Positions 1 to 39,981 of a DNA stretch of 39,981 bases are shown piece by piece. The position numbers were made by a program, and so were the translations under genes. A model generated the notes under the pieces. The model ran no database searches. It was not told the origin of the DNA and saw nothing but the letters and a program-made list of their open reading frames with translations. Location: positions 1 through 39,981 of IMG/VR virus record IMGVR_UViG_3300009506_000093. One strand, 5' to 3'. The number at the start of each line of letters is the position of its first letter. Within the stretch, counting starts at the first letter, position 1. The stretch is from a virus.

Positions 1-27
1 CACCGCGATGTATGCCAGATATTCCAC
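1..27 (-). CDS. possible 5' end of next gene, cut by window edge
   Basis: A GTG at 25-27 opens a frame that runs to the window edge without a stop (Met-Glu-Tyr-Leu-Ala-Tyr-Ile-Ala-Val). A GAAGG Shine-Dalgarno lies about 8 nt upstream, inside the last codons of the gene ending at 30, which matches the close packing elsewhere. Only nine codons are visible, so no function can be given and the gene itself is tentative. Confidence 0.35.
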
Positions 28-29
28 GG

Positions 30-1160
30 CTACACCTTCGGCAGTGTGACTTCGAACGTCGCTTTGCGGCGGCCTTCGGCCTTCGTCCAGCTGGCGCCCT
101 TGACGTACTTCACCCACTTGATCCACGTCGGGAAGTGCTTCACGTCGACCAGATAGACGGCAGCGCCGTTTCGCGTGTACGTGTGTTCCCCGGAATCCGC
201 AATGGGCTTCGTCAGGTTCAGTTCATCAGCCTTCAGCACGATAGACGAATGGACCACCACGTACGCTTCCTGCCCGGTTGCTTCGTATTCCGTGTGGTCT
301 TCCATCGCGGGTTCCTTCACCTTGCGCACCTTGCCGTCGACTTCGACCTTGCGGCCGACAATGACCGGGTCGCCGGAACGGTTCAGCTTCTGTCGCTGTC
401 GTGTCACCTGCGTGAACACTTCGCCGTTCACCAGTGCGATAGGATTTCGGCGCGACAGGGACGACGCGATGTCGTCGAAGTCAATATCCGCCGGGTTCAG
501 TGATTTGAATTGCCATGTTTTCATATCGAATTTGCCTTTGTATTGGTCAGCAAAGCGGGCAAGGGTCTTTGTCCCTGCCCCATACATTGCGGCAAGATGC
601 AGCGCCCTGTCCAGACTTTTTCCCATTTGCCGCGAAGGAACGGTGACGGCGTCCACAATTCGCCGTTCGACTTCCTTCAGGTCTATTTCCATTTTTGGCC
701 CTGCGCGAACATCCACGCGCACGCCTTTCGGAATGCTTGCTTCGTCCAGCACAAACCTGTCGCCGCCGCGCCCATCCATGCCGAATTTGCGCGCGACTTC
801 CATCACCTTTTCCATGGTCAATACGTCGTCGTCCCCGGATTGCTTCAGGCGGCCGGTCACTGTGCCCGCGAAATTGATCCCGTCCCACGGGTTCACCATC
901 ATGTGTTCGGCCATCTTGCGCGACAGTTCTTTGCTTTCCAGCAGCTGCCGCAGTGCGCCGTCGCTGGTAACAGTGGCGCCCTGTACGTCGACCCGTGCAT
1001 GTGCCCCGTGCAGAATATCGCACGCTGGTTCGAAACGAACGATCCGGCCCTTGTACCGCTTGCCGTCAGCGTCGACGAATGTCGGCGTTCCGCGCAGGAA
1101 TGCGCCCCGCACGCGTTCGAATTCCGGGGTTCCAGCTTTGATTTTTACGGTCATGTCCAT
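30..1160 (-). CDS. hypothetical protein, 376 aa
   Basis: I do not recognise this protein. It is a soluble, charged 376-residue protein with no signal peptide or membrane segment. The central part (about 110-190) is rich in acidic and basic residues, and the last 40 residues are Lys/Trp rich. The start at 1160 follows an AGGTG sequence 7 nt upstream; an ATG two codons later is the alternative. It is the largest gene of the left block and lies directly after a 57-residue gene. Codon use is typical of the window: glutamate is always GAA. It could be structural or DNA-associated, but nothing seen decides that. Confidence 0.8.
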   Translation of the reverse strand: MDMTVKIKAGTPEFERVRGAFLRGTPTFVDADGKRYKGRIVRFEPACDILHGAHARVDVQGATVTSDGALRQLLESKELSRKMAEHMMVNPWDGINFAGTVTGRLKQSGDDDVLTMEKVMEVARKFGMDGRGGDRFVLDEASIPKGVRVDVRAGPKMEIDLKEVERRIVDAVTVPSRQMGKSLDRALHLAAMYGAGTKTLARFADQYKGKFDMKTWQFKSLNPADIDFDDIASSLSRRNPIALVNGEVFTQVTRQRQKLNRSGDPVIVGRKVEVDGKVRKVKEPAMEDHTEYEATGQEAYVVVHSSIVLKADELNLTKPIADSGEHTYTRNGAAVYLVDVKHFPTWIKWVKYVKGASWTKAEGRRKATFEVTLPKV

Positions 1161-1164
1161 GGTA

Positions 1165-1338
1165 TCACCTGTGCACTGTGGGCATGTTTACCCGCGCCCG
1201 GTCGCAAAACGCCTGTCCGGCGGCCTTGTCTGCGCGGTCCTGTTCCCGTTTCGTGTCGTGGTGCGCCTTCGACTGAATTGTGTTGCCGTAGTGGCGCGCC
1301 GGTGCGTCGATCAATAAATTTTTCCAGTGTTTATCCAC
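1165..1338 (-). CDS. small hypothetical protein, 57 aa (GTG start)
   Basis: The frame is open further upstream, but I place the start at a GTG at 1336-1338, because AAGGGGAAG lies 5 nt before it and the start overlaps the stop of the SLOG gene by 8 nt. The product is a strongly charged, His/Lys/Arg-rich 57-residue peptide with two internal Ala-Asp-Lys-Ala type helical stretches. No family is recognised. The spacing to the next gene is 4 nt, so it is translated within one operon. Confidence 0.6.
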   Translation of the reverse strand: MDKHWKNLLIDAPARHYGNTIQSKAHHDTKREQDRADKAAGQAFCDRARVNMPTVHR

Positions 1339-1753
1339 GTGGTCTTCCCCTTGTCGGTTGTTTAGCCCAGTCCTGCCACACGTGGACTTCCATCCCGCGT
1401 CGCAGTGCTTCGTCAATCATGTGCTTCGTGCCTTTCGATTCACCGTCCCAGAAGGCCAGCAACACGTCGCCCATTTTCGCCATTTCGATGTTGCGCAGGA
1501 TTCCAGCTTTCTTCCCGTGCTTGTCCCAGTCTGCGGCCGTTACCGGGAACCGGATAATGCCGAATCCCATGAATGCCGCCCACCGTTCCCCTAGTGTATC
1601 GGCACCACGCGCGCATCCTGAAATAACATTCACGTCTGGCGTCGATGCCAGTGTACCGTACCACCAGCCCGCTTTGTTGAACAGCAGTTTTTCATTCGTG
1701 AATTCACGCGAACCCGCGATGATCACGTTCGGTCGTTCTAACTTTCTAGCCAT
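1331..1753 (-). CDS. SLOG-domain nucleotide-binding protein (DUF2493/YspA-like)
   Basis: A 140-residue Rossmann-like protein of the SLOG superfamily. Visible hallmarks are the N-terminal VIIAGSREF strand and turn (residues 10-18), the ISGCARGADTLGERWA phosphate-binding segment (about 44-59), the ADWDKHGKKAGILRN stretch (about 74-88), and LLAFWDGESKGTKHMI (about 97-112). Known SLOG proteins bind nucleotides or nucleotide-derived ligands; whether this one is a sensor or an enzyme cannot be read here. The length matches stand-alone phage members. The start overlaps the methyltransferase gene by 16 nt; GAAGG lies 9-10 nt upstream. Confidence 0.85.
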   Translation of the reverse strand: MARKLERPNVIIAGSREFTNEKLLFNKAGWWYGTLASTPDVNVISGCARGADTLGERWAAFMGFGIIRFPVTAADWDKHGKKAGILRNIEMAKMGDVLLAFWDGESKGTKHMIDEALRRGMEVHVWQDWAKQPTRGRPRG

Positions 1754-2355
1754 AAAATTTTACCTTCGAATTTCGGCACGTCGTTGACGTTATCATAAAG
1801 TCCCACGGAAGGGAACACAAAGTTGTCGAACTTCAGGCTGACGGGCGTCCGTACCAGACGGCAGCCGACCAGTCTTTTGCCCGGGTTGTACCACAGGTCG
1901 TCGATGTCGTAGCCGTTCAGCCGGGCCAGTTCCTTGAAGAACAGCGGGTGCGGATACCAGCGGCCGGGGAATCCCTTCGCGACGCCGTGTTTCTTCCAGC
2001 CACCGGGGGCCGGTAGGACGCAGCAGAGGCGCCCGAACGACGGGTGAACCATCTTGTGAATGTTCGCCCACGTTTCGGCCTGACGGTCCTGTACGTGTTC
2101 CGTGAACCCGAAATTCGTCACGATGTCGACCGGAATAATCCGTTCGATGTCCAGCGGCATCGGTTCGCGGATGTCCCACTGCAAAGCCCCGTCCTTCCCG
2201 TTGATGTCCGTCGACAGGTAGTTGCCGCCATGTGACTGGTACCAGTCACGATACAGGCCGGACGAATTCTTTTTGTTGCCCAGTTCCAGAATCCGTAATG
2301 CGCGGAAATCTTTCGTCCCCAGCGCCCGCAGTTCGTCAATAGGGATTTCAGTCAT
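1738..2355 (-). CDS. class I SAM-dependent methyltransferase-like protein
   Basis: The 205-residue product has a Rossmann methyltransferase layout: ILELGNKKNSSG (about 22-33) as SAM motif I, an acidic strand end in YLSTDINGKDG (motif II), and DIVTNFGFTEHV (motif IV region) followed by a hydrophobic strand in FGRLCCVLPAPG. The substrate is unknown. Phage proteins of this kind are usually of unassigned specificity (glycan, protein or nucleotide). I choose the ATG at 2355 because it overlaps the upstream small gene by 8 nt; a GTG start at 2388 is possible. One of the rare CTC codons of the window lies here (2026-2028). Confidence 0.7.
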   Translation of the reverse strand: MTEIPIDELRALGTKDFRALRILELGNKKNSSGLYRDWYQSHGGNYLSTDINGKDGALQWDIREPMPLDIERIIPVDIVTNFGFTEHVQDRQAETWANIHKMVHPSFGRLCCVLPAPGGWKKHGVAKGFPGRWYPHPLFFKELARLNGYDIDDLWYNPGKRLVGCRLVRTPVSLKFDNFVFPSVGLYDNVNDVPKFEGKILWLES

Positions 2356-2488
2356 GTGACACCAGCCACGCCAGAAGATAAAAGACACCAGCCACGAATC
2401 CGGCCTGTAGCTGAACCATCGGGTCGAAACCCAGTATGGCCACGCCGCCGAAAAGGCCGCTGAACCACGTCAAAGTTAGTCGGGCCAT
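2348..2488 (-). CDS. small two-helix membrane protein, 46 aa
   Basis: The ORF starts with an ATG sharing one base with the TAA of the preceding gene (TAATG) and ends 8 nt inside the methyltransferase gene. The peptide has two hydrophobic segments, roughly residues 5-20 (TWFSGLFGGVAILGF) and 30-43 (FVAGVFYLLAWLV), with a short polar linker and a Ser-His-Asp tail. This is a class II holin-like topology, but the lysis cassette is elsewhere, so the role is open. Perfect start/stop coupling on both sides supports it as a real gene. Confidence 0.6.
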   Translation of the reverse strand: MARLTLTWFSGLFGGVAILGFDPMVQLQAGFVAGVFYLLAWLVSHD

Positions 2489-2586
2489 TAGTGGATCAGC
2501 CCAGCCATGTTTTCGCGAAGGGTCAGCAGGACCTGAATAAAGCCCCAGCCCATGAATGCTACCAGTCCCAAATATATTTTAGTCAT
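2488..2586 (-). CDS. small membrane peptide, 32 aa
   Basis: A 32-residue ORF with a strong AAAGGTG Shine-Dalgarno about 7 nt before its ATG, directly downstream of a promoter-like sequence. Residues 4-20 (IYLGLVAFMGWGFIQVL) form one transmembrane helix, followed by a polar tail. It is the first gene after the promoter at about 2626-2659 and is translationally coupled to the next gene. It cannot be assigned to a family. Confidence 0.6.
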   Translation of the reverse strand: MTKIYLGLVAFMGWGFIQVLLTLRENMAGLIH

Positions 2587-2625
2587 TTCAGTTCACCTTT
2601 CTGTAAGTTGTTTCGTTTGCCTTCC

Positions 2626-2659
2626 ACTATAGTATCGGACAGCCCGGCCAAAAGTTCAA
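2626..2659 (-). promoter_or_regulatory. possible sigma70-like promoter
   Basis: On the minus strand TTGAAC (2654-2659) is followed after 19 nt by TACTAT (2629-2634), overlapping TATAGT (2626-2631) and then GG. The TATAGT-GG block resembles the -10 block of the repeated promoters elsewhere in the window (TATAAT-GG at 5543-5548), but the spacing to TTGAAC is too long for that hexamer. It would drive the small membrane genes and everything to their left. Confidence 0.4.
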
Positions 2660-2662
2660 GGA

Positions 2663-2992
2663 TTATTTTGTGACAGCGTTCACGTTTCTGGTCACAAATT
2701 CCACGTACATGGTGCACGGCGGTTCACTGCAAGTTCCGCGCCAAAGCTTGACCCACCACTGAAAACTTATGTCCGAATTTCCGGTGACGATGTGGTACGG
2801 CAGCCAGCGGTTTTCGTAGGATTCCAGCGGCCAGACACCTGACCACGTGATGATCGCCCGGCCTTCGTTCGTCTTGCGGTCGACGGTCAGCTTGTGGATG
2901 TGCAGCCCGGCGATGCCGTCGGCGTACGCCGCGTCGATTCCTGCCGCCCCGATAATTATCGCGAATAAGATCGCGCCCAGTGTTCGTTTCAT
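2663..2992 (-). CDS. exported hypothetical protein with signal peptide, 109 aa
   Basis: Starting at the ATG at 2992 (GGAAGG 6 nt upstream; ATGA overlap with the preceding gene), the product opens with a classic Sec signal: MKR, a hydrophobic core LGAILFAIIIGAAGI, and an AYA-DG cleavage site near residue 25. The mature part has a likely disulfide (Cys-Ser-Glu-Pro-Pro-Cys near residue 90) and several Trp residues. It should be periplasmic. Secreted early phage proteins often modify envelope or superinfection behaviour, but no family is recognised. The longer start at 3013 would spoil the signal peptide. Confidence 0.75.
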   Translation of the reverse strand: MKRTLGAILFAIIIGAAGIDAAYADGIAGLHIHKLTVDRKTNEGRAIITWSGVWPLESYENRWLPYHIVTGNSDISFQWWVKLWRGTCSEPPCTMYVEFVTRNVNAVTK

Positions 2993-3177
2993 AGCAAACC
3001 TTCCTTCCTGCATTCAGTCAGATAATGTTCCAGCCTTTCCGCGCCGACGTAGAACATGCACGCCAGCCCGGCCGTTTCCAAATCTTCGTCGTCAGGTACC
3101 GGGCCATCGAACAGCTTCTGGTACAGACAGCGAATTTCCGTTTCAGTCAGTAAGATTTTTCCGTTTTCTCGTTTCAT
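2989..3177 (-). CDS. small hypothetical protein, 62 aa
   Basis: An acidic 62-residue protein, mostly helical by composition, with two Cys residues in a LACMFYV segment and one near the C-terminus. CAGGAAA precedes the ATG by about 7 nt. It ends in an ATGA overlap with the exported protein gene, so the two are probably translated together. A rare CTC lies at 3168-3170 in the third to fourth codon region. No family is recognised. Confidence 0.65.
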   Translation of the reverse strand: MKRENGKILLTETEIRCLYQKLFDGPVPDDEDLETAGLACMFYVGAERLEHYLTECRKEGLL

Positions 3178-3348
3178 AAAATTTTCCTGCGGATTGACCA
3201 GTTACAGGTTATGAAGGGTCTTGGCTGCGGGCCAGTTTAGCAGACTAGCGCGCCCGGGTACCATCGACCGGCCATTTCAATTCACGTTACCGCTACCTGC
3301 GGACGCCGCAGGTCGCCCGGGAGATAACACCCGGTGCCACCCATTGTA
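3178..3348 (-). other. structured 171-nt intergenic region
   Basis: No ORF is supported here. It contains a perfect 8-bp hairpin with a 3-nt loop (3295-3313, stem ACCTGCGG) lying between two copies of the 8-mer CGCCCGGG (3251-3258 and 3314-3321), whose CCCGGG cores are palindromic. There is no downstream T-run, so this is not an ordinary terminator. The last 20 nt hold the Shine-Dalgarno of the 62-aa gene. A structured leader or processing site is possible. I looked for a tRNA and did not find a coherent cloverleaf. Confidence 0.45.
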
Positions 3349-3627
3349 TTAGGTTCTAACAAGGTTCGGGAACCGCCCGAACTTCATGTATAGGGTCACT
3401 TCGTTTTGCACGGCCTGCGCGGCTGACTTCACGCTGGGGAACATTCCCAGCAGGGCCAGACGCGTGTCGGGCAGTGCTTCGAATCCGATTGTCCCGTTTT
3501 GGGGTTCGGACATGAACGCCATTGTGAATTCCCCCTGCGCCTTTACGGCCGCAATCAGGGTGCCGTCTTCGTCCCGTAGGGCTAGAAGGTTCGGCGCGCT
3601 TGTGGGCTTCCACAGGTACTTCATCAT
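3349..3627 (-). CDS. hypothetical protein, 92 aa
   Basis: I place the start at the ATG at 3627, which forms an ATGA overlap with the preceding gene and has GGGG 5-6 nt upstream; a second ATG follows immediately. The protein looks like a small mixed alpha/beta fold: beta-rich first half (NLLALRDEDGTLIAAVKA), then a helix (SVKSAAQAVQNEVTLYMKFG) near the C-terminus. No signal peptide or motif is seen and the family is unknown. Confidence 0.65.
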   Translation of the reverse strand: MMKYLWKPTSAPNLLALRDEDGTLIAAVKAQGEFTMAFMSEPQNGTIGFEALPDTRLALLGMFPSVKSAAQAVQNEVTLYMKFGRFPNLVRT

Positions 3628-3821
3628 GACAGCCCCAGATTCGCCCACGTCCGCTTCAGGATTTCGTCGGTCTTCCGACGATAGTCCAGCAGCTGCGTCA
3701 GGTAGTCCTGACCTTCGCCCAAGTGCGGCGGCAGTGCTTCGCGGATTTCAGCCAGCGCCCCGAACATCACGCGATGTTCACGGACGAAATCGTTTCGGTT
3801 CTGTTCTGCGTACTTGTCCAT
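3624..3821 (-). CDS. small helical hypothetical protein, 65 aa
   Basis: A charged, probably all-helical 65-residue protein (MDKYAEQNRNDF at the start, a long helix around DYLTQLLDYRRKTDEILKR near the end). It is followed by an ATGA-coupled gene. The 30 nt upstream of the start carry CAGGGGC as ribosome-binding site. No family is recognised. Confidence 0.6.
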   Translation of the reverse strand: MDKYAEQNRNDFVREHRVMFGALAEIREALPPHLGEGQDYLTQLLDYRRKTDEILKRTWANLGLS

Positions 3822-3851
3822 TTTTAGCCCCTGTTCGTGTTTCGTGTACGG

Positions 3852-4076
3852 TTAGTCTTCGTGTACAGTTTCGGATTCAGCCCGCGCCCTGTCAATGGCC
3901 TTCTGGCGGCGTTCCTGCGCGGCGCGTTTGATTGCGGCCAGCTTCCTGTGCGTGTCATTCCACGCGCGGACGAAACTGTTCCGGTCGCCTTCCCGGCAGG
4001 GGGACCCGTCAGGGTACCGCCCTTTCGCCAGATTCCGGTCAAAGGCGCGTTCGGCCCGGGTGCGTTCGACGGCCAT
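3852..4076 (-). CDS. small basic hypothetical protein, 74 aa
   Basis: The start is taken at 4076, where a TGATG junction couples it to the preceding gene; a longer reading is open but has no ribosome-binding site. The 74 residues are Arg/Lys/Ala rich with a continuous helix over the second half (RKLAAIKRAAQERRQKAID). Such a charge pattern fits a nucleic-acid-associated peptide, which is inference only. Confidence 0.6.
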   Translation of the reverse strand: MAVERTRAERAFDRNLAKGRYPDGSPCREGDRNSFVRAWNDTHRKLAAIKRAAQERRQKAIDRARAESETVHED

Positions 4077-4357
4077 CAGTCGACCACCTGCATTTCGCCG
4101 TTCCCGATGTCCACTGCTACGGACAGATTCGTTTCCAGCCACGCCACGGCGCCACAGTTCAGCGGCTTTTCCGGCTGGTATACGAACGTCGCCACCACTT
4201 CCCCGGCGTCGTTCAGCAGCGCCACACGCTGTCCCACGTTGTTTCCGCGCGATGTCTTCACAGTATACACCGGTTCCGATTTGTCGCCCCGGCGCCTGTT
4301 GCGCGCGATGTTGTGGCGGTTCACGTGGATTCGCTTTTTCAGATGCCTGATTTTCAT
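4076..4357 (-). CDS. hypothetical protein with basic N-terminus, 93 aa
   Basis: The first 25 residues are strongly basic (Lys/Arg/His, e.g. KKRIHVNRHNIARNRRRG), followed by a beta-rich domain of about 65 residues (VYTVKTSRG, VGQRVALLNDAGEVVATFV). This could be a small RNA- or DNA-binding protein. It lies 4 nt after the exported barrel-like gene and is TGATG-coupled to the next. No family is recognised. Confidence 0.65.
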   Translation of the reverse strand: MKIRHLKKRIHVNRHNIARNRRRGDKSEPVYTVKTSRGNNVGQRVALLNDAGEVVATFVYQPEKPLNCGAVAWLETNLSVAVDIGNGEMQVVD

Positions 4358-4361
4358 AGGT

Positions 4362-4772
4362 TCACCATTTCAGTTCTAAGTTAAATGCCTGACCGAACCA
4401 TGCGACGCTGACGTGTTTCGTCAGGTCCAGTTCGGCCGCCACCAGCGGGACAATCCCCGCCGCTTTGCCTTTCACGCGACGCGTGTCGCTGTCGAAAGTA
4501 TAGCCGGAAATGATCCCGGCGCCTATCCTGAATCGTTCGCCCAGCGGCAGGAAAAGCGCGCCATAGACGGACGGTTTCTTATAGCTGTTGTACAGCGCGC
4601 CGATTCGTGCGTGTTCGGTCACGTCGTACCCCAGCCCCGGATTGAAGTTGTTCAGGTCGTCCACGTCCCGGCCGCCGGGCAGCTGCACGTGGTACGAAAC
4701 CGTGTGCAGGGTCCAGCCTTCGGCGTGTACGTTACCAGCCAGCAGGGCCAGAATCAGGGCTGCGCGCTTCAT
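4362..4772 (-). CDS. exported small outer-membrane beta-barrel-like protein
   Basis: The 136-residue product begins with a signal peptide (MKRAALILALLAGNVHA, cleavage before EGW). The mature part alternates hydrophobic and polar residues with Gly/Tyr/Asn turns typical of small outer-membrane barrels: NNFNPGLGYDV, ARIGALYNSYKKPSVYGALF, FRIGAGIISGYTF. It ends in Leu-Lys-Trp; a terminal aromatic residue is the usual signal for the Bam machinery. It should reach the outer membrane of a Gram-negative host. A receptor-masking or superinfection-exclusion role is plausible but inferred. ATGA overlap with the preceding gene fixes the start. Confidence 0.65.
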   Translation of the reverse strand: MKRAALILALLAGNVHAEGWTLHTVSYHVQLPGGRDVDDLNNFNPGLGYDVTEHARIGALYNSYKKPSVYGALFLPLGERFRIGAGIISGYTFDSDTRRVKGKAAGIVPLVAAELDLTKHVSVAWFGQAFNLELKW

Positions 4773-5023
4773 GCGTCACCCCCGAACAGGTCCATCGGGT
4801 CCACGCCAGTGCGCAGCGTTTCCAGTTCTTCGCAGCGGTTTTCGAACAGACCTTTGTAATGTCCCGCTTGATGCCGCGCGCACTTCAGCTGCGTGTACAG
4901 CTTCGCTATGATCTGGGCCGGGTCCATGTCCCCGTACTGTTCCGACAGTTCGTCGGCGCCAGCCCGCGACAGCAGTTCGCCTTCGCGGATTTCCAGAATC
5001 AGTTTCGTGGTTTCGGTTGTCAT
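4769..5023 (-). CDS. hypothetical protein, 84 aa
   Basis: An acidic helical protein with the family-wide leader of this genome (AAAGGGGAAACGAA before the ATG). Residues 5-60 are likely two or three helices (KLILEIREGELLSRAG, AQIIAKLYTQLKCARHQAG), and the C-terminus is acidic (DPMDLFGGDA). It is the first gene after the intergenic hairpin at 5055-5068 and couples by ATGA to the barrel-like gene. Function is unknown. Confidence 0.65.
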   Translation of the reverse strand: MTTETTKLILEIREGELLSRAGADELSEQYGDMDPAQIIAKLYTQLKCARHQAGHYKGLFENRCEELETLRTGVDPMDLFGGDA

Positions 5024-5054
5024 TTCGTTTCCCCTTTCTGTTGTTTAGGTTGTC

Positions 5055-5068
5055 GGCCGTCCGTGGCC
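5055..5068 (-). repeat. intergenic hairpin, ACGGAC hexaloop (copy 1)
   Basis: Read on the minus strand this is GGCC-ACGGAC-GGCC, a 4-bp stem with a hexaloop, 11 nt after the stop codon at 5080 and about 25 nt before the Shine-Dalgarno of the next gene. It is one of seven copies sharing this stem (also at 5591, 6207, 19631, 22626, 23139 and 23439). The loop fits the ANGGA signature of CsrA/RsmA binding sites. There is no T-run, so it is not a terminator. Confidence 0.75.
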
Positions 5069-5079
5069 GATCTTTAATT

Positions 5080-5487
5080 TTATTTTACGGTGTAGGGCTT
5101 GTTCCAGCGGCCCACGTTGATGTCGATGTACCACCCGACATGGAAATAGTCGGTCATGATGTCGGACTTGTCGAAGTTGCCCTGCATCATGGCGTCTTTC
5201 AGTTCGGTCAGGAACTGGCGGACTTCGCCGGTGTAGCCCCGGTCGATGTGGTACGTGTTCACGTCAATGTAGCCGTCGGCCAGATTCACTTCGTGGCCCA
5301 TCATTTCGGCCTGTTCCTTGCGGACCGCGTTAGCGTTCGCGACGATGTCCAGCTTGCCTTCCTTCAGGTTCACGACCAGCGTGCTGTGGTGGCGAACTGC
5401 GATGGTGCCCTTCATGCCGAATTTTTTCAGAACGGCCTTGATTGCAGGTGCCAGTTCAGCTTTGCGTTCTTGACTCATGTATGCCAT
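5080..5487 (-). CDS. conserved phage hypothetical protein, 135 aa
   Basis: The start at 5487 follows the strong leader AAAGGGGACACGAAA; the longer open frame runs back into the promoter and is ignored. The N-terminal part (MSQERKAELAPAIKAVLKKF, then KGTIAVRHHSTLVVNLKEG) resembles a widespread phage/plasmid protein of unknown function that starts with a Lys-rich helix followed by a paired-His beta strand. The rest carries several Tyr/Asp-rich strands (ADGYIDVNTYHIDRGYTG). The gene has its own promoter (5543-5570), so it is probably an early, highly expressed protein. Confidence 0.75.
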   Translation of the reverse strand: MAYMSQERKAELAPAIKAVLKKFGMKGTIAVRHHSTLVVNLKEGKLDIVANANAVRKEQAEMMGHEVNLADGYIDVNTYHIDRGYTGEVRQFLTELKDAMMQGNFDKSDIMTDYFHVGWYIDINVGRWNKPYTVK

Positions 5488-5520
5488 TTTCGTGTCCCCT
5501 TTCTGTGGTCGGTTTGTCGT

Positions 5521-5580
5521 GCTGTTACTTACCTTAACGACCATTATACAGAAACCTTTAGGCCCTGCAACAAAAAAATT
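5521..5580 (-). promoter_or_regulatory. promoter P1 of the repeated early family
   Basis: Minus-strand -35 TTGCAG (5565-5570), 16-nt spacer containing CCTAAAGG, and a perfect -10 TATAAT (5543-5548) followed by GG. An A/T tract precedes the -35 like an UP element. Downstream is the family's conserved CGTTAAGGTAAGTAA core within an imperfect dyad. It drives the 135-aa gene. This copy has the best -10 and helps anchor the alignment of the other members. Confidence 0.85.
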
Positions 5581-5590
5581 TCATGTATTT

Positions 5591-5608
5591 GCGGCCGTCC
5601 GTGGCCGC
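5591..5608 (-). repeat. intergenic hairpin, ACGGAC hexaloop (copy 2)
   Basis: Stem extended to 6 bp (GCGGCC/GGCCGC) around the same ACGGAC loop. It starts 6 nt after the stop at 5615 and immediately precedes the A/T tract of promoter P1, so it sits at the 3' end of the upstream transcript. Confidence 0.75.
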
Positions 5609-5614
5609 CAGTTT

Positions 5615-6181
5615 TTAGTTGCAATCCAAGAACTTAGACAGCAGTTCCTTGTCAGCGCCCTGAACTTTCCGCACCTTGACCATCTTCGCGACGGTCAGCA
5701 TGTCGGCCAGTTTCGCTTCGTTCAGGTTCAGATCGGTGGCCTTTTCCAGCGCGGCCCGGATTGCCTTGAACGTGTCGCTGTTTGGGTCCTTGCACTGCGC
5801 GCGGAATGCCAGCTTCGCTTTTGTCTTCACCCGGCGGGCTGCCATGTCGGCGCAGTAGTTGGCGACGCCGTCATGGATGAACGTCCCGTGTGCGCCTTCG
5901 TATTCGTTCAGCGCGGCCCTGTACACGCGGTGCCCCAGCTTTTCCAGTGCCTTGTCGCCGCAGGACGCGTCGACCTTCATCCCGTACCGCTTGGCAAGGT
6001 GGCGCAGCTTCGACACCCAGCCGTCGCCGTCGTTGTAAACCCGGTAGTACGCGTTCTGGAACCGGCGCCAGTCTTCAAGCTTCGGGCGGTTCTTGTCCAG
6101 CACCTTGCCTTCGTGTGGAATGTCGATGTTCAGCAGTTCCACCATCGCTTCGCCAAAATTTGTATGCCAAAAAGAATTCAT
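5615..6181 (-). CDS. hypothetical protein, 188 aa
   Basis: A 188-residue, mainly helical, positively charged protein without signal or membrane segment. The first 70 residues contain several aromatic positions (FQNAYYRVYNDGDGWVSKL); the last 70 are Lys/Ala-rich helices (KAKLAFRAQCKDPNS, AKMVKVRKVQGADKELLSK). AAAGGG lies about 7 nt before the ATG. It follows hairpin copy 3. No family is recognised. Confidence 0.7.
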   Translation of the reverse strand: MNSFWHTNFGEAMVELLNIDIPHEGKVLDKNRPKLEDWRRFQNAYYRVYNDGDGWVSKLRHLAKRYGMKVDASCGDKALEKLGHRVYRAALNEYEGAHGTFIHDGVANYCADMAARRVKTKAKLAFRAQCKDPNSDTFKAIRAALEKATDLNLNEAKLADMLTVAKMVKVRKVQGADKELLSKFLDCN

Positions 6182-6206
6182 GTCGTTACCCTTTCGTTTA
6201 AGTTGG

Positions 6207-6220
6207 GGCCGTCCATGGCC
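6207..6220 (-). repeat. intergenic hairpin, ATGGAC hexaloop (copy 3)
   Basis: GGCC-ATGGAC-GGCC on the minus strand, 18 nt after the stop codon of the 39-aa gene and about 15 nt before the AAAGGG of the next gene. It differs from copies 1 and 2 only at the second loop base, the position that is free in the ANGGA motif. Confidence 0.75.
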
Positions 6221-6238
6221 GGGAAATTATCCTGTTGT

Positions 6239-6358
6239 TTAATCGGCCCAGACGTAGTCCGGGTGCGTTGCCAGCGTGATTTCGGTCACTTCCACGCCGT
6301 CTTCGTTGGTGTACATGTTTTCGTACCAGACAGTCCGGGTTATGCAGCAGTAGTTCAT
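6239..6358 (-). CDS. small hypothetical protein, 39 aa
   Basis: The ORF begins with an ATG in an ATGA overlap with the stop of the 89-aa gene and ends at a TAA at 6239-6241. The product is 39 residues, acidic toward the end, with two adjacent Cys near the N-terminus (MNYCCITRTVWYEN). It is too short for family assignment. The coupling, the exact fit between neighbours and GAA-only glutamates support it. Confidence 0.6.
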   Translation of the reverse strand: MNYCCITRTVWYENMYTNEDGVEVTEITLATHPDYVWAD

Positions 6359-6624
6359 GCCAGCACCTGCACGCGGGCTTCGTCGGTGTAGTCGCTGTCT
6401 TCGTCGAAGATTTCCATCGGCACGTTGACGATCAGGCCGACGCGGTTGTGGTCGCCCAGAAACGTGGCGTCCTTCGTGCAGCGAACGGTCAGGAAGTCAG
6501 CAAACCCGTCGGTGGTGCGGCCTTCCACGACACCTTCGAAGTACATCGGGCGGCGTTCGGGGAACGGCGGATGGTCGAAAGCTTTGATCGTCTGGCCATT
6601 CTGGATGTGTTCGTATTTCAGCAT
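6355..6624 (-). CDS. hypothetical protein, 89 aa
   Basis: A beta-rich 89-residue protein (MKYEHIQ-type start, then MYFEGVVEGRTTDGFADFLTV and NRVGLIVNVPMEIF) that could be a small beta-barrel or OB-like domain. AAAGGGGACACGAAA precedes the ATG, the standard leader of promoter-proximal genes here. A divergent promoter-like region lies directly upstream (6660-6712). Function is unknown. Confidence 0.7.
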   Translation of the reverse strand: MLKYEHIQNGQTIKAFDHPPFPERRPMYFEGVVEGRTTDGFADFLTVRCTKDATFLGDHNRVGLIVNVPMEIFDEDSDYTDEARVQVLA

Positions 6625-6659
6625 TTTCGTGTCCCCTTTCTGGTTTCAGTTGCCTTACA

Positions 6660-6712
6660 GTATGTTTAACGGCTGGTCGGGCTAATCCTTTAGCCCTATT
6701 TCGAAAAAATTT
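6660..6712 (-). promoter_or_regulatory. divergent member of the promoter family with dyad GGGCTAA/TTAGCCC
   Basis: An A/T tract (AAAAATTTTTTC) is followed by GGGCTAAAGGATTAGCCC (6679-6696), a perfect 7-bp inverted repeat with loop AGGA, and then CCGTTAAACATAC. The GGGCTAAAG block is the same one found in the spacer of promoters P1-P7, and CGTTAA matches their start region, but a good -35/-10 pair is not evident. It may be a degraded or specially regulated promoter for the 89-aa gene, or a weak terminator for the gene ending at 6713. Confidence 0.45.
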
Positions 6713-7036
6713 TTAGAATGTCCAGTTACCGTTTCCGTCGCTTTCGTAGAAGGCTTCGAAGCTTTTCACGTGCGGGTAGTTGGCGCCGATCAGGAAGGGT
6801 TTCGCTTCCAGATTCATGCCGGTCTGGCCGGGCACGATGCGGTCGTTCACCACAGGGTTGTCGACCCAGATCAGGCCCTTTTGCGTCAGCTGGCCCACAT
6901 AGCCCGCGTACTGACGGTCGGTCAGGCCCAGCGCCTTGTAGTCGATTTCGTCGGTAAAGCCGAAGTCGCCGCCGTTGTTCATCATGTTGTCAGCCAGCGC
7001 CAGCAGTACGTTCAGTTCGGTGGTGTTCAGTTTCAT
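6713..7036 (-). CDS. hypothetical protein, possible winged-helix fold
   Basis: 107 residues. The first 55 look like a small helical/wing domain (ELNVLLALADNMMNN, IDYKALGLTDRQYAGYVGQL, TQKGLIWVDNP), the order seen in winged helix-turn-helix proteins where a recognition helix is followed by a KGLI-type strand. The rest is a Gly/Asn-rich tail. A transcription-regulator role is therefore possible but unproven. It is the first gene after promoter P2, with AAAGGGGAAACGAA before the ATG. Confidence 0.65.
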   Translation of the reverse strand: MKLNTTELNVLLALADNMMNNGGDFGFTDEIDYKALGLTDRQYAGYVGQLTQKGLIWVDNPVVNDRIVPGQTGMNLEAKPFLIGANYPHVKSFEAFYESDGNGNWTF

Positions 7037-7070
7037 TTCGTTTCCCCTTTCTGGTTTCGGTCGGTGTTAC

Positions 7071-7120
7071 TTAACTTAACGACCACAGTACAGGAAACTT
7101 TAGGGCATTGCAACAAAATT
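7071..7120 (-). promoter_or_regulatory. promoter P2 of the repeated early family
   Basis: -35 TTGCAA (7108-7113), 17-nt spacer with CCCTAAAG, -10 TACTGT (7085-7090) followed by GG, then CGTTAAGTTAAGTAAC. T1, A2 and T6 of the -10 are kept. It drives the 107-aa gene. The -35 and part of the spacer overlap the 3' end of the upstream lipoprotein gene. Confidence 0.8.
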
Positions 7121-7225
7121 TTTCTGTTGCACCGAATGCAGGGCGGTCGGGGTCGGCGGCGGGTCGGGAATGGGCAGGATGTCGCCGCACCCCGCCACGA
7201 TCAGAATTGCCAGCAGGGCGCCCAT
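7100..7225 (-). CDS. small lipoprotein, 41 aa
   Basis: Starting from an ATG that shares one base with the stop of the preceding gene (TGATG), the peptide is MGALLAILIVAGCGD, a short lipoprotein signal with lipobox Val-Ala-Gly-Cys, then a Pro-rich mature part (ILPIPDPPPTPTALHS). It should be acylated at Cys13 and anchored to a membrane. The Pro-rich lipoprotein layout resembles an o-spanin, but the phage has a separate spanin pair at 31394-31991. Its stop codon lies within promoter P2. Confidence 0.6.
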   Translation of the reverse strand: MGALLAILIVAGCGDILPIPDPPPTPTALHSVQQKNFVAMP

Positions 7226-7536
7226 CAGTGGCGCGTGGGCGGGTTTTCGAACCCGGGCGGCGTGTCGGTCCCGGTGTCCTTGATGTCGCCCCAGTCCATC
7301 CCCTGCGCGGCGTGCGCGATAGCCTGAAGTTGTTCGAACAGGTCGGGGTCGGCGAATGCCTTCGCGATGCCTTCCAGCAGATACGCGTGCGGCGGCTGTT
7401 CTTCGCTGTCATCGACCGGGTACAGGGCCATCACGCCCACTTCGCCGTCAGCTGCGACCGTCAGGGCCGTTTCCTGCCGGTCTTGATCCAGCATGACGCC
7501 CACCTTGCCACCATCAAATTCAACCATCTTCGCCAT
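7225..7536 (-). CDS. hypothetical protein, 103 aa
   Basis: The start at 7536 has GGGGGAAC just upstream and lies 1 nt beyond the stop of the glycosyltransferase gene; a longer open frame is a shadow. The product is acidic: two beta-like segments (KMVEFDGGKVGVMLDQDRQE, TALTVAADGEVGVMALYPV) precede a helix (DLFEQLQAIAHAAQGM) and a Pro-rich tail. No family is recognised. Confidence 0.65.
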   Translation of the reverse strand: MAKMVEFDGGKVGVMLDQDRQETALTVAADGEVGVMALYPVDDSEEQPPHAYLLEGIAKAFADPDLFEQLQAIAHAAQGMDWGDIKDTGTDTPPGFENPPTRH

Positions 7537-7537
7537 G

Positions 7538-8251
7538 TCAGTTCCCCCAGTTTTCGCGTACCCACGGGTCGGGCACTTCGTGCGGGTCCGGCTTGCCGTG
7601 GAACACGACCACGCGCGCGTCCTTCGGCAGGCCCTTTCCCCGGCAGTGGTACTTGTAGGACACCACAAACCGGCGTTCGAAATTGGCTATGCTGTCCCGC
7701 AGTATGCGCCAGATCGCGCACTGGTCGCCGTGAAGCTTCGCCATGGCGCGTTCATCGTTCGCTTCGAATGTCCGGAACAGCCTGTGAATGTCCGGGTCCG
7801 TTACGTCGAACAGCATCGCGGACGAATTGTGCGCGCAGTGCGCCTTGTTGGGCGAAAAGTTTTCGACCATGATCAGGGGCTGGTCAGCCACTGCCCGAAC
7901 AATCGGGTCCAGTGAACCGGTCAGGACCACGTCAAGGTCCAGATACAGCGTTTTCCCGCCGGGCATAATTTCCGGGTTGAACATGTTGAACTTTTGCCAC
8001 CATGTGCCCCATTCGTTCATCGGCAGGATTCGCGTCACGCCGTCCGGAACTTCGTCGTCGGTGATGCAAAACATGTCCCAGCGAACTGTCGCGGGCATAC
8101 AGCAGGCCACAGAATCGCGCAGCCGGGCGACATACTTCGGGGAATACTTCGGCCCCCACTTCACGCAAACGACGTTCACGTGGTAGGGCTGCGGCCCCTG
8201 TTCGGCCCAGATCGGCGGGTTAAGGTTCGGCAGCGTCAGGTCCATGATCAT
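7538..8251 (-). CDS. glycosyltransferase, GT8-like
   Basis: A 237-residue putative nucleotide-sugar transferase. The N-terminal strand VNVVCVKWGPKYSPKYV is followed by KTLYLDLDVVLTGSLDPI (about 100-117), the Asp-Leu-Asp metal-binding motif with the hydrophobic strand typical of GT-A family 8 enzymes. Further conserved elements are NSSAMLFDV (about 143-151) and HGDQCAIW (about 175-182), which correspond to the acceptor loop and the D-Q segment of that family. The donor and acceptor are unknown. ATGA overlap with the FkbM gene gives the start at 8251; an ATG at 8245 has the better-spaced GGGG. Confidence 0.75.
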   Translation of the reverse strand: MIMDLTLPNLNPPIWAEQGPQPYHVNVVCVKWGPKYSPKYVARLRDSVACCMPATVRWDMFCITDDEVPDGVTRILPMNEWGTWWQKFNMFNPEIMPGGKTLYLDLDVVLTGSLDPIVRAVADQPLIMVENFSPNKAHCAHNSSAMLFDVTDPDIHRLFRTFEANDERAMAKLHGDQCAIWRILRDSIANFERRFVVSYKYHCRGKGLPKDARVVVFHGKPDPHEVPDPWVRENWGN

Positions 8252-8931
8252 TTCCCCGGGACAAAGATCAGGTCGCGGTGAATCGACGCGTGCAGCTTGT
8301 AGCCCATCACGTCGACCAGCCAGCGTTCGGATGCGCCCACGCGGTGCCCGGTTTCCCGGTCCTGCGGCAGCGCCTTTTCTTCGATCATAATCACGGGCTG
8401 GTTCGTTTCGATCAGTTTCCGCGCACCCTTCAGTGCCTTCAGTTCCAGTCCTTCGATGTCCAGCTGGATCAGGCCCACGGGTCCCACGATGTCGCCAGAC
8501 GCCACCAAATCGTCCAGTCGGTATACGGGGACCTTTTCAGCGCCCGGACTTGGGATGCCTTCCTTCACTTCCTTGATGTAGTAGGCGCCAGCGTTCGAAA
8601 TTTCACTGGGCGGCAGCTTCACTTCGCCGTAGCCCATGTGATCAGACAGCGCGCCACGGATCGGCGTCACGTTCGTGCGGTCTTCCAGATTCGTGGACAG
8701 GCACGCGAAGTTTTCGCGGTCGGGTTCGAACGTGTACACGTGGTGGAATTCTTTCGACATGACCCACGGCCACACGCCCATGGCCCCGCCCGCCTGAATG
8801 GCGACCGATGCGCCCGGTTCTGCGACTGCGTCCATGGCCACGTTCAGGTCGTTAATCCAGCTGTTGACCTGTATCAGTTTCGTGTCTTCCTGATTCCAGC
8901 GCCACGATTTGCCTAAAAATGAAATCATCAT
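8248..8931 (-). CDS. FkbM-family methyltransferase
   Basis: A 227-residue class I SAM methyltransferase. It shows SVAIQAGGAMGVWPWVMSK (SAM-binding loop, about 43-61), HVYTFEPDRENFACL (acidic strand 2 end), and the FkbM signature VGLIQLDIEGLELKALKGA (about 153-171) followed by VIMIEEKA. Known members O-methylate sugars or similar hydroxyls. Between two transferase genes, this fits the building or capping of a glycan. ATGA overlap with the upstream DUF115-like gene fixes the start. Confidence 0.8.
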   Translation of the reverse strand: MMISFLGKSWRWNQEDTKLIQVNSWINDLNVAMDAVAEPGASVAIQAGGAMGVWPWVMSKEFHHVYTFEPDRENFACLSTNLEDRTNVTPIRGALSDHMGYGEVKLPPSEISNAGAYYIKEVKEGIPSPGAEKVPVYRLDDLVASGDIVGPVGLIQLDIEGLELKALKGARKLIETNQPVIMIEEKALPQDRETGHRVGASERWLVDVMGYKLHASIHRDLIFVPGK

Positions 8932-9581
8932 AATATTTCGTCCAGTTCTGCGGTTTCGAAAAAGTCCAGCGCCGAATCCGGCGTGCAGTTGATTATACGC
9001 ACCCCTAGCGCGTCCGTGTCAATGGTCCGGAATACTTTCAGCAGGCCGGTGAATTCGCCGTTCGGCCCCACCTTCGGCCAGTGTTGCAGGGCCTTCGGAT
9101 ATTCGCCGAAATAGTGGCGCCCCTGCCCCGCCTTGTGCTTCGCCCGGTCATAGCCCGGCAGGTAGCGCATGTCGTAGCCGATCAGGATGAAATTCCGGGC
9201 GCCGTAGTGGTAGGCCAAATTCAGGATTTGAAACCCGGACGCATGGCCGTAGTGGATGTAGCCGGGGTCGGTCGAAAAACTGTCGCCCCACTTGCCCGGA
9301 ATGTAGTTGATCCCGTAGCGGTCGGCCGTTGCCTTGTCCCACGTCCACTTGTCAGCCTTCGAATCACGCAGGGCCGCGCTGTCCTTGTAGTGGTCCCACC
9401 ATTCGATGTTGCAGGCCATGTGCACGTCCAGCGGCGTTACCATAACAGCATTGTTCACCCCGAACACCCGGCACTGGTTCTGCTGCCGCGCGTAGCGCAC
9501 GCGTTCCAGCTGTTCGACGGTAAGGGAAGGGCCGGTGCCGATGATCACGGCCGGATAGTCAGCGAAATTTTTGAAGGGCAT
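8928..9581 (-). CDS. DUF115-like putative transferase (paralogue 1)
   Basis: 217 residues beginning with a Rossmann-type strand-loop AVIIGTGPSLTVEQL (about 11-25), then VFGVNNAV and DVHMACNIEWWDHY (about 53-66), and later GFQILNLAYHYGARNFILIGYDM (segments near 120-142). This layout matches DUF115/sialyltransferase-like proteins found in phages and in motility or surface-modification loci. It is clearly paralogous to the next gene (NNA/CNDA, ACNIEWW/ACDFAWW, GYQLINLAYLFG/GFQILNLAYHYG). Its substrate is unknown. Confidence 0.65.
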   Translation of the reverse strand: MPFKNFADYPAVIIGTGPSLTVEQLERVRYARQQNQCRVFGVNNAVMVTPLDVHMACNIEWWDHYKDSAALRDSKADKWTWDKATADRYGINYIPGKWGDSFSTDPGYIHYGHASGFQILNLAYHYGARNFILIGYDMRYLPGYDRAKHKAGQGRHYFGEYPKALQHWPKVGPNGEFTGLLKVFRTIDTDALGVRIINCTPDSALDFFETAELDEIL

Positions 9582-10383
9582 CTGTCAGACTCATTTTAGG
9601 GAACATGTTCAGCGCCGTGTTCGGCGTCGCGTTGACGATTTCAATCCCGTAGTCTTCGGGCTTTATCGTCGCATAATTTTGAACGAATCCGGTGTATCCA
9701 CCGTTCCGCGCCAGTCCTTCAGGATGATCACCGAAAAAATGCTTTTTGTTGTTCACCACGCGCATGTTGTAGCCGCACAAAATAATTCGGTTAATCCCGA
9801 ACAGGTAGGCCAGATTTATAAGCTGGTAGCCGCTGTTGTTTCCGAAATGGATCAGGTCCTGCTTTCTCGACAGTCCCTTTGCCCCGCAGCCTTTGATCCG
9901 CCGCAGGCCCGGGAACTGCGATTGCGGCATGTTCGGTTCCTGCGTCCACATTCCATGCGTGGTTTCGTATTCGCGGATATGTTCGAAGTGTTTCCGCCAC
10001 CATGCGAAATCGCAGGCATAGTGGACGTTCAAGTACGGCGCGATGCGATAGGCGTCATTGCACCCGAACAGGTAAAGTTCCTGCGTCAGCCGGGCGGCCA
10101 TGATTTCGTCCATAACTTCGGGGGTCAGGCCGGGGCCGGTCGCCATCAGGACGGCCGCCTTGCCTTCGAAATCCCGGGGAATGGTTTCCGGCTTGATGGG
10201 GTCCGGCGGTGGGCTGCGCCTGTGCTGTCCGCGAACGCCAGCGGCCTGACGGGGCTGTGCCTTCGCGGGAAGGTCCTTGATCAGGGAAACAGGCCCGGGC
10301 GCCGCAGACGGCCCCAGCTTCGGCCGCAGGTGGCGGTCTTCCGCTGTAGCACGAATATTTTTCAGTCGCTGCAAGCGAATCAA
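9559..10383 (-). CDS. DUF115-like putative transferase (paralogue 2, TTG start)
   Basis: 274 residues. The core from about residue 75 repeats the architecture of the downstream paralogue: VLMATGPGLTPEVMDEIM, LFGCNDAYRIAPYLNVHYACDFAWW, IHFGNNSGYQLINLAYLFG, IILCGYNMRVV. An extra basic, Pro-rich N-terminal extension of about 70 residues is present. The start is a TTG overlapping the polymerase stop (TTGA) with GGAAG upstream. The 23-nt overlap with the next gene and the similarity suggest tandem duplication. Function is probably surface or nucleic-acid modification, inferred from neighbours. Confidence 0.65.
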   Translation of the reverse strand: MIRLQRLKNIRATAEDRHLRPKLGPSAAPGPVSLIKDLPAKAQPRQAAGVRGQHRRSPPPDPIKPETIPRDFEGKAAVLMATGPGLTPEVMDEIMAARLTQELYLFGCNDAYRIAPYLNVHYACDFAWWRKHFEHIREYETTHGMWTQEPNMPQSQFPGLRRIKGCGAKGLSRKQDLIHFGNNSGYQLINLAYLFGINRIILCGYNMRVVNNKKHFFGDHPEGLARNGGYTGFVQNYATIKPEDYGIEIVNATPNTALNMFPKMSLTDALQKFR

Positions 10384-12326
10384 TGTGCTTCCGCCCAGTT
10401 CGCGCCGTGGTCGCTGCTGACCAGCAGGGGAACCCGCAGCTGGTACACGTCTTTCATCATTCTGGCCGCTTCAGCGTGCGCCTGAACGGCTTGCGGGGTT
10501 TGGGGGACCGACCAGTTCAGTTCGTCGTGAACGGTCAGCAGCGGCGGCCCCATGAAGTCACACACGCCAGATTCCCAGATATTGACCATTGCAAGTTTCA
10601 TCAGATCGGCCGCGCTTCCCTGCATTAGTGCGTTCAGGGCTGCGTACCCGAACGCCCGTTTCACGCCATGTTTACCCCACGCCAGCACCGCGTCGTCGTA
10701 CAGCAGCGGGGTCGGCTTGTTGTCCTTGTAATTATACCCGAATTTTCCATAGTCGCGCGGTTCCCACAGATCGAACCGGCGGCGGCGCCCCAGCAGGGTC
10801 ATGATGTAGCCCCGATTTTCGGCCACCCGGGACACATTCCGCATCAGTGCCTTGATGAACGGCAGCCGGGCGTGGTACATCGCAAAAATTTCTTCGGCTT
10901 TTTCGCGGGTTACGCCCAGCTGACGGGCCAGCTTTTCGATGCCCATCCCGTAGCCCAGCCCAAAATTGATATTTTTCGCCGGTTTGCGGTCGATCCCGGT
11001 TATGCTGGCGACGTAGTCGTGGAAATCGGTCGTCGGGTCTTCCCTGTATGCCCGCTGCGTAGCTTCGGCCGACTTTCCGGTGCCGTAGTGGACCAGTTCG
11101 CGGAATTCGATCTGCGACCAGTCGTCGCTGTACCAGACTTCGTCCGGTTCCGGAATAAACATGGACCGCATCAGCGGCCCCAGTTCTTCGTCCCGGGCAG
11201 GGATGTTTTGCAGGTTCGGGTTCGATGAACTGAATCGGCCGGAAACCGTCCCGTTGCTGTCGGTCTTCAGCTGGTGGAATTGCGTATGCACCCGGCCGTC
11301 GACGGCGTTTCCCAGCACCGCCCCCTGAATGAACGTGGTCACGGTCTTGTCATACTTGCGCGCTTCGACCAGCTTCCGCAGTCGCGGGTCTTCGTGCTTT
11401 TCCAGCCACAGCGCCGTGAAGGATGGTTTCTTTGTCTTCGCGGTCAGGGGGTATTCGATGCCGGACCTGTCGCACATTTTCGCGACCTGTTCCGCGTTCC
11501 AAATATCCGGAATGCCGATGTCCTTACAGATTTGAATTTTCCGTGCGGTCAGGTCGTCCGTCGCGCGCTGCGCGTTCGCTTCGTCGACTTTGACGCCACG
11601 GCGCCGCATGGACAGCATCATAGGCATAAGCCGTTTTTCAATGTCCCAGACGCGCCCTAGTTCCTGTTCTTCGATGATCGCCAGCTGTTTGCGAATAATC
11701 TGCTGCGGCAGTGTCACGTCGGCGATTGCATACGGCGCCGCTATTTCCGGCGGGCACCGATAGATATTTTTCCGCTGATCCCGTTCCTTGCCATAGGTCC
11801 GGTTCAGCCAGTCTTCCATGTCGGATTTTTCCTTGCCGATGCCCAGATACTTGAACGACTGCCGGTCCAGCGAAAAACTGTGCTGGTTTTCGTCAATCAG
11901 CGGTTCCGCAATCTGGATGTCGAAATATGGCCCCGGGACCTGCACGCCTTCTTCCCACAGGTAGTCCAGATCGTACAGCAGGTTCGCGCCGATCTTCGGG
12001 ACGCCTTTCAGGCATAGATTCCGCTGTGCCCATGCCATAACGTGTTCGCGCAGGTAGCCGACGCCGTTCGGATTGTATTCAAGGTCGTGCCGTATCGGCA
12101 GGTAAAAGGCTGCGTCTTCGGTGGCCACGGAAATTCCGACGATATAGCCGCCAGTTCGCACGCCGGGTCCCTTTGTCTTCAGGTCCGGATCATACGTTTC
12201 GGTGTCAATGGTCAGTTCTTTGGCCGCTGCCAGATTGAAATCATTCAGCGACTGGAATCGCAGCTTGTTCGTCCACTCCCGATATTTTTCGGGGATTTCC
12301 TGATACCGGGGATGCTTAAACGCCAT
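10380..12326 (-). CDS. DNA polymerase, family A, with 3'-5' exonuclease domain
   Basis: 648 residues, a replicative phage PolA. The exonuclease domain shows DTET (41-44) as Exo I and YAIADV (199-204) as Exo III. The polymerase domain shows motif A in SDDWSQIEFR (400-409), motif B as R447-K451-F455-Y459-G460 in RKPAKNINFGLGYG, and motif C VHDE (599-602). No 5'-nuclease domain is present, as usual for phage enzymes of this size. It overlaps the upstream helicase gene by 11 nt. The single GAG codon (Glu17) is one of very few in the genome. Confidence 0.95.
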   Translation of the reverse strand: MAFKHPRYQEIPEKYREWTNKLRFQSLNDFNLAAAKELTIDTETYDPDLKTKGPGVRTGGYIVGISVATEDAAFYLPIRHDLEYNPNGVGYLREHVMAWAQRNLCLKGVPKIGANLLYDLDYLWEEGVQVPGPYFDIQIAEPLIDENQHSFSLDRQSFKYLGIGKEKSDMEDWLNRTYGKERDQRKNIYRCPPEIAAPYAIADVTLPQQIIRKQLAIIEEQELGRVWDIEKRLMPMMLSMRRRGVKVDEANAQRATDDLTARKIQICKDIGIPDIWNAEQVAKMCDRSGIEYPLTAKTKKPSFTALWLEKHEDPRLRKLVEARKYDKTVTTFIQGAVLGNAVDGRVHTQFHQLKTDSNGTVSGRFSSSNPNLQNIPARDEELGPLMRSMFIPEPDEVWYSDDWSQIEFRELVHYGTGKSAEATQRAYREDPTTDFHDYVASITGIDRKPAKNINFGLGYGMGIEKLARQLGVTREKAEEIFAMYHARLPFIKALMRNVSRVAENRGYIMTLLGRRRRFDLWEPRDYGKFGYNYKDNKPTPLLYDDAVLAWGKHGVKRAFGYAALNALMQGSAADLMKLAMVNIWESGVCDFMGPPLLTVHDELNWSVPQTPQAVQAHAEAARMMKDVYQLRVPLLVSSDHGANWAEAH

Positions 12327-13653
12327 TTTTTAACCTGCCCGCGCCGGGAACGATAATGGTTAGGTATTCTGTCGCACGGCTGGCGGCCGTGTAAAGCCAT
12401 CGTCGCCACTGCGCCGCGCCAACGACGCCCGGCTTGTCTGCGTACACAATCACGTGTGGCCATTGCGAACCCTGCGACTTGTGCCCTGTCATCGAATAGA
12501 CAAAGTCGGCCCGCATCCCATCCACGTGGTCGTCGAACGGTTCGTGCGTGTCGGGGTCAAGGTTCGCGTCGATCCGCGCGCAGTGAAACAGCTTGCGGTT
12601 CACCTGAACATGCGGCAGCAGGTACCCCCTGTCGATGTCTTGCAGGTCGTATGTCCCGTCCGCGTGTTCGGCCATGACCTTATAAACGAACCCGTTCCTG
12701 AATCGCCGCTGGCGTCCTTCGAATCGGTCCTGATATTGTTTATAGCAGCGGATCAGGTCGCCCACTGCCGGTTCCTTGTTCGGGGAAAAATAGTCGTTGA
12801 ACTTGCGCACGTCGCTGACCTTGTACGCAATCACGGCGTCGTGGTTCGGGTTCAGGGAATTTTCCGCGTAGTAGTCTTCGACTTCGCCGCCGACGATCTT
12901 ATACGTGGTCCCCTTGCCGACGCGCGGGACGGACCCGTTCTTGCGGATCAGGTGCAGTAGTTCCAGAAGTTCGCGGTCCTTCTGGCGGCATATTTCGTTC
13001 AGGGTGTAATCCATGGTCGTGAAAAACGGCGTGCCCTGCACTGGCGGCAGCTGGCCGTGGTCCCCGATGAAAACCACCGGGACCCCTTGCGCCAGAATGT
13101 GTTCGGCGTGTTCTTCAGTCATCATGCTGGATTCGTCGATAATGACCCCGCGCACGTGCCGCTTGTTTCCGCTTTCGTCTTCAGCGTCTTCGTCGTCTTC
13201 GCGCGGTCCGAACATCAGCGGGTAGCGCGCGTCCAGTCGGCGAAGTTCGGTTTCCTTCTGTTCGCGCAGCTGGCGCAGCACGGTCAGGTCGGCTTTCTTC
13301 ATCTTCCCGGCTTCGGCCTTGAACTTGTCGACGATCTTTTGTTTTTCGTCCTTGTATTCGTCTTCGTTCGAACGGGACGGAATCAAAAAAACGCTGTGGT
13401 ACGTCGCCACGTCGGTTTGCATTTCCTGCCCCAGCCGCTTGGCTGCGACCCATGTCGGCGCCGCGATAATGCACTGGTTCTTGAACGCGGTCGCAATCAC
13501 TGACGTTTTACCAGTTCCAGCCAGTCCGCCCACGCGAATAAATCGCCTGTTCTGGTAGTGCCGCTTTTCCAGAAACGTGTCGATAAATTCCAGCGCGCCC
13601 AGCTGCTGTTCCTTTAGCTTGAACGGGAACATGTCTTGAAATTTATTTGTCAT
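12316..13653 (-). CDS. SF1B DNA helicase, Dda/RecD-like
   Basis: 445 residues with Walker A GLAGTGKTS (43-51), a Walker B strand GVIIDESSMM, motif III VFIGDHGQLPPVQ, and the C-terminal YSMTGHKSQGSQW (motif V) followed by YTAASRATEYL (motif VI). These are diagnostic of RecD2/Dda-type 5'-3' helicases. A charged insertion of about 60 residues (DEYKDEKQKIVDKFKAE onward) sits between motifs Ia and II. Position directly before the polymerase gene indicates a replisome or recombination role. Confidence 0.92.
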   Translation of the reverse strand: MTNKFQDMFPFKLKEQQLGALEFIDTFLEKRHYQNRRFIRVGGLAGTGKTSVIATAFKNQCIIAAPTWVAAKRLGQEMQTDVATYHSVFLIPSRSNEDEYKDEKQKIVDKFKAEAGKMKKADLTVLRQLREQKETELRRLDARYPLMFGPREDDEDAEDESGNKRHVRGVIIDESSMMTEEHAEHILAQGVPVVFIGDHGQLPPVQGTPFFTTMDYTLNEICRQKDRELLELLHLIRKNGSVPRVGKGTTYKIVGGEVEDYYAENSLNPNHDAVIAYKVSDVRKFNDYFSPNKEPAVGDLIRCYKQYQDRFEGRQRRFRNGFVYKVMAEHADGTYDLQDIDRGYLLPHVQVNRKLFHCARIDANLDPDTHEPFDDHVDGMRADFVYSMTGHKSQGSQWPHVIVYADKPGVVGAAQWRRWLYTAASRATEYLTIIVPGAGRLKNGV

Positions 13654-13801
13654 CTTTTAGCCTTTTCAGTTCTTCGCGTAGTTGTCGCACACGTTCCACT
13701 TGCATTCGGTATACCTTGCCCAGATACCCGCCGCCTTCCATCAGGCATTCGTGCGCCTTCAGCAGTCGGGCCTTTTCGTCGTCATCGTCGTTCGTCGTCA
13801 T
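13643..13801 (-). CDS. small charged coiled-coil-like protein, 52 aa
   Basis: The ORF begins at an ATG (13799-13801) inside the end of the previous small gene and ends 11 nt inside the helicase gene. The peptide starts with an acidic stretch (Thr-Thr-Asn then four Asp) and ends with a Lys/Arg/Glu helix with heptad spacing (VERVRQLREELKRLK). The overlap on both sides and the lack of any other frame in the gap support it. Function is unknown. Confidence 0.55.
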   Translation of the reverse strand: MTTNDDDDEKARLLKAHECLMEGGGYLGKVYRMQVERVRQLREELKRLKDDK

Positions 13802-13928
13802 CTGGTGTCCCCGGGCACGGCTTGCGCGCCGCCTTCCGGGTCGCCTTGTTCTTCAGCAGGATCAGTCCGCATTTGCGGCAAACTGGCCAGCTGAAAATTT
13901 TAGTCGTCACAAACGTGTGTCGGTGCAT
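13782..13928 (-). CDS. small zinc-ribbon-like protein, 48 aa
   Basis: The peptide reads MHRHTFVTTKIFSWPVC then RKCGLILLKNKATRKA and ends with KPCPGTPDDDERR. A Cys-X2-Cys knuckle followed by a third Cys about 18 residues later suggests a small metal-binding ribbon with one ligand replaced, perhaps by His. The overall pattern is one I associate with short conserved phage ORFs. The start lies 29 nt inside the preceding gene. Function is unknown. Confidence 0.55.
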   Translation of the reverse strand: MHRHTFVTTKIFSWPVCRKCGLILLKNKATRKAARKPCPGTPDDDERR

Positions 13929-14712
13929 TGAATTCAGCCAGTCGTGGCCCGCGCATAGGATTAAGCCGTTCCCAAAAGTACCCGCTTTCGATTTCCCGTG
14001 TAAAGTATTGGCAGTGCGCCAAGTACCGGAACAGCTGCATTCGGTCAGGTGTCAGCGTTTCCGCGATGGTCTTTCCCGCTACTGCGTGGGCCGGGTTGCC
14101 TTCGTCGAAGGAAATCACCGGCACGCCGCCCATCAGGGCGTCAACCGCCACCGTCGAATTCAGGACAGCGGCTGCGCGCGCCTGTCGCAGGTGCGTGGCC
14201 AGTGGGACCCGCTGCCCGTGGTTCGGATGCGGCCGGAACATCACAGGTTCGGCGACCGTTCCCTTCACGTAGTCGTACCATTCGCCGGGCGTCGCGTACC
14301 TGCCGCAGCGGCCCAGATCAGCCTGCCCGCACAGCAGCAGATACCGGCCTTCCTTGCGCCACGGTTTCACGTCCTTGACCGGGTCGATGAACAGGCGCAG
14401 ACGATCTTCGGCCGGGTCGTCGACGCAAAAGGTCCCGCGCCCGTTGAACCCGTTCCACGAAATCGCGACCACGTCGTGCACGTGCTGGGGGTCTTTCGTG
14501 ATCAGGACCCGGTTCACCATGATGTAATCGCCGCCGTCCCGTTCGATATTTTTCCAGTAATTAGGGCCAAACAGCACCGCCACTTCGGATTCGCGGCGGG
14601 CCTTGTTCGAAACCGACGCGAAAATTCCGTGCTTTGCGAATCCGCGCCGAAAAAATTCAGTATAGCGTTTTTGCCATGCAATCGCTTTATTTGCGTGGAT
14701 TGTCACATTCAT
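13900..14712 (-). CDS. putative capsule-type glycosyltransferase (GT-B-like)
   Basis: 270 residues. The C-terminal half contains RPHPNHGQRVPLATHL (about 172-187) and AAVLNSTVAVDALMGGVPVISFDEGNPAH (segments about 195-222). This arrangement of an N-S-T loop, an A-L-x-G-x-P-V helix-strand and an acidic loop is that of capsule polysaccharide (KpsS/LipB-like) and other GT-B donor sites. The N-terminal half is poorly conserved to my eye. ATGA overlap with the GT8-like gene upstream places it in one transcription unit of modification enzymes. Confidence 0.6.
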   Translation of the reverse strand: MNVTIHANKAIAWQKRYTEFFRRGFAKHGIFASVSNKARRESEVAVLFGPNYWKNIERDGGDYIMVNRVLITKDPQHVHDVVAISWNGFNGRGTFCVDDPAEDRLRLFIDPVKDVKPWRKEGRYLLLCGQADLGRCGRYATPGEWYDYVKGTVAEPVMFRPHPNHGQRVPLATHLRQARAAAVLNSTVAVDALMGGVPVISFDEGNPAHAVAGKTIAETLTPDRMQLFRYLAHCQYFTREIESGYFWERLNPMRGPRLAEFNAPTHVCDD

Positions 14713-15290
14713 GCGTTCACCGCTTCGTTGTAATAAGTCCAGAACAGTTCGACCGCTTCACCGTCAGGGTGTTGCTTGTACGGGTGCCCGGGTATCGGAT
14801 GCCACGGCTGCCGATCCAGATCGCTGTAGTGGATCAGCTTCGTGTCTGGAAATACTTTGTCGATCACGTTCCACTGTCCGGGGATGCTTGGCTGCATGAA
14901 TGACCGCAGCGCACTTCGAATCTGATCCTTTTTCTGCGACTGAATTCTTTCCGGTACCAGCCAGTCGAACCGGCTGCAATCAATCACAGACACGTCGTCA
15001 CGCATCGGGGTCGTACACCACGTGCCCGGCGTTTTATACGACCATAATTCGGCGATGTCGCCCAGCACCAGCATGTCCACGTCCAGATAAATAGCATAGC
15101 CTTCGAATCCACAAATCCACGGAATCAGGAAACGGTGATTCGTAAACCCGGTGCACCCTGATTTCCAGCCCGGCCGCATGAAATTAACCTGCACGTCCGG
15201 CGTCGACGAATTCTTTCGAATCGAATGTGCCAGCGCCTTTTCAGCCTTGCCGTGAATGTCGCTATCGGTGCCCACGAAAACCCTGATCAT
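14709..15290 (-). CDS. glycosyltransferase, GT8-like
   Basis: 193 residues from the ATG at 15290, which has an ATGA overlap and a GGGGGGACG ribosome-binding site; the longer frame is ignored. It has an N-terminal strand IRVFVGTDSD, the metal-binding YLDVDMLVLGDI (about 72-83, Asp-Val-Asp), and near the end LIHYSDLDRQPWHP, which fits the conserved H-Y-x-G/D segment of GT-A enzymes. Together with the gene at 7538-8251 it gives two members of this family in one island. Sugar and acceptor are unknown. Confidence 0.75.
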   Translation of the reverse strand: MIRVFVGTDSDIHGKAEKALAHSIRKNSSTPDVQVNFMRPGWKSGCTGFTNHRFLIPWICGFEGYAIYLDVDMLVLGDIAELWSYKTPGTWCTTPMRDDVSVIDCSRFDWLVPERIQSQKKDQIRSALRSFMQPSIPGQWNVIDKVFPDTKLIHYSDLDRQPWHPIPGHPYKQHPDGEAVELFWTYYNEAVNA

Positions 15291-15484
15291 TGCGCGTCCC
15301 CCCGTCGTAGAATGTACCGAACGCAGCGAACCGGGCACTTGCACCGGCCGCCGCCACCGTCGCAGATTTCGATTGCCAGTGCGCGGGCTTTCTGCGGTTC
15401 TGTTATTCGGTCTTCATTGATCCACACGTGCGTTTCAGTATTGAACGGCGCGTGGTAGTGATAAATTGGCAGGCGTTCAGTCAT
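15287..15484 (-). CDS. small Cys-containing hypothetical protein, 65 aa
   Basis: A 65-residue protein with a Gly-rich turn and a Cys cluster (Cys-Asp-Gly4-Arg-Cys-Lys-Cys-Pro-Val-Arg-Cys) at residues 41-54, suggestive of a small metal site. It is ATGA-coupled on both sides, between the Mom-like gene and the GT8-like gene, so it may be an accessory component of that set. No family is recognised. Confidence 0.6.
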   Translation of the reverse strand: MTERLPIYHYHAPFNTETHVWINEDRITEPQKARALAIEICDGGGGRCKCPVRCVRYILRRGDAQ

Positions 15485-16212
15485 GTGCTGCCCCTTTTTG
15501 GGTAGTCTAATGGCGGATATTTCAGGGCTTTTAGTAGCACCCGTCGTTCGCGTTTATCGCCGCCGTAAAAGTTGCAATACTTGTGTCGGACTGGTTCCTT
15601 GTCGCGCTTCCATCCTAACCCGGCCCAGTAGTCCCAGTCCAGTGGTTCACCTGTGTTTTTGCGTCGTCGGCGCCAGCTGCGACTGCTGACCTTTTTCCCT
15701 GTTTCGTCCCAGTATCTGAACCGACTTGGATTCTTTCCACGGCCCGGGCTACCGCCCAAATAGTGCCAGTTGCAGGCTTGATAAATCGTGCCGATTTCCC
15801 CAGCTTCCACGTCGCTGTACGCGTAAAAAATGCGCCACCCGTAGTCGTCGGCCGCCATTTTACACGCGTTCGCTACCAGAAAACTTCCAGCGTGCGGATG
15901 TGCATAATGAACGCAGGCGCCGCGTTCCAGACAAATCGCTTTTGTTCTGTTTTCTTTTCCGCATAGATTGGCAGCCAGTGATCCGCCGCCGTTTCCGAAC
16001 ACGGCTACGCCCAGCAGTTCGTGGCCGGGGGAAAACAGGCCATAACATGCGCGGACTATAGACGGCATTGTTCCCAGCCATTCGTAAACGAAAATCACGC
16101 TTTCGGCCTGTTCCCGCGTTATCTGTTCGACGAAACAACCGGCCAGTGGAATCACTGGCCGGTCATCCTTCGCCGCAATTTCATCCCTGATTTTGCGCTG
16201 GTGGCATTTCAT
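15481..16212 (-). CDS. Mom-like DNA-modification protein (GNAT-related)
   Basis: 243 residues from the ATG at 16212 (ATGA overlap with the DGQHR gene). The central part matches the Mom family: LLGVAVFGNGGG (about 67-78), ACVHYAHPHAGSFLVANACKMA, and especially YAYSDVEAGEIGTIYQACNWHYLG (two segments about 131-154), the family's Y-x-D...G-x-x-G-x-I-Y-Q-A-x-N-W core. The C-terminal part is basic and aromatic (RSWRRRRKN), fitting DNA contact. In phage Mu, Mom converts adenine to a carbamoylmethyl derivative and protects DNA from restriction. Target and chemistry here are inferred from the family. Confidence 0.75.
   Translation of the reverse strand: MKCHQRKIRDEIAAKDDRPVIPLAGCFVEQITREQAESVIFVYEWLGTMPSIVRACYGLFSPGHELLGVAVFGNGGGSLAANLCGKENRTKAICLERGACVHYAHPHAGSFLVANACKMAADDYGWRIFYAYSDVEAGEIGTIYQACNWHYLGGSPGRGKNPSRFRYWDETGKKVSSRSWRRRRKNTGEPLDWDYWAGLGWKRDKEPVRHKYCNFYGGDKRERRVLLKALKYPPLDYPKRGST
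16138..16163 (-). repeat. perfect 10-bp inverted repeat inside the Mom-like gene
   Basis: ACCGGCCAGT (16138-16147) and ACTGGCCGGT (16154-16163) flank a 6-nt spacer. The element lies about 50-75 nt after the start codon and encodes the Arg-Pro-Val-Ile-Pro-Leu-Ala-Gly segment. A 10-bp perfect stem this close to the start could slow translation or be a protein-binding site. Confidence 0.7.
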
Positions 16213-17204
16213 TGTGCTAACGGGACCCGCTTCAGTTTGCGGACGTTGCTGTTGAATGTCGCCTGCGTGACTTCCTTCCCTGCCCGTGCGTAATTCCACG
16301 CGACAATGTAGGCTTTCATCAGTTCGCGAACATAGTCACGGTGCCGCCCTTTTGCGATAGCGCGCTGGTTTCTATCTTCCCGATGTTCTTCGGATTTAGC
16401 CTTAGACGCAGCGGCGTAGTCCCTAGCATACCGGAAACATGTGTTCGGACGATTGTCGTCTGTGGCCATCCAGTTGGCTACAATGTCGGTAAGTTTCGGG
16501 TCTATTTTGGTCCATTCGTACAGCAAAAACACCACTGCCGAATAAGGTCCGTTCCCGGTCTGACGATAGCGCAAGGCCGCGTCGTGGTACTTTTCACGGG
16601 TAGCCGGAAGATCATTGAACGACGCACGAATTGCGTCAGCAATATTTCCTTCCGATTCGCGCAGTCCCGCTTCCGGATTAGTCAGCGGGTCGCCAGTCAA
16701 GCCACGGCGCCACAGGTACCGACCAGTGCGTGCAAGGTCAGACGTGTACGTTTGCCAGCCGCCCTTGTTCCCCTGATCTTCGATGTACAAAATGTCCTTA
16801 ACATCGCGTGAATTGCCTTGGTCAAAGTGCCGGAATGCGGCGTATGGAACATCGAATACAGCCCAAAATGATTGGGCCTTGCCAGCTTTGATAACAGCTT
16901 CCAGCCTGTGCTGCCCGTCGATCAGTATCTGCTTTCCGTCCAATATGCTGAATTTCAGCAGTTCGAATGTATCAGTGAACCACCGACCTTCGCGGATGTC
17001 ATTCGCATACGTCGCGATACTTGCCCGTGCTTCTGCGCGATTATAAAACCCGGCTTCCGCTGTTTCCTTGAGTATTTTTTCAGCTTGTTCCGGTGTAATA
17101 ACTACAGTAAGGATCGTTCGCCTTTCACCGGCAGGTTTCAGGTCGTACGAATTGCCCCGACTGATAGGGGTCACGTTGTTAATAGGATTTATTTTGTCTT
17201 TCAT
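16209..17204 (-). CDS. DGQHR/ParB-like protein upstream of the Mom-like gene
   Basis: 331 residues from the ATG at 17204 (GGGAG 8 nt upstream); a GTG three codons earlier is the alternative. The signature ILIDGQHRLEAVIKAGK (about 92-108) is the DGQHR/ParB-like catalytic loop, preceded by a helix with YANDIREGRWFTDTFEL. The middle and C-terminal parts are helical and basic (RHRDYVRELMKAY). DGQHR proteins occur in DNA-modification systems (for example DndB) and in phages; known ParB-like folds hydrolyse nucleotides or bind DNA. ATGA coupling to the Mom-like gene suggests a two-gene modification unit. Confidence 0.7.
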   Translation of the reverse strand: MKDKINPINNVTPISRGNSYDLKPAGERRTILTVVITPEQAEKILKETAEAGFYNRAEARASIATYANDIREGRWFTDTFELLKFSILDGKQILIDGQHRLEAVIKAGKAQSFWAVFDVPYAAFRHFDQGNSRDVKDILYIEDQGNKGGWQTYTSDLARTGRYLWRRGLTGDPLTNPEAGLRESEGNIADAIRASFNDLPATREKYHDAALRYRQTGNGPYSAVVFLLYEWTKIDPKLTDIVANWMATDDNRPNTCFRYARDYAAASKAKSEEHREDRNQRAIAKGRHRDYVRELMKAYIVAWNYARAGKEVTQATFNSNVRKLKRVPLAQ

Positions 17205-17301
17205 CGTCAGCACTCCCGTGGTTTGACGTATTACAATATGGGCATTTATGACTGTGCGGATTCGCTGCGTCTAGCCCGGTTTATCCCTTTCGGGGAATTC
17301 T

Positions 17302-17874
17302 TTAGCGCCTTATCGCGCCTTTCGTTTTTTCTTCGTCGAACATCACGCCGCAGTATTCCAAAGCTTCGCGAATCTGCGTGAAGTCTCCCTGAATCAGTCG
17401 GTCGGTGTCAACCCAGACGCCGCCGTATTGCTGGTGCAGGATTTTCATTTGCAGGTACCGCCATTCGGCCGCCTTGCGCGCCATTTCCGGGTCGGCGTTT
17501 CGTCGCTTGTCGCAGATTGATTTCACCACGGCTTCGGGGTCGCGAACTATGAACACATTGAACGGATTCAGCGGACGGAATACATGGAAATATTCGATTC
17601 CGGTTTTCATCATCCACGGCCTGTCGCTGGGGGTTACCCCCTGAATATCGCGAAGGCACGGTGGAACATTCGGTTCGTCGATAGCTGGCAGGGTGCAGAA
17701 TGGCAGGCCGAAATACTGTTTCAGAATCGCCTTGATCTGCTGATTTTCGAACGTGTCATACCCGGCGGACTGCTGCTGCCGGTTTCCCCAGTACAGGCCG
17801 TGCGCGGCGAATATTGCTGCCACCATGCTAGATCGGCTGCGGCTTGTCATCCATAGCAAAATCGGGCTGTGCAT
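17302..17874 (-). CDS. sulfotransferase-like P-loop protein
   Basis: 190 residues. The start at 17874 has GGGGGGA 5 nt upstream and overlaps the preceding gene by 47 nt. The N-terminal strand and loop WMTSRSRSSMVAAIFAAHG match the 5'-phosphosulfate-binding loop of sulfotransferases (T-x-R-S-x-S-S). A second match is FNVFIVRDPEAVVKSICDKRR (segments about 104-124), equivalent to the 3'-phosphate-binding R-D-P strand and Ser. PAPS-dependent sulfation of a sugar or other hydroxyl is the family role. The acceptor is unknown. It belongs with the glycosyl- and methyltransferases of this island. Confidence 0.65.
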   Translation of the reverse strand: MHSPILLWMTSRSRSSMVAAIFAAHGLYWGNRQQQSAGYDTFENQQIKAILKQYFGLPFCTLPAIDEPNVPPCLRDIQGVTPSDRPWMMKTGIEYFHVFRPLNPFNVFIVRDPEAVVKSICDKRRNADPEMARKAAEWRYLQMKILHQQYGGVWVDTDRLIQGDFTQIREALEYCGVMFDEEKTKGAIRR

Positions 17875-18160
17875 CGGGTCCCCCCATGTGCGCTATTTGA
17901 TTGTCCAGCTGTAACTGTGTGTCCTGAAACAGCTGCATGAAAGTGTCGGCAAATACTGGCAAGGTCAGGCGGCCCTGTCCAGTCTTCGACTGTACCTGCG
18001 TCATCAGGACGGCCAGTACGTCGACAGCCCCTGCCAGATAGTCCAGCCGCCGAATGTGGTAGTCGTCCGAATCCATGGGCGCCCCGTCCATTTGCGACGT
18101 TATGTGCCGATCCCATGCTTCGGCCAGTGTTTCCATTATCGGTCCGGTTGTCGCTGTCAT
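17828..18160 (-). CDS. hypothetical helical protein, 110 aa
   Basis: An acidic 110-residue protein with several helices (METLAEAWDRHIT, IRRLDYLAGAVDVLAVLM, FADTFMQLFQDTQLQLDNQI). CGGGGA lies about 9 nt before the ATG. It is the first gene after the two hairpins at 18200-18333, and its tail overlaps the sulfotransferase-like gene. Function is unknown; it may be a small phage assembly or regulatory factor. Confidence 0.65.
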   Translation of the reverse strand: MTATTGPIMETLAEAWDRHITSQMDGAPMDSDDYHIRRLDYLAGAVDVLAVLMTQVQSKTGQGRLTLPVFADTFMQLFQDTQLQLDNQIAHMGGPDAQPDFAMDDKPQPI

Positions 18161-18199
18161 GTTATAAAATCCCCGGAAAATATAACCTTTAAGGTATAA

Positions 18200-18219
18200 G
18201 CCCGGGTTCCATCCCGGGC
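18200..18219 (-). repeat. hairpin with ATGGAA hexaloop, 7-bp stem
   Basis: GCCCGGG-ATGGAA-CCCGGGC on the minus strand, about 40 nt upstream of the 110-aa gene. The stem sequence is unrelated to the GGCC family, yet the loop again fits ANGGA. It could act in the leader of this mRNA. On the plus strand a short T-run follows, but no plus-strand gene precedes it. Confidence 0.65.
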
Positions 18220-18315
18220 CGATTTTAGTTAGGTTTCTGATCGGTTAGCTATTCATTCAAAGCCCCCCTGCGTGTAGTTCAACGGTTATTAAGGCAGCCA
18301 CCCGTTCGGACAGTA

Positions 18316-18333
18316 GGCGCCTTCCGTGGCGCC
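18316..18333 (-). repeat. hairpin with ACGGAA hexaloop, 6-bp stem
   Basis: GGCGCC-ACGGAA-GGCGCC on the minus strand, starting 8 nt after the stop of the DUF932-like gene. Position and loop match the GGCC-type copies while the stem differs, so it is a structural variant of the same element. Confidence 0.7.
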
Positions 18334-18341
18334 CCTGTCAA

Positions 18342-19091
18342 TTACGCGGCCAGTTCCACCACGCTGTCGGTCAGCAGGTGAAGCTTTTCCGTCTTGCGGA
18401 CGATGTCCACCACGTTCGTGCCCTTCAGGGCTTCGGTCGCGGCGTTGAACATGCGCCACGCCGACCGGCCTGTGCGGGTGAACGAATCGTGGTCGGGCGC
18501 GTCCCACTGCTGGACCAGCTTCGGGAACCGGTGGGCGTTCATGATGCCCTGACGCAGCATTTCGACCATGATGTGTTCGGCTTCGAACGTGGCCAGCTGG
18601 CGCGACTTATAGGCTTCGAACCGGGTGTTCTGGAATTCCGCCTTGTTCACCATCTGACCGATTGAACCAGCGACGATTTCGGGCAGGTCCAGAAGGATGT
18701 TGCCGGATTCGCCCGCCGTATGCTTGCGCACGGCCTTGACTTCGCCGCTGAACGACAGGTTGTCGCATACGAACACGCTTGCGCCGATTGCGATGCCAGC
18801 CCCGAACCGCTTCGAATGACTGTTACGCATTCCGACCATCAGGGCGTAGTCCTGCGTCGTCAGGTTTTTGCCTTCGACTTCGAACATGCCGAAATAGTCA
18901 CGGCCGCCGTTGTTCAGGCCGTGGACCTGATCGGCGATGGTGAAACCGCGTTCAGCCAGCTTGCTTTCGACCAGATCAACGAAATAGTCGTGGCCTATCG
19001 GCTGGTAGGTCTTCGTCGACGCGGGCAGCGTCGGGTTCGACAGTTCCGAACGATTCACCTTTTTCGAACCACAGTGCAGAATAATAGACAT
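18342..19091 (-). CDS. DUF932-like phage/plasmid protein
   Basis: 249 residues resembling DUF932 proteins of phages and plasmids: a Tyr-Phe-Gly-Met-Phe-Glu-Val beta segment, then YALMVGMRNSHSKRFGAGIA and IGASVFVCDNLSFSGE (about 82-117), the conserved core of that family. The C-terminal half is helical, containing DHDSFTRTGRSAWRMFNAAT. DUF932 members are often near anti-restriction or replication genes, but the activity is not established. It has a strong separate promoter (19123-19152) and the AAAGGGGAAACAAC leader, so it is probably abundant early in infection. Confidence 0.75.
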   Translation of the reverse strand: MSIILHCGSKKVNRSELSNPTLPASTKTYQPIGHDYFVDLVESKLAERGFTIADQVHGLNNGGRDYFGMFEVEGKNLTTQDYALMVGMRNSHSKRFGAGIAIGASVFVCDNLSFSGEVKAVRKHTAGESGNILLDLPEIVAGSIGQMVNKAEFQNTRFEAYKSRQLATFEAEHIMVEMLRQGIMNAHRFPKLVQQWDAPDHDSFTRTGRSAWRMFNAATEALKGTNVVDIVRKTEKLHLLTDSVVELAA

Positions 19092-19122
19092 GTTGTTTCC
19101 CCTTTCTCAGTTGACGATTTGA

Positions 19123-19152
19123 AGTTTACAGCGGCATTCACGCTGCTGTCAA
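19123..19152 (-). promoter_or_regulatory. strong sigma70-like promoter with TTGACA
   Basis: A perfect -35 TTGACA (19147-19152) and -10 TAAACT (19123-19128) with an 18-nt spacer, preceded by an A/T tract (AAAAATTTA). It lacks the GGGCTAAAG spacer block of P1-P7 and the GTTAAGTTAAGT start region, so it is probably regulated differently. It drives the DUF932-like gene. Confidence 0.8.
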
Positions 19153-19185
19153 TAAATTTTTCGGCAGTACCACCGTTTCCTTTAG

Positions 19186-19407
19186 CTAAATCAGGAAAAA
19201 ATGTTTGTCGTTGCGAATCTTCACCCAGCGCGATGCGCGGTCCCGACTGTCACCTTCCAGCAGTGAATCCGGCGCCACCAGTGCGTGCTGTCCCTTCGCG
19301 AATGCCACGTTGTCGACCCGCAGAATGGTCCAAATATCGCCCCATTCCTTGATGATCTGGCGGCCCTTCGCCGTTTTTGCTTCCAGTCGTACAGTGTTCG
19401 GTTTCAC
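19186..19407 (-). CDS. hypothetical protein, 73 aa (GTG start)
   Basis: The start is the GTG at 19407, in a GTGA overlap with the preceding gene and with GAAAGGGGAAAAC upstream; the longer frame is a shadow. The product is basic with a Trp-containing beta-rich centre (EWGDIWTILRVDNVAFAKG) and ends Lys-His-Phe-Phe-Leu-Ile. No family is recognised. Confidence 0.65.
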   Translation of the reverse strand: MKPNTVRLEAKTAKGRQIIKEWGDIWTILRVDNVAFAKGQHALVAPDSLLEGDSRDRASRWVKIRNDKHFFLI

Positions 19408-19616
19408 GCGTTTTCCCCTTTCAAAAGTTTTTCGGCGACCGCGCGGCTGATATTGCGCGCGCCGATGCTGAAGTATGCCCGGGTCTTGTCCACGCCGTTT
19501 TTCGACCGCGTGATAAGCTGGCACTCCACGTTTCCGCAGGCTGAATGCTGGCGGTACCCATCGCAATGGATTCCCGGCTGTTTGCGTGCGGCTTCGATCA
19601 TTTCGGTAGTATTCAT
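19404..19616 (-). CDS. hypothetical protein, 70 aa
   Basis: 70 residues with three Cys (two in HSACGNVECQL), possibly a small metal-binding or disulfide element, and a C-terminal helix (RAVAEKLLKG). The leader AAAGGGGAAACGAA is standard. It is coupled by GTGA to the next gene and follows hairpin copy 4. Function is unknown. Confidence 0.65.
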   Translation of the reverse strand: MNTTEMIEAARKQPGIHCDGYRQHSACGNVECQLITRSKNGVDKTRAYFSIGARNISRAVAEKLLKGENA

Positions 19617-19630
19617 TTCGTTTCCCCTTT

Positions 19631-19644
19631 GGCCGTCCGTGGCC
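19631..19644 (-). repeat. intergenic hairpin, ACGGAC hexaloop (copy 4)
   Basis: GGCC-ACGGAC-GGCC on the minus strand, 7 nt after the stop at 19652 and immediately before the AAAGGGGAAA Shine-Dalgarno of the 70-aa gene. In this copy the hairpin abuts the ribosome-binding site, so binding by a protein could directly affect initiation. Confidence 0.75.
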
Positions 19645-19651
19645 GGTCAGT

Positions 19652-19873
19652 TTAGATTTCGGTCCAGCTGTCTTTTTCCAGTTTGACGCCGTCGTTCAGC
19701 ATTTCCTGAAGGACCATGGCGTTTTCGGCGGCGTTGCCCGGGCAGCCCCACAGGGCCTTCGCTGCCCACTGGCGCCCCTTGCGGTTCTGGACGACAGTCG
19801 CGAACATGTCGGCGTCGGCATCTTCGAAAATTTCCTGCGCGGGCCGGACGATCACTTTGAATTTCAGTTCCAT
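19652..19873 (-). CDS. hypothetical protein, 73 aa
   Basis: A small acidic protein: beta-type start (MELKFKVIVRPAQEIF), an acidic turn (EDADADMF), then helices (GNAAENAMVLQEMLNDG). It is the first gene after promoter P3, with AAAGGGGAAATGAA before the ATG. Probably expressed early; function unknown. Confidence 0.65.
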   Translation of the reverse strand: MELKFKVIVRPAQEIFEDADADMFATVVQNRKGRQWAAKALWGCPGNAAENAMVLQEMLNDGVKLEKDSWTEI

Positions 19874-19885
19874 TTCATTTCCCCT

Positions 19886-19952
19886 TTCTGGTCGGTGTTA
19901 CTTAATTTAGCGACCACCTTACAGGAAACTTTAGCCTGCCGCAACAAATTTT
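19886..19952 (-). promoter_or_regulatory. promoter P3 of the repeated early family
   Basis: -35 TTGCGG (19939-19944), 17-nt spacer with GGCTAAAG, -10 TAAGGT (19916-19921) followed by GG, then CGCTAAATTAAGTAACACC. The start region can pair GGTCG with CGACC. An A/T tract lies upstream of the -35. Confidence 0.8.
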
Positions 19953-19953
19953 T

Positions 19954-20277
19954 TCACTTTTCCCATACGTCGGTGGTCCCTTCGACCCAGCGGTGGCCGT
20001 AGCTGTCCACGAATGATACCCGGGCGGTCACGGTCCAGCGCACCGCGTATTCGTCGCGGCTGTATCCCGGTTCTGTGGTGCGAACCATCAGCCCGGCGTT
20101 CATCAGGTCGCCGAATGCCATGCTGCGCGCCCCAGCGACCCACAGGGCGGTCGTCACCGGCTGTTCCAGTGTCAGCGCAAGGATCACGCCCTTTCGCAGC
20201 AGACGCGCGGCCCTGCGCAGGCTGCGGGGGTGTTCCGGGCCGAAGTCGACCCATTCACCGTTCAGGAATGCAATCAT
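19954..20277 (-). CDS. hypothetical protein, 107 aa
   Basis: Start at 20277 by ATGA overlap with the preceding gene. The sequence begins MIAFLNGEWVDFGPEH, has a basic helix (RSLRRAARLLRKGVILAL) and then a beta-rich C-terminal half with several Trp/Tyr (YAVRWTVTARVSFVDSYGH). It could be a small enzyme or binding domain; no family is recognised. Confidence 0.65.
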   Translation of the reverse strand: MIAFLNGEWVDFGPEHPRSLRRAARLLRKGVILALTLEQPVTTALWVAGARSMAFGDLMNAGLMVRTTEPGYSRDEYAVRWTVTARVSFVDSYGHRWVEGTTDVWEK

Positions 20278-20522
20278 TTTTTGTCCCCTTCGAAAAACCA
20301 CAGGGCGTATACAGCGCCCTTTGTGTACGTCACGGTGCCCGTGTCGCCCACTTCCACGTCGTGCACCCCATTGAATGAACCGTTCACAAAAATGTGACCT
20401 TCACCCGCGTCGTCCACCGCCCGGGCGTACCCGGCGTAGTGCCGGGGATAGCCCCATTCGTCCTTCCGGGTCTGGTTCGGGACGACTTCGACGATTTCCG
20501 CCTTGCGCGTGGTGCCGATCAC
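20274..20522 (-). CDS. hypothetical protein, 82 aa, possibly OB-like (GTG start)
   Basis: Begins with a GTG in a GTGA overlap with the preceding gene. Beta-rich throughout: AEIVEVVPNQ, HIFVNGSFNGVHDVEVGDTG, TVTYTKGAVYALWFF. This pattern fits a small five-stranded barrel, perhaps OB-like, but no diagnostic motif is present. It is ATGA-coupled downstream. Function is unknown. Confidence 0.65.
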   Translation of the reverse strand: MIGTTRKAEIVEVVPNQTRKDEWGYPRHYAGYARAVDDAGEGHIFVNGSFNGVHDVEVGDTGTVTYTKGAVYALWFFEGDKK

Positions 20523-20806
20523 GACAGCACCTGCACAGGGTAAAGTTCGCGGATTTTGTTCGCCATGGCGAATACGTGCTGGTCGTCGCTATCGCGAACG
20601 TGCGACCAGTCCCACAGCAGGTCGGTCGACAGCCGGGCGCCTTTCAGGTCGCCGAACCCGTTCCCTTCCAGCCGGACTTTCGCCTGCTGCAAATCGTTCA
20701 GCAGCGTGCGGTGCTTCCCCTGATAGTGCAGGAAATCCACCACCAGCTGCCACGCTTCGTCGCGCTTGGTCATGAAGTCTTCCAGTTCTTTCAGTGTGTC
20801 GGTCAT
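20519..20806 (-). CDS. hypothetical helical protein, 95 aa
   Basis: A charged, mostly helical 95-residue protein (MTDTLKELEDFMTKRDEAWQ at the start, then LLNDLQQAKVRLEGNGFGDL) ending in a helix and strand. AAGGGGAACGATC precedes the ATG. It is the second gene of the P4 transcript and overlaps the next gene by 4 nt. No family is recognised. Confidence 0.65.
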   Translation of the reverse strand: MTDTLKELEDFMTKRDEAWQLVVDFLHYQGKHRTLLNDLQQAKVRLEGNGFGDLKGARLSTDLLWDWSHVRDSDDQHVFAMANKIRELYPVQVLS

Positions 20807-20817
20807 GATCGTTCCCC

Positions 20818-21021
20818 TTAGTACAGGCCCGCCAGACGGCGGCGTTGCAGTTCGGCGTATGCGTAGTGCATTTCGTCGATGTAGTACCCGGCGTTTTCGC
20901 CTTCCGGGTTCGCTTCCGACGCTTCGCGCGCGTCCTGAATGATGAACCGCAGCTGGTCGATGCTTTTCCGCTTCAGGCCGCGCTGGTAGGCTGCGTGGTC
21001 CATTTTTTTCGCTGTTGCCAT
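20818..21021 (-). CDS. small hypothetical protein, 67 aa
   Basis: Starts at 21021 after the standard AAAGGGGAAACGAC leader; the longer frame runs into promoter P4. The peptide is helical (AYQRGLKRKSIDQLRFIIQD, then EMHYAYAELQRRRLAG), with a short loop in the centre. First gene after P4. Unknown function. Confidence 0.65.
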   Translation of the reverse strand: MATAKKMDHAAYQRGLKRKSIDQLRFIIQDAREASEANPEGENAGYYIDEMHYAYAELQRRRLAGLY

Positions 21022-21045
21022 GTCGTTTCCCCTTTCTGAATTTCG

Positions 21046-21107
21046 GCTGGTGTTACTTAACTTAGCGACCACCTTACAGGAACCTTTAGCCCGTTGCAAC
21101 AAATTTT
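21046..21107 (-). promoter_or_regulatory. promoter P4 of the repeated early family
   Basis: -35 TTGCAA (21094-21099), 17-nt spacer with GGGCTAAAGG, -10 TAAGGT (21071-21076) followed by GG, then CGCTAAGTTAAGTAACACC. The layout matches P3 and P5. Confidence 0.8.
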
Positions 21108-21108
21108 T

Positions 21109-21678
21109 TCAGTTTTCCCACAAATAAACCGCCGACAGCGCCCGCAGGAACAAATCCCGGTGTCCTTCGGTCAGGACTTCCAGCAGCTGCGCCTTTTCGC
21201 GCATGTACACCACCGCAAAATTCGGGTCGTACAGCGTTATCGACCGCGTGTTGTCCAGCAGGTCCGCCAGCTTGACCGTCTTCGCCATGGCCGACGCCTG
21301 CGCCGTGTGCGCCCGATCCAGTGCCTTGCGGGCTGCCCGGTTGCCGTCTTCCGGCGTACTAATATCGGTCAGCTGCTGAACCAGCCGGACCATGCTTGAC
21401 CCCAGCCCATGCTGTAACAGGTCAGTAGCGGTCACGTCGGTGTCTTCCAGCACGTCATGCAGGTAGGCCGCGCCTATCATATCCACGTCAGGGAAAACGC
21501 CCCCGACAAGCCGTGCGACAGCCACGGGGTGCGTCACGTAGGGTTCGCCGGTGTACTTGCGCACCTGCCCGGCGTGGGCTTCCACGGCGACCCGCAGGGC
21601 GGTGTCCAGCAGGTCCACCGAACGCGGGGCCACAGTGCAGTGCCATCCGTGGCCGTTCTTCAGTATATCGTCAGTCAT
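21109..21678 (-). CDS. HD-domain hydrolase, ppGpp-hydrolase (Mesh1/SpoT-HD)-like
   Basis: 189 residues from the ATG at 21678 (GGGGAAC upstream). Metal-binding residues are in the expected order: His35 in EAHAGQ, His74-Asp75 in AAYLHDVLEDT and Asp139 in KLADLLDN. The motif THPVAVARLV (about 49-58) is typical of RelA/SpoT-type and Mesh1-type HD enzymes, which remove the 3'-pyrophosphate of (p)ppGpp. The short length and lack of synthetase, TGS or ACT domains indicate a stand-alone hydrolase. It could lower host alarmone during infection; the substrate is inferred from the family. Confidence 0.75.
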   Translation of the reverse strand: MTDDILKNGHGWHCTVAPRSVDLLDTALRVAVEAHAGQVRKYTGEPYVTHPVAVARLVGGVFPDVDMIGAAYLHDVLEDTDVTATDLLQHGLGSSMVRLVQQLTDISTPEDGNRAARKALDRAHTAQASAMAKTVKLADLLDNTRSITLYDPNFAVVYMREKAQLLEVLTEGHRDLFLRALSAVYLWEN

Positions 21679-21689
21679 CAGTGTTCCCC

Positions 21690-21977
21690 TTAAATCAGTG
21701 CGTCCAGCGGGCCGCGCTTCATGTCGGCCACCACATTGTGATGGTAGCCGCTGCGGTCCTGATAAAAGCCCCGGCAGTCGTAGCCGTTGTTTCGGCGGCG
21801 GTCTTCCTGCGTGTGGTAGGTCTTCCCACCACAGCGAAAGCAAACCCCGCCCGGGCCTTTCGGCTTGCCGTTTTCCACGTACGTGATGAACTGGCCGGTG
21901 CCCGCACAGCGGCGGCAGTGGTGGTTCCCGGTCACGGTGTAGTCGTTGTCGATCACGCCTATGTTCTGAATTTTCAT
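21690..21977 (-). CDS. DnaJ-type zinc-finger-like small protein
   Basis: 95 residues from the ATG at 21977 (AAGGGGAACCGAA leader). Two knuckles, CRRCAGTGQF and CFRCGGKTYH, are spaced about 25 residues apart. This is the CxxCxGxG arrangement of the DnaJ central zinc domain, here with just one pair of repeats. The C-terminal part is basic and aromatic (RRRNNGYDCRGFYQDR). A stand-alone domain of this type may bind RNA, DNA or an unfolded chain; the specific role is unknown. Confidence 0.65.
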   Translation of the reverse strand: MKIQNIGVIDNDYTVTGNHHCRRCAGTGQFITYVENGKPKGPGGVCFRCGGKTYHTQEDRRRNNGYDCRGFYQDRSGYHHNVVADMKRGPLDALI

Positions 21978-21988
21978 TTCGGTTCCCC

Positions 21989-22102
21989 TTAGTACAGCGG
22001 TTTCATCGGACGGTTGCGGGCAGCCTTGAATTCGATCCAGAAAATCCCGGCTACTGCGGCGGTTCCGGCTACTACTGCAATCAGTGTCATGAATGTGGTC
22101 AT
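21989..22102 (-). CDS. small single-pass membrane peptide, 37 aa
   Basis: The ORF begins at 22102 with AGGAAAACGAA just before it, as the first gene after promoter P5. Residues 2-23 (TTFMTLIAVVAGTAAVAGIF) form one hydrophobic helix, followed by a basic tail (KAARNRPMKPLY). The predicted orientation is N-out, C-in. Too short to classify. Confidence 0.6.
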   Translation of the reverse strand: MTTFMTLIAVVAGTAAVAGIFWIEFKAARNRPMKPLY

Positions 22103-22125
22103 TTCGTTTTCCTTTCTGATTTCGT

Positions 22126-22192
22126 GTGGTCTTACTTAACTTAACGACCACCTTACAGGAAACTTTAGCCCATTACAACAAATTTTTTACGC
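22126..22192 (-). promoter_or_regulatory. promoter P5 of the repeated early family
   Basis: -35 TTGTAA (22173-22178), 17-nt spacer with GGGCTAAAG, -10 TAAGGT (22150-22155) followed by GG, then CGTTAAGTTAAGTAAGACC, which can pair GGTC with GACC. Confidence 0.8.
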
Positions 22193-22603
22193 TTTGCGGC
22201 TGATCTTGTACATGCAGACGATTCGCTTCCGGCGGTTCTTTGACCAGTCTAGCACTTCGCTTCCGGCCACGGCGCCCAAGTGCCGCGAATAGCTGACAAT
22301 ATAGCGGTCTGGGAATGCGCCCGGCTTTTCGGTCAGCAGGCGGTTCAGGGTCAGGCCGGTGCGGGCCGGGATTTGCGTCGCGTCGATTCGTTCCCATGTG
22401 TAGCCCAAAGATTCCAGCGCGTCCAGCGTTTGCCAGATAAAGGTCCCGTCCCGGGGCTTGCGGCCCTGACATTCCAGCGCGTAGTGGGCCATTTCGTAGC
22501 CTTCGCCAGTCGCTATCGCCAGCGCCTTTACTGCGCAGTCGTTGCGCTCGAAAAATTCGTTCGATGTTTCCATGACCTTTTCGTAAAGTTCGTAGGGTGT
22601 CAT
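22187..22603 (-). CDS. putative papain-like cysteine peptidase
   Basis: 138 residues from the ATG at 22603; AGAAAGGTACAGAAAG lies upstream. The segment RNDCAVKALAIATGEGYEMAH (pieces about 21-41) has the Asn-Asp-Cys at the start of a helix, the pattern of the nucleophile helix of NlpC/C39-like papain-fold proteins. GRKPRDGTF and, near the end, SYSRHLGAVAGSEVLDW supply a His on a strand followed by a V-x-D turn, as expected for the second and third catalytic positions. Whether it is an active protease, amidase or transglutaminase cannot be judged. Confidence 0.55.
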   Translation of the reverse strand: MTPYELYEKVMETSNEFFERNDCAVKALAIATGEGYEMAHYALECQGRKPRDGTFIWQTLDALESLGYTWERIDATQIPARTGLTLNRLLTEKPGAFPDRYIVSYSRHLGAVAGSEVLDWSKNRRKRIVCMYKISRKA

Positions 22604-22625
22604 CTTTCTGTACCTTTCTGGTTTG

Positions 22626-22641
22626 GGGCCGTCCATGGCCC
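22626..22641 (-). repeat. intergenic hairpin, ATGGAC hexaloop (copy 5)
   Basis: GGGCC-ATGGAC-GGCCC on the minus strand (5-bp stem), 11 nt after the stop at 22653 and about 10 nt before the Shine-Dalgarno region of the papain-like gene. Confidence 0.75.
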
Positions 22642-22652
22642 GGGGGTTCGTT

Positions 22653-23024
22653 TTAGGCTTCGTGGCGGTCGGCCATCCACTGTTTGTACCCGGCCTGCGT
22701 CTGCGGGTAACCGTCGGCCTTCAGCCACTTTTTGATGTGACTCAGGACGAAACCCTTCGACTGCACGATTTCCAGCGGGGTTTCACCAGCGGCCATGCGG
22801 CCCAGATATTCTTCGACGGTGAAGTTCTTGCAAAGGAAGGTGATCCACGGACCCTTGCTGCTGGTCGACGCGTACTTGAAGCGGGCAATAAAAGCGGGCT
22901 TCGCGATGCCTTCGCGGGTCGGGTGACAGGGCTGCGTGTAGTATTCAGTCATTTCGCCCTGTTCGCCGTTGTAGGTCAGGTAGCCGCCGTGGTAGCTGAA
23001 GTCGTCGCGGTTGAATTTGGTCAT
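22653..23024 (-). CDS. hypothetical protein, 123 aa
   Basis: A 123-residue protein rich in Tyr, Gly and Lys. Beta-rich N-terminal part (FSYHGGYLTYNGEQGEM), a central FIARFKYASTSSKGPWITFL stretch, and a helical C-terminal part (LEIVQSKGFVLSHIKKWLK). No motif is recognised. It is the first gene after promoter P6, with AAAGGGGAAACGAA before the ATG, and is followed by hairpin copy 5. Confidence 0.7.
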   Translation of the reverse strand: MTKFNRDDFSYHGGYLTYNGEQGEMTEYYTQPCHPTREGIAKPAFIARFKYASTSSKGPWITFLCKNFTVEEYLGRMAAGETPLEIVQSKGFVLSHIKKWLKADGYPQTQAGYKQWMADRHEA

Positions 23025-23045
23025 TTCGTTTCCCCTTTCTGATCT

Positions 23046-23118
23046 GGTTTGTGTTGCCGTTCACTTAACTTAACGGCAAGGTTACCGGAACCTTTAGGGC
23101 ATTACAACAATTTTTTTC
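23046..23118 (-). promoter_or_regulatory. promoter P6 of the repeated early family
   Basis: -35 TTGTAA (23102-23107), 17-nt spacer with CCCTAAAGG, -10 TAACCT (23079-23084). The start region has the best dyad of the family: TTGCCGTT and AACGGCAA (23054-23079 in total), a perfect 8-bp inverted repeat around the conserved AAGTTAAGTG. Because the first arm touches the -10, the dyad is placed like an operator over the start site. Confidence 0.8.
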
Positions 23119-23138
23119 GTTTTTACCGAAAAAAGTTT

Positions 23139-23154
23139 GGGCCGTCCGTGGCCC
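23139..23154 (-). repeat. intergenic hairpin, ACGGAC hexaloop (copy 6)
   Basis: GGGCC-ACGGAC-GGCCC on the minus strand (5-bp stem), 8 nt after the stop at 23163 and upstream of the P6 A/T tract. Confidence 0.75.
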
Positions 23155-23162
23155 GGTTCTTG

Positions 23163-23417
23163 CTACAGCCGGTCGATATTGTCCAGCAGCTTGCGGATCG
23201 CAGCCGTTCGGGCTTCGTCGCGCCGCAGCCAGACGCGTTCCGGCTTGTACCCGACGTGGTCGATGATCACGGCCCGGCCGTCGGAGTAGTATTTGTAGTC
23301 GCCGCGTGCGACACGTGTCACGCGCCCTTCCTTGATCTTCACGCCGCCGTCGCGGGTGTACACCATGACGTACACGGTCGTGCGGGGTTTCAGTTCGTCG
23401 AATTCTCTACCTTGCAT
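23163..23417 (-). CDS. hypothetical protein, 84 aa
   Basis: A basic beta-rich 84-residue protein (TTVYVMVYTRDGGVKIKEG, VTRVARGDYKYYSDGRAVI) with a C-terminal helix (EARTAAIRKLLDNIDRL). The fold could be a small SH3- or KOW-like barrel. AAAGGTGATACT precedes the ATG, shorter than the usual leader. It lies between hairpin copies 6 and 7. Function is unknown. Confidence 0.65.
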   Translation of the reverse strand: MQGREFDELKPRTTVYVMVYTRDGGVKIKEGRVTRVARGDYKYYSDGRAVIIDHVGYKPERVWLRRDEARTAAIRKLLDNIDRL

Positions 23418-23438
23418 AGTATCACCTTTCTAGGTTGT

Positions 23439-23452
23439 GGCCGTCCATGGCC
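23439..23452 (-). repeat. intergenic hairpin, ATGGAC hexaloop (copy 7)
   Basis: GGCC-ATGGAC-GGCC on the minus strand, 7 nt after the stop at 23460 and about 10 nt before the AAAGGTG of the 84-aa gene. Confidence 0.75.
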
Positions 23453-23459
23453 GTCAGGG

Positions 23460-23822
23460 TTAGTTTACGGGGTAGGTCCAGTCCAGCCCGTAGTCGTAAC
23501 GAAAATGGTCGTCGTCACGTGCGTGATATTCGTCGGCACTGCGCAGCCAGCGAATCGCGGTTTCCCGGGTGCGGGCGCCCATGGCCACCACGTCGGCCAC
23601 CAGCTTTTCGAACTTGGCGGCGTTGCGGGCGAACATTTCGCGTTCGTGCTGTTCCTGCCCGGCGCAGTCGTCGGAAACCTGCTGCGCCAGCACGCGCAGT
23701 TCGTCCATCGACATGGCGTCGAAGTTCACCCAGCGCGGGCGGATGCCGTGGGCCGACTTGTATTCGTCCCAGATATAGATTTCCAGAAATTCGCGGTCGT
23801 TGCAGGTGCTGAAGTCGTTCAT
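23460..23822 (-). CDS. hypothetical protein, 120 aa
   Basis: An acidic 120-residue protein: N-terminal CNDREFLEIYIWDEYKSAHG, a long central helix (RVLAQQVSDDCAGQEQHERE) and a Tyr/Asp-rich C-terminus (HFRYDYGLDWTYP). It resembles short early proteins found in several phages, but I cannot name a family. It is the first gene after promoter P7, with AAAGGGGACACAAA before the ATG. Confidence 0.65.
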   Translation of the reverse strand: MNDFSTCNDREFLEIYIWDEYKSAHGIRPRWVNFDAMSMDELRVLAQQVSDDCAGQEQHEREMFARNAAKFEKLVADVVAMGARTRETAIRWLRSADEYHARDDDHFRYDYGLDWTYPVN

Positions 23823-23835
23823 TTTGTGTCCCCTT

Positions 23836-23906
23836 TCTGTTGTCGTTCACTTAACTTAACGGCAACTCTACAGGAAACTTTAGCCCACTGCAACAATTTT
23901 TTTCGG
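23836..23906 (-). promoter_or_regulatory. promoter P7 of the repeated early family
   Basis: -35 TTGCAG (23888-23893), 17-nt spacer with GGGCTAAAG, -10 TAGAGT (23865-23870). The start region carries GTTGCCGTT and AACGACAAC as a 9-bp inverted repeat with one mismatch around AAGTTAAGTG. The stop codon of the methyltransferase gene lies in the spacer. Confidence 0.8.
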
Positions 23907-24404
23907 TAGTGACACCAGAACCGTGAATTCCCCGTGCCCGGCTTCGACCATTTCAACCGAATCCCAGCGGTCCATCAGCTTCGAAAACCACCATTCCGGC
24001 GGTTTCACCAAAATGTGCGTATTCCGGCCGTCCGGCAGGGTTTTATGCGCGTGTCGGGTCGCGATGTTCAGCAGGGCACATTCCCGGGCCAGCTGTTGCA
24101 GGTGGTCCAGCACGTCGTCGATGTATTCCGGTTCGATGTGTTCCAAAACATCGGTACATACGACGATGTCCGCAGGTTCCGGTGCAGTGCAGTGTTTCGG
24201 AATGGCCGGGTCGTACTGATTGATATGGAACGGCAGGGCAGCCGCCAGACGGCCTTTGCCGCAGCCGTAGTCCAGCACGTCGTCCGTGTCGTACTCTGCG
24301 CACAGGGTCGACACTGCGGTGACCCAGCGGGCGCCGCCGGTGCCGTATCCGGGTTTCGTGTTGTGCAGGATTTCGTTTTGCTTGCGATAGTCGTCGCTAA
24401 TCAT
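23880..24404 (-). CDS. class I SAM-dependent methyltransferase
   Basis: 174 residues with a clear SAM-binding motif VLDYGCGKGRLAAAL (about 43-57), an acidic strand-2 equivalent (NQYDPAIP), and motif IV ADIVVCTDVLEHIEPEYID (about 78-96). This is typical of small UbiE/Methyltransf_11-type enzymes. The substrate is unknown. ATGA overlap with the UvrD-like helicase gene fixes the start, and the gene ends inside promoter P7. Confidence 0.8.
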   Translation of the reverse strand: MISDDYRKQNEILHNTKPGYGTGGARWVTAVSTLCAEYDTDDVLDYGCGKGRLAAALPFHINQYDPAIPKHCTAPEPADIVVCTDVLEHIEPEYIDDVLDHLQQLARECALLNIATRHAHKTLPDGRNTHILVKPPEWWFSKLMDRWDSVEMVEAGHGEFTVLVSLPKKIVAVG

Positions 24405-25978
24405 GCTACTTTTGCCTTTTCGCTGAATTTAGGGAACGGGTACCCGTTCAGGGATTGTTTGTTGCAAATTATCAGGCGCCGACGTGCCCGGGACGCGCCG
24501 ACATAAAAAACCCGATGTTCTTCGTCGGCCGCGCGCAGGTTGTGGGCGTACATGCGGTGGGTCTGGCGGGACATGTCCGTTAATAGTAGCACGTTGTCGG
24601 CTTCGCCGCCTTTGACCTTGTGAATCGTTGACAGCGTGACGCGCGGGTTTTTCAGTGATTCACCGTGCCGCCTGACGCGCCGATAATAGTCGACTTTGTG
24701 CTGCGGGATTTTTTGCAGGATGTCCCACCAGTTCGCCGCCGGATCGGTCAGCAGGGAAAACTGGTCGCGCAGTTCATCGAACGAAAACTGGTCGGTATCT
24801 TCGACGTGTTCCATGCGCGCTTTGCCACCGTAGCCGATGTGTTTCTGCGTCCGCAGCAGGGCGAACAGCTGTTTCGCGCGTAGGCCGGAAATTTGCTTGC
24901 CCTGCGCCAGATTCGCCCACGCATGAATAGCGCCCATTTCGTCCGGCTTTATCACGTCGTAATTGCTGAACTTGATCGGAACGCCTTTGTTCATCAGCCA
25001 GCCTTTGATTGTGTTCAGGTGGTGTCCGTTACGCGCCAGCACCAGCCAGTCGCCGCCTTCCACAATGTCGACCGCGTACTTCACGTCGGCGATGCGGTAC
25101 ACTTCGCCTTCGGTCCCATTGTGGGACCAGTCCTTTTCGTACCGTTCGCTGATCCGGTTCGACAGGTGATTTGCGACCATCCACGGCCTGCGCGGCAGCC
25201 GGTAGGACTTGTTCAGCACCTGTTTTTCGCCGTCAAGGTGCAGGAACTGCTGCACGTCGGCCCCGTTCCATTCGTAAATCGCTTGGTCGTCGTCACCTGC
25301 AATGTACAGTTCTTTCACGTCGCGAAACATCCAGTGAATGAAATCCCACTGGACGGCGGTCAGGTCCTGCGCTTCGTCGATTATCGCCACGTCCACGTCA
25401 ATGGCCGGATATTCCAGATACACGGGTTCAATCATCAGGTCGGTGTAGTCGCGCAGGCCGTAGGTCTTTTTGTACTGATCCAGCGCCACGACCAGCCGCT
25501 TCAGTTCCTTGCCATACCGCCCGATGCTGTACTGCCATTCCAGCTGCGACATGCTGCGAACGTAATCGCGCAGCGTCATTTTCATGTTACGCGCGACGCT
25601 GATCACAGACAGCAGGTGATTCCCCAGATTGTTAGCGCGCGTTTCGGTCTTGCTGTCCGCGCGTTCGCCGGTCAGGCCCGGCAGCCCGATCAGCTGGCCT
25701 ATTTCCTTGTATTGCGGCTTGTACATGTAGTCGTCTTGTTTCATGCCCATGACCATGGACGCCAGCGAATGCAGCGTTTTGAAGTATGGCATGTCTTCGC
25801 GTTCGAACTTGAACCGATCAATGGCCCGGTCCTGTGCTTCGTGCGCGGCTTTTCGCGTGAACGACACGTACGCGATGCGCTGCGGGGAAATCCCCGAACG
25901 CATCTTTTCGTCGACGATGTTCAGCAGTGTCGTCGTTTTGCCGGTTCCCGGCGGTCCCAGAATGATTCGCTTGCGCAT
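24401..25978 (-). CDS. SF1A DNA helicase, UvrD/Rep-like
   Basis: 525 residues from the ATG at 25978 (TGATG junction); the longer open frame is a shadow. Motifs in order are ILGPPGTGKTTTLL (Walker A, 6-19), AIIDEAQDLTAVQWDF (Walker B/motif II), GDDDQAIYEWNGAD (motif III), RLPRRPWMVANHLS, VTLSTIHKVKGGEADNV (motif V) and FYVGASRARRRLIIC (motif VI). UvrD-family enzymes unwind 3'-5'. Compact size and linkage to the primase gene suggest it is the replicative or recombination helicase of the module. Confidence 0.93.
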   Translation of the reverse strand: MRKRIILGPPGTGKTTTLLNIVDEKMRSGISPQRIAYVSFTRKAAHEAQDRAIDRFKFEREDMPYFKTLHSLASMVMGMKQDDYMYKPQYKEIGQLIGLPGLTGERADSKTETRANNLGNHLLSVISVARNMKMTLRDYVRSMSQLEWQYSIGRYGKELKRLVVALDQYKKTYGLRDYTDLMIEPVYLEYPAIDVDVAIIDEAQDLTAVQWDFIHWMFRDVKELYIAGDDDQAIYEWNGADVQQFLHLDGEKQVLNKSYRLPRRPWMVANHLSNRISERYEKDWSHNGTEGEVYRIADVKYAVDIVEGGDWLVLARNGHHLNTIKGWLMNKGVPIKFSNYDVIKPDEMGAIHAWANLAQGKQISGLRAKQLFALLRTQKHIGYGGKARMEHVEDTDQFSFDELRDQFSLLTDPAANWWDILQKIPQHKVDYYRRVRRHGESLKNPRVTLSTIHKVKGGEADNVLLLTDMSRQTHRMYAHNLRAADEEHRVFYVGASRARRRLIICNKQSLNGYPFPKFSEKAKVA

Positions 25979-27549
25979 CAGAATTCCATGCGTTCGTCGA
26001 CTTGCGGCACCGCGCTTTCCGGGTCTTTCGTCACGAAGTCTTCCGGAACCAGCCAGTAGTTCAGCTTTTTGTTGCCGGTAGTGGTCGTTTCTTTCTTTTC
26101 GACGCCCAGATTGTGCAGCTGCTGCCACAGCCCGCTGGCAGTCGTGTTCGGGAACCGCTGCTGCTGAAGATATTTCGAAAAAGCTTCGAAATGGAACAGG
26201 AATTTGTTGTTTTCGAAAAGTACCATTCCGGTCAGTATATCACGCCGCGACTTTGCTTCGGGCGCCGTTTCGATGAAGTCCTTCAGCATAGTGCCCAGAC
26301 TGGCGGTCGACGTGTATTCATACGGGATTTCGATCACTTCCCGATTCACAAGCCAGTGCTGAATCATCTGGTCCCACATTGCATTGTTCATTCGCGGCGG
26401 CATCTTGTCCAGAACTTCAAAAACCTTTTCGCGGAATTTCACATTATTGGTCAGTTCAGCCCGCTGAAACTTCACGTCCTGCCCGTTTATCGACATGATG
26501 TACTGCGGCGGTTCGTCAGTAACGACAGCCCCGGCAGCGTTCACCTGCACGATCTTTCGGACGCCTTCAATGTTCCAGTCTTCCCAGACCTGAACTAGAC
26601 CGCCCATAACTCCGAATTCACGGGTCTGGCATAGTGGTTTGTTGCAGACTTCCATGCAGACCGCATCCTTGCACAGATAGCCGTACTCCCGGTCTGTATC
26701 CAGTGACTTGAAGATGGTCGCAGTGATTTCGCGCATGGGCAAGGCCGGGCTGAAGTAGTCGCCGTTCCACTCTATGACCTTGTCCTGCCATTCGTCGGGG
26801 TATTTTTTCTTTGCGTATATGGCGAACTGGAACAGTGCTTTGTTCCGCCCGCCTTCGCCGACGCCATTGTGCGCCATGGTCTGAATGCACGGCGGCCCGT
26901 CACTGAATGGAATTTCCTGCTGGTGAATTTCCAGCTTGTCGAAATCGGCGGGACTGATCCGCTTGCTTTCCGCGTAGTCCAAGAATTTTTCGAAATCAGC
27001 AATCGGCTTTCCCGCGTCGTCGAATGCGTACCGCTGCGTCATTTCGGCGTCGAAGTACGGGAGGTTTATCCAGTTCCCGACTTCACCGTTCGCGGCGTCT
27101 AGCTTTTCCTGTTTCGGGAAGATTTCGATTTTCGGGTATCCCAGCATCCTAGCCAGTTCGCCCAGCTTCGCGCGAATTTTCGCTGCGTTCGCCGGTTCCG
27201 AAAAGAAAATGTAAAGGTGGGCGCCGCCAGACTTTGACTTTGCCCAGACGATAGGGAACCCGGACCGCTTTGCATCGGTCACGAATCGTTTCACTGTGGG
27301 TTCATCGTACACGTCGAAATCAATCGCTGCGAATTCGCACGTGCCGTCGTCGTGGATCGGAACTACGCCCAGACCAGATTTGCCCGTCAGGTGGGCTTCC
27401 CATTTTTCGGTCGTTACAGGTTCGGCGACTGTTTGCGCGCGACCGCCGATCTTTCCGGACTCTTTTTGCAGGTTCCGGTCTTCCCGGTATATACCATGCG
27501 CGCGCGTCAGGCCGCTAAACAGCCGACTGAATCGTTCTATCTTGTCCAT
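25978..27549 (-). CDS. archaeo-eukaryotic primase (AEP) superfamily protein, TOTE-type
   Basis: 523 residues. The AEP catalytic core is visible: CEFAAIDFDVYDE (about 71-83) gives the metal-binding Asp77-x-Asp79 pair, KSKSGGAHLYIFF (about 104-116) gives the S-x-H motif, and IEIFPKQEKL (about 141-150) the following conserved strand seen in TOTE-type primases. Farther on, HNGVGEGGRNKALFQFAIYA matches the PriCT-like helical segment. A Cys-containing region (CKDAVCMEVCNKPLCQ, about 293-308) may bind zinc or Fe-S. The C-terminal third is uncharacterised. It is TGATG-coupled to the UvrD-like helicase, forming a primase-helicase pair. Confidence 0.85.
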   Translation of the reverse strand: MDKIERFSRLFSGLTRAHGIYREDRNLQKESGKIGGRAQTVAEPVTTEKWEAHLTGKSGLGVVPIHDDGTCEFAAIDFDVYDEPTVKRFVTDAKRSGFPIVWAKSKSGGAHLYIFFSEPANAAKIRAKLGELARMLGYPKIEIFPKQEKLDAANGEVGNWINLPYFDAEMTQRYAFDDAGKPIADFEKFLDYAESKRISPADFDKLEIHQQEIPFSDGPPCIQTMAHNGVGEGGRNKALFQFAIYAKKKYPDEWQDKVIEWNGDYFSPALPMREITATIFKSLDTDREYGYLCKDAVCMEVCNKPLCQTREFGVMGGLVQVWEDWNIEGVRKIVQVNAAGAVVTDEPPQYIMSINGQDVKFQRAELTNNVKFREKVFEVLDKMPPRMNNAMWDQMIQHWLVNREVIEIPYEYTSTASLGTMLKDFIETAPEAKSRRDILTGMVLFENNKFLFHFEAFSKYLQQQRFPNTTASGLWQQLHNLGVEKKETTTTGNKKLNYWLVPEDFVTKDPESAVPQVDERMEF

Positions 27550-27569
27550 TCATTGCACCCGTAGAAAGT

Positions 27570-27592
27570 GTGGCCGGGATTGCCCCGGCCAC
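27570..27592 (-). repeat. strong intergenic hairpin, 9-bp stem
   Basis: GTGGCCGGG and CCCGGCCAC flank a 5-nt loop (GCAAT on the minus strand) between the stop at 27611 and the primase start at 27549. A short ACTTT follows, so it may be a weak or partial terminator or an RNA-processing/stability site. It does not carry an ANGGA loop. Confidence 0.7.
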
Positions 27593-27610
27593 CATCAAGC
27601 TTCCAGTTGC

Positions 27611-28420
27611 TTAATACTCGGGTTTTCCTTCCACCGTTGTACCACCTTCGGCGTCGTCCCCGCCGTTCAGTGATTCGGTCGCTTCCTTGACTTCGCCCGC
27701 GCGGATTCTGTTGTGGAAATCCACGGCCGCGTCGAACAGGTTCTGATCCTCGACCAGTCCCGAATAGTTGATGTCCCAGCCCCACCAGCTGTTGTCGTCC
27801 TTGCTTTCGCCGACCACGCCGATGCCGTACAGGAACGCCTGCATAAAGCGAATGCCTTTCGACTTTTTCTTTATGTCGATGTCACTGTTCAGTCGCTTGG
27901 ACTTTTTGGTTTGGGTCCGTTCCATGGTGATTATTGCCGGTTCATACGTGCCGTCATTGCGGACAATGATCACGTAGTGGTACCGGGTGTCGGACAGCTG
28001 ATTGCCATTCGGCAGGATGTCGCGATTCTTGTCGTCGCGTTCGGTTTCCTTCATCAGTTCCAGACCATCCAGAACACCGTGTTCGGCCACGTAGCCGCCG
28101 CCCTGTTCGCGGGTCTTCCATTCCATGAACGCGCGCCGGTAGTACACCGGGACCAGCTTCAGTTCGTCCTTTTCAAGGTCGAAGATTTCCTGCGTCACAG
28201 TGTTGATCAGCATTCCTTCCTGCGCGCCTTCGATGAAACTGCCACTGGTCTTTTTCACCTGCGGCGATGTACTCTGAAGGATTCGCAGAAAAGGAATCGC
28301 GAACGAATCAGCGTCGGCCTGTTCAAGGCCCGCGTCTTCGAAATCAGCATACGCGCCGTCTTTCAGGAATGCGGGCAGGCCCGCGTCTTTCTTTGTTGCT
28401 ACAGCTTTGCCTGTTGCCAT
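27611..28420 (-). CDS. conserved replication-associated protein, possible ssDNA-binding
   Basis: 269 residues. Features are an N-terminal Ala/Lys-rich start (MATGKAVATKKDAGLPAFLK), a middle with FAIPFLRILQSTSPQVKK and GMLINTVTQEIFDLEKDEL, the aromatic YYRRAFMEWKTREQGGGYV, and an acidic C-terminus (NGGDDAEGGTTVEGKPEY). The order of a basic/aromatic core plus acidic tail, and position next to the primase, fit a phage single-strand DNA-binding or annealing protein; I cannot confirm the family. The strong GGTGCAACGAC leader and flanking hairpins suggest high expression. Confidence 0.65.
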   Translation of the reverse strand: MATGKAVATKKDAGLPAFLKDGAYADFEDAGLEQADADSFAIPFLRILQSTSPQVKKTSGSFIEGAQEGMLINTVTQEIFDLEKDELKLVPVYYRRAFMEWKTREQGGGYVAEHGVLDGLELMKETERDDKNRDILPNGNQLSDTRYHYVIIVRNDGTYEPAIITMERTQTKKSKRLNSDIDIKKKSKGIRFMQAFLYGIGVVGESKDDNSWWGWDINYSGLVEDQNLFDAAVDFHNRIRAGEVKEATESLNGGDDAEGGTTVEGKPEY

Positions 28421-28451
28421 GTCGTTGCACCTTAGTCGTTTTAACGGTTAG

Positions 28452-28471
28452 GGGGAAATATGCTGTTCCCC
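28452..28471 (-). repeat. leader hairpin upstream of the possible ssDNA-binding gene
   Basis: GGGGAA and TTCCCC pair around an 8-nt loop, in the 91-nt gap between the stop at 28512 and the start at 28420. No T-run follows. It may stabilise or separate the two messages. Confidence 0.45.
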
Positions 28472-28511
28472 TTCAGCGGTTTCGAAAATTACGCCCCCGG
28501 GCTGACCCCTG

Positions 28512-29090
28512 TCAACCCTTGCCCTTTTTTCCCTTGCGTTCTTTGGGTAGCACGACTTTCGAAATGTCCAGTCGAAAAATGTTGATAACGTCTTCCGGAA
28601 TCGGGTCGTCGGTTTCCAGCTGGGCTTTTGCCCACGCCTTCAGGGTCTGCGGCGGGATGTTTTCCTTCAGGGTGTAATCGAACCCCTGCAATTCCGCGAA
28701 TTCCACGGCCACGTCCTTTTCGCTGTCCGAACCCATTCCGAATAGCATAGTGATCTGGTTTTTTATGATGTCGCCATGCCCGTGTTCACGCAGCCACCCG
28801 TATGCGGCTGGTCGATTGTCTTCCTTGATGTTCACGTTAATGTCGTCTGCGATAACGATCTTTGCGCCATTGTCTAGCGCCAGTTCGGTTAATCCGACCG
28901 ACTTCATCGCTTCCGGCAAGGTTTCGGTCCGCATCTTCGTGTATTCCGCATTCACGTCTTCCAGCTGTTTTTTCAGGTCCAGCAGACGCTGTTCGATGCG
29001 GTATTGCTGCCGGGCCAGTTCCACGATGTCGGACAATTCCAGTTTCGTGGGTTCATCGGTCCCTTCGGCTTTGCTGTAATCAATGGCCAT
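28512..29090 (-). CDS. conserved phage protein with N-terminal coiled coil, 192 aa
   Basis: 192 residues. After an acidic start, residues 17-55 form a coiled coil (LELSDIVELARQQYRIEQRL, then LLDLKKQLEDVNAEY). The core reads ETLPEAMKSVGLTELALDNG, VNIKEDNRPAAYGWLREHGH, then PPQTLKAWAKAQLETDDPIP, and the tail is basic (RKGKKGKG). I recognise this as a conserved protein of replication blocks in several phages, sometimes labelled gp5.5-like, but I cannot verify a function. The basic tail suggests nucleic-acid contact. Confidence 0.7.
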   Translation of the reverse strand: MAIDYSKAEGTDEPTKLELSDIVELARQQYRIEQRLLDLKKQLEDVNAEYTKMRTETLPEAMKSVGLTELALDNGAKIVIADDINVNIKEDNRPAAYGWLREHGHGDIIKNQITMLFGMGSDSEKDVAVEFAELQGFDYTLKENIPPQTLKAWAKAQLETDDPIPEDVINIFRLDISKVVLPKERKGKKGKG

Positions 29091-29091
29091 T

Positions 29092-29439
29092 TCAGTTCCC
29101 CTTCAGGTCGAATTTCAGGTTCACATAGGCGCGACGTTTCTTGTCCCAGCGCAGGACGTTTACCCTGCCCAGATTGACTTCTGCGGCCAGTGCCATGGAC
29201 AGCCCGATTGCAGCCGGGTCACCGACCGCCAGAATAAAGTCGTCGTCGGTGTATTCCTTCAGCCGCTTGCGCACTTCGTGCACGTCGTTCTGCGTCATGA
29301 AGGACACGCCGGTACCCGGGAACAATGGCGAACTGAATTCACCGAATGTCGCTGCCGGGGAAATATCGACCACCGGGACAAGGCGCCCCGATTCAAGGTC
29401 GCGTCGTTTCGGTATCTGTACCACATACACTTTCGCCAT
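29092..29439 (-). CDS. conserved phage hypothetical protein, 115 aa
   Basis: 115 residues, an alpha/beta protein: MAKVYVVQIPKRRDLESGRL, VVDISPAATFGEFSSPLF, then DDFILAVGDPAAIGLSMALA and a C-terminal GRVNVLRWDKKRRAYVNLKF. This organisation recurs next to SNF2-type helicase genes in other phages in my recollection, but no biochemical role is established. It starts right at the SNF2 stop codon (1-nt junction) and ends 1 nt before the next gene. Confidence 0.7.
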   Translation of the reverse strand: MAKVYVVQIPKRRDLESGRLVPVVDISPAATFGEFSSPLFPGTGVSFMTQNDVHEVRKRLKEYTDDDFILAVGDPAAIGLSMALAAEVNLGRVNVLRWDKKRRAYVNLKFDLKGN

Positions 29440-30936
29440 TTATAGCCACTCCGCTGGTTTATCTTTCGTAATTTCGTCTGCTATGTTCTTTTTTGATCGT
29501 AGCGCGTTAATTATTTTGCTGTCAACCGTCTTTTCCGCTTCGATGTCGATATACGTCACGTTCCGTTTCTGACCGATGCGGTGCGCGCGGTCTTCGCTTT
29601 GCAGTCGGGCTTCCAGCGAAAAATCATTGCTGTAATAAATCATCGTTGTGGCAGCTGTCAGGGTCAGGCCGTAGCCGCCCGAATGCTGCTGACCGACGAA
29701 AAACTGGCAAGTCGGGTCGTTCTGGAACCGGTCTATATTTTCTTCGCGCAGATGACGGTCGACGCCGCCATGGTAGGACACAGCCGCGCCCTTGCCGTAC
29801 TTTTCTTTCAGGACGTTTTCGATTGCTTCCAGTTCGGCCCGGAACCGCGCCCAGATAATTATTTTTCCGTCCGGGTTCGCTTCCTCGACGATGTTCAGTA
29901 GGGCTTCCATTCGCGGGTTTTTCCCGGGAATCGGTTCTGACGGCGCGAATTCGTCGGTCGGCAGGAAACCGCCCAGCACCTGCTGAAGCCGCAGCAGCTT
30001 CGTCAGGACGTTTTGCACCGTGACTTCCCCTTGTCCCAGTTCGTACAGGGCTTTCGTGCGGATGTCCTTGTACAGCTTTTTCTGTTCGGCGGTCAGTTCC
30101 ACCGGGTAGCGTTCGTATATCTTGTCCGGCAGGTCCAGACATTCGTTTTTCGTGATCCGGAAACTGTACGCCTGAATGTTGTCCACCAGTTCGTCCAGAT
30201 TGCGATACGACACCAGTTCTTCGAATTCGCGCGGCTTGCCCGTCTTCGGGTCGATCTGTTTCAGCTGGCGCCGGACCCATTCCGCGTATCGGTGCTTGAA
30301 CGAATAAAAATTTTCGTACCCCAGTATGGCCGTGTTCAGGAACGCGAACTGCGCCCACGCATCCATGGGGCCGTTCGTGATTGGGGTCCCGGTCATGATG
30401 CGGCGGTACTTGGCCCGCTTGCCCAGCCTGATCAGGGTTTTCGTCCGTTTCGACCCCGGCGTTTTTATCACGGTCGATTCGTCGATGATCAGCAGCGTGG
30501 GGAACGTGTTCAGGATGCTGGCCAGATATTTGGCAGCCTTGCCGGTCATGCCCTGCCCGAATGCTTCCACGTTCATGGAAATGATCCGCAGGCTGTTTCC
30601 GGCGTCCCAGATTTTGTCCAGCGCCTGCTGTTCCGGCTTGCGCAGGGTACTGGCCCACACTGCCGCCCGGTATCCGGTCCAGTCGGGCATGTGCGCGGGG
30701 ACTTCGCGCAGTATCCAGTTCCGATGCACCCCGTTCGGCGCTATCACGACCACGGCCATGATTTCCCGGCGCGCCCACAGGTGCGCAGCCGTGTCGATGC
30801 CGACCTTCGTCTTGCCAGTTCCCATGCCCATTAGCAGGGCGAAGTCGGTTTTGTCGCGGCTTTTGTGGAACACTTCGCGCTGGTGGTCGAAGGGTTCGGT
30901 CTTGTAGTCATAATCGTGGTGCATTTCGGTCAGCAT
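29440..30936 (-). CDS. SNF2-family DEAD/H-like helicase/translocase
   Basis: 498 residues from the ATG at 30936, chosen because AAAGGCGGG lies directly before it and the extra upstream frame crosses a stable hairpin. Motifs are FALLMGMGTGKTKVG (Walker A, about 33-47), VVVIAPNGVHRNW (Ia), LLIIDESTVIK (motif II, DEST instead of DEGH), RRIMTGTPITNGPMDAW (III), then QHSGGYGLTLTAATTMIYYS (V) and QSEDRAHRIGQKRNV (VI). The last two are diagnostic of SNF2. Stand-alone phage members act on DNA during replication or recombination. First gene after the non-coding region at 30937-31393. Confidence 0.93.
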   Translation of the reverse strand: MLTEMHHDYDYKTEPFDHQREVFHKSRDKTDFALLMGMGTGKTKVGIDTAAHLWARREIMAVVVIAPNGVHRNWILREVPAHMPDWTGYRAAVWASTLRKPEQQALDKIWDAGNSLRIISMNVEAFGQGMTGKAAKYLASILNTFPTLLIIDESTVIKTPGSKRTKTLIRLGKRAKYRRIMTGTPITNGPMDAWAQFAFLNTAILGYENFYSFKHRYAEWVRRQLKQIDPKTGKPREFEELVSYRNLDELVDNIQAYSFRITKNECLDLPDKIYERYPVELTAEQKKLYKDIRTKALYELGQGEVTVQNVLTKLLRLQQVLGGFLPTDEFAPSEPIPGKNPRMEALLNIVEEANPDGKIIIWARFRAELEAIENVLKEKYGKGAAVSYHGGVDRHLREENIDRFQNDPTCQFFVGQQHSGGYGLTLTAATTMIYYSNDFSLEARLQSEDRAHRIGQKRNVTYIDIEAEKTVDSKIINALRSKKNIADEITKDKPAEWL

Positions 30937-30962
30937 CCCGCCTTTGTGTTCTGTGAATGAAT

Positions 30963-30991
30963 CGGGCGCCCGCACACTGGGGGGGCGCCCG
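30963..30991 (-). repeat. GC-rich hairpin upstream of SNF2 gene
   Basis: CGGGCGCCC (30963-30971) and GGGCGCCCG (30983-30991) form a perfect 9-bp stem with an 11-nt loop, ending about 26 nt before the SNF2 start. There is no T-run on either strand. It probably sits in the mRNA leader and could control translation or message stability. Confidence 0.65.
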
Positions 30992-31340
30992 TCCACCGGC
31001 CCGCATACGCTGACCCCATGGGCTATGCCCGACACTTATTTTCTGGATCGGTCGACCTGCTGTCAAACCCCCGGCCCCTGAACTTCCCATATAAACACGT
31101 ATACCGGGCAGTTTTCGTTTTTCTTTCAGCAAATCAAAAACTTATTGCCTAGCGACATTGTAGCCTTGACTGTATACCACGTGGTATATCGTAGTATATA
31201 GCTTAAAGTCCTGATCTTGTTGAATAAAACACCTAAATATACCGGGTTCTAGGGTCCTGAAATATTTTGCCCCTGAAATATCACTTTTCGTTTTGCCCCT
31301 AGTATCCCTTTTTATAGGGCAAGTGTTGCGCCACGACGTT
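30992..31340 (-). promoter_or_regulatory. AT-rich regulatory region between late and early blocks
   Basis: No gene is supported. The stretch is clearly more AT-rich than its surroundings and holds a perfect 16-bp palindrome TATACCACGTGGTATA (31173-31188) and a partly repeated unit (CCTGAAATAT followed by TTTTGCCCCT) at 31256-31274 and 31272-31300 on the plus strand, the second copy carrying a 10-nt insertion. It lies just after the late terminator and before the SNF2 operon, so a promoter/operator or replication origin is expected. I see no convincing -35/-10 pair reading leftward. Confidence 0.55.
31173..31188. promoter_or_regulatory. perfect 16-bp palindrome, candidate operator
   Basis: TATACCAC/GTGGTATA is a perfect dyad with a CACGTG centre, in the AT-rich region between operons. 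Such a dyad is a natural binding site for a dimeric repressor or activator. No second copy was found in the window. Confidence 0.5.
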
Positions 31341-31382
31341 AAAAAGCCCCGGCGGCAGCTGGAAGCGTTACCACCACCGGGG
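31341..31382 (-). terminator. rho-independent terminator of the late/lysis operon
   Basis: On the minus strand CCCCGGTGG pairs with CCGCCGGGG (9 bp, one G-U) around an 18-nt loop and is followed by CTTTTT, 11 nt after the o-spanin stop. An A-run precedes the stem on the same strand, so it may work in both directions. It closes the late block. Confidence 0.85.
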
Positions 31383-31393
31383 AAAAACACGGA

Positions 31394-31678
31394 TTATTCG
31401 GCTTTGATGTAGTCGCGCAGCGCGCGGTGCTTGCGGCTGCATTCGTTCAGGGCTGCCACGTCGTCGGAATGCGCCCGCAGCACGTCCCTGACAGCTTCTG
31501 CGGCTGGCAGGTCCGGAAGGTCGGCTGGCAGCTGGGAAGGCTCCCTGCACGGCGTCAGGGCTTCCACAGGCTGCGCCCGTGGGATAGGTTCAATCGGCGG
31601 CGCCGGTACCGTTCCACAGCCGGACAAAGTCAGGCCCGAAAGGGTTACCGCTGCCGCCATCCTTGCAAATTTCGTCAT
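31394..31678 (-). CDS. o-spanin (Rz1-like outer-membrane lipoprotein)
   Basis: 94 residues with a lipoprotein signal MTKFARMAAAVTLSGLTLSG ending in lipobox Leu-Ser-Gly-Cys21, then a Pro-rich segment (TVPAPPIEPIPRAQPVEAL) and a charged helical C-terminus. It starts 89 nt inside the i-spanin gene in another frame, the overlapping architecture typical of spanin pairs. The protein is acylated, sorted to the outer membrane, and joins the i-spanin to fuse the membranes in the last step of lysis. It is longer than lambda Rz1 and extends beyond the i-spanin stop. Confidence 0.85.
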   Translation of the reverse strand: MTKFARMAAAVTLSGLTLSGCGTVPAPPIEPIPRAQPVEALTPCREPSQLPADLPDLPAAEAVRDVLRAHSDDVAALNECSRKHRALRDYIKAE

Positions 31679-31991
31679 GGGGCTTCACCACAGCCGCGCC
31701 ACGCAGGGCGGCTTCCAGTTCCGTGCGTTGGGTTCGAATCCGTTCCAGATCGGACGACAGGGCTTCAGCGGCGGCCTGATCCCGGGCCTGCTGGTCCCGG
31801 TACTTCTGCATAAATAGTTCGTGCTGCTTCGCGTAATTTTTCGCGATTTCCGCCCTTTCGTGTTCCATCTTCGCCCGGTATCGCCACCCGTTTACCGTCC
31901 ACCCGGCCCCGAAAATGAACACCAGCACCGCCACGATTCCGACGACGCGCAGGTTGACTTTGCGGAGTAATGCCAAAAGGGTTAAGTACAT
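31590..31991 (-). CDS. i-spanin (Rz-like inner-membrane protein)
   Basis: 133 residues with one N-terminal transmembrane helix (about 14-30, LRVVGIVAVLVFIFGAGW) and a long periplasmic coiled coil (RAKMEHERAEIAKNYAKQHE, then KYRDQQARDQAAAEALSSDL, LERIRTQRTELEAALR). This is the type II signal-anchor topology of Rz. The C-terminal tail is shared in sequence with the o-spanin start. The Shine-Dalgarno is weak. It lies 18 nt after the dNMP kinase gene. Confidence 0.85.
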   Translation of the reverse strand: MYLTLLALLRKVNLRVVGIVAVLVFIFGAGWTVNGWRYRAKMEHERAEIAKNYAKQHELFMQKYRDQQARDQAAAEALSSDLERIRTQRTELEAALRGAAVVKPHDEICKDGGSGNPFGPDFVRLWNGTGAAD

Positions 31992-32009
31992 AGCACTTTT
32001 TCGCCATAT

Positions 32010-32534
32010 TTAGGGCCACAGGTTATACAGATTTGCAGCTGATTCTGTCAGGTCTTCGATTGTACCACGATTCTGCACGATGTAATCGCAGTACCCGGGG
32101 TCCACGCCAGCTTCGGACGCGTGCCCGGCGTTGTCCATGGCCTGCGGGTCCGGGCGTTCCACGCGGACGATCACGCCGCCGTGTTCCCTGATCCACCGGG
32201 CTTCGTTGTCAAAACGGGCGTCTGGGATGATCAGGTTCGCGTGCTTCAGCACCGCCTGTTCGGCCAGTAACAGCCACAGGTCCGGGTGCACCTTTTCGCG
32301 GCCCCATTCGGTGCCCAGCGTCTGCGCCAGATAGCGCGGCGACTTTCCCAGCCACGGAATCGGGGCTTCCTTCGCTTCCCGGTCGTCCCATACGGACGGG
32401 TCCAGATCAAACGCAAGTTCGATCATTCGCTTGATCGGGTCAGCGAACGAATGCCGCGCATAGCCCCTATCGGTGAAAAATTTCGCAAAAGTGTCTTTAC
32501 CTGCCCCGGCTTTGCCAGTTACGCCAACTAACAT
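32010..32534 (-). CDS. deoxynucleoside monophosphate kinase
   Basis: 174 residues with Walker A GKAGAGKDTF at 7-16, then HSFADPIKRMIELAFDLDPS and APIPWLGKSPRYLAQTLGTEWGR (segments about 60-82), a conserved pattern of phage dNMP kinases. LIIPDARFDNEARWIREHGG (about 100-119) gives the acidic strand and helix. It phosphorylates dNMPs to dNDPs for phage DNA synthesis. The P-loop next to Met1 requires the start at 32534, which overlaps the HslV-like gene by 38 nt. Its place in the lysis cluster rather than in the replication block is unusual. Confidence 0.85.
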   Translation of the reverse strand: MLVGVTGKAGAGKDTFAKFFTDRGYARHSFADPIKRMIELAFDLDPSVWDDREAKEAPIPWLGKSPRYLAQTLGTEWGREKVHPDLWLLLAEQAVLKHANLIIPDARFDNEARWIREHGGVIVRVERPDPQAMDNAGHASEAGVDPGYCDYIVQNRGTIEDLTESAANLYNLWP

Positions 32535-32985
32535 ATTTTCGCACCCTTTCGTCTTTGTTTAGATTGATCACCGTCAGGCCGTTGCCGGTCCCGGTGTCGT
32601 GCTTGGCCGCTATCTCTACAGCGCGGACCGCGTCCACGCCAGCTTCCATCGCGCCCAGTGCAAAGTCGGCCCCGCTGCCCCACGCTTCGAACTTGTCGAA
32701 TACAGGCATCGGAACCATGTTGCTATCGTAGGCGGTGACCTTCCCCGTGACAAGGTTCAGCACCACCGCTTCAGAATCTTCGTCTAACGACCAGTCGTCG
32801 TCCTTGTTGCTGCCGTTCTTCAGCCATTCACAGAACCGGATACCGGCGGACAGCGACCCGGTGATTGCCACTGCGTAGTCAGTGCCACGCACGCGCCACA
32901 GTTTTTCGCATAGCTTGCGCGCGCCCCCCGCTGTTGCCTGCCTGTCGGTGCACAGGACCCCGTCTTTCCACGCGACTGTTGTCAT
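32497..32985 (-). CDS. HslV/20S-proteasome-like Ntn hydrolase
   Basis: 162 residues. After removal of Met1 the N-terminus is Thr-Thr-Val, matching the nucleophile Thr1 of HslV and proteasome beta subunits. Asp13 in CTDRQAT corresponds to HslV Asp17, and Lys27 in CEKLWRV to Lys33. Further matches are AVAITGSLSAG (about 38-48) and AWGSGADFALGAMEAG (about 100-115), the family's G-S-G-x-x-A-L-A-A helix, and the C-terminal GTGNGLTVINL strand. It could form an oligomeric peptidase or a self-compartmentalised hydrolase; no HslU-like ATPase is seen in the window. Confidence 0.78.
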   Translation of the reverse strand: MTTVAWKDGVLCTDRQATAGGARKLCEKLWRVRGTDYAVAITGSLSAGIRFCEWLKNGSNKDDDWSLDEDSEAVVLNLVTGKVTAYDSNMVPMPVFDKFEAWGSGADFALGAMEAGVDAVRAVEIAAKHDTGTGNGLTVINLNKDERVRKYVSWRNWQSRGR

Positions 32986-34523
32986 CGCCGCCAGCGCCCC
33001 CCGATAATATGCAGCAGGGTTCGCTTGCCGTTCGCGTAAATCACTGCGTCGGAATGCAGCCAGTTCGACGGCCCCCGGTTGTACTGGACCCGCAGGCGAC
33101 TGTTCGTGCCGACCTGCATACAGCCTTCTTCGGTGCCCGGGCCATGGCCGTGGCCGATTATACTTTTGACGCCGATCCGCCGCAGGTTCATGATGCTTCC
33201 CCGGGACCCGTTCGGACCCAGATCGCCGTGCATCCCGGTTTCGATGCCCAGCACCATCAGGGATTCGTCCCGCTTCAGCAGGACTTTATTCACGGTCAGC
33301 AGGCGTTCGGCCCAGTAGTGGAACGGGTCGACCGTCCGGGCGCCCGCGTCGGTCATTTCCGTGTTCCGGACCATTTCCAGCGCGGTTTCCAGATAAAATT
33401 CCATGTGCGACGGGTCCTTTCGCCAGTCGGTTTCCCGAATCCAGCGTTCCAGACCTTCGTTGTGGTTACTGGGGACCATCACGTTTTCGAACCCTGCGCC
33501 GTGCTTGTTCACGAACGCGCAGGTCAGTTCCAGTTCCTTCGGGATGCTGGCCATGCCTGCACGGTGCTTCGCCAGCTTTATAAACGGGTTGTCGCGGTCG
33601 TGATGGTTCTGCGAATAGTGGTCGTACACGTCGTGCCAGATCAGCTTTTTCGGCTTCAGAACGGCCGTGATTGATCCCGGGCCGTTGAATGTAGCCTTGA
33701 CCACGTCCGGGTCGATGAACTGCACGTGGGAATCGCCCATGATCAGGGCGGCGGCGGGCGGTGCATCTTCGACCCCGTCCGGCGTGTACTTTTTGTCCAG
33801 ATCAATGAACGTCCCGTTTTGCAGGGCGGAAATCTGGCGCATAAAGAACATGTCGCCGTCGACTTCGACCACCACCGCCCCGATAGTGTGGTGGAATTCG
33901 CCGCGCTTGCCGGTCGCCGTATCGGTGTAATTTTCCACCGTAACAGCACCGGTCGTCGTCATGATTTTGGGAAGCTTGCTTTGCGGGGTCGCAATCGACT
34001 TCAGCTGGACTTTCGGGTGCGGCAGGATGCCGGACTTGTCGCCGGTGATCGCTTCGAACCCGGTCAGGGGCTGCGTGTTCGTCGGCTGCGTGCGGATGTC
34101 ACCCAGCAGGATCAGGTTCCGGTTAATGTCGGCTCGGCTGGAAAACAGGTATTCGTGCAGTTCAGGCGCCCACCAGTCGTCGTCCTGCTGCTTCTGGCCC
34201 CAGACGCTTGTCGGGTTCTTGTACCGTATCGGCACGACCACCAGCTGCGCGCCGTTGTGGGCACAGTAGTTTTCCAGTGTAGCAAGGAATTTTTTATGTA
34301 CTGGCGTCGCGTTCTGGGCGGCGGTGAAAACGTAGCGTTCGGCGGGCGGCAGTTTGCCTTCGTATTGTCGGTGGGTCGGTTCCTTGACAGGCTTCGCTTT
34401 CGACGGGTTCGCGGTCGTTTTGCCGCAGGATTTGCAGCGCCATCGGTTCTGGCGCCCCGTTTTGCGTTCCCGCCACCCATCCTTGACTAGCTTCCCCTGT
34501 TCACCGCAGTGCGGACAATACAT
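32982..34523 (-). CDS. metallophosphoesterase-like protein with N-terminal zinc ribbon
   Basis: 513 residues. Cys3/Cys6 (CPHC) and Cys30/Cys33 (CKSC) form a zinc ribbon like that of IS1-type DNA-binding proteins. From about 255 a calcineurin-like phosphoesterase is suggested by MGDSH (262-266), Asp298/Asp301 in HDVYDHYS, SNHNE (352-356), His432 in GMHGDLGPNG and GHGHGP (457-462). These are the usual five metal-ligand blocks. Phage T5 A1 is the closest analogue I can recall, with low certainty. Substrate could be DNA, RNA or a nucleotide. ATGA overlap with the HslV-like gene; AAAGGGG upstream. Confidence 0.65.
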   Translation of the reverse strand: MYCPHCGEQGKLVKDGWRERKTGRQNRWRCKSCGKTTANPSKAKPVKEPTHRQYEGKLPPAERYVFTAAQNATPVHKKFLATLENYCAHNGAQLVVVPIRYKNPTSVWGQKQQDDDWWAPELHEYLFSSRADINRNLILLGDIRTQPTNTQPLTGFEAITGDKSGILPHPKVQLKSIATPQSKLPKIMTTTGAVTVENYTDTATGKRGEFHHTIGAVVVEVDGDMFFMRQISALQNGTFIDLDKKYTPDGVEDAPPAAALIMGDSHVQFIDPDVVKATFNGPGSITAVLKPKKLIWHDVYDHYSQNHHDRDNPFIKLAKHRAGMASIPKELELTCAFVNKHGAGFENVMVPSNHNEGLERWIRETDWRKDPSHMEFYLETALEMVRNTEMTDAGARTVDPFHYWAERLLTVNKVLLKRDESLMVLGIETGMHGDLGPNGSRGSIMNLRRIGVKSIIGHGHGPGTEEGCMQVGTNSRLRVQYNRGPSNWLHSDAVIYANGKRTLLHIIGGRWRR

Positions 34524-34533
34524 GGCGACCCCT

Positions 34534-34914
34534 TTACTTTTCTTTCAATTCAAGCGCGCGAATCTTTTCCTCTGCGGCTTTCAGCCGGTCTTTCAGTGCC
34601 CTGTGTTCTTCCGTATCCGTGGCCTTGTGCGCGTCCACCTGCTGTTGCAGGAAATCAATCTGCTGATCCCGCAGGCGCAGGTCCTGCGTCGCAGTTTCTG
34701 TCTTGTACTGCGAACTGGCGGCCGCTGTCAAGGCGTCGCGCATCTGGCCCATTTGGGAAGTCATGGTGGCAGCCCACCACGCCCCGGACACCGTCACGCC
34801 TATGACCCAGATCAAAAAGGAAAACGACACAGCCGGGCGAACCCGTTCCTGTTTCGTGTGCAGTTCTTTCCAGATTTGGTCTAGTTCCTGTTTCACTTCA
34901 TCCAGATCAGCCAT
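34534..34914 (-). CDS. membrane-anchored coiled-coil protein near holin
   Basis: 126 residues from the ATG at 34914, overlapping the holin stop by 8 nt (GGTGGAAG upstream); a GTG five codons earlier is possible. The first 25 residues are charged and helical (LDEVKQELDQIWKELHTKQE), followed by one transmembrane helix (about 29-50, VSFSFLIWVIGVTVSGAWWAA) and a long coiled coil to the end (LRLRDQQIDFLQQQVDAH, ALKDRLKAAEEKIRALELKE). Orientation looks N-in, C-out. It could be a holin partner, antiholin or scaffold of the lysis complex; the Rz pair is elsewhere. Confidence 0.65.
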   Translation of the reverse strand: MADLDEVKQELDQIWKELHTKQERVRPAVSFSFLIWVIGVTVSGAWWAATMTSQMGQMRDALTAAASSQYKTETATQDLRLRDQQIDFLQQQVDAHKATDTEEHRALKDRLKAAEEKIRALELKEK

Positions 34915-35125
34915 TGTCGCTTCCACCACCCCTTCGCCATTTGAACAGGGCGACGGCGGCTGCCGGAACGCCCACTACAGTTCCCAGTGCACTGACGACG
35001 GCCGCATTGATCAGCGAAATGTCATCGAACACGCGAAAAACGACCCACGTCAGAAGGCCATAGGTCCAAATCACTAGGATAGCGGACAGCAGCTTGTACT
35101 TTTCCATGTACTCTATGATGTTCAT
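34907..35125 (-). CDS. holin
   Basis: 72 residues with two transmembrane segments (about 13-31, LSAILVIWTYGLLTWVVF, and 41-60, INAAVVSALGTVVGVPAAAV), short loop, and a basic C-terminus (KWRRGGGSDNG). This size and topology are typical of class II holins. It lies 1 nt from the endolysin gene, the expected place. It would form inner-membrane lesions that release the signal-less endolysin. Confidence 0.75.
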   Translation of the reverse strand: MNIIEYMEKYKLLSAILVIWTYGLLTWVVFRVFDDISLINAAVVSALGTVVGVPAAAVALFKWRRGGGSDNG

Positions 35126-35126
35126 A

Positions 35127-35666
35127 TCAGAAAACCGCGCGCCGGAACCACCCTAGTTCAAACACCCGCAGATCGGGCTTGCTAGTCATTATACCTTCGT
35201 AAAAATTTTTCTGCATTTCGCGAAGGGTGATCAGCACCGCCCAGTCGACTTTTTCCAGTGCATTCAGGGCCGCGATGGTCTTCGGACCCACCACCCCGTC
35301 GTCGGTGCACGGGTGCCCGTTCGCGGTCATGGATCGCTGGGCAAGCTTCCATGCTTGTTTACTGCCCATATTTACAGCCATATCGAATATTTTCGTCGCA
35401 AGTAGCTGACTTTTAACGTCGCGGAAACGGTTCGGTGTCCAGAATGCGGCTTCATACACCTGCAAAGCCATCGGCCGGGTCATGGCCGCGATGTCGTCCG
35501 CGTCCACATCGCCGTCGCCGTCAAAATCGCCCAGCAGGTCGCCCCGCTTTTGCAGGTAGCGAAGCGAAATGCCGTACTTCGTGGCGCCGCCCGGGTCCCG
35601 TTTGTTGTTCACGTACCCGCCTTCATGTTCCAGAATATGCGGAATTGCTAAATTGAAATTTGCCAT
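35127..35666 (-). CDS. endolysin, GH108 N-acetylmuramidase
   Basis: 179 residues. N-terminal ILEHEGGYVNNKRDPGGATK carries the catalytic Glu15 in EGGY, diagnostic of glycoside hydrolase 108. An acidic loop DFDGDGDVDADDI (47-59) resembles a Ca-binding dockerin/EF-hand loop and is common in this family. The C-terminal half (DDGVVGPKTIAALNAL, about 117-132) is the peptidoglycan-binding_3 domain. No signal or SAR sequence is present, so export depends on the adjacent holin. Confidence 0.92.
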   Translation of the reverse strand: MANFNLAIPHILEHEGGYVNNKRDPGGATKYGISLRYLQKRGDLLGDFDGDGDVDADDIAAMTRPMALQVYEAAFWTPNRFRDVKSQLLATKIFDMAVNMGSKQAWKLAQRSMTANGHPCTDDGVVGPKTIAALNALEKVDWAVLITLREMQKNFYEGIMTSKPDLRVFELGWFRRAVF

Positions 35667-35677
35667 GCCGTGTACCT

Positions 35678-38600
35678 TTATTCAGCCGTCGGAACGGTGC
35701 TTGTGAATGGTTCCATAACGCCCCACGCGTACAGTTCGCCGGTGGTGGTGTCTTGTATCCTGAAAAAGATCGGTCGACCCACCCGGTGAAAATGCAGGAT
35801 ATTTACGTGGTGCCCAGCCCAGTTCGACGGGCTGCCGTTCTGCAAATTGTTGAAAATATATTGCGAATCTGGGGACGACAGGGAATAGTCGTGCACCAGC
35901 TGCGCAGGGGACCCATCATCGGACAGAATAAATAGCTTGCCCTGATCACCTGACCCCGTGCCTTCGTCGAACTGTGCGCCTACCGCGAACTTCAGTGTCA
36001 GGTTCGGGATCACCTGCGGACTTCCGGGCGAACCGGCCTTGAACACTTCAATGCCCGGCGACACGACTGTGCCGTACGGGATGCGACCCAAATATTTGTC
36101 TGGGGCATAGTCGGCGTCACTTACTAGCTGGAATTCATGAATGCACGCGTCGCGCGATTCCTGCCCCGGGCTGGTCAGGCGATGTTTCGCTAATATTTCG
36201 ATGCGAAGCTGGGCGCCATTAGGCTGTAGAACCATCGCCATTAGATCATTAGGCGGAATGTTCTTGAGATAGTTGGTCGGATCATCGGCCGGGGTTTCAT
36301 ATTCATAGATGAAATTCGGGCTGCCGATGTTCGGGCTTGAAATGTCGTACATGCGGATTATATAGGACAATCCGTCGCCTGCGTCGGTGGTGCCGGGATT
36401 GAACGTGGTCCCGTCGCTGTTTTCACCCTTCACAGATTTTTGCGCGCCTAGTGTCCGCCAGTTCCGGCGTGTCCATGACACCTGCATATAGGACGACGTG
36501 GCGTACAGCGGCACCGATTTATTGTATCTACTGCTGCCTATTGTAATTTCATTCGGGCATAGCGGCGCGTTTACACGAAAGCCGTCATGGATTCGTGTCA
36601 CGTTCGTGATGGTGGCCGATCCCACGCCCAGCGCCCCGCTTTCCTGCGTCGACGGGCATATTTTCGCGGCCACGTAGAAGTTGTTCGTAAATTGTTCGGA
36701 CGAAATGCTGGCGCCGCCAAAAGATACGAACCAGACCAGCGAACCAGCGGGCCAGTCCTGCACGCGGGAATCAAGGGCGCCGCGCCAGCAATCGAACAGC
36801 CTAATGCCGGTAACTAGCGGGGACCCACCGACGCTTTCTACTGCCTGCGTGTACAGTATGAATTCACCAAAATCGCGCAGTTGATCCGGTGAATTCACAG
36901 TGGGCGGCGTTATGTATACCAGTGACAGCAGGTCGTCAATTTCACTTTCCGATAAGGCGTCCGCGTCGATCAAATCAGCCAGTGATTCACCGGGAAGCGG
37001 GTCCACATCATAATCGCCAGCCCCCTGCGTCGCGACGCTTCCGCTTAACGGGCCGGGCAAGGCTGACCGCAGCTGCCCCACCAGAACGAAGTTCGGATTC
37101 GTGCCGTTGTTTATGAATGTGCCAGTGATCGCACCGGACGCCGACGTTGCTTCATGCGTGTAAAGGTCGTATTCGTCGCCAGCGCCACCGGTAAGACGCG
37201 GCAAGGCTGTGATGCGCGGCGTTTTGTCCGGATTGTCCGGGTCTTGCAGCTGCATCAGTCGCGGCGTTTCGAATATCACTTGGTCTTCCGGGTCTTCGGC
37301 AGTAACTGTCTGCGTCGGTGCCGACCAGCTGCTGTCGATAGGGTCGTGGAAACTGGCCGCCTGCGTGGTGAACACGTCTTCAACTGCGTCGATGGTGATT
37401 TTGTTATTCAGTAGTTCGCCGTAATTGACGCGCGTCGCGCGCATCAGCAGGTCGGTGATGCCGTACAAGTCCCACGACAGCAGGAACAGGTCGCCCGGCT
37501 TGATGGTGTACAGTTCGCGGTTCACTGTCAGGGTAGCTTTCGCCAGCGGCGTGGCCAGATTGCGCAGGTCCCGCCATGCGATGTAATTCGCAAGCGCGGC
37601 GTTCTTGACGCCCATAAAATTTTCGGTAACAGTGATGGGCGCGCCCTGAATGATTTTGTTCGCCATGTCCTGCGCCAGCCCGTAGCTTGTCGCGTAGTTC
37701 TTGCCGGGGTCAGCGTACTGAACCCGAACAATGTTTTTCGTTTCGGACCACGATCCACGGCTGAATTCGACTTTCTTGCAGTTGGTTTCGTCGATTGACA
37801 GCAAAGACGACAGCGGGCTGGGAATATCCGCTTCGCGGATCAGTTTGAACGTGTACTGGCCGGTCGTGATGTCGCGCTGAAGAACGCCGTCGCACTGCCG
37901 TTCGATTTCCTGAATGATCTGTTCAGTTTTTTTCGGGTTATCCAGCAGCGCGGAAAATCCGTTTCCTTCCGCCGCCAGCGTAGCGCCCACAGCGGCCAGT
38001 GTCGTGGTGTCGATGTCGCCAGTCGACCGGGCCAGACCCCATTCGGTGTTCGTCAGGATTTCATACAGGACGTTCATCGGGTTCGCGTCAAAGTTATTTA
38101 TCAGCGCATCAGCGCCCAACGATAGGCCGTCGGGAATGCGGCGAACCACGAACTTGAACGGACGCAGCGACGGACTGTTGCCGATGTAAATTTGTTCCGC
38201 TACAAGGTACGCCGTCCCGCGATATGCGGGCAGGATGTCAGGGGAAAACGTCACGGCCCCTTCCAGATAGGTGCTTTTCACCTGCGTGCTACTGCCGGGA
38301 AACATGGTAAACGTGCCACTGATTCCGCCACTGTCCTGACCGAACAGGGTCGGTTCGTTGACTGTCACTGACCCGCTTGCGACCGCTGACAATGGGGACG
38401 TATCGTAAATAGATTCGTCGTCGACAAGAATTTGCATCAGGCCGTCGTCGGCGCCAGTCATCGGACCACGGCAAAACGCGAACTGAATCCCGACGTAGTA
38501 TTTATAGCCGACCGTGACTTTCTTCGATGAAAACATGCCGGTTTTGATCTTTTCGCGAATGCGTTCCGTGCGCAGATCACCGTACCAGATAATATTCGGC

Positions 38601-38773
38601 GCCGACAGCTGGACCGTTCCCCACAGTAGTGGGACCACGCGCCCTTCAGTGGCGGTCGGAAAATTGAAATCGCCCAGTCCTGACGGCCGGGCGTTTTCGA
38701 CTTCGGGTTTCGGTGCGAACAGTTCGGAAAGAATGAACGACGCGACCCAGATCGCTAGATATACCCAAAACAT
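35678..38773 (-). CDS. J-like tail-tip / host-specificity protein
   Basis: 1031 residues. The N-terminus starts with a hydrophobic stretch (FWVYLAIWVASFILSELFAP) and then the conserved block of large tail-tip proteins (FPTATEGRVVPLLWGTVQLS, VTVGYKYYVGIQFAFCRGP, about 50-108). It continues through the fibre-type middle (VLYEILTNTEWGLARSTGDI, KTEQIIQEIERQCDGVLQRD) to a variable Gly/Ser/Asn-rich C-terminal third, which is expected to carry receptor binding. By position and features it is the central fibre hub of a siphovirus tail (Phage-tail_3 type). It follows the gpL-like gene by 2 nt. Confidence 0.85.
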   Translation of the reverse strand: MFWVYLAIWVASFILSELFAPKPEVENARPSGLGDFNFPTATEGRVVPLLWGTVQLSAPNIIWYGDLRTERIREKIKTGMFSSKKVTVGYKYYVGIQFAFCRGPMTGADDGLMQILVDDESIYDTSPLSAVASGSVTVNEPTLFGQDSGGISGTFTMFPGSSTQVKSTYLEGAVTFSPDILPAYRGTAYLVAEQIYIGNSPSLRPFKFVVRRIPDGLSLGADALINNFDANPMNVLYEILTNTEWGLARSTGDIDTTTLAAVGATLAAEGNGFSALLDNPKKTEQIIQEIERQCDGVLQRDITTGQYTFKLIREADIPSPLSSLLSIDETNCKKVEFSRGSWSETKNIVRVQYADPGKNYATSYGLAQDMANKIIQGAPITVTENFMGVKNAALANYIAWRDLRNLATPLAKATLTVNRELYTIKPGDLFLLSWDLYGITDLLMRATRVNYGELLNNKITIDAVEDVFTTQAASFHDPIDSSWSAPTQTVTAEDPEDQVIFETPRLMQLQDPDNPDKTPRITALPRLTGGAGDEYDLYTHEATSASGAITGTFINNGTNPNFVLVGQLRSALPGPLSGSVATQGAGDYDVDPLPGESLADLIDADALSESEIDDLLSLVYITPPTVNSPDQLRDFGEFILYTQAVESVGGSPLVTGIRLFDCWRGALDSRVQDWPAGSLVWFVSFGGASISSEQFTNNFYVAAKICPSTQESGALGVGSATITNVTRIHDGFRVNAPLCPNEITIGSSRYNKSVPLYATSSYMQVSWTRRNWRTLGAQKSVKGENSDGTTFNPGTTDAGDGLSYIIRMYDISSPNIGSPNFIYEYETPADDPTNYLKNIPPNDLMAMVLQPNGAQLRIEILAKHRLTSPGQESRDACIHEFQLVSDADYAPDKYLGRIPYGTVVSPGIEVFKAGSPGSPQVIPNLTLKFAVGAQFDEGTGSGDQGKLFILSDDGSPAQLVHDYSLSSPDSQYIFNNLQNGSPSNWAGHHVNILHFHRVGRPIFFRIQDTTTGELYAWGVMEPFTSTVPTAE

Positions 38774-38775
38774 TT

Positions 38776-39597
38776 TTATTCCTTCGTCAGCTGTTGTTTG
38801 TTGAACGGGTTAATCGACGGCACGAACGGAAACCCGCCATAATTTAGCACATTATTGAACTTCTGCGCGCAGGTAGTCACGGAATGATCGCACCCCTGAT
38901 ACGCGTACAGGGTGCCACCAGACACGTTTTGCTTGAACGGGTACAGGATGCGAACCTGCGTCCCTGACTGGTCGATGATCAAGCGCGATTCCGATCCGTC
39001 CGGCAGCGAAACATACCCACCGATGAACGGGGACCCGGTAGTTGGCAGCGCCTGAATGGTCAGCAACACGTCATCGGTTACGCCTAGCACCTTTCCGCTG
39101 TGCAGGTAGGACCCTTCAGACAGGCCGCAGCCGCTGTCGTACAGAATATGGTTGCACAACCCCTGAAAACTGAACCGTGGCATTTCCCGGGTGAACAGTT
39201 CGTTGTTCGGTATGCACCGCAATTCGCAGATTTCGTCCTTGAATGCGACACTGGCCACGTATCCCGCGAACATGATAATCGACGCGGTGGCCGGGACCGA
39301 ATTCGGCTGGATGCGGTACACGGTCACGTTCATGATGTACGACGGTTGCACGGCGATGAAGTTCGTCGCAATTACGTCGTCGGTGGGAATCTTGATGGTG
39401 ATCGAAGTCGACTTTTGTTCCTTCGCTTCCTGATATGCCGTGCGCTTTATGGCCACCGGCGTGTAGTCGACACCGCTGTATGTCACGGTCCCTTCGGAAC
39501 TGGTCCGACGGTAGGTCGTCCCCGAAATCTGGAATTCGTACAGTTCAATCGGGCGCGAATCTTCTATGCTGACTTCAAGCTGGTCTAAGGTACTCAT
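38776..39597 (-). CDS. gpL-like tail-tip hub protein with [4Fe-4S] ligands
   Basis: 273 residues. N-terminal beta domain (RPIELYEFQISGTTYRRTS and following) is the DUF2163/GTA hub type; the C-terminal part ends with the BR0599-like GCDHSVTTCAQKFNNVLNYG and a GGFPFVPS tail. Four Cys (148, 157, 236, 243) have spacings 9 and 7, identical to the four ligands of the [4Fe-4S] cluster of lambda gpL as I recall them. It should sit between the distal tail and the J-like fibre. ATGA overlap with the upstream gene fixes the start. Confidence 0.85.
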   Translation of the reverse strand: MSTLDQLEVSIEDSRPIELYEFQISGTTYRRTSSEGTVTYSGVDYTPVAIKRTAYQEAKEQKSTSITIKIPTDDVIATNFIAVQPSYIMNVTVYRIQPNSVPATASIIMFAGYVASVAFKDEICELRCIPNNELFTREMPRFSFQGLCNHILYDSGCGLSEGSYLHSGKVLGVTDDVLLTIQALPTTGSPFIGGYVSLPDGSESRLIIDQSGTQVRILYPFKQNVSGGTLYAYQGCDHSVTTCAQKFNNVLNYGGFPFVPSINPFNKQQLTKE

Positions 39598-39981
39598 ACG
39601 TCATACGCCCCGCTAACCGGTACATTTATTTCGCTGTCGATCTGGTCGCCCATTAGATCGGTCCATTTATGTAACAGGTCCACGGTATCGCTGTCAAATC
39701 GCGACTTGATCATGAACTGAATCGACAGGACGTTTGCGGCGGTGAAGTCCATCGGAAAGGTCGGCGAAACAGACAGCCGTTCCACATCGGTGGATACTTC
39801 AGTGCTGGAAACGATGTCTAAAAACATGTAAGTCTGACCGTCTTCCCAGTTGTGCGGACTGCCAATAGGAAACGGGCTGGCGACCGACGGCATGTTGTTC
39901 GGGTCAAACTGTATCACGATGGTGGTGTACGGTTCGCGCGACTTCATGAACTGCGTGTACCCGACGTTTGTCACGTCTATG
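39594..39981 (-). CDS. tail protein, 5' end outside window
   Basis: At least 126 residues are visible from a GTG at 39974, but the frame is open to the window edge, so the true start may lie beyond it. The product is beta-rich (YTTIVIQFDPNN, MFLDIVSSTEVSTDVERLSV, FTAANVLSIQFMIKS) with an acidic, Val-Pro-rich end. From its place directly before the gpL-like hub it is probably a gpM-type or DUF2460-type minor tail protein at the tail tip; the sequence alone does not settle which. Confidence 0.6.
   Translation of the reverse strand, partial: IDVTNVGYTQFMKSREPYTTIVIQFDPNNMPSVASPFPIGSPHNWEDGQTYMFLDIVSSTEVSTDVERLSVSPTFPMDFTAANVLSIQFMIKSRFDSDTVDLLHKWTDLMGDQIDSEINVPVSGAYDV

Follow-up and report, generated by a model that had tools for sequence, protein, structure and literature searches.

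Features of the locus

The window analysed here is the whole stretch of 39,981 nucleotides of the virus record IMGVR_UViG_3300009506_000093. All of its 39,981 bases match, at 100% identity, positions 22693-62673 of the 67,191-bp contig IMGVR_UViG_3300010413_000025, hereafter the parent contig (G001). The features that bear on the analysis are listed by their positions in the window.

1-39981, no strand: stretch purged of GAG and CTC (counts and simulations; frames analysed on the 67-kb parent contig)
2026, 3321, 17070, 23284, 27061, 31965, 36266, + strand: residual GAG
3168, 5474, 9590, 9866, 12276, 17213, 17385, 19106, 19524, 22547, 22741, 23405, 23866, 24294, 26610, 26686, 26770, 27460, 27617, 27749, 28272, 29449, 29884, 31541, 32614, 34133, 34570, 35111, 39593, + strand: residual CTC
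10380-12326, - strand: family-A DNA polymerase (Pfam PF00476, E 3.5e-64), the probe for finding relatives
15481-16212, - strand: Mom-type DNA modification protein (Pfam PF25680 Mom; PHROG_1384, E 3.8e-25)
16209-17213, - strand: protein with a DGQHR sequence, overlapping the Mom gene (PHROG_5931, unknown function, E 6.7e-22)
23880-24404: putative generic SAM-methyltransferase domain (Methyltransf_23, E 8e-8)
25978-27549, - strand: archaeo-eukaryotic-type primase (Pfam AEP-TOTE, E 3.7e-19; PHROG_21866 primase, E 6.5e-93), considered for a primase-site constraint
32010-32534, - strand: 174-aa protein near the A1-like gene, 36% identical to RcCronus 22555-23094
32982-34523, - strand: T5 A1-like protein of 513 aa (PHROG_1745 'DNA transfer protein', E 1.3e-148), candidate self-sparing host-DNA nuclease
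35678-39597, - strand: two genes (35678-38773 and 38776-39597) of a five-gene block that runs past the window edge

The start of the Mom gene was taken as the ATG at 16212, which overlaps the stop of the upstream gene; scored on 15481-16299, its product matches PF25680 with E 2.2e-18 (67.1 bits, cut-off 27.1). The product of 16209-17213, which we take to be ParB/DUF262-like, gave an insignificant match to Pfam GmrSD_N (E 0.09) and none at E 1e-3 in the contigs of 15 relatives. The gene at 32010-32534 presumably encodes a dNMP-kinase-like protein, and its homologue also lies near A1 in RcCronus.

GAG and CTC are nearly absent from the window and its parent contig

GAG is present seven times and CTC 29 times on the + strand of the window, 36 sites together. 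Mononucleotide composition predicts 528 GAG and 887 CTC (observed/expected ratios, O/E, of 0.013 and 0.033) and dinucleotide composition 427 and 531 (0.016 and 0.055), while the lowest counts in 200 first-order simulations were 348 and 470. The next-lowest of the 64 trinucleotides was CAA by the dinucleotide measure (0.41) and CTA by the mononucleotide measure (0.20). The original prediction had reported about 30 sites where base composition would give more than a thousand, and had named a ratio of 0.3 as the limit for its claim. That expectation and the depletion itself are borne out, the dinucleotide ratios lying far below 0.3; the depletion is in fact stronger than stated, although the count is 36. 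For the first 16 kb about four sites had been estimated, which was too low: seven were counted (2026, 3168, 3321, 5474, 9590, 9866 and 12276).

The full 67,191 bp of the parent contig include 73 GAG/CTC sites compared to 1,688 expected (O/E 0.043), with zero to six in each 2-kb bin for a mean expectation of about 50. All 16 flanking contexts of GAG are depleted (range 0.01-0.14); the best retained is GAGT, accounting for 43 of the 73 surviving sites. GAG/CTC is the only trinucleotide below 0.6, and AAG/CTT stands at 1.17.

Selection acts on the word in double-stranded DNA

Synonymous-codon shuffles, which the original prediction had proposed, were run on 83 genes of the parent contig and left GAG and CTC far below expectation. 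In the two junction frames GAG was found five and 11 times (126 and 158 expected) and CTC three times in each (98 and 222 expected). Glutamate is encoded by GAG in 26 of 1,135 codons, while AAG serves 631 of 1,060 lysine codons. Intergenic DNA is purged as well (four GAG compared to 106 expected, nine CTC compared to 169). As had been predicted, the depletion is thus not a codon-ending bias. The purge extends to every frame, to both senses and to the DNA between genes, so selection acts at the level of double-stranded DNA; this too agrees with the prediction, both senses being purged in all frames though 93 of the 95 called genes share one strand. Sense and antisense O/E are 0.06 and 0.02 in the parent contig and 0.06 and 0.06 in its close relative G004; a milder difference between the senses is seen in the partial avoiders G006, G008 and G007.

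Comparison with the non-avoiding relative G002 demonstrates how sites were lost. GAG of G002 in frame 0 is replaced by GAA in the parent contig at 71 of 148 sites and in frame 1 by GCG or GGG at 18 of 46, and CTC becomes CTG in frame 0 at 51 of 91 sites and CGC in frame 1 at 18 of 50. That the replacing base varies with the frame speaks against one base being hypermutable or misread. Codon bias, an RNA effect and a hypermutable base are therefore not the cause: the GAG/CTC word itself has been selected out of double-stranded DNA, by whichever substitution is cheap at each site.

Type III-like two-site restriction was considered and is not supported. The survivors are not arranged to avoid opposed pairs, and the orientation of neighbours is near random: opposed neighbouring sites number 27 in G001 (shuffle mean 24.9) and 35 in G004 (36.5). 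They are slightly fewer than the shuffle mean in G012 (172 vs 187, sd 9.8) and G010 (50 vs 59.9, sd 5.7), but also in the non-avoider G002 (1075 vs 1165, sd 22.5).

Avoidance is graded among related phages

A comparison with relatives had likewise been proposed, and it revealed a graded GAG O/E: near-total avoidance (0.05-0.06), intermediate (0.14-0.6) and little or none (0.64-0.97). The strength of the pressure on GAG thus differs between related lineages. Avoiders fall in two clades of the capsid tree, and avoidance follows phage phylogeny across samples.

In order to find genes that accompany avoidance, the 95 called genes of the parent contig were compared with the long avoiders G004 and G012 and with the non-avoider contigs G002, G014, G009 and G011. 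Five neighbouring genes (parent contig 58370-66242), presumably tail genes, were the sole set present in both avoiders and absent from the four non-avoiders, a pattern compatible with a shared host range. An RcCronus gene with a minor tail annotation matches the product of 38776-39597 at 26%. Among three partial contigs, the avoider L347 matches all five genes (31-52%), L348 two (29-30%) and L349 one (27%). L349 avoids GCC/GGC instead of GAG (0.46, z -13.8), as would fit different host systems.

Possible causes of the avoidance

With slightly less than even confidence, we favour as the agent a host defence that reads GAG and exacts a small cost at each copy. Such a sequence-specific, DNA-attacking defence would be common in the natural hosts, would read unmodified GAG in either orientation and would damage phage DNA with low probability at each site; it might be a restriction or nicking enzyme, a phosphorothioate-type system or another. 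The survival of 73 sites and the gradation among relatives lead us to infer that the cost per site is small and roughly additive, not all-or-none lethal. The phages would escape through having no sites, because a regular-expression search of proteins of at least 120 aa from 11 family contigs gave no DNA-methyltransferase motif ([NDS]PP[YFW] or 5mC). The SAM-methyltransferase domain at 23880-24404 may count against a claim that methyltransferases are absent. Half of the window, searched against 369 genomes in the class of G024 (Bowmanella), matched nine of them; neither a host nor such a defence gene was found. Several points weigh against a host defence. An enzyme with a 3-bp target must protect very many sites in its own chromosome; avoidance that tracks phylogeny fits a phage-encoded cause equally well; of two phages both recorded on R. 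capsulatus YW1, RcCronus avoids GAG (0.35) and RcRudolph does not (0.91); and GAG is already mildly low in many phages, ranking last among the trinucleotides in 11 of the 95 comparison loci.

A host agent of another kind would be CRISPR, with GAG as the PAM, each copy a possible target and the phages having lost their PAMs. PAMs are short, non-palindromic and read on both strands, with a risk that grows with every copy, which fits the symmetry and the gradation, and the parts of PMC4246573 and PMC12174588 consulted list GAG among interference-competent type I-E PAMs and report PAM depletion in phages. We nevertheless hold this explanation to be highly doubtful: according to the same part of PMC4246573, AAG, ATG and AGG serve type I-E as well, and AAG/CTT is at 1.17 in the parent contig; no depletion near an O/E of 0.04 appears in those parts of the two papers; and single mutations also let phages escape CRISPR. 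Depletion of the full type I-E set (AAG, ATG, AGG, GAG) was rejected, only GAG/CTC lying below 0.6. No CRISPR-like repeats were found at the nine loci matching half the window.

The main rival to host defence is a GAG-specific nuclease or nickase of the phage's own that breaks host DNA, the phage genome being spared by its near-lack of GAG; its candidate is the A1-like protein (32982-34523). We regard it as somewhat unlikely. A three-base target is sensible for shredding a chromosome and hardly so for a host restriction enzyme, and the part of PMC13250531 consulted describes T5 A1 as essential for host DNA degradation, which supports a phage nuclease. The PHROG_1745 match is joined by a predicted metallophosphoesterase fold in the C-terminal half (about residues 254-512; model pLDDT 88.8). 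In VIA-align the model resembles the PolD DP1 exonuclease 6t8h_A (Z 13.1; 3.3 A over 201) and Mre11 3tho_B (Z 12.0), but also the non-nucleases LpxH (12.3) and Vps29 (11.1), so the predicted fold may not denote a nuclease; Foldseek alone gave no match with E below 0.001, and its top rows were Vps29. The gene is present in the window and seven more family contigs. Six of these eight are at 0.31 or below (G001, G004, L299, L300, L301 and L347) and a seventh, L349, avoids GCC/GGC, whereas the long non-avoiders G002 and G014 are without A1. The unrelated RcCronus also has A1, and in XacN1 and CM1 (A1 44% and 48% identical) GAG is the lowest trinucleotide (0.64 and 0.62). A phage nickase was among the original prediction's candidates. 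However, A1 is neither necessary (G012, a 64-kb contig in which A1 gave no match, is at 0.27) nor sufficient (L348, with an A1 57% identical and 10 G001 proteins in common, is at 0.76). In a survey of 69 A1-carrying loci of at least 8 kb (L347 onward) and 95 comparison loci, median GAG O/E was 0.85 and 0.86, with one locus below 0.5 in each set (p 0.29). RcRudolph carries A1 at 0.91, RcCronus A1 groups on an A1 tree with that of RcRudolph, apart from the window's, and RcCronus is listed as temperate (PMC8601537). The fuller version, in which the purged genome is a self mark replacing a methylase and the word read differs between members of the A1 family (GAG here, GGC/GCC in L349), we think unlikely.

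Two causes within the phage were also weighed. Stray GAG might disturb replication, packaging, transcription or primase signalling; the trait follows phage lineage, and both a polymerase and a primase are encoded by the phage. This is quite unlikely, as homologous polymerases are found in the non-avoiders G009, G014 and G002 (48-52% identity) and a homologous primase in G002 (36%), and the depletion extends to every part of the genome with neighbouring sites oriented close to randomly. It is scarcely credible that GAG owes a cost, or a raised mutability, to the phage's own Mom-type modification or to its modified base. The target of Mu Mom, S-A-S-N-Y, includes GAG, and the window has a Mom gene. 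However, GAG avoidance is absent from 12 further Mom phages (0.80-1.11), sampled from 138 records listed, so the Mom gene was rejected as the cause. In JeffCo, the Mom phage at 0.80, GAG is still the lowest trinucleotide. Mom was not found in G002 or in 20 further relatives' records, one of them the avoider G012 (0.27); the majority of these records are fragments. Frames in which the A is fixed synonymously are purged like the frame where it is free to change, and the survivors (50 GAGNR, 23 GAGNY) are the reverse of what S-A-S-N-Y protection would leave. The phage modification enzyme that the original prediction had offered as a candidate, if it is Mom, therefore does not correlate with avoidance.

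Significance and comparison with known systems

Phages lose restriction sites of 4-6 bp. Here a 3-bp non-palindromic word has been cut from about 1,700 expected copies to 73 over 67 kb in a phage whose proteins can still be aligned to those of its relatives. The target of the enzyme or system implied by the purge is unusually short, and in this family of uncultured phages the near-loss of GAG points to a penalty on the word in double-stranded phage DNA, imposed in almost every infection. The graded relatives, together with the cultured RcCronus, which is unrelated to the family and also avoids GAG (0.35), make the cause testable. Short-word counts in phage genomes may reveal unknown DNA-targeting systems from sequence alone.

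The closest likeness is to restriction-site avoidance, in which phage DNA loses a short recognition word; as there, the depletion covers both strands, all frames and the DNA between genes, and selection is on the word rather than mutation on one base. In the genome pieces counted, JeffCo has no CCGG (247 expected), Riggi no CCGG (81), no CGCG (44) and two GGCC (108), and LP-114 no GGCC (55) and no GCGC (48). These words are 4-bp palindromes, whereas GAG, a non-palindromic word of 3 bp, is expected 1,688 times in 67 kb, and its 73 survivors make an all-or-none cost unlikely. PAM depletion, in the parts of PMC4246573 and PMC12174588 consulted, likewise concerns a short non-palindromic word, on both strands and quantitatively; it differs in that AAG, a main type I-E PAM, is kept here and the depletion is near-total. 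The T5 A1/DNA transfer protein family (PHROG_1745) is shared with the window and seven family contigs, but T5 shows no avoidance of GAG (0.97 in the 40 kb counted). With phage Mu the window shares a protein of the Pfam Mom family, but the Mom phages sampled do not avoid GAG, unlike this phage. Chlorella viruses encode nickases with three-base targets, such as Nt.CviPII (CCD) and Nt.CviQII (RAG), and viruses with these short-site nickases shield themselves by methylation; a counterpart in the present phage would be a candidate, here with AAG kept.

Depletion of GAG and CTC in the window and its parent contig

The window contains GAG seven times and CTC 29 times, where 427 and 531 occurrences are expected from its dinucleotide composition and 528 and 887 from its base composition. 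By the dinucleotide measure, the lowest observed/expected ratio (O/E) of any other trinucleotide is 0.41, and 200 first-order simulations of the window never came near the observed counts. The window is contained without mismatch (39,981/39,981 bases) in the 67,191-bp contig IMGVR_UViG_3300010413_000025 (G001), which has 73 sites in total where 1,688 are expected. Sites are sparse in every bin of this contig, most of all around 20–40 kb. The near-exclusion of both words from the phage DNA, as described in the original prediction, is therefore real. Below, GAG figures cover both GAG and its complement CTC unless the two are separated.

The purge acts on double-stranded DNA

Genes were called with a home-made caller, which placed 93 of the 95 called genes of G001 on one strand. 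The proposed codon-preserving shuffle was run on 83 genes of G001, and a relative served for comparison. Across codon junctions, GAG was found 5 times in frame 1 (126 expected) and 11 times in frame 2 (158 expected), and CTC 3 times in each (98 and 222 expected). Within codons, GAG encodes 26 of 1,135 glutamates and CTC 7 of 1,502 leucines; AAG encodes 631 of 1,060 lysines. Intergenic DNA retains 4 GAG (106 expected) and 9 CTC (169 expected). The relative G002, taken as a control, has junction ratios of 0.86–1.34 for the four classes, and its intergenic counts agree with expectation. An effect on RNA would spare one sense in a contig with nearly all genes on one strand, yet both senses are purged, in every frame and in intergenic DNA, so that an RNA-level or codon-level cause is rejected and the earlier claim of action on double-stranded DNA holds.

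We regard the purge as essentially strand-symmetric. In G001 the loss of sense GAG (O/E 0.06) is milder than that of sense CTC (0.02). This asymmetry is absent in the long avoider contig G004 (0.06 for both), has the same direction in three other contigs (0.40/0.22 in G006, 0.39/0.29 in G008 and 0.52/0.30 in G007) and is reversed in G010 (0.24/0.31).

Selection against the word

At sites where G002 has GAG in frame 0, G001 has GAA at 71 of 148 aligned positions; at the 46 frame-1 sites it has GCG (n = 10) or GGG (n = 8) among its replacements. CTC of G002 is replaced by CTG at 51 of 91 frame-0 sites and by CGC at 18 of 50 frame-1 sites. In a non-avoiding pair, G011 and G009, GAG is retained at 47 of 114 frame-0 sites. 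The synonymously free base of the word differs by frame and the purge is similar in degree across frames. Since all frames are purged through different replacement bases, no single hypermutable or misread base is responsible, and we are nearly certain that selection has removed the word from the phage's double-stranded DNA.

All 16 combinations of flanking bases are depleted in G001 (0.01–0.14), and the best-kept context, GAGT, accounts for 43 of the 73 residual sites. The partial avoider G012 retains CGAG more (0.16–0.37) than the other three contexts (0.03–0.24). Neighbouring sites have no clear order of orientation, which does not support two-site (head-to-head) restriction. Retention as Shine-Dalgarno sequences is a weak explanation of the residual sites, as a called start follows 3–15 bp downstream of 7 of the 57 residual sense GAG. 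The 73 survivors in G001, together with the graded values of its relatives, suggest that every site carries a small cost and that these costs add up.

Distribution of avoidance among relatives

A capsid search gave 32 loci. GAG O/E is 0.05–0.06 in G001, L057, L058 (= G004) and L060, 0.27–0.69 in a second set and 0.64–0.93 in the remainder; the mildest avoiders therefore overlap the ordinary range. In a maximum-likelihood tree built from 30 capsid rows, avoiders form two clades. The first unites the strong group with L059 (0.27) and with a milder sister group (0.43–0.69); values in the second are 0.28–0.32. Two label changes per group are needed, so that two gains, or one gain with losses, are both compatible with the tree.

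A search with a protein that we take, from a motif, to be the large terminase yielded 80 loci, of which 78 were new. Among 107 loci of at least 8 kb pooled from this and one further search, GAG is below 0.35 in six, all from the terminase search: L206 (G001), L207 (G004), L208 (G003), L209, L217 (G010) and L219 (G012). G019 (0.50) is doubtful as a third independent case, since it lies at the bottom of the range of its capsid group, with 0.47 there against 0.58–1.02 in the other 79 loci.

We counted 210 partly overlapping loci of at least 8 kb and 27 phage records, most family contigs being fragments and most phage records being counted on about 40 kb. Across the 210 loci, with AAA, AAT, TAA and ATA set aside, the strongest trinucleotide outliers are GAG/CTC in the phage family of the window (z to −20), followed by GCC/GGC in L349 (z −13.8), which has 11 proteins in common with G001. 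L349 (IMGVR_UViG_3300042731_000746), a family member with an A1-like gene, avoids GCC/GGC (O/E 0.46) and not GAG; its GGCC stands at 0.11 of expectation, and no methyltransferase motif was found in its 13 kb.

Five neighbouring genes of G001 (58370–66242), presumably a tail block, are its only called genes that occur in both G004 and G012 and are absent from the non-avoiders G002, G014, G009 and G011. The avoider L347 matches all five; L348 has weak matches to two and L349 to one. The block may be a sign of shared host range.

Candidate agents

The purge may reflect a host defence, a reading that we hold tentatively, a little short of evenly balanced; such a defence would read GAG and penalise phage DNA slightly at each site, the penalties adding up. 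Among cellular genomes, the capsid gene has its closest relatives in two Pseudomonas, a Bowmanella and a Pseudomonadaceae MAG (51–52% identity in the capsid alignment), and GAG is 0.69–0.73 over these four bacterial-genome loci, whose kinship of capsid does not establish a host. CRISPR pressure as the agent appears improbable; a DNA search of 369 genomes with half the window brought up nothing resembling CRISPR at its 9 matches. A constraint internal to the phage is only slightly less improbable, and homologues of the polymerase and primase also occur in non-avoiders. A phage modification enzyme, one of the agents proposed originally, is represented by a Mom-family gene (window 15481–16212). 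Mom is rejected as the cause and hardly credible in that role: 12 further Mom phages, sampled from 138 listed records, all lack GAG avoidance (0.80–1.11), Mom is present in 0 of 20 relatives' records, and all frames are purged.

A phage nuclease is an unlikely agent that we keep as a rival, the candidate being the 513-aa T5 A1-type protein encoded at window 32982–34523, which matches PHROG_1745. Its C-terminal half is a predicted metallophosphoesterase resembling PolD DP1 and Mre11, and also LpxH and Vps29; a sequence search of solved structures with the A1 alignment gave no match at E up to 1. Among eight A1-carrying family contigs, six avoid GAG and one avoids GGC/GCC, and G002 and G014, contigs above 60 kb without A1, show no GAG avoidance. 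However, G012, the third such contig, avoids GAG; T5 itself has 0.97; and median GAG is 0.85 in 69 A1 loci and 0.86 in 95 others (p 0.29), a comparison of loci of at least 8 kb that excludes L206–L219 from the comparison set, which may include A1 carriers, and L299–L301 and L346 from the A1 set, and that partly overlaps the 107- and 210-locus sets. Carrying A1 is thus neither required for avoidance nor enough in itself, and the gene as sole cause, attractive at first, was weakened by the larger locus sample. This reading could be rescued if A1 had altered its specificity or had been lost recently.

Other genes of the window

An overlap of about 4 bp joins the Mom gene to the stop of a gene with a DGQHR sequence (pair at window 15481–17213), and the two possibly form a modification unit. 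The pair has no match in the relatives' contigs searched, and no DNA-methyltransferase motif was found in proteins of at least 120 aa of 11 family contigs. The T5 A1 family has conserved residues of metal-binding type (D264, H266, D298, N353, H354, H458 and H460, G001 numbering). Genes annotated as DNA methylases flank the A1-like gene on one side in phi17:2 (L307) and on both in BL47 (L311), an arrangement that would suit an A1 acting together with a modification enzyme.

The DNA polymerase gene is surrounded (window 7538–10383 and 13900–15344) by a cluster of genes whose products look like glycosyltransferases, an FkbM-type methyltransferase and MptE-like proteins, some of these names being tentative; the matches (Glyco_transf_8, E 0.002; MptE-like, E 5e-7) fall short of Pfam cut-offs. 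Several of these genes are also present in G002 and G012. PADLOC matches of 10 window proteins are mainly to helicases and primases of generic type; 1331–1753 also matches ShosA/PsyrA weakly (E 3e-4).

Comparison with known phages

Among the matches listed in open-licence PubMed Central, titles and opening lines of abstracts mention no trinucleotide or GAG avoidance in phages. GAG is mildly low in many phages, being the lowest trinucleotide in 11 of the 95 comparison loci and 5 of the 69 A1 loci. The A1-carrying phage contig L403 (IMGVR_UViG_3300021090_000214) has AGG at 0.28 and GGA at 0.33 of mononucleotide expectation, and GAGG at 0.06. Several 4-bp palindromes are completely or near-completely lost: CCGG in JeffCo (L032/L033), Riggi (L036/L037) and KASIA (L320/L321), CGCG and GGCC also in Riggi, and GATC, GGCC and GCGC in LP-114 (L046/L047).

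GAG is the lowest trinucleotide (0.35) of the Rhodobacter capsulatus phage RcCronus (NC_042049), among the A1-carrying phages fetched. RcCronus is a cultured phage of strain YW1, and its A1-like gene is gp22. Its junctions hold 23 GAG against 117 expected and 41 CTC against 223, and CTC encodes 18 of its 808 leucines. RcCronus tolerates GAGG (0.50) and not GAGC (0.07) or GAGA (0.09). RcRudolph, for which YW1 is likewise the recorded host, has a GAG O/E of 0.91.
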